Source: an uncultured beta proteobacterium
GTDB taxonomy: Bacteria > Pseudomonadota > Gammaproteobacteria > Burkholderiales > Rhodocyclaceae
DNA: 36,197 nucleotides
NCBI GenBank assembly: GCA_903848955.1
Contig: CAINHS010000076.1
Coordinates: 1-36,197 of the forward strand
Reading direction: 5' to 3'
This document shows, piece by piece, positions 1 to 36,197 of the stretch. A program made the translations under genes and the position numbers. The notes below the pieces were generated by a model, which did no database searches, was not told where the DNA came from, and was given only the letters and a program-made list of their open reading frames with translations. Within the stretch, counting starts at the first letter, position 1, and each line of letters starts with the position of its first letter.

Positions 1-109
1 CGGCGCAGGTGTTGTACACGTAGCCCATCTCGATCGGAAACTCGGTGCGCTCCTCGTACAGCGGCTTGCCTATCATCTCTTGCACTTTGCTTGGCAGTTG
101 ATCCGTCAT
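1..109 (-). CDS. N-terminal fragment, probable MaoC-type acyl dehydratase
   Basis: Only the first 36 codons are inside the window; the gene runs off the left edge. The start ATG is at 109, with a purine-rich GAGAGGAC ahead of it, 16 bp after the racemase-like gene. The visible peptide has the segments IGKPLYEE and EMGYVYNTCA, which resemble the N-terminal half of FAS1/MaoC-like dehydratases (hydration of enoyl-CoA). A dehydratase would suit this beta-oxidation operon. The family call rests on a short stretch and could be wrong. Confidence 0.45.
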   Translation of the reverse strand, partial: MTDQLPSKVQEMIGKPLYEERTEFPIEMGYVYNTCA

Positions 110-125
110 GGCGTCCTCTCCGTGC

Positions 126-1286
126 CTATTCGATGACGCCGGCGGCGCGCAGACCGGCGATTTCTTCGCCGGCAAATCCGGACGCCGACAGCACCGCCCC
201 GGTGTCGGTAATACCCGGCGCACTGACCACGTGTTCGGGCGCATCGCGCTCGCCGCCTGCCAGCACCGCCGCCAGTTGTTCGAAATTCCCGTGCTGCGGA
301 TGGCGCGCCGGAACGAAGCTGTGCCGGGCGCGCAGATGCGCGTCCTGCGTCACCTCGGCAATATCCAGCACGGGTGCAACGCAGGTATCCTGGCCGGCCA
401 GCAGGGCCACCCACTCGTCCCGGCTGCGCGTCTTGAAGCGGCCGGCAAAGGCCTGCCTCATGTCATCCTGCTTGCCGGCGTCATACTGGAAGGTGCTGAA
501 CTGCTCGAGTTCCAGCAGGCGGCAGAGATTGCGGAAGAAATGCGATTCGATGGCGCCGACTGAGAGATGTTTGCCATCGGCGGTCTCATAAACGCCGTAC
601 CAGGCGTACTTGCCGGTGAGCACGGACGAGTTCGGCCGCGTTTCCTCGCCGGTGGCGAGATACTGGTCAAGGTACAGCGACATCAGGTTGAGCACGCCGT
701 CGGTGATCGCTACGTCGAGATAGGCACCCTCGCCGCTGCGCCCGCGCGCCAGCAGGGCGGCCATGATCGACAGGGCGGCGTGCATGCCGCCGCCGGCGCC
801 GTCCGCCACGGTGGCGCCGGGGATGGCCGGACGGCCTTCGCCGTCGCGTCCGCTGCAGGCGAGAAAACCGCCCACTGCCAGGTAGTTGATGTCATGCCCG
901 ACCCAGCCGCTGTAGGGGCCGTCCTGCCCGTAGCCGCTGGTCGAGCAGTAGATGATGCCGGCATTGTGTGCCTTGATGTCCTCGTAGCCCACTCCCAACC
1001 GCGCCGCAACCCCCGGACGGTAGCTCTCGATCAGCACGTCGGCTTTCGCCGCCAAACGGTGAATCACCGCCCTGCCGGCGTCGGTCTTGAGATCGACGCG
1101 TATCTTCTGCGTGCCGCGACCGGCGCCGTAGGCGTGGAACACCGGATCGACCTGCTTGGCGCCCTGAGCCGCCACCGGCGCCACCTTGACCACGCGCATG
1201 CCGTAGTCGGCGAGGATGCGCGAAGCGCGCGCCGCCGGACCGACGCTGGCCAGGTCGAGAACCGTGTATCCCGAGAGAAAAGCCAT
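126..1286 (-). CDS. Family III CoA-transferase fold, alpha-methylacyl-CoA racemase-like
   Basis: A 386-residue CaiB/BaiF-fold protein. It most resembles alpha-methylacyl-CoA racemases, which interconvert 2R and 2S methyl-branched acyl-CoAs so that the S-specific acyl-CoA dehydrogenase can act. The GHDINY segment places a His at residue 131, and VADGAGGG places an Asp at 162. These match the His/Asp proton-transfer pair known from the mycobacterial racemase (His126/Asp156). A second conserved segment, YLDVAITDGV, follows near residue 190. The gene lies 15 bp after the acyl-CoA dehydrogenase and is clearly in the same operon. A racemase suggests a substrate with a methyl branch alpha to the carboxyl, as in steroid side chains or isoprenoids. 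A true CoA-transferase remains possible, but the His/Asp pair argues for racemase. Confidence 0.8.
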   Translation of the reverse strand: MAFLSGYTVLDLASVGPAARASRILADYGMRVVKVAPVAAQGAKQVDPVFHAYGAGRGTQKIRVDLKTDAGRAVIHRLAAKADVLIESYRPGVAARLGVGYEDIKAHNAGIIYCSTSGYGQDGPYSGWVGHDINYLAVGGFLACSGRDGEGRPAIPGATVADGAGGGMHAALSIMAALLARGRSGEGAYLDVAITDGVLNLMSLYLDQYLATGEETRPNSSVLTGKYAWYGVYETADGKHLSVGAIESHFFRNLCRLLELEQFSTFQYDAGKQDDMRQAFAGRFKTRSRDEWVALLAGQDTCVAPVLDIAEVTQDAHLRARHSFVPARHPQHGNFEQLAAVLAGGERDAPEHVVSAPGITDTGAVLSASGFAGEEIAGLRAAGVIE

Positions 1287-1301
1287 GCCGCCGGTTCCGT
1301 C

Positions 1302-2483
1302 CTAGAAGTTGCGCGGCAGGCCGAGCTTGCGCGTGGCGATGATGTTCTTCTGCACTTCGGACGAACCGCCGCCGATGGTATCGATCACGGTGTAGGTGTA
1401 GCAGCTCTCGGAGCGACCCTTCAGGGGCGCATCTTCGGTGCCCAGCGCCAGCTGCCCGCCCGGTCCGACGATGTCCATGGTGGCATCGGCGAGACGACGC
1501 GACAGCTCGGTGGCATACAGCTTGTAGTGCGAGGCCTCGATGGTCGGCGTCTTGCTGCTGTTGAGCGCGGCATCGACGAAGCGGACCCCGAGCAGGCGCG
1601 CCACTTCGCACTCCGTGACCAGTTGCGCCACGCGCTGCCTGATCACCGGATCGTCCTTGAGCGCCTTGCCGTCGCGTTTGGCGGTCTTGACATAGTCGCA
1701 CAGCAGTTCCATGCGGCCGCGGATCGGCGAGAAGGTAAACATCGAGAAACGCTCGATGTCGAGCGCTTCGGCGATGTACTGGAAACCCTTGTTCAACTGA
1801 CCGACACGGTAGTCGTCATGAACGAAGACGTTATCGAAGAACACCGCGTTGGTGCGCTCGTTGCCCATGGTGTACATCGGATGGATGGTCAGGCCCGGAT
1901 CATCCATGCGGATCAGGAACAGCGATATGCCGTGGTGCTTCTTCGCCTCGGGATCGGTGCGGGCACCGACCCAGTACCAGTCGGCGAAATGCGCCGAGGT
2001 GGTGAATACCTTCTGCCCGTTGAGCACCCAGCCGTCGTCTTTGCGCTCGGCCTTGAGGCGCATGGCGGCAGCATCGGAACCGGCGCTGGGCTCGGAGTAG
2101 CCGACGGCGAATTCGATGGTGGCGGCAAGGATCTGCGGCAGGAATTCCTGCTTGAGCTTTTCCGAGCCGACATTGATCAGGGTCTTGCCGATGATGCCGA
2201 CGCCCTTGCCGATCTGCGGTGCGCCGACCGAGGAAAGCTTCTCGTTGAGCAGGTATTCGTAGAAGCCCCCGCCATCCTGGCCGCCGTATTGCTTGGGCCA
2301 GGTGATGCCCATCCAGCCGCGTGCCGCCAGCTTTTTCATGAAGGCGCGGCGTTCCGGCGTATCGCAGACCTGAGCCATGTTCTCACGCGTGACATCCATG
2401 GCCTTGATGTCATAGTTGTCCTTGAGAAACTTGTCCACCTCGCCCAAAAACCGGCGTTCTTCCTGAGAAAATTCAAAGTCCAT
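1302..2483 (-). CDS. Acyl-CoA dehydrogenase
   Basis: A 393-residue acyl-CoA dehydrogenase, an FAD enzyme oxidising acyl-CoA to 2-enoyl-CoA and passing electrons to ETF. Visible features are an N-terminal helical domain (FSQEERRFLGEV), the flavin-binding segment VGYSEPSAGSDAA near residue 130, NGQKVFTTSA in the middle beta-domain, and the C-terminal signature IGGGSSEVQKNIIATRKLGL. The start at 2483 gives the usual family length; a longer open frame exists upstream but would lie inside the neighbouring CoA-transferase gene. No strong Shine-Dalgarno is seen. The gene sits between a CoA-transferase and a racemase-like gene, consistent with branched or cyclic acyl-CoA oxidation. Substrate and subunit composition cannot be told from sequence. 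Confidence 0.9.
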   Translation of the reverse strand: MDFEFSQEERRFLGEVDKFLKDNYDIKAMDVTRENMAQVCDTPERRAFMKKLAARGWMGITWPKQYGGQDGGGFYEYLLNEKLSSVGAPQIGKGVGIIGKTLINVGSEKLKQEFLPQILAATIEFAVGYSEPSAGSDAAAMRLKAERKDDGWVLNGQKVFTTSAHFADWYWVGARTDPEAKKHHGISLFLIRMDDPGLTIHPMYTMGNERTNAVFFDNVFVHDDYRVGQLNKGFQYIAEALDIERFSMFTFSPIRGRMELLCDYVKTAKRDGKALKDDPVIRQRVAQLVTECEVARLLGVRFVDAALNSSKTPTIEASHYKLYATELSRRLADATMDIVGPGGQLALGTEDAPLKGRSESCYTYTVIDTIGGGSSEVQKNIIATRKLGLPRNF

Positions 2484-2512
2484 GGCGTTGTCCCACTTGT
2501 CGTTGGTGTGCT

Positions 2513-3745
2513 TCAGCCCAAAACGCCGGCTTGGCGCAGGGCAGTGATTTTTTCCTGATCGAAACCGAGTAGTTCGCGCAGCACCTGCTCGCTGTGCTGC
2601 CCGACCGTCGGCGCCCGTCCCGGCGGCGGCAATTCCTCGCCGACAAAATGCACCGGAAAACCGAGCATGTCGGCGCCATGCTGCTGATGCGGCAGCAGCT
2701 TGAAACGCGCCTGGAACTGCGCGTCGTCGACGATGTTCTGCGGCGTATTGACCGGCGCGATCGGCGTGTTCGCCTCGGCGCTGAAGCTCAGCCACTGCTT
2801 CGATGTGCGCGTCCTGAATATGTCGCGCAGGATGGCCTGCAATTCGCGATTGCCGCGGGCGTGGTCGGCGTACTTCGAGCCGGGCCACTTCTCGAACAGG
2901 TCGAGGCGGCCGATGCCGGTACAGAAATTCTTCCAGAAGGCCTGTTCCGATGCCATGAACAGGACGTGGCCGTCGGCGGATTCGTACATCTGGTAGCGCA
3001 CACCCTCGCGCATGCCGGCCGTCGCCACCGGGCGGCGCTTGTAGCCGTCGGACTTGTTGCCGGTGACGACGTCCTCCGGTCTGGCATAGGCCATGTAGCT
3101 TTCGCTGCGGTACCAGTCGAAGGCGGCGGCGGCATCGGACTGCGCCAGTTCCATGAAGCAGCCCTCGCCGCTGCTGCGGGCGCGCATCACGCCGGCCAGC
3201 ACCGCCAGGCCGCCGAACAGGGGCGCGGCGTTGATGCCGATGCCGACGTGCTCGGGGATGAAGCAGAAACCTTCTTCGTCGTAGGCCGGTGTGCAGGCGC
3301 CGGACCAGGTGTCGTAGGCAATGCCGTGGGACGGCATTTCGGCGTAGGGACCGCTCATGCCGTAGCCCGAGACAGTGCAGAACACGATCTTCGGATTGAT
3401 TGCCTTTAATTGCTCGTAGCCGAGGCCGAACTTGGCCAGGGCGCCGGGCTTCGATGCCTCGATCACCACGTCGGCGCCGCGTACCAGTTCGCGGTAGATC
3501 TCGCGCGCCTCTTCCTTCTTGAGGTCGAGCACCAGGCTCTTCTTGCCGCGGTTCAGGTGATAGTGCATCAACGAGACGCCTTCGATGATGGGCCAGGTCA
3601 TCTCGCGGATGTAGTCGCCCGCGGGGGTTTCGACCTTGATCACCTCGGCGCCGAGGTCGGCGAATGCAGTCGTGATGGAGGCCGGGCCGAGGATGGAACT
3701 CTCGATGATGCGCAGGCCGGCCAGCGGTGGCGGAATCTTGCTCAT
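2513..3745 (-). CDS. Family III CoA-transferase (CaiB/BaiF)
   Basis: A 410-residue CoA-transferase of family III, expected to move CoA between a thioester donor and a free acid. The N-terminal LAGLRIIESSILGPASITTAFADLG stretch and the LNRGKKSLVLDLKK segment near residue 70 are typical. At the position where the family usually has a catalytic Asp in a VDVS-type motif, this protein reads CFMELAQSD, with Glu in place of Asp and an Asp four residues on. Glu-containing versions occur in the family, so activity is still plausible, but the nucleophile should be checked. It is 28 bp downstream of the SDR and 29 bp upstream of the acyl-CoA dehydrogenase, so co-transcription is likely. The specific acid is unknown. 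Confidence 0.85.
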   Translation of the reverse strand: MSKIPPPLAGLRIIESSILGPASITTAFADLGAEVIKVETPAGDYIREMTWPIIEGVSLMHYHLNRGKKSLVLDLKKEEAREIYRELVRGADVVIEASKPGALAKFGLGYEQLKAINPKIVFCTVSGYGMSGPYAEMPSHGIAYDTWSGACTPAYDEEGFCFIPEHVGIGINAAPLFGGLAVLAGVMRARSSGEGCFMELAQSDAAAAFDWYRSESYMAYARPEDVVTGNKSDGYKRRPVATAGMREGVRYQMYESADGHVLFMASEQAFWKNFCTGIGRLDLFEKWPGSKYADHARGNRELQAILRDIFRTRTSKQWLSFSAEANTPIAPVNTPQNIVDDAQFQARFKLLPHQQHGADMLGFPVHFVGEELPPPGRAPTVGQHSEQVLRELLGFDQEKITALRQAGVLG

Positions 3746-3773
3746 GTCTCTCTTAATCAGTATCCGGCCGGTC

Positions 3774-4529
3774 TCAGCCGAGGTAGGCCTGACCGCCGTC
3801 GAGGGCGATGCTCTGGCCGTTGACGTAGCGGCAATCGTCGCTGCACAGCGTGACGACGAAGCGCCCGATGTCCAGTTCGCAGTTGCCGACGCGACGCATC
3901 GGGATGGTGGCGAAATAGGCCGCCGCTTCCTCCGGCCGCGCCGCTGACCAGCCGATCAGTCCTTCCGATTCGGCCAGCGGCAGCAACACGTTGCTGCGGA
4001 TGTTGTCCTTGCCCCATTCGCAGGCGGCGGCGCGCGTCAGTTGGCGTATCGCCTCCTTCACCGCGCCATAGGCGCCGTAACCGCTGGCGTCCCAGCGCTT
4101 GCCGGCGGCACTGGCGAGATTGACGATGCTGCCGTCACCCTTGAGATAGGGATAACACAGCTTCATCAGGCGCAGCGTCGCCGCCGGACCCGACAGCCAG
4201 CCCGCCTCGAAACTCGCGTCGCTGACGTCCATCAGCTTGCCCATGGGGACTTCCTGGGCGTTGTTGACCAGGATGTTCAAGCCGCCGAAACGCTGCACCA
4301 CGGCCTGCACGCAACTCTCCAACGAGTCCAGTTGCTTGACGTTGCATTCGACCGCCAGCGCTTCGCCGCCGGCTGCCTCGATTTCGCGCGCCGCATCCTC
4401 GACCTTGGCCAGGGTGCGACCGCAAACGGCCACCTTGACGCCGGCCTTGGCCAGAGCCACGGCGATGCCGCGGCCGACGCCCTGGCCGGCACCGGTGATC
4501 AGGGCAACTTTGCCTGCCAAGGTGGTCAC
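3774..4529 (-). CDS. Short-chain dehydrogenase/reductase (SDR)
   Basis: A classical SDR of 251 residues, an NAD(P)-dependent alcohol/ketone oxidoreductase. The N-terminal nucleotide motif reads TGAGQGVGRG. The usual NNAG is NNAQ. The catalytic Ser lies in VNLASAAG, and the Tyr and Lys in YGAVK (YxxxK). I chose the GTG at 4529 because TAAGGA precedes it at good spacing and it follows the amidohydrolase stop. A TTG at 4550 would add seven residues and overlap the previous gene. In this operon it could oxidise a 3-hydroxyacyl-CoA or a ring hydroxyl. The family is too broad to name a substrate. The NNAQ variant is a mild oddity. Confidence 0.88.
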   Translation of the reverse strand: MTTLAGKVALITGAGQGVGRGIAVALAKAGVKVAVCGRTLAKVEDAAREIEAAGGEALAVECNVKQLDSLESCVQAVVQRFGGLNILVNNAQEVPMGKLMDVSDASFEAGWLSGPAATLRLMKLCYPYLKGDGSIVNLASAAGKRWDASGYGAYGAVKEAIRQLTRAAACEWGKDNIRSNVLLPLAESEGLIGWSAARPEEAAAYFATIPMRRVGNCELDIGRFVVTLCSDDCRYVNGQSIALDGGQAYLG

Positions 4530-4539
4530 GCGTCCGTCC

Positions 4540-5520
4540 TTACTTGGCAATATTGCGCTTGACCGGGTCGATCTTGGTCAGGCGAGCCAGATTGAGGCCG
4601 AGGATGTTGGCCTTGTCTTCCTTCGTCAGCTGCTGGAAGCCCCAGTTTTTCTGCAGTTCTTCCGGCATGTCCAGATCGGCGATGTAATTCACCACGCGCG
4701 GCAGGTCATCGAAGGGCAGGTCAAAGCCGAGAACGATCTTGGTCGACGGCATCCATTGCAGCGCCGTGCCGATCGCATGGTAGCCGCGGTAAGGCGCGCG
4801 CTGGTACCAGCCGATGATGCCGGACAGGCTCATGTAGAGATTCTGGTGCTTGCCGCACAGGCCGATCAGCAGTTCCGTGTCCGGCCAGCCGGCGTGGTAG
4901 GCGATCAGTTTCAGCTCGGGGAAGGCCAGCATCACGTCGTCGAGCTGGCGCACCTCGCACTTGCTGCCGGGCTGCGGGCAGACATAGCTGGTGCCGGTAT
5001 GCACGGTGATCGGGATATCGAGCTCGATGGCCTTCTCGAAGAAGGGCCAGAGCCGCTTGTCGTTGATGGCGCCGTCGTCCTCGGGCGTGTAGAGCTTGCA
5101 GATGCGCATGCCCTTTTCCTTGACCAGGTATTCCATTTCCCATATCGCGTGGTCGAGGCCGCGCTTGATCACCGGACCGACATTGCCTTCGAGGTACATG
5201 CGCTCGGGATAGGGTTCGATCTGCTGCATCATGAAGCCGTTGGTGGACAGGGAGACCACGCCACCGGTGATGTCCATCATCGGCTCGCGCAGACAGAAGG
5301 CCACATCGACGCCGGCCAGGTCCATGTACTTGATCAGCTCGCTGGCGATCGGATGCGGCCATTCGCCCGACAGGTCGCGGCCGGACCAGGCGCGCACCAC
5401 GCCATCGACGCTGTTCCACCATTTGGCCATGCCGGGGTAATAGCCGATTTCCGACATCGTCTGCGGATTCATGAAGTGAAACTCGGTCATTGCAATGAAA
5501 TAATCCTTGGCAGCCGACAT
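4540..5520 (-). CDS. Amidohydrolase family 2 (ACMSD-like) hydrolase/decarboxylase
   Basis: A 326-residue TIM-barrel protein of the amidohydrolase_2 group, whose members hydrolyse or decarboxylate cyclic and aromatic acids at a divalent metal. Conserved metal-site segments are visible: ITVHTGTS near residue 200, LIAYHAGWP near 235 and LGFDLPFDD near 290. The N-terminal HxH expected for the family is reduced to a single His in TEFHFMNP, so metal binding may differ. The ATG at 5520 has AGGAGA about six bases upstream, the clearest ribosome site in this part of the operon. A GTCC-N4-GGAC element lies 70 bp upstream, so this gene may also have its own promoter. The reaction is unknown; ring hydrolysis or decarboxylation of a catabolic intermediate is an inference. 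Confidence 0.75.
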   Translation of the reverse strand: MSAAKDYFIAMTEFHFMNPQTMSEIGYYPGMAKWWNSVDGVVRAWSGRDLSGEWPHPIASELIKYMDLAGVDVAFCLREPMMDITGGVVSLSTNGFMMQQIEPYPERMYLEGNVGPVIKRGLDHAIWEMEYLVKEKGMRICKLYTPEDDGAINDKRLWPFFEKAIELDIPITVHTGTSYVCPQPGSKCEVRQLDDVMLAFPELKLIAYHAGWPDTELLIGLCGKHQNLYMSLSGIIGWYQRAPYRGYHAIGTALQWMPSTKIVLGFDLPFDDLPRVVNYIADLDMPEELQKNWGFQQLTKEDKANILGLNLARLTKIDPVKRNIAK

Positions 5521-5589
5521 GGCTCGTCTCCTTTTTTAAGTGGTTGCGTTAGCGCCCTTATGATCAGCCAGGCGGCCGGCTGAAAGAAC

Positions 5590-5601
5590 GTCCGATTGGA
5601 C
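5590..5601 (-). promoter_or_regulatory. GTCC-N4-GGAC inverted repeat upstream of the amidohydrolase
   Basis: Reads AGTCCAATCGGACGTT on the minus strand, 70 bp before the amidohydrolase start and touching the npdG stop codon. The core is a perfect GTCC-N4-GGAC. Its right flank (GTT) matches the other copies less well than the tonB or receptor sites do. It is the weakest of the six candidates by context. Confidence 0.35.
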
Positions 5602-6278
5602 TATTCCAGTCCGGTGACGCGTATTCCCGCCTGGGTGCTGTACTGCTTGTTGATGAAAATCAGCACCGAGGTCAGCGCCTCGACGGCGGCGGCATTGGCT
5701 ATGCTGCCGGCATGGATACCGCGCATGCCCGCCGCCTCGACCAGCTTGACCACTTCGCCGCGCGCTTCCTTGCTGTCGCCGCAGACCAGCACGTCGCAAT
5801 CGAGGCCGCGACCTTCCTGCAAATGATGGGCGGCGACGTTCTGGAACGCCGACACCACCCTGACGTCCTCTCCCAGCAGCGACTGGGCGATCTGCCCGGC
5901 GGAACCCTGCGGCGGCAGTTGCACGCGCGCCACCCTGGGCGGCACCAGCGGCACCGTGACATCGATCAGGATCTTGCCCTTGAGAGCCTCGCGAACCGCT
6001 TCCAGGGTGCTGCTCTGGTGGCTGAAAGGCACCGTCAGGGCGACGATGTCGGCGGCCTGCGCGGCGGCGAGGTTCTCCATCGCCTGCACGTTCAGGCTGG
6101 AGACGCCGCGCTCGGCCATCACCCGGCGCAGGTCGGCGAGCGCCGTCTCCGCCTTGTCCTGGGTACGCGAGCCGATGATGACCTGATAGCCGGCCGCCGC
6201 CCAGCGTCGCGCCAGACCGGTACCGAGGTCGCCCGTGCCGCCGAGGATGGCGAGAACCGGAAGTTGAGTGGTAGTCAT
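5601..6278 (-). CDS. npdG: F420:NADP oxidoreductase (NpdG/Fno family)
   Basis: A 225-residue Rossmann protein of the NADPH-dependent F420 reductase family, which transfers hydride between NADP(H) and coenzyme F420. The N-terminal LAILGGTGDLGTGLARRWAA followed by VIIGSR is the family's NADP site (Ser-Arg reading the 2'-phosphate). LTVPFSHQSSTLE, LIDVTVPLVPP and VSAFQNVAAHHL follow in the expected order. The ATG at 6278 gives the normal family length; open frame upstream of it overlaps the enoyl-CoA hydratase gene. It is 4 bp after that hydratase, firmly inside the catabolic operon rather than with the cof genes 9 kb away. This suggests F420 reduction or reoxidation is tied to the pathway itself. 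Confidence 0.88.
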   Translation of the reverse strand: MTTTQLPVLAILGGTGDLGTGLARRWAAAGYQVIIGSRTQDKAETALADLRRVMAERGVSSLNVQAMENLAAAQAADIVALTVPFSHQSSTLEAVREALKGKILIDVTVPLVPPRVARVQLPPQGSAGQIAQSLLGEDVRVVSAFQNVAAHHLQEGRGLDCDVLVCGDSKEARGEVVKLVEAAGMRGIHAGSIANAAAVEALTSVLIFINKQYSTQAGIRVTGLE

Positions 6279-6282
6279 GGGT

Positions 6283-7062
6283 TCAGCGTCCCTTGTAGTT
6301 GGGCTTGCGTTTCTCGGCGAAGGCGCGCGGGCCTTCCCTGGCATCTTCCGACGCAAAGACGCGCGCGCCGATGGCTTTTTCGAGCACGAAATTGGGCTCG
6401 TTGTTGAGCGCCCGGACGGCGATCTCCTTGGCCGTGCGCACCGCCAGCGGGCCGTTCTCGCAGATCTTCTCGGCCCAGGCCATGGCTTCCTCAAGCAGTT
6501 TGTCGGCCGGCACGATCTTGTTGATCAGGCCGACCTGGTAGGCGCGCGTCGCATCGATCGGCTTGCCGGTGAGCAGCATTTCCATCGCCACCGCCCAGGG
6601 AATCTGCTGCGGCAGGCGGATATGCGAGCCGCCCACCGGGATCACGCCCCAACGCACCTCGGCCAGGCCGAAGCTGGCGTTCTCGGAGGCGATGCGGATG
6701 TCGGTGCCCTGCAGGAACTCCATGCCGCCGGCGATGCACAGGCCGTTGACGGCGGCGATGATGGGCTTGTAGATGGTGTAGAAGGGGCGCTTGACCGGAT
6801 CCTCGTAGCCCATCGAATCACCGGAATTGATCGCCGGCAGGGCGTCCTTCATATCCATGCCGGTGCAGAAGGCGCGCTCGCCGGTACCGGTGAACACGGC
6901 CACCCAGAGGTCCGGGTCCTGGTTGAAATCCTCGAAGGCGGCATCCATGCCGACCAGCATTTCGCGCGTGAAGGCGTTCAGGGCCTGCGGCCGGTTGATG
7001 GTCATCACGGCGATGCGGCCGCGCTTCTCGTACTTGAAAGTTTCGGGCAGGTTCAATGCCAT
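6283..7062 (-). CDS. Enoyl-CoA hydratase/isomerase (crotonase)
   Basis: A 259-residue crotonase, expected to add water to 2-enoyl-CoA or to shift double bonds. Both acidic positions of classical hydratases appear to be kept: Glu in IAGGMEF (oxyanion region, near residue 115) and Glu in FGLAEVRWGVIP. The substrate-loop segment ERAFCTGMDMKD is present. GAGGAA lies upstream of the ATG at 7062. The gene lies 33 bp after the DUF35 gene and 4 bp before npdG. Which of the two crotonases in the operon does the ordinary hydration step cannot be said for certain, but the two-Glu pattern makes this one the better candidate. Confidence 0.88.
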   Translation of the reverse strand: MALNLPETFKYEKRGRIAVMTINRPQALNAFTREMLVGMDAAFEDFNQDPDLWVAVFTGTGERAFCTGMDMKDALPAINSGDSMGYEDPVKRPFYTIYKPIIAAVNGLCIAGGMEFLQGTDIRIASENASFGLAEVRWGVIPVGGSHIRLPQQIPWAVAMEMLLTGKPIDATRAYQVGLINKIVPADKLLEEAMAWAEKICENGPLAVRTAKEIAVRALNNEPNFVLEKAIGARVFASEDAREGPRAFAEKRKPNYKGR

Positions 7063-7095
7063 CGGGTATTCCTCGTTCTGTAAAAAGTTGGCGCT

Positions 7096-7515
7096 TCAGG
7101 TGCGGCGAAAACAAGGCAGGCTGATGTCCTCGCTGACCGCTTCGAATTCCACCCGCACCGGCATGCCGATGCGCAAGTCCTCGGGGGGGCAGTCGATGAT
7201 GCGCGAAACCAGGCGCACGCCCTCTGCCATCTCCACCACCACCGGCGCATAAGGCACGGCCTGGAGAAAGGCCGGATGCAGCGCCCGCTCCACTACCGTC
7301 CAGGTGTAGACCGTGCCCGCGCCGCTGGAGCGCACCCACTCCCAGTCGAAGGAGGAGCAGTCAGCGCAGATCTCGCGCGGCACATGGCGGAAGCTGCCGC
7401 ACTGCTTGCAGCGCTGGAAGCGCAACTCGCCCTGCCGGCACCAGTCGTAGAACTCCTTGGCGAGGCCTTTCATTAGCGGCAGCGGCCGCTTGCATCCGAT
7501 AAAAGGATCTTTCAT
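7096..7515 (-). CDS. DUF35 zinc-ribbon/OB-fold acyl-CoA-binding partner protein
   Basis: A 139-residue protein of the DUF35 (rubredoxin-like zinc ribbon plus OB fold) family. The ribbon reads CKQCGSFRHVPREICADC (C-x2-C, then C-x2-C, residues about 36-53), and the OB part follows with GTVYTWTVV and APVVVEMAEG. DUF35 proteins act as partners of thiolase-fold enzymes; in actinobacterial steroid degradation a DUF35 domain is needed by the aldolase Ltp2. The thiolase-fold gene immediately upstream is the natural partner. The ATG at 7515 has no visible Shine-Dalgarno, and a repeat element sits just upstream, so the original translation signals may have been disturbed. An alternative ATG 14 codons in has none either. 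Confidence 0.85.
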   Translation of the reverse strand: MKDPFIGCKRPLPLMKGLAKEFYDWCRQGELRFQRCKQCGSFRHVPREICADCSSFDWEWVRSSGAGTVYTWTVVERALHPAFLQAVPYAPVVVEMAEGVRLVSRIIDCPPEDLRIGMPVRVEFEAVSEDISLPCFRRT

Positions 7516-7533
7516 TTCAAAAAACCCGGTTGA

Positions 7534-7658
7534 ACCACAGAGGCACAGAGGAAAAGCAAGTGCTGACCGTAGCGAAGGCGCTCACCTCCCGGGTGCTCGC
7601 CACCGGATTGACAAGCGTCTGATTCCAAGCCTTCTCTGTGCCCCTGTGTCTCTGTGGT
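7534..7658. repeat. Imperfect inverted-repeat element between thiolase-fold and DUF35 genes
   Basis: The left arm ACCACAGAGGCACAGAGG (7534-7551) pairs imperfectly with the right arm at 7630-7658, whose reverse complement begins ACCACAGAGACACAGGGG. The left arm lacks about eight bases present in the right one. About 80 bp of non-coding sequence separates the arms. From memory, the CACAGAGACACAGAG type string recurs between genes in many environmental genomes; no search was possible here. Confidence 0.6.
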
Positions 7659-7676
7659 GAAGAATTTCGGTTCATA

Positions 7677-8843
7677 TCATCGTCCGAGTATGGCGATGCT
7701 GCCATCGCCGAAATCGCCCCAGCCGGTGACTACGCCGATCTCTGCGTCCTTCACCTGGCGGGCGCCGGCTACGCCGCGCAACTGGCGCACGGCTTCGACC
7801 ACATGACCCAGCCCCAGGCTGTGGGCGTGCGACAGCAGGCCGCCGTGGGTATTCACCGGCAAGCGTCCGCCGAGACTGATGCCGCCGTTCTCGACAAAGG
7901 CGCCGCCTTCGCCGCGAGCGCAAAATCCCGCTTCCTCGATCTGCTGGATGACCTCGAAGGTGAAGCAGTCATAGATTTCGGCGAAGTCGGCGTCGCCGGG
8001 CGTGACGCCGGCCTGGCGAAAGGCCTCCGCTGCGGCACTGGTGAGGCCGATGCGATGAAACTCGCGGCGGTTGGTGATCTCGTCGGCCGGATAGGGCTGG
8101 CCGGCAGCGGCACCCAGCACCTTGACGGGGCGCTGCGCCAGGTCGCGGGCACGCTCGGCGCTGGTGACGACGAAGGCCGCGGCACCGTCGGTCTCCAGGC
8201 AGCAATCGAGCAGGCGATAGGGATCCGAGATCATCGGCGACGCCAGGTAGTCGGCCATGGTCATCGGCTTGCCGCACATCATCGCCGCCGGATTCAACTG
8301 CGCATGCCCGCGCATGGCCAGGGCCACGGCGCCGAGCTGCTCGGCCGTGGTGCCGAATTCGTGCATGTGGCGGCGCGCCATCAGCGCGTACCACTGCGGC
8401 GGCGCGGTGTAGCCGTAGGGCATGTAGTAGTCGCGGGCGATCTGTGCCCCGGGTATGGAATCGTCATCGCCCGCCGAGGTCTCGCGCACGCGCTCGCCGG
8501 AGTAGCCGTTCCAGCCGCCGGGCACCAGCACGTAGTCGGCGGCACCGCTCGTGACCGCCATGGCCGCCATGCGCAGCGAGGCCACCGGCGCCGCACCGCC
8601 CATGTTGATGGTCGCGGCGAAGCGCAGGTCGGCGCAACCCAGATTGGCGGCCAGCGCCTCGGCCTTGCCGAGATTGGGGAAGGGCATGATGCCGTCGATC
8701 TGCGAAGCCTTGAGGCCGGCATCGGCGATCGCCGCCAGCGCCGCCTTCAGTTGCAGGGCCATCTGGCTGAGACCGGAGCCCGGCTTGCGGCAATAGGCCG
8801 TCTCGCCGATGCCGACGATGCAGGCTTGCCCGGTTGCTGTCAT
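7677..8843 (-). CDS. Thiolase-fold protein lacking the catalytic Cys; possible Ltp2-type aldolase
   Basis: A 388-residue protein with the thiolase fold of the SCP-x/lipid-transfer group. Where thiolases carry the nucleophilic Cys (N-x-C-S/A-S/T-G), this protein reads ATINMGGAAPVAS (residues 77-89), with no Cys. The later segments EIYDCFTFEV (Tyr at 291) and NTHGGLLSHAHSLGLGHVVEAV are kept. Ltp2, a steroid side-chain retro-aldolase working with a DUF35 protein, uses a Tyr in a comparable YD-x-FT segment. Together with the DUF35 gene next door this suggests C-C bond cleavage by an aldol route rather than thiolysis. The ATG overlaps the crotonase stop (ATGA). An inactive scaffold or a non-aldolase role cannot be excluded. 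Confidence 0.82.
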   Translation of the reverse strand: MTATGQACIVGIGETAYCRKPGSGLSQMALQLKAALAAIADAGLKASQIDGIMPFPNLGKAEALAANLGCADLRFAATINMGGAAPVASLRMAAMAVTSGAADYVLVPGGWNGYSGERVRETSAGDDDSIPGAQIARDYYMPYGYTAPPQWYALMARRHMHEFGTTAEQLGAVALAMRGHAQLNPAAMMCGKPMTMADYLASPMISDPYRLLDCCLETDGAAAFVVTSAERARDLAQRPVKVLGAAAGQPYPADEITNRREFHRIGLTSAAAEAFRQAGVTPGDADFAEIYDCFTFEVIQQIEEAGFCARGEGGAFVENGGISLGGRLPVNTHGGLLSHAHSLGLGHVVEAVRQLRGVAGARQVKDAEIGVVTGWGDFGDGSIAILGR

Positions 8844-9739
8844 TTGGTCTTTTTCTCCGCCTGTGCTGCCTGATATTCGTCGAGCAACTGCCGGCGCATT
8901 TCCGCCTCGCGCTTGCGGAGGGCCCAGAATTCCGGCTTGCGCTTTTCCAGGAAAGCGGGACCGCCCTCCTTGCCCTCGGGCATGTCGAACCAGTCCGGGT
9001 ACATCGCCGCCGAGGTGACGCAGGATTCCTTGTAGCCGTCCATCTCCTGATCGAAGCTGGCCTTCAGCACTTCCAGGCAGCCGGGACTCAGGGCCAGCAT
9101 TTCCTCGCACCACTTGTCCACTTCGGCCTCGAGTTGATCGAGCGGCACGACGGTGTTGATGAGGCCCATCGCCAGCGCTTCCGGAGCCTTGTACTTGCGG
9201 CACAGCATCCACATTTCGCGCGCCTTCTTGGCGCCGACCACCTTGGTCAGGTAGGGCACGAAGAAGCCGTCGGCGGGCGACGAAACGCGCGGCCCGGCCT
9301 GACCGAAGATGGCGTTGTCGGCGGCGATGGTGAAGTCGCAGCAGTAGGCCATGTGGTTGTGGCCGGCGATGCAATAACCCTGTACCTGGGCGATGATGGG
9401 CTTGCGCGAAATGCGCATCAGGCGGTTGTGCGGGTAGCGGTTGTAGAAGGCTTCGCGCAAACCCCAGCGCTCCCATTCGACATCGCCGCCGGCACCGAAG
9501 TGCTTGCCGCGCGCGGCGACGATGATGACGCCGATGGCCGGATCATGATTGGCGTCGTAGAAAGCCCGGAACATCTCGTCGACCGTGACCAGGGTCAGCG
9601 CGTTCATCTTCTCCGGCTTGTTGAGCGAAACGCGGGCGACGGCGCCCCCGGTTTCCTGATGTTGCTTCTTCTCGTAAATGATTTCATTGAAGTCATCCAG
9701 ACCTTCGCCCTTGACGACGCTCCACTCGCTCCAGCTCAT
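8840..9739 (-). CDS. Crotonase, MenB/BadI-like (possible ring-opening hydrolase)
   Basis: A 299-residue crotonase, longer than usual. It has the C-terminal pattern of the naphthoyl-CoA synthase (MenB) and 2-ketocyclohexanecarboxyl-CoA hydrolase (BadI) group: FGQAGPRVSSPADGFFVPYL, KKAREMWMLCRKYKAPEALAMGLINTVVP and WCEEMLALSPGCLEVLK. Members form or break a carbon-carbon bond beside a CoA thioester, and BadI and EchA20 open rings. The start at 9739 was chosen because GGGAGG lies about eight bases upstream; an ATG at 9772 would overlap the previous gene. The C-terminal 30 residues are charged and probably helical. The context fits opening of a beta-keto-acyl-CoA ring, but MenB-like condensation is chemically related and cannot be ruled out by sequence. 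Confidence 0.85.
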   Translation of the reverse strand: MSWSEWSVVKGEGLDDFNEIIYEKKQHQETGGAVARVSLNKPEKMNALTLVTVDEMFRAFYDANHDPAIGVIIVAARGKHFGAGGDVEWERWGLREAFYNRYPHNRLMRISRKPIIAQVQGYCIAGHNHMAYCCDFTIAADNAIFGQAGPRVSSPADGFFVPYLTKVVGAKKAREMWMLCRKYKAPEALAMGLINTVVPLDQLEAEVDKWCEEMLALSPGCLEVLKASFDQEMDGYKESCVTSAAMYPDWFDMPEGKEGGPAFLEKRKPEFWALRKREAEMRRQLLDEYQAAQAEKKTK

Positions 9740-9758
9740 GCCCGCTTCCTCCCGTTCG

Positions 9759-10967
9759 TCATGGTATGGCACCCTTGGCCTTGAGTTCCTCGATGGCCTC
9801 CCACTCGTAGCCGAGCAACTCCATCATCAACACCTCGGTGTCCTGTCCCAGTTCGGGTCCCAGGCAGCGCAATTCACCCGGCGTCCTGGACAGCGTCACC
9901 GGCATGCCGCGCACCTCGACTTCGCGATTCACTTCCTCGGAGTAGGCCTTCAGAAAATAACCGTTCTGCCAGGCCTGCTCGTCCTTGATCACGTCGGCCA
10001 GGTTATTCACCGGACTGGCGACGAGTCCCGCGGCCTTGAAGGCCGCCATCAGTTCTGCGTGGCCGCGCTGCAGGGTCAGCGCCTCGATGGCCGCGATCAG
10101 GGCCGCATTGTGTGTCGTGCGCCCGGCCGCGTCGGCGAAGCGGGGATCATTGCCCAGGGCATCCGCCGCCAGCGCCCGGCACAGGGCGGCAAAGCGTCCG
10201 TCCGCGTTCTGTTCGCAGAGGTAGACCCACTTGCCCTGCGTCGGGTAGAGGTTCCACAGCGGGTTCGCCGCCTGCTTGCGCGAGTGCTGCAACGCGCTGC
10301 CCTGGTGGCCGGCCAGATAGGATTGCAGGTAGGGTGCCGCCAGGTACAACTGCGCGCCGTAGAGCGAGGCATCGAGATACTGCCCCTTGCCGGTACGGCG
10401 CCGCTGATAGAGTGCGAGCATGATGCCGAGCGCCGACATGATGCCGCCGAAGGCATCGCCGGAGCCCATGCCCATGTAAATCGGCGGCTGCCCGGGTTCG
10501 CCCAGCCGGGCCATGGCGCCGGTCAGGGCCTGCACGGTCATGTCGAACGACGGCTTGGAAACGCCGCCGAAGCGCCCGTAGCCGGTATTGGTGGCATAGA
10601 CCAGGCGCGGGTTGATGGCGACGAGCTTCTCATAGGAGAGATTCCATCCGGCGAGCATTTCCGGCGCCAGATTGGACAGGAATACATCGGACTTCTCTAT
10701 CAGGCGATGGAGAATCTCCTGGCCCTCCGGCTTCTTCAGGTCGATGGCCATGCTCTTCTTGTTGCGATTGATGACCATGAAATACTGGTTCCAGTCGCCG
10801 ACTTCCAGCGACTTGATGCTGCGCACGCCGCGTCCCTGGTCGCCGCCCTGGGGACGCTCCACCTTGACCACGTCGGCGCCGAAGTCGGCCAGATACTGCG
10901 CCGCCACCGGCCCCTGAAACCAGACCGTAAGATCGACGACGCGGATGCCTTCGAGTGCCTTGCCCAT
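9759..10967 (-). CDS. Family III CoA-transferase, downstream member of tandem pair
   Basis: A 402-residue CaiB/BaiF-family CoA-transferase. The N-terminal GIRVVDLTVWFQGPVAAQYLADFGADVVKVE and the INRNKKSMAIDLKK segment are typical. The catalytic Asp is present in GKGQYLDASLYGAQ near residue 195. It lies 12 bp downstream of a second, more distant CoA-transferase of nearly equal length, an arrangement seen in two-subunit enzymes such as the BbsE/BbsF benzylsuccinate CoA-transferase. As one of the first two genes of the left operon it may activate the incoming acid. Whether the pair is a heteromer or two separate enzymes is not decided by sequence. Confidence 0.9.
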   Translation of the reverse strand: MGKALEGIRVVDLTVWFQGPVAAQYLADFGADVVKVERPQGGDQGRGVRSIKSLEVGDWNQYFMVINRNKKSMAIDLKKPEGQEILHRLIEKSDVFLSNLAPEMLAGWNLSYEKLVAINPRLVYATNTGYGRFGGVSKPSFDMTVQALTGAMARLGEPGQPPIYMGMGSGDAFGGIMSALGIMLALYQRRRTGKGQYLDASLYGAQLYLAAPYLQSYLAGHQGSALQHSRKQAANPLWNLYPTQGKWVYLCEQNADGRFAALCRALAADALGNDPRFADAAGRTTHNAALIAAIEALTLQRGHAELMAAFKAAGLVASPVNNLADVIKDEQAWQNGYFLKAYSEEVNREVEVRGMPVTLSRTPGELRCLGPELGQDTEVLMMELLGYEWEAIEELKAKGAIP

Positions 10968-10979
10968 GCTTACCCCCGT

Positions 10980-12164
10980 CTATGCGACCACGCCTGCGGC
11001 GGTCAGTTGCTGGATGGCCTCGACCGGATAATCGAGCAGTTCGTGCAGCACCTGGCCGGTATGCTGCCCGGTGCAGGGCGCCAGGCGGTCGAGACGCGCC
11101 ATGCTGTCGCTCATGAAGATGGGGAAACCCAGGCTCTTCAGCTTGCCGAAGCTGGGATGATCCAGCTCGATGATATAGCGGTTGGCAGACACTTGCGGAT
11201 CAGTGGCCGGATAGTCGAACTGCTCGATGATGTCGGCCGACATCTGCTTCTCCATGAACTCCTTGCGCCAGTGGGCTCCCGGCTGCTTCTGAAAAGCCTG
11301 CTCAAGTTCCTGGATCAGGGCCAGCCGGTTGACCTCGGTGCGCTTGTCGTGGCTGTCGAAGCGCGGGTCGTCGGTGGCGATGCCGACCATCTTCGAGAAC
11401 ACCGGCCACCAGCGGTCGGTGTCCGGCATGGTGAGCGTAACCCAACGGCCATCGGCACTGGGATACAGCGAACCGGACATGGGATTGGAGACATCCAGCC
11501 GCGAGATCGGGTTGAGCAGGCGGTCACCTTTGCCGATGGCGAGGAAGGCCTGCAGGTCGAGGGCGGCGCCGTACATGTTGGCGCCGAACAGGGAGACATC
11601 CACCTCCTGCCCCTCGCCGGAGCCGAGCCGATGAAACAGGGCCATGACCACGCCGAAGGCCAGCATCACCGATGCATGCATGGCGCCGGCGCCGGTGTAC
11701 ACCGGCGGCTGGCCCGGCTGCGGCAGTATCGGCATCATCCCGGTGCGCGCCGCCGCCAGTTCGTCTATCGCCGGCAGTTCGCTGTCCGGCCCCAGCGGAC
11801 CGAAACCGGACAAGCGGCCGAAAACGATATCGGGGCGGAGCTTCGATGCCGCGGCGAAGTCGATGCCGATGGCCGCCAGTTCGTCGCGCGTCATGTCGGT
11901 GACGATGGCATCGGCCCGGGCCACGAGTTCGTGCAGCAACTGCCGGCCGCGCTCGACATGCAAGTCCACGGCCAGGCTTTCCTTGTTGCGGTGGATCAGA
12001 TCGGCTTCGTGGTTCCATTGGCCGTTGGCAGTCTTCGCCGCCACGGGCAGGCCTTCGAGCCGGATCACCCGTGCGCCGAAATCACCGAGGAAGGCGGCCG
12101 ACAGTGACGAGCAGAACTGCCGCGTCAGGTCGAGTACGACCAGGCCATCAAGCGCGCGACTCAT
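10980..12164 (-). CDS. Family III CoA-transferase, first gene of left operon
   Basis: A 394-residue CaiB/BaiF-family CoA-transferase. Typical segments are LDGLVVLDLTRQFCSSLSAA at the N-terminus and IHRNKESLAVDLHVERG near residue 57. The catalytic Asp sits in GEGQEVDVSLFGA near residue 190. The N-terminal third is less canonical: the glycine-rich G-P-x-A segment is replaced by FCSSLSAAFLGDFGARVI, and the donor-CoA loop is shortened. The ATG at 12164 is preceded by GTGAGGAGA. It is the first gene after the divergent intergenic region, so its promoter probably lies within 12165-12548. The substrate acid is unknown. Confidence 0.88.
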   Translation of the reverse strand: MSRALDGLVVLDLTRQFCSSLSAAFLGDFGARVIRLEGLPVAAKTANGQWNHEADLIHRNKESLAVDLHVERGRQLLHELVARADAIVTDMTRDELAAIGIDFAAASKLRPDIVFGRLSGFGPLGPDSELPAIDELAAARTGMMPILPQPGQPPVYTGAGAMHASVMLAFGVVMALFHRLGSGEGQEVDVSLFGANMYGAALDLQAFLAIGKGDRLLNPISRLDVSNPMSGSLYPSADGRWVTLTMPDTDRWWPVFSKMVGIATDDPRFDSHDKRTEVNRLALIQELEQAFQKQPGAHWRKEFMEKQMSADIIEQFDYPATDPQVSANRYIIELDHPSFGKLKSLGFPIFMSDSMARLDRLAPCTGQHTGQVLHELLDYPVEAIQQLTAAGVVA

Positions 12165-12548
12165 GAAATCTCCTCACTCGCGAAATTCCCGGTGGCAACA
12201 GCCGCCGGGACTCAAACCAATTGGACCGGCAGGATAGCAGCGCGACCGCTGACGGAGGCGCGACGGGCTTGCCGGCGAATTTCACCTTGCCCGAAACGCG
12301 GACGCTGCAGCCGGTCGCGATGAACAGTGTCGAAATCAGGCAAAAAATCCATATCCGGCAGACATCTGCCCGGCAAGACCTGCAACTCGAATCGGCTGCC
12401 GCAGCCTGCCGTTCAGCGCTTGCATCATCACATCCGCCCCCCCTCGCATCATCGTCTAAACGGACTAAGCAAAACATGGACTTATTACTGTACTGTAGCT
12501 TCTGCTTAGACTACGCAGCGACCGTCCAACCAACTCGAGAGACTACAC
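12165..12548. other. Divergent intergenic region between catabolic and F420 operons
   Basis: This 384-bp gap must hold the promoters for both operons. The half near 12450-12545 is AT-richer than its surroundings. It contains a GTCT-N4-GGAC element (12454-12465) and a 7-bp inverted repeat, CTAAGCA at 12465-12471 against TGCTTAG at 12513-12519. I see no convincing sigma-70 hexamer pair and no gene in it. Confidence 0.6.
12454..12465 (-). promoter_or_regulatory. Variant GTCC-N4-(G/A)GAC site in the divergent promoter region
   Basis: On the minus strand it reads AGTCCGTTTAGACGATGA, one base off the perfect inverted repeat. It shares the flanking GACGATG with the tonB and receptor sites. It lies 84 bp before the Ddn-type gene and 290 bp before the first gene of the left operon, so it could serve either direction. 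Confidence 0.45.
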
Positions 12549-13061
12549 ATGTCAAATCGTGAAAACATGCAAAAACCCGACTTCATGACCGAAGACGAAT
12601 GGGCCTGGATAAAGGACAGGACGTCATCGGTGGCGAAGATAACCGAGGATGCCCACGCCGATGTCGAGCGTTACCTGGCCAACCCGGACGGCTGGTCAAC
12701 CGGAACCGGGAGCCCGTCCGGCTTGCCGACGCTGTTGCTGACCACCATCGGCCGCAAATCGGGCGAGAAGCGCACCACGCCGCTGGTCTTTCTGCAGGAC
12801 GGTGAAAACATGGTAGTGGTCGGCTCGCTCGCCGGATACGACCGGCATCCGGCCTGGTACATGAACATCCAGGCCAATCCGCAAGCGTGGGTGCAACTCG
12901 ACCGCCGCAAGCTTACCGTCTCCTACCGCGACGTTACCGATGCCGAGCGCACAGCCTTGTGGCCCAGGCTCGACAAGGTATTCCCGGCCTGGGGCTATTT
13001 CCAGAAACAGACCGACCGCCCCTTCCCGATCGTCATCCTGACGCCGACCGGCGCGGCCTGA
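12549..13061 (+). CDS. Ddn-type deazaflavin (F420)-dependent reductase
   Basis: A 170-residue protein of the deazaflavin-dependent nitroreductase (Ddn) family, split-barrel enzymes that use F420H2 to reduce quinones or activated double bonds. The family signature LLTTIGRKSGEKRTTPLVFLQDG is at about residues 60-82. VVVGSLAGYDRHPAWYMNIQANP follows and ends in the usual VQLDRRKLTVSYRDVT. It is the first gene of the plus-strand operon and lies 76 bp before the flavoprotein gene. A F420H2-dependent reductase beside cof genes supports F420-linked reduction of a pathway intermediate. Quinone protection, a known role in mycobacteria, is the alternative. Confidence 0.88.
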   Translation: MSNRENMQKPDFMTEDEWAWIKDRTSSVAKITEDAHADVERYLANPDGWSTGTGSPSGLPTLLLTTIGRKSGEKRTTPLVFLQDGENMVVVGSLAGYDRHPAWYMNIQANPQAWVQLDRRKLTVSYRDVTDAERTALWPRLDKVFPAWGYFQKQTDRPFPIVILTPTGAA

Positions 13062-13137
13062 GCCCCTGCCGGCTCCGGACGCCTGACCAAACCGTCGCCG
13101 GCGATGCGACGCGAATAACAAAGAGGACAAAACAGCC

Positions 13138-15135
13138 ATGAGCAATGTGAAATTCGATCACCTTTTCGCACCCTTGCAGGTGGGACCGATGCGGGTGCCG
13201 AACCGCGTCTGCGAAACCACCAATACCATCAACTCGTCGATGAGCCAGGGCATGATCGACGAGTTCTTCATTGCTCACCATATCGCCAAGGCCAAGGGCG
13301 GCACGGGCTGGATCGGCAGCGAAACCTGGCTGCTCAACATGCCCTTCCCGCCCGAGACACCGGACGAGATCGGCCTCTCGATCGGTTGTGCCGCTCACGA
13401 AGCCCTCTACATGTACCCGGCCTTCGCCGAAGGCATGAAGAAGTTCGTCGACGAAGTGCACAAGGAAGGTTCAGTGGCGGTGGTGCAACTGACCCAGCTC
13501 AATTCCGTCTGGGCGCCTTCGCCGGTACCGGTGGTCGGGGCGCAAAGCTACACGCCGCACGTGATGGGCGAAGCAGAGATCGAGTTTTGCTTCAACGTAT
13601 ACGCCGAGGCAGCAAAAGTTGCCATGGCTACCGGTGCCGACGGCATCGAAATCCACTGCGCCCACGAGACCGTGGGTTACAGCTTCCTCTCGCCCGTCAC
13701 CAATCGCCGCAGCGACCGCTGGGGCGGTGGTCCGCAAGAGCGCGTGCTGTTCGTCGTCGAGGCGCTGAAGCGGGTCAAGGGAGTGATCGGCGACAAGCTG
13801 GCTCTGGGCATACGCATCAACGGCGAAGAGTTCCGTGCCGGCGGCTACGACAACATGCAGATGCGCGAGATGCTCTATGCCATCGCCGAAACCGGCCTGC
13901 TCGACTTCGTCGACATCGACACCGGACATTGCTGGGGGGCCGCGTCTTACGTACCGTCGTCCTACCATCCGCACGCCGAGTTCCGCGAGATCGGCAAGGC
14001 CGCCAAGGCCGACCTGGCAGAGATGCCCAAACCGCCCGCCGTGCTGTTCACCGGCCGCATCAACGATCCGGTGCTGGCCGAGGAGTTGCTGCGCGAAGGT
14101 TATTGCGACCTGGTGGGCATGGTGCGTGCCGGCATCGCCGATCCCGATTTCGCCAACAAGGCCAAGGAAGGCCGCCTCGGCGAGATACGCCGCTGCATCG
14201 CCTGCACGCGCTGCATCGACGAGGCATCGGAGTCCCTGTATATCCCCTACACGCCGATGTGTTCGATCAACCCGATCGTCGGCAACGAACTGCGCTGGCA
14301 ACAGCAGTACAAGCCGGCGGAGAAGGCCAAGCGCGTCGTCGTCGTCGGCGGCGGTCTGGCCGGCTGCGAAGCGGCGCGCATCGCCACCATGCGCGGCCAC
14401 AAGGTGACCTTGATCGAGCAGGGCAAGCGCCTCGGCGGCCAGTTGCTGCTGTCGTCCAAGGCTCCCGGCCGCGACTCCTTCGAGGATCAGATCTATTTCG
14501 AGGAAAACGAGATGGCGCGCCTCGGCGTCGACGTGCGGCTCGAGACCGCTGCCGATGTCGCCGCGATCAAGGCCTTGTCGCCTGACGCGGTGGTCATCGC
14601 CACGGGCGCCGCGCCACGCGTGCCCCACGATGTCAGCGGCCTCGAACTGCCGCATGTGGTGCAGGGTTGGGAGGTCATGAAAGGCAAGGTGCAGACCGGC
14701 CAGCGCGTCGCGGTCGTTTCACAGGAAGACTATTTCGAAACGCCCTGTATCGCCGAGTACCTGGCAAGCAAGGGCAAGCAGGTCACGATCTTCCACAAGA
14801 ACGTGCACCTCGGCTGGGAAATCGCCCGCTACTCGATCGCCATGATGCTGGCACGCATGGAGCAGTGCGGGATTGATGTTCATCCCAACCTGGTGCTGAC
14901 GAAGATCGAAGCCAAGGCTCTGGAATTCGTCTCGGCGCTGGGCAAGCAGACCTACCGCAAGGAGGGCTTCGACAGCGTGGTGCTCGTGTATGGAGCGGTG
15001 GCGCAACCCGCCCTGTACGACCAGCTCAAGGCCGACGGCAGCATCGCCCAACTCTACCTGGCCGGCTCCGCATGGCTGCCGCGCCGCATGGCAGAGGCAA
15101 CACGGCATGGCGCCAACATCGGTCTGGTGATCTGA
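13138..15135 (+). CDS. Old Yellow Enzyme-type NADH:flavin oxidoreductase (2,4-dienoyl-CoA reductase/BaiCD-like)
   Basis: A 665-residue three-part flavoenzyme: an FMN TIM barrel (residues 1-340), an Fe-S cluster segment, and an FAD/NAD(P) domain starting with VVVVGGGLAGCEAARIATMRG near 400. Relatives reduce enone or dienoyl-CoA double bonds: FadH, and BaiCD/BaiH in bile-acid dehydroxylation. IHCAHETVGYSFLSPVTNRRSDRWGG (about 174-199) is the barrel signature. The cluster cysteines are C353, C356, C359 and C375, so the spacing is C-x2-C-x2-C-x15-C; FadH-type enzymes as I recall them have C-x2-C-x3-C-x11-C. The ATG has AAAGAGGAC upstream. The operon position between a Ddn-type reductase and cofE is notable. 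The substrate is unknown; an unsaturated CoA ester is likely. Confidence 0.88.
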   Translation: MSNVKFDHLFAPLQVGPMRVPNRVCETTNTINSSMSQGMIDEFFIAHHIAKAKGGTGWIGSETWLLNMPFPPETPDEIGLSIGCAAHEALYMYPAFAEGMKKFVDEVHKEGSVAVVQLTQLNSVWAPSPVPVVGAQSYTPHVMGEAEIEFCFNVYAEAAKVAMATGADGIEIHCAHETVGYSFLSPVTNRRSDRWGGGPQERVLFVVEALKRVKGVIGDKLALGIRINGEEFRAGGYDNMQMREMLYAIAETGLLDFVDIDTGHCWGAASYVPSSYHPHAEFREIGKAAKADLAEMPKPPAVLFTGRINDPVLAEELLREGYCDLVGMVRAGIADPDFANKAKEGRLGEIRRCIACTRCIDEASESLYIPYTPMCSINPIVGNELRWQQQYKPAEKAKRVVVVGGGLAGCEAARIATMRGHKVTLIEQGKRLGGQLLLSSKAPGRDSFEDQIYFEENEMARLGVDVRLETAADVAAIKALSPDAVVIATGAAPRVPHDVSGLELPHVVQGWEVMKGKVQTGQRVAVVSQEDYFETPCIAEYLASKGKQVTIFHKNVHLGWEIARYSIAMMLARMEQCGIDVHPNLVLTKIEAKALEFVSALGKQTYRKEGFDSVVLVYGAVAQPALYDQLKADGSIAQLYLAGSAWLPRRMAEATRHGANIGLVI

Positions 15136-15147
15136 GTCCTGCCGGAC
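15136..15147 (+). promoter_or_regulatory. GTCC-N4-GGAC inverted repeat upstream of cofE
   Basis: Reads GTCCTGCCGGACGATGA, starting directly after the stop codon of the flavoprotein gene and ending 69 bp before the cofE ATG. The perfect core plus GATGA flank, in the same orientation as the downstream gene, match the tonB and receptor sites. It could mark an internal promoter for the cof genes. Confidence 0.45.
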
Positions 15148-15216
15148 GATGAGGCACGCACCCGGTGACGGCAATTCCGGTCACTCCTGCAACAAGCTCT
15201 GTGAGGCTGACAGTTG

Positions 15217-15972
15217 ATGGGCACAAGCATCAGCTTCAACGCCCTGCAGGGCTTGGCGGAGGTCGGCGCCGGAGACGATCTGGCGGGGCTGCTGGCGGCC
15301 GCCATGCCGCCCGTGGCGACCAATGACATCCTCGTCGTCGCGCAGAAGATCGTTTCCAAGGCCGAAGCTCGCAGCGTTGACCTGAACACCGTATCGCCCT
15401 CGCCGCGGGCGCAGGAACTGGCGACGATCACCGGCAAGGATCCGCGCCTGGTGGAACTGATACTGGCCGAATCCTCTGACGTGTTGCGCGCCCTGCCCAA
15501 CATCCTCATCGTCCGCCACCGCCTCGGCTACGTCATGGCCAACGCCGGCATAGACCGCTCCAACGTACCCAGCGCGACCGGCGAAGAGCGCGTGCTGCTG
15601 CTGCCGGTTGATGCCGACGCCTCGGCCGCAGCGCTGCGCAAGGCCTTGCGCAGCCGCCTCGGCGTCGACCTCGGCATCATCATCAGCGACAGCTTCGGCC
15701 GCCCCTGGCGCAACGGCGTGGTCAATGTCGCGCTCGGCGCCGCCGGACTGCCGTCGCTGGTCGACCGCCGCGGCGAACCCGACCGCTGCGGCCGCGGCAT
15801 GGAAGTCACGCAAGTCGCGCTGGCCGATGCCCTGGCCGCCGCCGCCGGCCTGGTCATGGGTGAAGGCGCCGAAGGCGTGCCGGCAGTACTCGTCAAAGGA
15901 TTTGACTGGAGTGCGCCGGAGTGCGCGGCGAGCGCGCTGATCCGGCCGCTGGCCGAAGACCTGTTCCGATGA
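15217..15972 (+). CDS. cofE: Coenzyme F420-0:L-glutamate ligase
   Basis: A 251-residue CofE, which adds glutamates to F420-0 with GTP to make F420-1 and longer tails. NDILVVAQKIVSKAEARSV near residue 45, LGIIISDSFGRPWRNGVVNVALGAAGL near 155 and CGRGMEVTQVALADALAAAA near 190 are family hallmarks. The protein stops at the end of the CofE domain and lacks the C-terminal nitroreductase-like domain that actinobacterial FbiB uses to reduce dehydro-F420-0. I chose the ATG at 15217 (a TTG precedes it); its ribosome site is weak. Its TGA overlaps the cofD ATG (ATGA), so the two are translationally coupled. Confidence 0.94.
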   Translation: MGTSISFNALQGLAEVGAGDDLAGLLAAAMPPVATNDILVVAQKIVSKAEARSVDLNTVSPSPRAQELATITGKDPRLVELILAESSDVLRALPNILIVRHRLGYVMANAGIDRSNVPSATGEERVLLLPVDADASAAALRKALRSRLGVDLGIIISDSFGRPWRNGVVNVALGAAGLPSLVDRRGEPDRCGRGMEVTQVALADALAAAAGLVMGEGAEGVPAVLVKGFDWSAPECAASALIRPLAEDLFR

Positions 15973-16928
15973 GCAACGGCACCGTGGTGGCCCTCTCCGG
16001 CGGCATCGGCGGCGCCAAGCTGTCGCTCGGCCTGCTCGGCATCCTGCCGCCCGACAGCCTGTCCGTCGTCGTCAATACCGGTGACGATTTCGAACACCTG
16101 GGACTGCGCATCTCTCCCGACATCGATACCACGCTGTACACCCTGTCCGACCGGGTCAATCCCGAGACCGGCTGGGGGCAACGCGATGAAACCTGGCGCT
16201 TCATGGAACAGCAGGCACAGCAGGGCGGCGAGACCTGGTTCAGGCTCGGCGACCGCGACCTCGAGATTCACAGGGAACGCAGCCGGCGCCTGCGCGACGG
16301 CGAAACCCTGTCCGCCATCACCGCCGATTTCACGCGACGCTTCGGCATCGCCGCCGCCATCCTGCCGATGAGCGACGAAACGGTCAGCACCAGCGTCGCG
16401 ACCGACCAGGGCGAACTCGGCTTTCAGGACTATTTCGTGCGCCGCCAGTGCCAGCCATCGGTCAAGGGGCTGCGCTTCGCCGGCGCTGCCGCGGCACGGC
16501 CCGGCCCCGGCGTGGTGGCGGCCTTGAGTGCAAAGGACCTCATCGCCATCATCATCTGTCCCTCCAATCCCTGGCTCAGCATAGACCCGCTGCGCGCCGT
16601 GCCCGGCATGCGCCAACTGCTGCGCGGCAGCGGGGTGCCGGTGGTTGCGGTATCGCCGCTGGTCGGCGGCACGGCGGTGAAGGGACCGACGGCCAAGATC
16701 ATGACCGAACTCGGTCTGCCGGTGACGCCCGCAGCCGTCGCCCGGCACTATGCCGGATGGATTGACGGATTCGTCCTCGACAGCCGCGACCGCCAATACG
16801 CCGATGAAATTCAAGTGCCGGTGCTGGTCTGCGACACCCTGATGCAGACCCTCGCCGACCGCCGGCGACTGGCCGGCGCAACACTGGAGTTTGCCGCGAC
16901 ACTGGCACCATCGCGGGCTGCGGCATGA
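15969..16928 (+). CDS. cofD: 2-phospho-L-lactate (or related) transferase, F420-0 biosynthesis
   Basis: A 319-residue CofD/FbiA, which moves a phospholactyl-type group from its GDP-activated form onto the deazaflavin Fo. VVALSGGIGGAKLSLGLLG at the N-terminus, VVNTGDDFEHLGLRISPDIDTTLYTLS near residue 35, CPSNPWLSIDPLRAVPGMR near 200 and VSPLVGGTAVKGPTAKIM near 235 are diagnostic. The start at 15969 gives the family N-terminus and the four-base overlap with cofE; a longer in-frame extension would read into cofE. Its stop also overlaps the next start (ATGA at 16925-16928). Whether the donor carries lactate, pyruvate (from PEP) or glycerate (3-PG) cannot be read from CofD alone. Confidence 0.94.
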   Translation: MSNGTVVALSGGIGGAKLSLGLLGILPPDSLSVVVNTGDDFEHLGLRISPDIDTTLYTLSDRVNPETGWGQRDETWRFMEQQAQQGGETWFRLGDRDLEIHRERSRRLRDGETLSAITADFTRRFGIAAAILPMSDETVSTSVATDQGELGFQDYFVRRQCQPSVKGLRFAGAAAARPGPGVVAALSAKDLIAIIICPSNPWLSIDPLRAVPGMRQLLRGSGVPVVAVSPLVGGTAVKGPTAKIMTELGLPVTPAAVARHYAGWIDGFVLDSRDRQYADEIQVPVLVCDTLMQTLADRRRLAGATLEFAATLAPSRAAA

Positions 16929-19900
16929 GCTGCTGGGCCGTCATCACCGTCAAGACACTCAGCCAGTGCAAGCAGCGGCTGGCGGCGACGCTGTCGCCCG
17001 CCGCACGACAAACCCTGGTGCGGCACATGCTGCGCGATGTCATCGCCGCGCTGCGCGATGCCGGCAGCATCGCCCGCATCGCCGTGATCAGTGCCGAAGA
17101 CCTGCAACTGGATGGCGACATCACCTGGCTGCACGATGCCGGCGGCGGCCTCAATTCCGCCGCGGCGCAGGCCGCAGACTGGCTGCGGGCGCGCGGTGCG
17201 GCGGAAATGCTGCTGCTGCATGCCGACCTGCCCCTGCTCGGCGCGCACGAGATTGAAGCCCTGATCGCTGCCGGTCGCAGCCAGGGACTCGCCCTCGCCG
17301 GCGACCGTCGCGGCGAAGGCACCAACGCCATATACCTGACCCTGCCCGGCAGCTACGACTTCAGCTTCGGCCCGCTGAGCCTGCAGAAGCACTCGGCGCA
17401 GGCGCGCTTGCGCGGCCGCAGCGCGGCCCTGGTCGACCTGCCCGGCCTGTCCTTCGACATCGACACGGCGGCCGACCTTGACTTGCTGGCCGCCGTCCCG
17501 CGTTACCACTTCATCAAACAATATCTCAAGGAGAGCCGTATGCCCGATAAGGGATTGCGCCTGATCGCTGCGGCTCACGCCGGCGAACGACTGGGGCGCG
17601 AAGCCATCGAACTCGCCGCTTGCGAGGACATGGATGCGCTGCTCGCCGCTGCCGAAGCCATGACCATTGCCGGCCACGGCCGCAACGTCAGCTACTCGCG
17701 CAAGGTTTTCATTCCCCTGACCCGGCTCTGTCGCAACAACTGCGGCTATTGCACCTTCGCCGGGCAGCCGGACCCGGCGACAGCCTCCTACCTCAGCCCG
17801 GACGAGGTGCTGGCGATCGCCCGTGCCGGCGCCGCGGCGGGCTGCAAGGAAGCCCTGTTCACCCTCGGCGACAAACCCGAACTGCGTTACCCGGCGGCGC
17901 GCCAGGCACTGCAGGCACTCGGCTACGATTCGACCCTGGATTACGTCGCGGCGATGGCAAAGCGGGTGCATGAGGAAACCGGACTGCTGCCGCACCTCAA
18001 TCCCGGCGTCATGTCCTTGGAGGACATGCAGCGCCTGCGCCCCGTCGCCGCCTCCATGGGGCTGATGCTGGAGTCATCGGCGGCGCGACTGGGCAAGCGC
18101 GGCGGGCCGCACCATGCCTCGCCCGACAAGGTGCCCAAGGCCAGGCTGGCAATGCTGCACGATGCCGGCGTGCTGGCCATTCCGTTCACCAGCGGAATCC
18201 TGATCGGCATCGGCGAAACGCGGCGCGAACGCATCGAGTCGCTGCTGGCCTTGCGCGAGCTGCATGACAAATACGGCCACCTGCAGGAAATCATCATCCA
18301 GAATTTCCGCGCCAAGGCCGACACCGGCATGGCCGCTGCGGCGGAACCCGACTTGCGCGAACATCTATGGACCATCGCCGTGGCGCGCCTGATCTTCGGC
18401 CCTGCCATGACCCTGCAGGCACCGCCCAATCTGCGCAGCGGCGAACTCGGCGACTTGCTGCGCGCCGGCATCAACGACTGGGGCGGCGTCTCGCCGCTGA
18501 CACCGGACCATGTCAATCCGGAAGCGCCCTGGCCGCAAATCGAGGCGTTGGCCGCTGAAACGGCGGCTCACGGCCGCCACCTGGTGGAACGTCTGGCCAT
18601 CGCTCCGGCATTTGCCCGCAAGCCGCAGCCCTGGGTCGATGCCGCCATGCTGACGCCGGTGCTGCATGCCAGCGACGCCCTCGGTCTGGCGCGCGCCGAT
18701 GCCTGGCACCCCGGCTCCGGACTGGCGCCGTCGGGCAAGGCCAGCGACTGGCTGCAGTCGCCGCGACGCGGCATCAGCCCGGACCTGAACCGCCTGCTGC
18801 AACGCGCCAGCGGCGGCGAGCGGCTGGCGGAGCCGGAAATCGTCAAGCTGTTCAGCGCCCGCGGCACGGACCTGCACGCCCTGCTGCGCTGTGCCGACGA
18901 ACTGCGCGCCGACAGCGTCGGCGCCGCCGTCTCCTACGTCGTCAATTGCAACATCAACTACACCAACATCTGCGTGCACAAGTGCGGCTTCTGCGCCTTC
19001 GCCAAGGGCCGCAGCACCGAGGACGTGCGCGGTCCGGCCTACCAGATGCAGCCGGAGGACGTCGCCGCGCGCGCCGTCGAAGCCTGGCAGCGCGGCGCCC
19101 GCGAGGTCTGCCTGCAGGGCGGCATCCACCCCCATTACACCGGGCAGACCTATATCGACATCGTCACCGCGGTCAAGGCGGCAGTGCCCGACATGCATGT
19201 GCATGCCTTCTCGCCGCTGGAGGTATGGACCGGCGCCCGGACCCTGGGCCTGCCGCTCGCCGACTTCCTCGCCGAGTTGCGCGACGCCGGGCTCGGCACC
19301 CTGCCCGGCACCGCGGCGGAAATCCTCGACGACGAAGTGCGCGGCATCATCTGCGCCGACAAGCTGTCCACCCGGCAGTGGCTGGAAGTGATGACCACGG
19401 CCCACTCGCTCGGCATCAAGAGCACCGCCACCATCATGTTCGGCCACATCGAGCACCCGGGTCACTGGGCCCGCCATCTGCTGCGCGTACGCGACCTGCA
19501 GGAGGAAAGCGGCGGCTTCACCGAATTCGTCCCCCTGCCCTTCGTGCATATGGAATCTCCGCTCTGGCGCAAGGGTCTGGCGCGCTCCGGCCCGACCCTG
19601 AACGAAGTGCTGGCAATGCACGCCGTGGCGCGCCTGGTGCTGCATCCGCTGATACGCAACATTCAGGCCTCGTGGCCCAAACTCAGTCCCGCCGGCGCGC
19701 TGCTCTGCCTGCAGGCCGGCGCCAACGATATCGGCGGCACGCTGATGTACGAATCCATCTCGCGCGCCGCCGGCGCCGTCAGCGGCCAGGAACTGACCGC
19801 AGAGCATTTCAAGGAACTGGCGGCCAGCATCGGCCGGCCCGTCCGGCAACGCACCACGCTATACCAACGCGTCGTCTCGCGGCGCGCCATCGACAACCAT

Positions 19901-19939
19901 CAATCCATACAGGGAGGACTTTCATGCGCTTCACTTTGA
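16925..19939 (+). CDS. cofC-fbiC: CofC-CofG-CofH fusion: guanylyltransferase plus Fo synthase
   Basis: A single open frame of 1004 residues. Residues 1-205 are a CofC-type guanylyltransferase (WAVITVKTLSQCKQRLAATLS, HADLPLL, GEGTNAIYLTLPGSYDFSFG) that would activate the phosphorylated C3 acid. Residues 206-1004 match FbiC, the fused Fo synthase. Its CofG half has radical-SAM cysteines C269, C273 and C276 (CRNNCGYC); its CofH half has C683, C687 and C690 (CVHKCGFC). CofG and CofH together build Fo from tyrosine and a ribityl-diaminouracil. No stop separates CofC from FbiC, but an in-frame ATG at 17540 with AAGGAG before it could also start FbiC alone. The last 16 bases overlap the next gene. 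Confidence 0.93.
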   Translation: MSCWAVITVKTLSQCKQRLAATLSPAARQTLVRHMLRDVIAALRDAGSIARIAVISAEDLQLDGDITWLHDAGGGLNSAAAQAADWLRARGAAEMLLLHADLPLLGAHEIEALIAAGRSQGLALAGDRRGEGTNAIYLTLPGSYDFSFGPLSLQKHSAQARLRGRSAALVDLPGLSFDIDTAADLDLLAAVPRYHFIKQYLKESRMPDKGLRLIAAAHAGERLGREAIELAACEDMDALLAAAEAMTIAGHGRNVSYSRKVFIPLTRLCRNNCGYCTFAGQPDPATASYLSPDEVLAIARAGAAAGCKEALFTLGDKPELRYPAARQALQALGYDSTLDYVAAMAKRVHEETGLLPHLNPGVMSLEDMQRLRPVAASMGLMLESSAARLGKRGGPHHASPDKVPKARLAMLHDAGVLAIPFTSGILIGIGETRRERIESLLALRELHDKYGHLQEIIIQNFRAKADTGMAAAAEPDLREHLWTIAVARLIFGPAMTLQAPPNLRSGELGDLLRAGINDWGGVSPLTPDHVNPEAPWPQIEALAAETAAHGRHLVERLAIAPAFARKPQPWVDAAMLTPVLHASDALGLARADAWHPGSGLAPSGKASDWLQSPRRGISPDLNRLLQRASGGERLAEPEIVKLFSARGTDLHALLRCADELRADSVGAAVSYVVNCNINYTNICVHKCGFCAFAKGRSTEDVRGPAYQMQPEDVAARAVEAWQRGAREVCLQGGIHPHYTGQTYIDIVTAVKAAVPDMHVHAFSPLEVWTGARTLGLPLADFLAELRDAGLGTLPGTAAEILDDEVRGIICADKLSTRQWLEVMTTAHSLGIKSTATIMFGHIEHPGHWARHLLRVRDLQEESGGFTEFVPLPFVHMESPLWRKGLARSGPTLNEVLAMHAVARLVLHPLIRNIQASWPKLSPAGALLCLQAGANDIGGTLMYESISRAAGAVSGQELTAEHFKELAASIGRPVRQRTTLYQRVVSRRAIDNHQSIQGGLSCASL
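17528..17542 (+). promoter_or_regulatory. Internal ribosome site and ATG at the CofC/FbiC junction
   Basis: AAGGAG at 17528-17533 lies six bases before an in-frame ATG at 17540-17542, exactly at the boundary between the CofC domain and the FbiC part (MPDKGLRL). The site has ideal spacing, so a separate Fo synthase of 799 residues could be made from the same message besides the fusion. Confidence 0.6.
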
Positions 19940-20796
19940 TGCTGGGACTGGGCGGCTATCAGGACTATCTCGCCGTCGCCAGGGCGGCCGAGGAATGCGG
20001 CTGGGACGGCATCTCGCTGCCCGACAGCATTTTCTTCCCGAAGATTTCGGAATCGGATTATCCCTACGCCGACACGGCCGCCGTCCGTCAATACCTCTCG
20101 GTGGCACCGGTGATCGAGCCATTCGTCGCCCTCTCCGCCATTGCCGCGGTGACCAGCAAACTGCGCCTGATACCCGGCGTGCTCAAGGTGCCGGTGCGCC
20201 AGCCGCTGATCCTGGCCAAGTCGGTCAATTCGCTGGCGGTGATCAGCAACAACCGCCTGGTGCTCGGCGCCGGCCTCAGCCCGTGGAAGGAAGACTTCAC
20301 CTACAACGGCGCCGACTATGACAAGCGCGGCAAGCTGTTCGACGAATGCATTGCCATCATCCGCGGCACCATGCGCGGCGAGTACTTCGAATACCACAGC
20401 GACAACTACGACTTCGGCCCGATGAAGATGTGCCCGGTGCCGTCGCAAGCGGTGCCCTTCATCATCGGCGGCCACGCCCGCCCCGCGCTGGCGCGGGCTG
20501 CGCGCATCGGCGACGGCTGGATGTCGGCCAACACCGACTTCGCCGACCTGAAGCGCATGATCGAGGAACTCAACACCCTGCGCACCGAATACGGCACGCA
20601 GAACCGCACCGATTTCCAGATCTTCGGCAACGACATGAAGGCGCGCACCGCCGACGACTACCGCCGCGTTGCCGATCTCGGCGTCACCGACATCTGCGCC
20701 ATGCCGTGGAATGTCTACGACGCCACGGACAATCTGCAGGTCAAGCTGGACGGCCTGCGCCGCTTCGCCGACACCGTGATCGCAAAACTGGCATGA
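19924..20796 (+). CDS. Luciferase-like (F420-type) oxidoreductase
   Basis: A 290-residue TIM-barrel protein of the luciferase-like monooxygenase superfamily, whose members use FMN or F420. MRFTLMLGLGGYQDYLAVARAAEECGWDGISLPDS, the VTSKLRLIPGVLKVPVRQPLILAKSVNSL block and RLVLGAGLSPWKEDF are standard. FIIGGHARPALARAARIGDGWM closes the cofactor site. It starts inside the end of the cofC-fbiC gene (16-bp overlap) with GGAGG upstream. Direct coupling to F420 biosynthesis makes F420 the likely cofactor, though sequence alone does not exclude FMN. It probably carries out a hydride transfer on a pathway intermediate; the substrate is not identifiable. Confidence 0.87.
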   Translation: MRFTLMLGLGGYQDYLAVARAAEECGWDGISLPDSIFFPKISESDYPYADTAAVRQYLSVAPVIEPFVALSAIAAVTSKLRLIPGVLKVPVRQPLILAKSVNSLAVISNNRLVLGAGLSPWKEDFTYNGADYDKRGKLFDECIAIIRGTMRGEYFEYHSDNYDFGPMKMCPVPSQAVPFIIGGHARPALARAARIGDGWMSANTDFADLKRMIEELNTLRTEYGTQNRTDFQIFGNDMKARTADDYRRVADLGVTDICAMPWNVYDATDNLQVKLDGLRRFADTVIAKLA

Positions 20797-20818
20797 ATTC
20801 AACCCGGAGAGAACAAGC

Positions 20819-21343
20819 ATGAGTTTTTCAGGAGAAGCATTCAGGGAACTGCAGCGCGACATCCGCGTCCTCAAGGACATCGAGGCCGTCAAGCGCGTCA
20901 AGTACGCCTACTTCCGCTGCATCGACACGGCCAATATCGAGGAGTTGAAGACCCTCTTCCACAAGGATGTGGTGGTGCATTTCACCGGCGGCACCTACGT
21001 CTGGGAACTGCACGGCCGCGACGAGTACGTCGAGGCCATCGCCGCCAGCTTCAACGCCAACGTCATCGCCCAGCACAACGGCCACCATCCCGAGATCGAC
21101 ATCCTGAGCGAAACGGAAGCCACCGGCACCTGGTACCTGCACGACAATTTCTACCGCTTCGCCGACATGCACTACGTCTGCGGCACGGCGCTCTACCGCG
21201 ACCGCTACGTCAAGGAGGACGGCCGCTGGCAGATCATCGAAAGCCGCTACGAGCGTCTCTACGAGATCGACGAGGTGATGACCGAGCGTCCGCCGGTGAC
21301 CGCGCAATACATTGCCAAGACCGGGCGCAAGATGCCCGCCTAA
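20819..21343 (+). CDS. BaiE-like SnoaL-fold dehydratase
   Basis: A 174-residue NTF2/SnoaL-fold protein resembling BaiE, the bile-acid 7-alpha-dehydratase, along most of its length. The segment LKDIEAVKRVKYAYFRCID and the pair HNGHHPEI and GTWYLHDNF correspond to BaiE. Tyr31, Asp36, His86 and Asp109 fall where BaiE has its active-site Tyr30, Asp35, His83 and Asp106, recalled from the published structure. A related SnoaL-fold dehydratase serves aerobic bile-salt degradation in sphingomonads. A dehydration of a hydroxylated ring beside a 4-ene-3-keto group is the expected chemistry. It is 22 bp after the luciferase-like gene, with a CGGAGAG ribosome site. SnoaL-fold proteins are diverse, so steroid substrate is an inference. 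Confidence 0.82.
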   Translation: MSFSGEAFRELQRDIRVLKDIEAVKRVKYAYFRCIDTANIEELKTLFHKDVVVHFTGGTYVWELHGRDEYVEAIAASFNANVIAQHNGHHPEIDILSETEATGTWYLHDNFYRFADMHYVCGTALYRDRYVKEDGRWQIIESRYERLYEIDEVMTERPPVTAQYIAKTGRKMPA

Positions 21344-21371
21344 GCCTCAGCCCGGAAAGGAGACCGCAACC

Positions 21372-22817
21372 ATGTCCACACGCGCCTTGCCCGAATCGCC
21401 GTCAGAAGCAGAGATGCTGGCTCACCTGCAACGCCAGCGCGACGCCTTCATCAGCGCCGGCGCGGTCGATGCCGCCACACGCCGCGACCGCATGCGCCGC
21501 TGCATCGATCTTCTGCAGACCCACTGCGACACCATCTGCGACCTGATCTCGGCGGACTTCGGCGAGCGCCATCCGGCCGCCACGATCATGCTCGACGTTC
21601 AGGCGCCGATCACGGTGCTGAAGCACGCGCTCAAGCATTTCGAGACCTGGATGCGGCCGCAGCGACGGCGCGGGGTTTTCCCCTTCAATCTGTTTGGCGC
21701 CCAAGCCGAGGTGCGTTACCAGCCCAAGGGGGTAGTCGGCATTCTCGGCACCTGGAACACGCCCCTGTTCATGATCTTCGCACCGCTGGCGAGCATCTTC
21801 GCGGCGGGCAACCGGGCCATGGTCAAGCCCTCGGACCTGTCGCCGCGCACCTCCGAATGGCTGGCCGGGGCGGTGGCGGACTATTTCGATCCGCTCGAAT
21901 TGTCGGTCGTGACCGGTGGCGTGGAAGTGGCGCAGGCCTTCACCCGCATGCCTTTCGACCATCTGCTTTTTATCGGCAGCGGCACGATCGCTCGCAGCGT
22001 GATGCGCGAGGCCGCTCAGAACCTGGTGCCGCTGACCCTGGAACTCGGCGGCAAATCGCCCACCATCATCGGCCGCAGTGCCGATCTGGCGCATGCCGTG
22101 GACCGCATCGCCCTCGGCAAAGTGCCCAACAACGGCCAGATCTGCGTCACGCCCGATACGATCTATGTGCCGCAGGAACGCATGGATGATTTCGTTGCCG
22201 AATTCAAGCGCAGCTGGACCACGATGTTTCCCCGCATCAGCGGCAATCCCGACGTCGCCACCATCGCCAACGAGCAGCACCTGCAGCGCCTCGAAGCCAA
22301 GCTCGCAGCGTCGCGAGCCGCCGGCGACCGCATCGAGTCGGCGGGCGAGGCGGAGCCGAATGCCGGCGACCGGCGCCTGCCGATGCGCCTGGTGATCAAC
22401 CCGTCGGCCGAGACCAGCATCGCGCGGGAGGAGATTTTCGGCCCGGCGATGGCCGTCATCGGCTACGAGCGCATCGAGGACGTAGTCGCCCGCATCAACG
22501 CCGGCGGCCGGCCGCTGGCGCTCTACTACTTCGGCAAGGAAGCGGGCGAGCAGGAGTACGTGCTCAGCCACACGCTCTCGGGCGGCGTGACGATCAACGA
22601 CGTGATGCTTCACGTCGCGCTCAACGACGCACCCTTCGGCGGTGTCGGCGCCTCGGGCATGGGCCACTACAACGGACCCGAAGGTTTTGTCGAGTTCAGT
22701 CATGTCCGCAGCGTCTACCGCGCCGGCTGGTGGGACCCGCGCCATGCCCTGGGCGTGACGCCGCCCTATACCGCCAAGTTTCTGAAAATGCTCAAGGACA
22801 ACGTGCGCCGCTCCTGA
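21372..22817 (+). CDS. Aldehyde dehydrogenase (coniferyl-aldehyde dehydrogenase-like)
   Basis: A 481-residue NAD(P)-dependent aldehyde dehydrogenase oxidising an aldehyde to an acid. The catalytic Cys258 lies in NNGQICVTPD and the general base Glu224 in LELGGKSPTIIG. FNLFGAQAEVRYQPKGVVGILGTWNTPL near residue 100 and the C-terminal FGGVGASGMGHYNGPEGFVEFSH are typical of the coniferyl-aldehyde dehydrogenase group. The ATG at 21372 was preferred because AAAGGAGA sits upstream; an in-frame extension to 21312 would overlap the BaiE-like gene. Making a free acid beside several CoA-transferases is consistent with side-chain oxidation before CoA activation. The natural aldehyde is unknown. Confidence 0.92.
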   Translation: MSTRALPESPSEAEMLAHLQRQRDAFISAGAVDAATRRDRMRRCIDLLQTHCDTICDLISADFGERHPAATIMLDVQAPITVLKHALKHFETWMRPQRRRGVFPFNLFGAQAEVRYQPKGVVGILGTWNTPLFMIFAPLASIFAAGNRAMVKPSDLSPRTSEWLAGAVADYFDPLELSVVTGGVEVAQAFTRMPFDHLLFIGSGTIARSVMREAAQNLVPLTLELGGKSPTIIGRSADLAHAVDRIALGKVPNNGQICVTPDTIYVPQERMDDFVAEFKRSWTTMFPRISGNPDVATIANEQHLQRLEAKLAASRAAGDRIESAGEAEPNAGDRRLPMRLVINPSAETSIAREEIFGPAMAVIGYERIEDVVARINAGGRPLALYYFGKEAGEQEYVLSHTLSGGVTINDVMLHVALNDAPFGGVGASGMGHYNGPEGFVEFSHVRSVYRAGWWDPRHALGVTPPYTAKFLKMLKDNVRRS

Positions 22818-22848
22818 CATCCGTTTCCTCTGTCGATCTGGAGCACCC

Positions 22849-24357
22849 ATGAGCACGCGCAGACAATTCGTTCGCGCATCACTTGCCGCCGGGGGACTGT
22901 CGCTGCTGCCGGACATGCCTGCCTGGTCGCGACCGGCAGAGACCCGGCCGATTGAAACCCGCTTCGCCGATCTCATGAGCGGCCTGGGACTCGCGTCGCG
23001 GGAGGTCGGCGGCAACATCCGTTTCCAGGGCGCGGAACCGATGTTTCCCAGCGCGACGCCGCTGGCCACCGCCTTTGCCATTCCCGCCATGGCGTGTGCC
23101 GCGGGCGCCGCCATCGCATGGCGCATGCGCAGCGGCGAAGGACAAGACCTGCAGGTTGATATCGGCCAGGCCGCCCACGGCATCTTCCCGGAAATGACGG
23201 CCAATCCGACGCTGAACGGCCAGCCCTATCCGGGGCTCCACACCGACAATCCCATCGAGCAAAGCCATAGCTATGAGACACGGGACGGCCGCTTCATGTT
23301 TGTCTCCGCGGTGTATCCGCATCAAGTCAGGGAGTGGCTGAATTTTCTCGGCTGCGCGTCCACACCGGCCGCCGTGCGCGCTGCGGTCGGCCAATGGAAG
23401 GCACAGGAACTCGAGGACGAAGCAAATGGCCGCAAGCTCACCACCGCCATCTGCCGCAGCCCGGAGGAATGGCGGCTGCATCCTCAGGGAGCCCTGCTCG
23501 CGGCCACCCCGCTGGTGGATATCCGCCGCATCGGAGACGCCCCTGCCGAGCCCTTCAAGCCCGGCTCACGTCCCCTGAGCGGAATCCGGGTGCTGTCGGC
23601 GACCCATGCCATTGCCGGCCCGGCGGTGGGTCGCACCCTCGCCGAACATGGCGCGCAAGTATTGCAGTTCAACAAGCCGGACGATTTCGAGCATGAATGG
23701 GTCTATCTCGATGCCAATGTCGGCATGGGCTCCACTTACCTCGATCTCGGACTGCCGGAGCAGAACCGGCGCGCCCGCGAGCTCGCGGCATCTGCCGATG
23801 TTTTCGTCGATAACTACCGCGGCCGCAGCATCGCCCGCTTCGGTTTCTCGCCCGAGGAACTGGCCGCCCGGCGACCCGGCATCGTGGTGGTGACGATACG
23901 CTGCTATGGCTGGGACGGGCCCTGGGCGCTGCGCGGGGGATTCGACATGCTGGGCAGTGCCACCTCCGGACTCGCGGTGCTGGAAGCGGTGGGGAACCGT
24001 CCCAAGCTGCCGGCCACGCTACTGATCAATGACCATGTCGCCGGCTATCTGGGTGCCGCCGGTGCCATCGCCGCCCTGATCCGGCGTGCCCGGGAAGGCG
24101 GCAGTTACCATGTCTCCGTCAGCCTCACCCGCGCCGCCATGTGGTACCAGACGCTGGGCATGATGGACCGCGAAGCCCTGATGAAAAGCTTCGGCGAAGT
24201 CCGTCACCGGCTGCCTGCCCCCGACATGATTACCCGCAGCACGCCCTTTGGCGAAGTCAGCCGCCCGGCCCCGGCAATCAAGCTTTCCGCCACGCCGGCA
24301 CACTGGAACGATCCGATCCTGGTGCGGCGAGGATCAAGCAAGCCGGAGTGGCGGTAG
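22849..24357 (+). CDS. Two-domain family III CoA-transferase with Tat-like N-terminus
   Basis: A 502-residue protein with two CaiB/BaiF-type parts in an unusual order. The first part (about 35-230) resembles the C-terminal portion of the fold and carries the Asp motif GQDLQVDIGQAA. The second part (about 245-480) begins like a normal N-terminus (PLSGIRVLSATHAIAGPAVG), but the equivalent Asp motif reads SYHVSVSLTRAA, with Ser instead of Asp. The first 30 residues, MSTRRQFVRASLAAGGLSLL then PAWSRPAE, look like a twin-arginine export signal. That is strange for an enzyme of cytoplasmic CoA esters. It closes the plus-strand operon, 31 bp after the aldehyde dehydrogenase, and converges on the ATPase gene. 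Confidence 0.82.
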   Translation: MSTRRQFVRASLAAGGLSLLPDMPAWSRPAETRPIETRFADLMSGLGLASREVGGNIRFQGAEPMFPSATPLATAFAIPAMACAAGAAIAWRMRSGEGQDLQVDIGQAAHGIFPEMTANPTLNGQPYPGLHTDNPIEQSHSYETRDGRFMFVSAVYPHQVREWLNFLGCASTPAAVRAAVGQWKAQELEDEANGRKLTTAICRSPEEWRLHPQGALLAATPLVDIRRIGDAPAEPFKPGSRPLSGIRVLSATHAIAGPAVGRTLAEHGAQVLQFNKPDDFEHEWVYLDANVGMGSTYLDLGLPEQNRRARELAASADVFVDNYRGRSIARFGFSPEELAARRPGIVVVTIRCYGWDGPWALRGGFDMLGSATSGLAVLEAVGNRPKLPATLLINDHVAGYLGAAGAIAALIRRAREGGSYHVSVSLTRAAMWYQTLGMMDREALMKSFGEVRHRLPAPDMITRSTPFGEVSRPAPAIKLSATPAHWNDPILVRRGSSKPEWR

Positions 24358-24406
24358 AGCGGGGACTGTTTCCCGAACACAGGTGCGCAAAGTTTGCGCG
24401 CCTGAT

Positions 24407-25540
24407 TCACGCCGACAGGCGTGCCAGCCAATCCGCCGCGCGCTCGACCGCAACGCAACCACGTTGTTCGGGCTGTCGCAGATGGCGCACCAGCACGCTG
24501 GCCCCTGCGGCAGGAAAGCGGGCAGCGATGGCGGCGAGATAGGGCGGCACCGCCGGATCGCTTAGTTTGCACTCGGCGAAGCCGAGCGGCTCGCCGTTTT
24601 CACAAAGCACAAAATCGATTTCACGCCCCTCCTTGTCACGCACGTAATGCAGGCTCATGGCACGCCCGGCCGAGTCCTGCAAAAAATGCGCGTGGCGCAA
24701 GAGCATCGTGGCGCACGCATTCTCGAAGCGCACTCCCTCGTCGCCCTGTACCAGGCCCGTGTCAAAAAAATACAGCTTGGGTTCCTTGAGCAGGGCACGC
24801 GCAACGTTGCGATGGAAAGGCCGTACCGTAAATACGATATGCAAGGCCTCGAGGATTTCCAGATAGCGCCCGAGCGTGGTCGGTGAAATCTGCAAATCAC
24901 GCGCCAGCGAGGCCAACGAGAGCGGCGAGCCGACCCGGCTTCTGAGCATGTCGACGAAGACGCGCATCGCACGAACTTCACCGATGCGCGAAAACTCGAG
25001 AATGTCATCGCGAATCACCCCCTCGAGATACAGTTGCCGCCACCGCTCCGCATCCGCCGCCTGATCAGCCAGAAACGGCTCGGGAAATCCTCCGCGTTCC
25101 AGAATGCGCGTCAGCGCCGCTTCGGGCGTCGCGCCGGAAACCTCCACCCATTCCTTCACGGTGACCGGATGCAAGCGCCATGAAAAATAGCGGCCGGCCA
25201 AAGACTCACCCGACTGACGGAAGGTATCCAGACGCGCACTGCCGGTCACCAACAGCGCCTGCCCTTCACTGCGACCGTCAAACACGCCTTTCAGCCATGC
25301 TTTCCAGCCCGACATCTTGTGCAGTTCATCGAACACCACCAGCCCGGCCGTCGGCGACCAGCTTTGATCGAGCATGACCCGGCGGTCAGCGGCGATATCC
25401 CAATTGAGCACCTGGGCATTGGGCCACACTTTCGCCAGGACGCGAGCAAGTGTGGTCTTTCCCGTCTGCCGCGGACCGGACAGAAAGACCATCTTGCGTG
25501 CCAGATCAGCCTGGATGAAAGGAATGAGTGCGCGCTCCAT
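24407..25540 (-). CDS. AAA-type ATPase with DUF4143 domain
   Basis: A 377-residue protein of the widespread AAA_14 plus DUF4143 family. Walker A is GPRQTGKTT (22-30), Walker B LVVFDELHK with Asp71-Glu72, and a sensor segment LLVTGSARLD lies near 97. The C-terminal half has the DUF4143 segments YFFDTGLVQG and REIDFVLCENGEPLGFAECKLS, the last with a D...ExK pattern like PD-(D/E)xK nucleases. The family's role is not settled; it is often found as a solitary accessory gene. It does not belong to the neighbouring operons by function, is bounded by a convergent gene on one side, and has an AT-rich palindromic region directly before its ATG. Recent acquisition is possible. Confidence 0.9.
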   Translation of the reverse strand: MERALIPFIQADLARKMVFLSGPRQTGKTTLARVLAKVWPNAQVLNWDIAADRRVMLDQSWSPTAGLVVFDELHKMSGWKAWLKGVFDGRSEGQALLVTGSARLDTFRQSGESLAGRYFSWRLHPVTVKEWVEVSGATPEAALTRILERGGFPEPFLADQAADAERWRQLYLEGVIRDDILEFSRIGEVRAMRVFVDMLRSRVGSPLSLASLARDLQISPTTLGRYLEILEALHIVFTVRPFHRNVARALLKEPKLYFFDTGLVQGDEGVRFENACATMLLRHAHFLQDSAGRAMSLHYVRDKEGREIDFVLCENGEPLGFAECKLSDPAVPPYLAAIAARFPAAGASVLVRHLRQPEQRGCVAVERAADWLARLSA

Positions 25541-25608
25541 ACCGACTATTTTCTATAGGAATGGAATAAAGTCAAGACTATTTTCCAATTCATTGGAAAA
25601 TAGTCGGT
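25541..25608. promoter_or_regulatory. Palindromic region directly upstream of the ATPase start
   Basis: GACTATTTTCCAAT (25576-25589) and its perfect reverse complement (25592-25605) form a 14-bp inverted repeat with a 2-base centre. A third copy, ACCGACTATTTTC (25541-25553), abuts the ATPase ATG and pairs perfectly with GAAAATAGTCGGT (25596-25608). The region is far AT-richer than its surroundings. It could be an operator, an RNA switch between two hairpins covering the translation start, or the end of a mobile segment. Confidence 0.6.
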
Positions 25609-25717
25609 TCCGGCAACACCGCCCCAGGCGGGCCACCCCGGCACAGCATGGGGAAGCTCAGTCGCGGGAAACGCTGTCACGCCGTCGGGACATATCCTTT
25701 GCGTGCTTGGAAACTTT

Positions 25718-25840
25718 CCTTCGGCGGCAGGTGCTTTGCATGCCTGGGACTCGCCTTCGGCGGCAGGTGCTTTGCATGCCTGGGACGCGCCTTCGGCGGC
25801 AGGTGCTTTGCATGCCTGGGACGCGCCTTCGGCGGCAGGC
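25718..25840. repeat. 36-bp tandem repeat array
   Basis: Three 36-bp units starting CCTTCGGCGGCAGGTGCT at 25718, 25754 and 25790, nearly identical, then a 15-bp partial unit from 25826. A more diverged unit seems to precede them (about 25690-25717). There are no spacers, so it is a minisatellite and not CRISPR. It lies just past the terminator of the first receptor gene. Confidence 0.85.
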
Positions 25841-25875
25841 AAAAAACAAGGGGCGATGGTTGCCCACCGCCCCTT
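25841..25875 (-). terminator. Rho-independent terminator of the downstream receptor gene
   Basis: On the minus strand an 8-bp perfect stem AAGGGGCG/CGCCCCTT (25868-25875 with 25848-25855, 12-base loop) is followed by GTTTTTT (25847-25841). It lies about 50 bp past the receptor stop codon. Confidence 0.8.
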
Positions 25876-25881
25876 TGGGCT

Positions 25882-25908
25882 GTTGCAGGCGCGACCATCG
25901 CCTGCAAC
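25882..25908. other. 10-bp stem-loop in the receptor 3' untranslated region
   Basis: GTTGCAGGCG (25882-25891) and CGCCTGCAAC (25899-25908) form a perfect 10-bp stem with a 7-base loop. It sits between the receptor stop and the terminator. Any T-run lies on its upstream side for the receptor transcript, so it is not itself a terminator for that gene. It may protect the 3' end of the message. Confidence 0.5.
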
Positions 25909-25925
25909 AAAAAACTAGCTGCTGC

Positions 25926-28250
25926 TTACCACTTGTAGCTGAAGCTCAGGCCGTAGGTGCGCGGATCCTGCCAGTTCGCCGTGCGGAACATGCCGAAGTC
26001 GATGCCCTGCACCTGCTTCTTCTCGTCGGTGAGGTTCTTGATCCAGAATGAAAGATCCGCACTGCCCGGGCCACCAACCGGCAGTCCGGCCAACAGCAAC
26101 TTGAAGTTGACGTTGGTCTGCGCCGGGATGTTGTCCATCGCCGCGCTATAGCTGCCGCCGGCGTTGGGCGCCGTCAGATCCTTGTTGACCGAGTAGAGAT
26201 AGGTCTCAGAGGTGTAGGTGTAATCGACGATGGCACGCAAGGTACCCCAGGCGGTCTTGGCCAGACGGCCGTCGACGCTCATGTTGAAGGTATTCTTCGG
26301 TGCGTAGGGCGAAAGCTTGTTGCCCGCCGTGTCGATCAGAGGACGACCGGCGATGTTCAGCGCATTGTCGATGTACTGGTTGTACTTGGTATCCAGATAA
26401 CCGTAACTGGCCTGCAGCTTCCAGCCATCAACCGGGATCAGCACCCCTTCCAGTTCCAGGCCCTGATAGGTCGACTTGCCGGCGTTGGTCAGGAAGGAAT
26501 TCGTCGATGCCGGCATCAGTTGGGTCAGTTGCTGATCGCTGATCTTGTTCCGGAATACCGCCACATTCAACTGCGCACGGTTGTCGAGGAAGGAGTTCTT
26601 GATCCCCACTTCCGTCGACACCGATGTCTGCGGTTTGTATGGCGTCATCACCGCTGCGTTAGGCAACTCGCCGCTGAAGCCGCCGCTCTTGAAGCCCTTG
26701 GCTACACGGCCATAGACATTGGTGGTGTCGTTGTACTTGTAGGCCAGGGCGAGCATCGGCGTGCTGCCGCTGAAGCTGGCGCTATAGTTGCCCGAGAAAA
26801 AGTTGCCCGGGTTTGCCACCAGCGGACCGTCGTAACCGGTAGTGCTGAAGCGATTGGTCCAGCCGCCCTTGGTTTCGCTGGTATGGCGCAGGCCGGCAGT
26901 GCCCGTCCATTTGTCGGTGAAGGCGTAGTCCAATTGACCATACAGCGCCTTGGTGCTGGTCGTTGCAGAATAGTCGGAGTGCGTATAGGACGTCGCCGGC
27001 TGGCCGTAGAACAGGCTGAAATCCTGCGGTCCCAGGGTTGTGCCGTCGTCCTTGAAGTAATACAGGCCAAGCACGTATTTCAGGCGATCGGCATTGCCGA
27101 CCCACTGCAATTCGTGCGAATCCTGCTTGTACTGGGTGTCGCGGTCATAGAAAGCGTGGCCGCTCCAGTTGTTGGCAGGAGGAACGAATGGCGCAGCGAT
27201 CATGTTGAGCCCCGTACCGCCGATGTCCTGGCTGTCGTTGAAGTGCATCTTGCGCGTGGCATAGATGTATTTCACGGCGTTGTTGGTGTTCAACTTGTAA
27301 TCAAGTACAAGCGAGTGCCCTTCCGTCGTCGACTTCTCCCAGATGCCGGAAGGATTGTAGGTGCTGACATTGCTCGGCCGTGTCGTCGTCACGAAAGGCG
27401 TAATTGCGCTCTGGATGATGCCGCCAAGATAGGCGCCGTACATCGAGGGGAAAGTGCCCCCCCAACCGCTGGTCGCGAGCAGGCTGGTCGGCGTCGGCGT
27501 ATTCTTGATATCCGACTTGTCATACGAATAACCCACCTTGAAGTTCTGGGCGACCTGGAAGTCGGCGGCCAGGCGGAAAGCCTCCTTGTCCTTCTTGCCA
27601 AGGTCCGGACCACTCGAGTTCTTCGCCCAGCCTTTCTGGTCTTCCTTGCGATAACCGAGACTGACGCTGGCAATGCCCATCTTCGGCAGATCGAGCGCGA
27701 CGCGCTCGGTATGGAGACTGCGATTGCCGATTTCGACGCCGACCGATCCGCCCCACACGCCGGTAGGCCGGCGGCTGATCAGGCTGACGGCGCCACCTTC
27801 GGTGTTGCGGCCGAACAGGGTACCTTGCGGACCGCGCAGCACTTCCACGCGCTCCAGTTCGATCACGTCGAACACGCTGCCCTGAGACTTGCCGATATAG
27901 ACGCCATCGAGGTACATGCCGACAGAGGGATCAACCCAGATTGCCGGTTGGCCGGTGCCGCTGCCGCGCAGGGCTACGGTCGAAATCAGGTTGTTGCCGG
28001 GATTGGCGCGGAACATCATGTTGGGGGCGACGGCGTTGAGCCCGGCGATGCCCTCGATGCCGCGGTTTTCAAGTTGAGCACCGCTGATGGCGGTGATGGA
28101 AATCGGCACCTCCTGCAGCTTCTCCGAGCGCTTCTGCGCGGTGACCAGCACTTCTTCGATTTTTTCCTGCGCCATGGCGCCGCTGGCGTAGGCCGATGCG
28201 ATCAGCATCGGCAGCACGCGGACTGCCCAACCATATTTGCTTCTTGCCAT
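25926..28250 (-). CDS. TonB-dependent outer-membrane receptor
   Basis: A 774-residue receptor with a signal peptide (LPMLIASAYASGAMAQ), then a TonB-box-like EEVLVTAQKR, a plug domain (VPISITAISGAQLENRGI, VEVLRGPQGTLFGRNTEGGAVSL) and a beta-barrel ending in the aromatic YGLSFSYKW expected for outer-membrane insertion. The ATG at 28250 has GAGGAG eight bases upstream; an upstream ATG is less well placed. It would import a large or hydrophobic molecule using TonB energy. It is a paralogue of the next receptor upstream, with a near-identical signal and plug start, so the two arose by duplication. A GTCC-N4-GGAC site lies 156 bp upstream. The ligand is not identifiable; iron is not specifically indicated. 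Confidence 0.95.
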   Translation of the reverse strand: MARSKYGWAVRVLPMLIASAYASGAMAQEKIEEVLVTAQKRSEKLQEVPISITAISGAQLENRGIEGIAGLNAVAPNMMFRANPGNNLISTVALRGSGTGQPAIWVDPSVGMYLDGVYIGKSQGSVFDVIELERVEVLRGPQGTLFGRNTEGGAVSLISRRPTGVWGGSVGVEIGNRSLHTERVALDLPKMGIASVSLGYRKEDQKGWAKNSSGPDLGKKDKEAFRLAADFQVAQNFKVGYSYDKSDIKNTPTPTSLLATSGWGGTFPSMYGAYLGGIIQSAITPFVTTTRPSNVSTYNPSGIWEKSTTEGHSLVLDYKLNTNNAVKYIYATRKMHFNDSQDIGGTGLNMIAAPFVPPANNWSGHAFYDRDTQYKQDSHELQWVGNADRLKYVLGLYYFKDDGTTLGPQDFSLFYGQPATSYTHSDYSATTSTKALYGQLDYAFTDKWTGTAGLRHTSETKGGWTNRFSTTGYDGPLVANPGNFFSGNYSASFSGSTPMLALAYKYNDTTNVYGRVAKGFKSGGFSGELPNAAVMTPYKPQTSVSTEVGIKNSFLDNRAQLNVAVFRNKISDQQLTQLMPASTNSFLTNAGKSTYQGLELEGVLIPVDGWKLQASYGYLDTKYNQYIDNALNIAGRPLIDTAGNKLSPYAPKNTFNMSVDGRLAKTAWGTLRAIVDYTYTSETYLYSVNKDLTAPNAGGSYSAAMDNIPAQTNVNFKLLLAGLPVGGPGSADLSFWIKNLTDEKKQVQGIDFGMFRTANWQDPRTYGLSFSYKW

Positions 28251-28405
28251 CCTGTGTTCTCCTCGGGTTCGACTATTTTGGGGTTTCAAGTGCGCCGTCA
28301 CATCCAGACGACAGCGCTTACACGGCCTTGCACCACAGGCGTTTCCGCCCCGGCCACTATTGCTTCAGACGCACAGAGCTTAGCCGAGCGGCCAAATGCA
28401 ACATA

Positions 28406-28417
28406 GTCCATATGGAC
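28406..28417 (-). promoter_or_regulatory. GTCC-N4-GGAC operator-like site before the downstream receptor
   Basis: On the minus strand the core is CGTCCATATGGACTATGT, a 12-bp perfect palindrome GTCCATATGGAC 156 bp before the receptor start. The flanks also match the other receptor site (CCACA on the left, ATGT on the right), so about 26 bases are shared in register. Confidence 0.6.
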
Positions 28418-28822
28418 GAAATGTGGTATTTCTGCATCAATGGTTGCGGCCACTGTGCCGCGGCACCCCGGATCAGGCACAGCCGCTCGAAAAACTGCCC
28501 CGGCGCTAATTGCCGAAGCGCAACTGGACATGACGGACGTATCCAGCCAGATGAAAACGCCGGGATCCTTTGCCCCAATGACGAAGGTATAGGCGCCGTC
28601 GAGCCCGGCCACCGCCAGGCCGCCGCTCATGCAGGTCTGCCGGTTGGCATATTAGACCGAGGAAAACCACAGGTCGGTCCGCTGTATGCCATGGTAATTG
28701 CCGCCGGCTGGATCATCGCTCCGATACAAGCGCGCAGAGTGGCAGCGATCGAGTGAAGCATGATTCACGCGCTATGCCGCCAGCGGATACTGGCTCGGCC
28801 CGAGTGGCCGCGACATATCCCG

Positions 28823-28927
28823 GGATACCGTCCCCGCCGTTCGGCGGGGACATTCCTCTGGATACCGTCCCCGCCGTTCGGCGGGGACATTCCTCTGGAT
28901 ACCGTCCCCGCCGTTCGGCGGGGACAT
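28823..28927. repeat. 37-bp tandem repeat array with hairpin units
   Basis: Units start GGATACCGTCCCCGCC at 28823, 28860 and 28897; the third is cut short. Each contains a perfect 9-bp stem GTCCCCGCC/GGCGGGGAC around GTTC. A diverged unit precedes the first one. There are no spacers. It sits just past the terminator of the upstream receptor gene. Confidence 0.85.
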
Positions 28928-28928
28928 A

Positions 28929-28962
28929 AAAGAAATCGGGGCAGGTTCTCACCTGCCCCGAT
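28929..28962 (-). terminator. Rho-independent terminator of the upstream receptor gene
   Basis: A perfect 12-bp stem ATCGGGGCAGGT/ACCTGCCCCGAT (28935-28946 and 28951-28962) with a 4-base loop is followed on the minus strand by TTCTTTT. It lies 25 bp past the receptor stop codon. Confidence 0.88.
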
Positions 28963-28987
28963 GGGGTCCTACACCACGCTTATGCGC

Positions 28988-31408
28988 TTACCATTTGTAG
29001 TTGAACGACAAGCCCACCATGCGCGGCTCGGTCCAGGTGGCGACACGGTAGTTGCTCAAGTCGATGTAGTTGATCACTTTGCGCACATCGCCGAGGTTGC
29101 GCGCCCACAAGGACAGGTCAGCCTTCCCCGGCCCGCCGACCGGGATATTGGCCAGCAACAAGCGGGCATTGACCAGCGTCCGCGAAGGTATCAGGCACAG
29201 GCTGGCAAGGTTGGCACCACCGGCGTTGGCTGCCGCCAGATCATTGTTGCCAGCCAGGTTGTACATCTCGCTGGTGTAGGTGACATCCATGATGCCGCGC
29301 AGGGTCCCCCAGGCGGTCTGCGCCAGACGGCCATCAATGTTGAAGTTGACGGTGTTCTTGGGCGCATAGGCGGGATTACGGTTACTCGCCGTATCGATCA
29401 GCGCACCACCGTTGTTCAGGCCGTTGTCGATGTACTCCTTGAACTTCGCATCGAGATAGCCCCAGCTTGCGCCGATGCGCCAGCCGTCTGCCACCACCAA
29501 CTTTCCTTCCAGCTCGAACCCCTGATACTCGGCCTTGCCGGCGTTGACGACGATCGAATTGGTCGTGCCGGGAATCAACTGGTTGGTCTGCAGGTCGCTC
29601 ACCGTGTTGCGGTAGATCGCGCCATTCAACTGTGCCTTGCCACCCATCAACGTCGACTTGAAGCCCATTTCCGTCGTCAGGGATTTCTCCGGGCTGAACG
29701 CGGTCGTCCGCGCCGCGGTTATTCCTGCCAACGTGGTGCCGCCGCCATCAGCAGAAAAGCCGCCGGCACGGAAACCGCGGGCGACGCGGCCATACACGTT
29801 GATCGCCGGGTCGACCTTGTAGCTCAGGCTGAAGGCCGGTGTGCTGGAAGAAAAGCTCTTGCTCGCCATGGCATGCTGGAGGTTCACCATGCCGACCGTA
29901 CCCCCTGCTCCCGGCTGCTTGCTCAGATCCATGTATGTATTGGGCGCAAGCTGTCTCATGACATCACCGGCGGCGGTGGTCACAGGCGTCAATCCCGGTA
30001 TCGCGATAAAGGCCGGCAGACCCGCTGCCGTCATCGCACCGCCAAAGGATGTCCCGGTACCGTACTGGCTGGAATCGACGCTCTTCTCGTCGGTCGAATG
30101 GCGCAGACCGAGGCTGCCCGACCACTTGTCGTTGAAGTCGTAATCGATCTGGCCGAACAAGGCCTTCGAATCGACCGCGCCCACGTAGTCGCCGGCGAAC
30201 CAGATATTGCCGGTGCTGACCTGCGGGTTGACGGTACGGCTCTTCTCCTTGTAGGTGTAGTAGCCGGCGACATACTTCAGCGGGCCGCTGCTGCCGACCC
30301 ACTGCAGTTCGTGCGACTGGGTCTTGAGCGACGTGTCGCGGGAATACGAGTATATGTCGGCTGCAACGCCATCCAGATCGAGGCTGTCGGCATAGTGCAT
30401 GGTGCGGTCGGAATAGATGTACTTGACCGTATTGTTCGGGTTGACGGCGTAAGACAAGGTGAGCGCATGGTTGTCCGTCTTCAGCCGCTCATACTCGGGA
30501 AAGCCGGGCGTGGTATTGCGCGAGCCCGGAAAACTGGTCGAGGCGCCAGCCTGGATGGCAGCGACGTTCGCCGCCGACCCCGCGGCCGCGACCGATACCG
30601 GCCCCTTCCAGCCAAAGGCGGTGTAAAGACTGACTGGATTCGGCGTGTTATTAACGTCGGTGTGATCGTACGAATAGTTAACCTGGAAAGTGGGGGTGAC
30701 ATCGAGCAGTGCAGCCAGCCGGTAATTCTGCTTGTCCCTCTTGCCGGAATCGCTACCGGTATTGTTCGTGACGTAGCCATCACGGGTTTCGTTGCGCGCC
30801 GCGACATTCAACTTGAGTATGCCCATCTTGGGCAGGTCAATCGACGCCCGCTCGACACGCGCATTGTGATCACCAACCTCGACGCCGACCGAACCACTGA
30901 ATTCACCGCTCGGCTTGCGTGTCACGAAATTGATGGCGCCGGCCAGGGTGTTGCGGCCGAACATCGTGCCCTGCGGACCGCGCAGAACCTCGACGCGTTC
31001 GAGATCGAGGATGTCGAACAGACCACCCTGGTTCTTGCCGGCATAGACGCCATCGACATAGGTGCCGACAGCCGTATCGAGGAAGATATTCGGCGAGCCG
31101 GAACCGCTGCCGCGTATGGAAATGACGGACATCGTGGTGTTACCCGAATTGCCATTGGTCACCATCAACGTGGGCGCCAGGGAAGACAGGTCAGCACTAC
31201 CCTGGATGCCGCGGGTTTCAAGCTGGGCGCCGCTGATCGCGGTAACGGAGAGCGGCACATCCTGCAGTTTCTCGCTGCGCTTCTGTGCGGTGATGACGAC
31301 TTCCTCGACCTTTTCCTGCGCCATGGCGCCGCTGGCATAGGCAGCGGCAATCAGCACCGGCATCACGCGCAGCGCCAACAACTTACGATTCCTGTTTGGC
31401 ATTCCCAT
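28988..31408 (-). CDS. TonB-dependent outer-membrane receptor
   Basis: An 806-residue receptor. The signal peptide (VMPVLIAAAYASGAMAQ), TonB-box-like EEVVITAQKR, plug (VPLSVTAISGAQLETRGI, VEVLRGPQGTMFGRNTLAGAINF) and C-terminal aromatic VGLSFNYKW are all visible. The ATG at 31408 has GGAGGA eight bases upstream. It is a diverged duplicate of the receptor downstream, with an insertion of about 30 residues in the barrel. It has its own upstream GTCC-N4-GGAC site and its own terminator, so it is a separate transcription unit. It probably takes up a related ligand together with the TonB-ExbBD system encoded just upstream; the ligand is unknown. Confidence 0.95.
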   Translation of the reverse strand: MGMPNRNRKLLALRVMPVLIAAAYASGAMAQEKVEEVVITAQKRSEKLQDVPLSVTAISGAQLETRGIQGSADLSSLAPTLMVTNGNSGNTTMSVISIRGSGSGSPNIFLDTAVGTYVDGVYAGKNQGGLFDILDLERVEVLRGPQGTMFGRNTLAGAINFVTRKPSGEFSGSVGVEVGDHNARVERASIDLPKMGILKLNVAARNETRDGYVTNNTGSDSGKRDKQNYRLAALLDVTPTFQVNYSYDHTDVNNTPNPVSLYTAFGWKGPVSVAAAGSAANVAAIQAGASTSFPGSRNTTPGFPEYERLKTDNHALTLSYAVNPNNTVKYIYSDRTMHYADSLDLDGVAADIYSYSRDTSLKTQSHELQWVGSSGPLKYVAGYYTYKEKSRTVNPQVSTGNIWFAGDYVGAVDSKALFGQIDYDFNDKWSGSLGLRHSTDEKSVDSSQYGTGTSFGGAMTAAGLPAFIAIPGLTPVTTAAGDVMRQLAPNTYMDLSKQPGAGGTVGMVNLQHAMASKSFSSSTPAFSLSYKVDPAINVYGRVARGFRAGGFSADGGGTTLAGITAARTTAFSPEKSLTTEMGFKSTLMGGKAQLNGAIYRNTVSDLQTNQLIPGTTNSIVVNAGKAEYQGFELEGKLVVADGWRIGASWGYLDAKFKEYIDNGLNNGGALIDTASNRNPAYAPKNTVNFNIDGRLAQTAWGTLRGIMDVTYTSEMYNLAGNNDLAAANAGGANLASLCLIPSRTLVNARLLLANIPVGGPGKADLSLWARNLGDVRKVINYIDLSNYRVATWTEPRMVGLSFNYKW

Positions 31409-31550
31409 TCTTTGTGTCCTCCACTATGTTTGACTTCCGATACCGATTGCAGCACCGACAGCGAACAACCTCGCAGCCTGCCGCAATGGGCGCCACGCCC
31501 AAATTTGACAATACTGACCGCAATTTAAATGAGTAACAAAGGCCGACATC

Positions 31551-31562
31551 GTCCGTTTGGAC
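31551..31562 (-). promoter_or_regulatory. GTCC-N4-GGAC operator-like site before the upstream receptor
   Basis: On the minus strand it reads CGTCCAAACGGACGATGT, 143 bp before the receptor start. With CCACACTA on its left it matches the site before the other receptor over roughly 26 aligned positions, and the tonB site over the right two thirds. Confidence 0.6.
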
Positions 31563-31614
31563 GTAGTGTGGCTGGCGCGCAACACTCGCGCCCGTTGCAC
31601 CCCGGCACCCCTGT

Positions 31615-32847
31615 TCAGGTGCCGCGACCGCCCTGAATCAGCCACAGCCTGGCGATGTCGGCGGCGCCTTCGCCGCCCTGCACCGAGCGCAGCACCTGCT
31701 GCGCCTTGGCCTTGTTGCCGGCCTGGAGATAGGCGACACCGAGGTGCAGCTTGGCGTCCTCGGGACGCTTCAGGTTGCCCTTGGTGATGCCTTGTTCGAT
31801 CAGGGCGATACCCTTCTCGAACTGGGCGCTGGTGACATAGGCATAGCCCAGGGCCACCAGGGCGTTGCCGTCCTTGGCCGCATTGGCCTGCTTCTCGACC
31901 TCGGCCAGAGCCTTCTGGTCGTCAGCCGCCTGCTTGTTGGCCAGGTCGCGCAGGCGCTTGTGCCGGTCGGCTTCCGCGCCGGTGCCCAGGGCACCCTTGG
32001 CGTAGCCGTCGTCCACCGTCTTCTTGGCCTCGGCCGGCAGTCCGGCCTGAAGCGCCAGTTGCGCCATTTCGATGAAATCGCTGGTGTCCTGCAGGTTGCC
32101 GGTGGCCCGCATCAACCGATACACGTCGAGGCTGAGCCGGCTGGAGAAGCCCGGCTTGCGCTGCACGCGCGCCAGCAGGTCGGCCCAGTATTCCTTCTTC
32201 GGATGATGGGTAACCAGTTTCTCCAGCACCGTGACGTAGCCGGCCTTGTCGTTCAGCTTCAGGTAGCAGTTGGCCAGAAGTTGCAGCCGGTCTTCGGCCG
32301 GTGCCTGGCCGGCGTGTTCGGCGGCGGTGATCTCGGCCGTCAATTCCTTGGCGGAACCGGCGAAATCGCCGGAAAGGTATTGCGTCTGCGACAGCAAGGT
32401 GCGCATGGCGCTGCTGGTGCCGCCTTCCTTGATGTAGCGCTGTGCCCAGATCTGTGCCTTGGCGTAGTCCTTGCCGCGATAGGCAGTGCCGGCCAGGGCC
32501 TCCATCAGCTTCAACTGCTCGGCAGCCGGCAGGCGCCCGCTGGCGATGGTCGCCTCGAAGGCCTTGACGGCCGTGGCCGTGTCGCCGGCACCGGCGGCGG
32601 CGGCGCCGCGAATGCGCTCGATGATGGAACTCTCGTAGGGGGTCTTGCCGCTGATGGCATCGGCTTCACCGATCTTGACCAGGGCTTCCTTGTACTTCTG
32701 CGCCTTCATCAGTTCCTGCGCCGCCTGCAAGGGCTTGCCCACGTCCGGCCGCAAGGCATCTTCGGCGGCGGCAAAATGCGGCGCCGCAGCGGTCAGGGCA
32801 ATGATGCCGGCGACCATCAGATGCCGGAGAGTGCGGGTATGAGTCAT
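31615..32847 (-). CDS. Exported TPR-repeat protein
   Basis: A 410-residue protein with a signal peptide (LMVAGIIALTAAAPHFAAAE) and mostly helical repeats of the tetratricopeptide type, for example AQELMKAQKYKEALVKIGEA and ALVALGYAYVTSAQFEKGIALIEQGI. TPR domains bind other proteins; genes of this kind often accompany TonB-ExbBD clusters with two ExbD proteins, though the molecular role is not clear to me. The ATG at 32847 has AAGGAA upstream and puts the signal peptide at the N-terminus. It is 52 bp after exbD and likely the last gene of the tonB transcript. It would act in the periplasm. Confidence 0.85.
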   Translation of the reverse strand: MTHTRTLRHLMVAGIIALTAAAPHFAAAEDALRPDVGKPLQAAQELMKAQKYKEALVKIGEADAISGKTPYESSIIERIRGAAAAGAGDTATAVKAFEATIASGRLPAAEQLKLMEALAGTAYRGKDYAKAQIWAQRYIKEGGTSSAMRTLLSQTQYLSGDFAGSAKELTAEITAAEHAGQAPAEDRLQLLANCYLKLNDKAGYVTVLEKLVTHHPKKEYWADLLARVQRKPGFSSRLSLDVYRLMRATGNLQDTSDFIEMAQLALQAGLPAEAKKTVDDGYAKGALGTGAEADRHKRLRDLANKQAADDQKALAEVEKQANAAKDGNALVALGYAYVTSAQFEKGIALIEQGITKGNLKRPEDAKLHLGVAYLQAGNKAKAQQVLRSVQGGEGAADIARLWLIQGGRGT

Positions 32848-32899
32848 CTTCGGGTTTCCTTCGTGACGGCGCGTCACGGACAAGCAACTGCGCGCCGCG

Positions 32900-33334
32900 T
32901 CAATTGTTGATGAATTGCTCGTTGCCGACCAGGCCGATCTTGGTCACGCCGAGGCGTTGTGCCGAGGCCATGACCATGGCCACCGACTTGTACGATACCA
33001 GCTTGTTCGGCCGCAGATGCACTTCCGGCTGCTCGGGCTTGTCGGCGATTTCCTTCAGCTTGCTTTCAAGCTCTGCCCGGCCGGGCACGATCTGGCTGTC
33101 CCACAGAATGGTGCCGTCGAAATCGACGTCGATGCGCACGATCTCCGGCGGCCTCAGCGGCGGCGGCGGATTGCCCACCGGCATGTTGAGTTTCACCGCA
33201 TGGGTCTGGATCGGTATGGTGATGATGAGCATGATCAGCAGCACCAGCATGACGTCAATCAGCGGCGTCGTGTTGATGTCGACCATGACCTCGGGATCCC
33301 CCGAACTGCTGCTGGAACCTACGTTCATTGACAT
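32900..33334 (-). CDS. exbD: ExbD/TolR-family biopolymer transport protein (second copy)
   Basis: A 144-residue ExbD: a short cytoplasmic N-terminus, one membrane helix (INTTPLIDVMLVLLIMLIITIP) containing the conserved Asp that carries protons, and a periplasmic domain ending in KIGLVGNEQFINN. It works with ExbB to energise TonB. It follows another exbD by 12 bp. The two copies differ clearly in the periplasmic part; this one has a proline-rich stretch, GNPPPPLRPP, after the helix. They may form mixed or alternative complexes. Confidence 0.94.
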   Translation of the reverse strand: MSMNVGSSSSSGDPEVMVDINTTPLIDVMLVLLIMLIITIPIQTHAVKLNMPVGNPPPPLRPPEIVRIDVDFDGTILWDSQIVPGRAELESKLKEIADKPEQPEVHLRPNKLVSYKSVAMVMASAQRLGVTKIGLVGNEQFINN

Positions 33335-33346
33335 GGGTAGTCCTCC

Positions 33347-33778
33347 TCAGCCTCTGGCCGGCGGTTCGGTGATGAAGCCGATCTTGATGATGCCGGCACG
33401 CTGGCAGGCATAGACCACCCGCCCCACCGCTTCGTAGCGCGCATCCATGTCGCCGCGGATGTGAACTTCCGGCTGCGGATCAAGCACCGCCACCGCCTTC
33501 AGCCGCAGCAGCAGATCGTCGCTGTCGCGCACCGCCATGGTGTTCCAATACACGTCGCCTTCGCGCGATACCGACAGCAGCACGTTCTCCGGCTTGGTCA
33601 CGGTCGGAATGTTGACTTCCTTGGGCAGATCCACGGCTACGGACTGCCTCACCACCGGGATGGTGATCAGGAAAATGATCAGCAGCACCAGCATGACGTC
33701 GACCAGCGGCGTGGTGTTGATGGTCGAGACGACCTCGTCTTCTTCGCCGCTGTCCGAAGGGCCCAGGCTCATGGACAT
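33347..33778 (-). CDS. exbD: ExbD/TolR-family biopolymer transport protein (first copy)
   Basis: A 143-residue ExbD with an acidic N-terminus (SDSGEEDEVVS), a single membrane helix (INTTPLVDVMLVLLIIFLITIP, with the proton-channel Asp) and a periplasmic domain. It begins 2 bp after the exbB stop. Known ExbD proteins form a dimer inside the ExbB pentamer; two different ExbDs encoded here could make a heterodimer. The protein has normal family length and no sign of decay. Confidence 0.94.
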   Translation of the reverse strand: MSMSLGPSDSGEEDEVVSTINTTPLVDVMLVLLIIFLITIPVVRQSVAVDLPKEVNIPTVTKPENVLLSVSREGDVYWNTMAVRDSDDLLLRLKAVAVLDPQPEVHIRGDMDARYEAVGRVVYACQRAGIIKIGFITEPPARG

Positions 33779-33780
33779 GA

Positions 33781-34641
33781 TCAGGCCCCTTTGTTCTCAC
33801 CTACCATCAGGACGGCATGGACGTCGGCACTGAAGGTGCGGATCTTTTCCATGGCGACCTTGTTGCGACGCACCAGCCAGTTGTAGCCGAGCACGGCCGG
33901 CACGGCAACGGCGAGGCCGATGGCAGTCATGATCAGGGCTTCGCCGACGGGGCCGGCGACCTTGTCGATCGAGGCCTGACCGGCGATGCCGATGGCGGTC
34001 AGGGCATGATAGATGCCCCACACGGTGCCGAACAGGCCGACGAAGGGAGCCGTGGAACCCACCGTGGCGAGGAAGGCCAGGCCGTCCTGCAGGCGGTTCT
34101 GCACGTTCTCGGTGGCGCGCTGGATCTGCATGGTGATCCAGGTGTGCTGGTCGATCTTGGCGACGATCGAGTTGCCATGGCGCTGACTGGCTTCCAGGGC
34201 GCTCTCGGCGATGTAGCGGAAGGCGTTGCCGGCTTCGAGGTTGTTCACCCCTTCCTGCACGGTACGCGCCGAATCGAAGGAGGTGCGCGCCGCGGCGGCC
34301 TGGCGGAACATCTTGAGCTGTTCGTAGAACTTGGTGACGAGAATGTACCAACTGCCCATGGACATGATGACGAGGATCATCAGCGTGCCCTTGGCGACAA
34401 AGTCACCGGTCTTCCACAGGGCTTCGAGGCCGTAGGGGTTGTCGACCTTGACGATTTCCTTGGCCACCGGCGGTGCCGCCGGCAGGTCGCTCTTGGGTGC
34501 TGCTGCTGCGGCGGCCGGGGCCGCAGCAGCAGGGGCATCGGCTGCCAGCGCCGCCGGCGCGTACGACACCAGTGCGCCGACAGATGCGCCGGCCATCAAA
34601 AATGCCGCGACGATCACGGCCAAACGTCCTTTTTTGTACAT
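33781..34641 (-). CDS. exbB: ExbB/TolQ-family proton-channel protein
   Basis: A 286-residue ExbB with three membrane segments: TLMILVIMSMGSWYILV, FLATVGSTAPFVGLFGTVWGIYHAL and ALIMTAIGLAVAVPAVLGYNWLV. An N-terminal signal-like stretch (LAVIVAAFLMAGASVGALV) and an alanine/proline-rich periplasmic linker precede the core, as in the long form of ExbB. The ATG at 34641 has GGAG upstream; a longer frame would overlap tonB. It makes the inner-membrane channel whose proton flow powers TonB. It is followed by the two exbD genes. Confidence 0.94.
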   Translation of the reverse strand: MYKKGRLAVIVAAFLMAGASVGALVSYAPAALAADAPAAAAPAAAAAAPKSDLPAAPPVAKEIVKVDNPYGLEALWKTGDFVAKGTLMILVIMSMGSWYILVTKFYEQLKMFRQAAAARTSFDSARTVQEGVNNLEAGNAFRYIAESALEASQRHGNSIVAKIDQHTWITMQIQRATENVQNRLQDGLAFLATVGSTAPFVGLFGTVWGIYHALTAIGIAGQASIDKVAGPVGEALIMTAIGLAVAVPAVLGYNWLVRRNKVAMEKIRTFSADVHAVLMVGENKGA

Positions 34642-34685
34642 GCTGTCTCCTTGGTTTCCGATAATTTCTAGATCTTGCGAGCGGC

Positions 34686-35309
34686 TCATTCGAGTTCCCA
34701 TTTGTACTTGATGCTGGCCCATGACTGCTCGGGCTTGCCATCGACGGAGCCGGCCTTGAAGCGGCAGCGTCCCAGTGCGTTGCGCGCCGCTTCGTCGAGG
34801 CGGGCAAAACCGCTCGAGGTTTCCACCTTGCTCTCGAGGACGCGGCCATCGACGTCGATGAGGAACCTAAGAACCACGGTGCCCGATTCGTCGAGGCGCC
34901 GCGAGGCGGATGGATATTCCGGTTTGGCGCAGTTGGCCTTGGCATCGATCACCGGCGCCACGCGCTCGACGCGCTTCGGTGGCGCGGCGACGACGGCTGC
35001 CGGCCGTGCCGAGGTGACTTGCGTGATGGTGTTGGCCACCGGCGCGGCGACGGTGATATTGACTTCGACCGGCGGAATGAAGGGCGGCGGCGGCGGCGCC
35101 AGTTTCGGCGGCGGCGGCGGCGGCTGGTCCGGCGGCGGCTTCTTGAATTCTTCGATCAGCTTCGTTTCCAGCGGTCCATGGACGATCTCCATCACCTTGG
35201 TTGACAGGCCTGTTGCCAGGGCATACACGGCGAGCACGTGCGCCACCGTGACGATGCCGAATCCCACCAGATGTCGTGCCGGATTACGTTGCTCTTGCGC
35301 AAAATCCAT
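34686..35309 (-). CDS. tonB: TonB energy-transducing protein
   Basis: A 207-residue TonB: one N-terminal membrane helix (FGIVTVAHVLAVYALATGL), a proline-rich periplasmic spacer (KKPPPDQPPPPPPKLAPPPPP) and a C-terminal domain with YPSASRRLDESGTVVLRFLIDVDGRV that contacts receptors. The start at 35309 puts the helix near the N-terminus and has GAGGGG just upstream. It heads the exb operon and has a GTCC-N4-GGAC site 111 bp upstream. With exbB, two exbD genes and two receptors in a row, it probably serves these receptors specifically. Confidence 0.93.
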   Translation of the reverse strand: MDFAQEQRNPARHLVGFGIVTVAHVLAVYALATGLSTKVMEIVHGPLETKLIEEFKKPPPDQPPPPPPKLAPPPPPFIPPVEVNITVAAPVANTITQVTSARPAAVVAAPPKRVERVAPVIDAKANCAKPEYPSASRRLDESGTVVLRFLIDVDGRVLESKVETSSGFARLDEAARNALGRCRFKAGSVDGKPEQSWASIKYKWELE

Positions 35310-35419
35310 CTTGTCCCCTCTCGCCGAGTCGAATTCAGTCTTGCCCGGGCTACGTTGCCGACTGTCGCACTGCTGTACTGTCGGAGCGAAGATTCGCATC
35401 CGCGCCTTCAATTAACATC

Positions 35420-35431
35420 GTCCATTGGGAC
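35420..35431 (-). promoter_or_regulatory. GTCC-N4-GGAC operator-like site before tonB
   Basis: On the minus strand it reads ATCGTCCCAATGGACGATGT. The inverted repeat extends to ATCGTCC-N4-GGACGAT, the longest symmetrical version in the window. It lies 111 bp before the tonB start in the 175-bp gap after the SDR gene. Confidence 0.6.
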
Positions 35432-35484
35432 GATATGGCTAAATTCAGCAACTTCCGCAAGCTCCGCAACCCGGCGCGCATGAA

Positions 35485-36123
35485 TCAGAGCGTCATCAGC
35501 AACTGCCCGCTGTCCACCCGCAACTCGGTGCCGTTGATGGCGCGGGCATGGTCCGAGGCGAGAAACAGGATGGCATTGGCAACGTCCTGCGGCCGGCACT
35601 GCCGTGCCATGGGGTCGCGATCGATGCAGAGCGATTCGGCGTCGAATCCCGGCGGCAATTGCGAAAGCGTCATCGCCGTCAGCACACCGTCGGGATGCAC
35701 AGTGTTGCAGCGTATGCCATAACGCTTCTGGCGGCAATGGATGGCCACCGAGCGCGACAGGCCCAGCATCGAATGCTTGGAGGCGGCGTAGGCGGCGTAA
35801 TCGGGGCGCGCACTGAGGCCGGTGATGGACGAGACATTGACGATGGCGCCGCCGCCCTTGCCCTTCATGACCCGCACCGCCGCCTTGCAGCCGAGGAACA
35901 CGCTGTCGGAATTGACGCGATGCATCTTGTGCCACTGTTCCAGCGTCGCGTCCTCGATGCTGCCCTTGAGCAGGATGCCGGCATTATTGACCATTACGTC
36001 GAGGCGACCGAAGCGCTCCAGCACAGCCGCGATCACCTTGTCCCAAACGGCGGCATCGCCCGCATCATGCGCCAGGAATATGGCGCGCCCGCATCCCGAT
36101 CCGCTTGACGTAATTAGACTCAA
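35485..36123 (-). CDS. SDR missing its N-terminal nucleotide-binding part (probably broken)
   Basis: A 212-residue SDR-like protein with the central and C-terminal parts intact: LDVMVNNAGI, INVSS-type NVSSITGLSA and the catalytic YAASK. SDR similarity begins only at GRAIFLAHDAGD, so the first strand and the TGxxxGxG nucleotide motif, about 50-60 residues, are missing. The only start in frame is a TTG at 36123, and a TAA stop lies two codons before it. The sequence beyond about 36090 does not look like SDR. The gene is therefore probably truncated by a rearrangement or insertion, or the contig end is chimeric. It would not bind NAD(P) as it stands. Confidence 0.65.
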   Translation of the reverse strand: MSLITSSGSGCGRAIFLAHDAGDAAVWDKVIAAVLERFGRLDVMVNNAGILLKGSIEDATLEQWHKMHRVNSDSVFLGCKAAVRVMKGKGGGAIVNVSSITGLSARPDYAAYAASKHSMLGLSRSVAIHCRQKRYGIRCNTVHPDGVLTAMTLSQLPPGFDAESLCIDRDPMARQCRPQDVANAILFLASDHARAINGTELRVDSGQLLMTL

Positions 36124-36197
36124 GCCCCCTTATCTTGCGCCACCGGCAGATTACCGTGTCGGACATCCCCGTTTCGCGCTCTATCGCCTGATCCGAC
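36090..36197. other. Unrelated sequence at the window edge next to the truncated SDR
   Basis: The last 75-110 bases do not continue the SDR. On the minus strand a frame enters from the edge (RARNGDVRHGNLPVAQDKGA) and stops with TGA at 36122-36120, overlapping the TTG of the SDR. A 6-bp inverted repeat GCTTGA/TCAAGC spans 36103-36125. I cannot identify it; the end of a mobile element is one possibility. Confidence 0.35.

Follow-up and report, generated by a model that had tools for sequence, protein, structure and literature searches.

A probable horizontally assembled catabolic island with its own F420 supply in an uncultured Rhodocyclaceae bacterium

We identified, in an uncultured beta proteobacterium of the Rhodocyclaceae, what is probably a catabolic island of horizontally assembled genes, equipped with its own F420 supply and using F420H2 in its pathway. 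The window, by which we mean the whole 36,197 nt of DNA analyzed, is contig CAINHS010000076.1 (C76) of assembly GCA_903848955.1. Judging from the sequence, predicted genes for F420 synthesis and recharging, together with two F420-class reductase genes, share operons with CoA-thioester catabolic genes, and the island probably degrades a complex organic compound. It spans positions 1-24357 at a minimum. Contig C99 (31,216 bp) seems to be its continuation; the first 322 bases of that contig, reversed, equal window positions 1-322 at 317 of 322 positions.

A preliminary description of this DNA had listed an F420 gene set mixed with catabolic genes; all the genes it named are present, and the F420 ones exceed their NCBIfam cut-offs, with homologs of CofC, CofD, CofE, CofG and CofH all represented. 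On the plus strand, cofE (15217..15972; F420-0:glutamate ligase; TIGR01916, 267.6 against a cut-off of 180.65) and cofD (15969..16928; 2-phospho-L-lactate transferase; TIGR01819, 293.6 against 257.45) are followed by a cofC-cofG-cofH triple fusion of 1004 aa (16925..19939), one uninterrupted ORF that passes the models for CofGH (1127.9 against 1018), cofG (502.6 against 213.35), cofH (549.2 against 374.1) and cofC (151.6 against 105). Both CX3CX2C motifs of the fusion are intact, at residues 269 and 683, and its CofC part contains the motifs ADLP and DID; this joining of CofC to FbiC may represent a compact enzyme for making F420. Among PDB entries, the CofC domain matches the 3PG enzyme 7p97 best (59 bits). 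A 3PG-F420 product was nevertheless ruled out by the diagnostic residue, since our reading of the alignment places Gly (in FGPLS) at Ser162, and Leu at the Met91 position; the Mycetohabitans 3PG-F420 cluster, as presented in PMC8764529, likewise consists of betaproteobacterial F420 genes and differs from the window at these two positions.

The predicted recharging enzyme is encoded on the minus strand by npdG (5601..6278; F420:NADP oxidoreductase; TIGR01915, 201.9 against 149.8), which lies 4 bp behind the crotonase gene within a catabolic operon; the gene itself had been recognized before, whereas its start is placed here at about 6278 rather than 6494. Two plus-strand genes encode candidate F420H2-using enzymes. 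The first (12549..13061) belongs to the Ddn-type deazaflavin (F420H2)-dependent reductases by PF04075 and TIGR00026 (105 against 46.35), with F420H2 oxidation a putative activity, and it aligns over 113 residues (105 bits) with PDB 3r5l, the Ddn of Mycobacterium tuberculosis. The second (19924..20796) is an LLM-class oxidoreductase of an F420-named subfamily (TIGR03619, 183.7 against 166.9), whose corrected ATG start at 19924 overlaps the stop of the cofCGH gene. All eight LLM proteins of the host genome pass the cut-offs of F420-named subfamilies, although a subfamily name is no proof of F420 use; five of their genes lie on the window or C99 and three elsewhere in the genome. The LLM and Ddn-related families also contain flavin users.

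This last point bears on an alternative that we regard as improbable, namely that synthesis stops at FO or at an immature deazaflavin, or that the reductases use flavins, so that there is no F420H2-dependent step. It would fit CofE (about 252 aa), in which Pfam finds F420_ligase only and the dehydro-F420-0 reductase domain, present at the FbiB C-terminus in Actinobacteria, is absent, and it would fit a CofC of the 2-PL/PEP type; with respect to side-chain completion, we weighed the lack of this domain and the non-3PG CofC against our main explanation. What speaks against it is that every biosynthetic domain lies above its equivalog cut-off with its motifs intact, as well as the 113-residue Ddn alignment.

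Between the Ddn and cofE genes lies a gene that the preliminary description left unnamed (13138..15135, plus strand), which Pfam and PDB 6qkg identify as a flavoprotein of the OYE/2,4-dienoyl-CoA-reductase type. It has a CxxCxxC...C motif at residue 353, as in [4Fe-4S] relatives, and falls below the equivalog cut-offs of mycofact_OYE_2 (440.6 against 793.15) and BaiCD (318 against 825). Its best PDB match, over residues 136-663, is the 2-naphthoyl-CoA reductase NCR (6qkg, 224.8 bits), yet this match is distant and an aryl-CoA substrate finds no support in it.

The minus-strand catabolic genes, assigned by Pfam except where stated and given with identities to Aromatoleum anaerobium proteins, comprise coaT1 (126..1286; CoA-transferase family III, PF02515, 275.9 bits), an acyl-CoA dehydrogenase (1302..2501, Acyl-CoA_dh domains, start about 2483), coaT2 (2513..3745; family III, 82%), a short-chain dehydrogenase (3774..4550), an Amidohydro_2 amidohydrolase (4540..5520, 78.5%), a crotonase/enoyl-CoA hydratase (6283..7062, 73%), a DUF35/ChsH2-type OB-fold protein (7096..7515, 70%), which is likely the thiolase partner, a thiolase/Ltp2-like lyase (7677..8840, start approximate, 82%; assigned by PDB), and two further family III CoA-transferases, coaT3 (9759..10967, 77%) and coaT4 (10980..12164, 81%). 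The CoA-transferase, acyl-CoA dehydrogenase and crotonase calls made earlier agree with Pfam, and the genes formerly termed racemase-like are taken to mean the CoA-transferase III family, which Pfam confirmed. Downstream of the LLM gene on the plus strand are a SnoaL_4 protein (20819..21343, PF13577), an aldehyde dehydrogenase (21372..22817, 53%) and a CoA-transferase III-like protein of 502 aa with two matched stretches (22849..24357), all three assigned by Pfam. Ddn, OYE, CofE, CofD, CofCGH, LLM, SnoaL, aldehyde dehydrogenase and this CoA-transferase-like gene form a single tight plus-strand run. A promoter scan of the window, with one promoter found against 1.8 expected and four terminators against 9.4, carried no information.

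Two known pathways were considered as candidates, one of them steroid degradation, in line with the steroid or terpenoid acids suggested in the preliminary description, and neither was supported by model scores. The thiolase is nearest to Ltp2, its best PDB match being the lipid-transfer protein 6ok1 (266 bits), and the best NCBIfam model of the crotonase is EchA19, yet no model for steroid degradation passes its cut-off (lipid-transfer protein PRK07855, 348.6 against 469; EchA19, 296.3 against 400, both side-chain models). The gene content also hinted at beta-oxidation of the benzylsuccinate (Bbs) type, for which BbsB scored 109.3 against 750 and BbsA 26.2 against 250.

In the pathway that we propose, NpdG would transfer hydride from NADPH to F420, and the resulting F420H2 would serve the Ddn and LLM enzymes, which may act alongside the OYE flavoprotein to reduce an intermediate with an unsaturated enone, dienoyl or ring structure. 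The CoA-transferases would activate the substrate acid, which could then be cut through dehydrogenation and hydration together with a retro-aldol or thiolytic step of the Ltp2/DUF35 type, and the aldehyde dehydrogenase would oxidize an aldehyde. A dedicated F420H2-driven step, as the preliminary description had proposed, is likely, because the genes share an operon and the Ddn-OYE pair is conserved; this support does not extend to a specific reaction. More tentatively, and with considerable doubt, we consider a mobile "bring-your-own-cofactor" island exchanged between beta- and gammaproteobacteria, in which F420H2 would drive a difficult ring or enone reduction through the Ddn-OYE pair, possibly with F420H2/Ddn as a low-potential donor to the NCR-like OYE protein.

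In all five genomes that hold an OYE ortholog, the Ddn gene lies directly upstream of it, and all five hold FbiC; this uniform F420-positive status is partly by design, because four of the five came from a search confined to F420-positive genomes. In that set, orthologs 73-78% identical occurred in 4 of 50 genomes (E 1e-100) and were missing from the other 46. Among genomes not chosen for F420, none was found in 398 others of the order (E 1e-200) or 368 others of the class (E 1e-150). The ortholog is also missing from 14 further genomes with FbiC in the class sample, and its absence from these and from the 46 F420-positive genomes counts against our main explanation. Loci of this kind that lack cof genes, which would have spoken against a dedicated step, were not encountered in these order and class genomes, as far as an OYE-ortholog search covers them. 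On plasmids, the OYE protein had no match at 1e-100, and Ddn matched in 36 records, all below 60%.

These distributions also bear on the explanation that the bacterium acquired the F420 set as a general-purpose cassette, located in the island by chance, with F420H2 used cell-wide in stress or detoxification. The nearest cof genes are those of a Sterolibacterium MAG that has neither a Ddn-family protein nor an OYE ortholog, three of the eight LLM genes are located on other contigs, plasmids of other Proteobacteria carry F420 sets or FO synthase genes, and the majority of 49 F420 loci (each with at least 20 kb of sequence) lack such a catabolic context, with only seven having at least two of CoA-transferase III, acyl-CoA dehydrogenase and crotonase. 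Against these points stand the close packing of the cof genes with Ddn, OYE, LLM and catabolic genes in one operon, the position of npdG within a catabolic operon, and the occurrence of the Ddn-OYE pair together with FbiC in five genomes, and we judge a general-purpose cassette unlikely.

The preliminary description had also suggested that the F420 set was acquired and then integrated, and several results support this. CofE is present in the host genome, in none of 30 other members of the genus or 6 others of the family, and in 3 of 24 others of the order (61 genomes, 40 of them with completeness of 90% or more and contamination of 5% or less); window positions 1-19,000 have no match in the genus longer than about 250 bases among the matches listed, best first; and npdG sits between the crotonase and amidohydrolase genes, which adjoin each other in A. 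anaerobium. The set looks composite in origin: the cof genes are nearest to the Sterolibacterium MAG and npdG to marine gammaproteobacteria, with weak support in the npdG tree. Direct transfer from Actinobacteria was considered and is not favored. In the FbiC tree the window groups with the Sterolibacterium MAG (support 100) inside a seven-row clade (98); identity does not point to an actinobacterial source, but when the window, L006 and three actinobacterial rows were constrained to group together in a subset of 28 rows, the AU test did not reject this grouping (p 0.51).

The lack of a long island match in the genus among those listed, and the fragmentation of the genome into 151 contigs, could also reflect a misbinned or chimeric contig C76 that brought in the island from another organism. 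To this we give very little credence, and bin contamination is an unlikely source: estimated contamination is 1.48%, the AAA_14 gene located at 24407-25540 has counterparts of 76-82% identity in 8 of the 30 other members of the genus, and a dispersed intergenic repeat of the host genus, with inverted arms and no strand (7521..7675), lies inside the catabolic operon and recurs on the genome's own contig C57 (84% match) and in members of the genus.

A comparable island appears to be present in just a few other genomes searched. An island that corresponds in part is carried by A. anaerobium LuFRes1, a cultured strain: 14 proteins are 70-90% identical and others are weaker or missing, with matches to the island acyl-CoA dehydrogenase, short-chain dehydrogenase and coaT1 reaching only 31-35%. 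Its cofD ORF encodes just 197 aa, which we weighed against the main explanation. The 40 kb examined of each of two Steroidobacteraceae MAGs contained no match to cofE or cofD, a further point against it.

F420 is already known in Proteobacteria, and it is the catabolic embedding of the set that looks new. According to one review (PMC8498797), Proteobacterial F420 clusters contain FbiC, in which CofG and CofH are fused, and the sole F420-reducing enzyme known from Betaproteobacteria is Fno/NpdG. FbiC and NpdG are common to those clusters and the window, whereas in the window the CofGH fusion also includes CofC and the set lies within a CoA-thioester catabolic island with Ddn, OYE and LLM genes. 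Section 23 of that review states that no F420H2-dependent reductases of bacteria outside Actinobacteria have been studied and that their role needs experimental work. The same source, where it treats picrate and dinitrophenol degradation in Rhodococcus, Nocardia and Nocardioides, describes an F420H2-dependent LLHT reductase, an LLM-class enzyme performing a catabolic F420H2 reduction as proposed here; those systems are actinobacterial, while in the window no nitroaromatic genes were recognized and the cofactor synthesis genes lie in the same operon. In a literature search judged by titles and abstract openings, no paper was recognized as describing such an island.

In summary, the island offers a testable role for F420 in which synthesis, recharging and use are tied to one catabolic locus, and a named strain, A. 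anaerobium LuFRes1, has a partial counterpart, although the shortness of the cofD ORF there calls for caution. If our interpretation is true, entire cofactor systems can spread within catabolic islands.

The gene identities named in the preliminary description were all confirmed with Pfam and NCBIfam. The window is the entire contig C76 of a 3.62 Mb assembly (151 contigs, 99.97% complete, 1.48% contamination). Its plus-strand run is headed by ddn (12549-13061), encoding a deazaflavin-dependent reductase, followed by oye (13138-15135), encoding an OYE/2,4-dienoyl-CoA-reductase-type flavoprotein, then cofE, cofD and cofC-cofG-cofH (cofCGH, 16925-19939), the last a single ORF of 1004 aa with both CX3CX2C motifs and the CofC motifs unbroken; spacings from ddn through cofCGH are 76, 78, -4 and -4 bases. 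Genes for a luciferase-like oxidoreductase (LLM), SnoaL, an aldehyde dehydrogenase (ALDH) and a CoA-transferase-like protein follow in that order, spaced by 22, 28 and 31 bases downstream of llm, whose ATG at 19924 is preceded by GGGAGGA and lies upstream of the cofCGH stop at 19939. The minus strand carries, consecutively, two coaT genes and genes for an Ltp2-like thiolase, a DUF35 protein, a crotonase, the F420:NADP oxidoreductase NpdG and an amidohydrolase, then an SDR, a CoA-transferase, an acyl-CoA dehydrogenase and a further CoA-transferase; npdG sits behind the crotonase gene at a start distance of 4 bp.

The island seems to be larger than the window and to run on into contig C99 of the same genome (31,216 bp), whose start reproduces window 1-322 in reverse-complement form, with identity at 317 of 322 bases. 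From this overlap at both contig ends we infer that C76 and C99 are adjacent, although the five mismatches make a second near-identical copy possible. The first C99 genes would continue the minus-strand catabolic operon: in line with it come a FAS1-type dehydratase gene starting inside the window and a short ORF lacking a Pfam match, then genes for an acyl-CoA dehydrogenase, a DUF2889 protein, two CoA-transferases, an LLM protein and a crotonase. After these, the opposite strand encodes EtfB and a protein of the nitronate-monooxygenase type, and next comes an acyl-CoA ligase that scores above a long-chain-acyl-CoA-synthetase cut-off. The genome encodes eight LLM proteins (window 1, C99 4, C3 2, C6 1), each scoring above cut-off for an NCBIfam LLM subfamily whose name includes 'F420-dependent', which is no proof of cofactor use. 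The three on contigs C3 and C6 (L207, L208, L212), also of F420-named subfamilies, lie beyond the island contigs.

We infer that the host is a betaproteobacterium near Rhodocyclales. Its RpoB is 87% identical to that of a Sterolibacterium MAG (locus L006) and 84% to that of Aromatoleum anaerobium; the other 18 matching genomes (24 searched) reach at most 74% for the main piece, with one 149-residue fragment at 81%. Binning is backed by two elements shared with other genus members: an AAA_14/DUF4143 ATPase gene (24407-25540), which 8 of the 30 others carry at 76-82% DNA identity along roughly 1.2 kb, and a repeat within the catabolic operon (7521-7675), with copies on the genome's own contigs and in genus members. 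The ATPase gene directly adjoins the right edge of the island. Intergenic repeats of three kinds all match other genus members; they comprise the repeat at 7521-7675, which has 23-nt inverted arms, and tandem arrays of three 36-37-nt units at 25718-25839 and 28806-28927.

The F420 island is probably acquired and composite. Acquisition, as proposed in the preliminary description, gains support from the absence of CofE in the genus and family relatives sampled (0/30 and 0/6 other members, and 3/24 other order members; 61 genomes including its own, 40 of them with completeness of 90% or more and contamination of 5% or less). Of 369 class genomes, 15 (its own included) have a strong FbiC (fused CofGH) match; 16 further tallied matches are weak (<26 bits). 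Within window 1-19,000, none of the genus DNA matches listed, best first, exceeds about 250 bases; up to 24,000, those listed include ALDH paralogs in the genus that reach about 1 kb (64-70%) and one on the genome's own contig C3 (69%). An actinobacterial origin is neither favoured nor rejected: a quick-method FbiC tree (104 rows) joins the window to L006 (support 100) within a 7-row clade (98) including A. anaerobium, Pseudomonas linyingensis, two Steroidobacteraceae MAGs and a Pseudomonadota MAG, and a topology that keeps three actinobacterial rows together with the window and L006 survived an AU test on a 28-row subset (p 0.51). The cofE and cofD genes are also closest to L006 (76% and 79%), whereas npdG is closest to Spongiibacteraceae, HTCC2143 and Cellvibrionales loci (74-77%, versus 56% to A. 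anaerobium), which suggests at least two sources. In the npdG tree, however, the window falls in no starred branch, and no npdG was found within the 23 kb examined of L006.

A partly matching island is present in A. anaerobium LuFRes1, with homologs lying within about 67 kb and 14 proteins, from window and C99 genes together, at 70-90% identity. Window matches include the amidohydrolase (78.5%), crotonase (73%), DUF35 protein (70%), thiolase (82%), three CoA-transferases (77-82%), OYE (73%) and Ddn (71%), together with LLM (59%), ALDH (53%), NpdG (56%), SnoaL (53%), CofE (65%), CofD (66%), a separate CofC (52%) and FbiC (64%). C99 contributes a CoA-transferase (71%), LLM (71%), crotonase (72%), EtfB (75%) and nitronate monooxygenase (90%). 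However, the window acyl-CoA dehydrogenase, SDR and first coaT product are matched at only 31-35%, and several C99 genes have no match there. Crotonase and amidohydrolase genes are adjacent in A. anaerobium, whereas in the window npdG lies between them, so the two islands are arranged differently here. The A. anaerobium cofD ORF (L152 3497-4090) encodes 197 aa, compared with about 320 for the window gene; it lacks the C-terminal part, through either real loss or assembly error. Additionally, the two Steroidobacteraceae MAGs encode Ddn (61-66%), OYE (78%), fused CofCGH (60-61%), SnoaL (52-55%) and LLM (54%), with no cofE or cofD match within the 40 kb examined of each.

The distribution of the Ddn-OYE pair is suggestive of a link to F420. 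An OYE ortholog occurs in 4 of 50 F420-positive genomes drawn from 80 loci (E 1e-100), namely A. anaerobium, the two Steroidobacteraceae MAGs and KLAP178, and in none of 398 other order genomes (E 1e-200) or 368 other class genomes (E 1e-150; there is slight overlap between these samples, and scoring took in up to three candidates per genome). Ddn lies directly upstream of OYE in all five genomes holding the ortholog, four of which came from the search restricted to F420-positive genomes. Nevertheless, most F420-positive genomes lack the OYE ortholog, the Ddn family is not confined to the pair, being present in 11 of 17 F420-positive genomes that were searched, and neither Ddn nor the OYE ortholog is present in the Sterolibacterium genome, whose cof genes are the closest.

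Catabolic embedding is a minority arrangement, because only 7 of 49 F420 loci with at least 20 kb of sequence available carry two or more of CoA-transferase III, acyl-CoA dehydrogenase and crotonase; LLM-like matches occur in 38 and npdG in 30 (similarity to island proteins, E 1e-8, raw counts). A second F420-catabolic association is L188 (Sphingobium sp. TomMM7A plasmid, 19908-41695), with an FO synthase gene beside annotated echA20, CoA-transferase subunits, 2-nitropropane dioxygenase and hsaC, which are known as steroid-ring genes. Several Proteobacteria also have F420 synthesis or FO synthase genes on conjugative-typed plasmids, with catabolic or PQQ genes alongside (L186, Aromatoleum aromaticum EbN1 plasmid 2; L187, Novosphingobium pSA2; L201; L203). 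Of the 80 loci (L006-L085), 21 have CofC fused to FbiC and 51 have a separate CofC, with none seen in the other 8; on the FbiC tree, where 22 of the 77 labelled rows carry the fusion, at least eight gains or losses of it are required. The available text of PMC8498797 and PMC6450877 mentions CofG-CofH and CofE-NTR fusions, and that of PMC8764529 only tagged proteins; none of these portions mentions a CofC-FbiC fusion.

F420 in Proteobacteria and F420H2 in actinobacterial picrate catabolism are already in print, as the available part of PMC8498797 records. In open-access literature (titles and abstract starts; subscription papers fall mostly outside this coverage), we found no report of a proteobacterial catabolic island with genes to make, recharge and use F420.

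Compared with the actinobacterial system, the window CofE lacks a dehydro-F420 reductase domain. In our alignment, CofC has Gly at the Ser162 position of 3PG-type enzymes and Leu for Met91, which points to 2-PL or PEP as the expected starter. The best solved relative of OYE is NCR, which we take to be 2-naphthoyl-CoA reductase, followed by trimethylamine dehydrogenase and 2,4-dienoyl-CoA reductase. No steroid model scored above its own cut-off, and A. anaerobium has a 2-oxopent-4-enoate-type lower pathway nearby (DmpE model 387.9, cut-off 408.8); the Ltp2-like thiolase and EchA19-like crotonase lean towards bulky side-chain acids as substrates. NpdG-family enzymes reduce F420 with NADPH, and the Ddn and LLM families use F420H2 as the hydride donor for unsaturated or activated substrates. 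While the gene set and its linkage are read directly from the sequence, its action on a pathway intermediate is our proposal: NpdG would reduce F420 with NADPH, and Ddn and LLM would use the F420H2 on a CoA-thioester intermediate of the pathway, beside the OYE flavoprotein.
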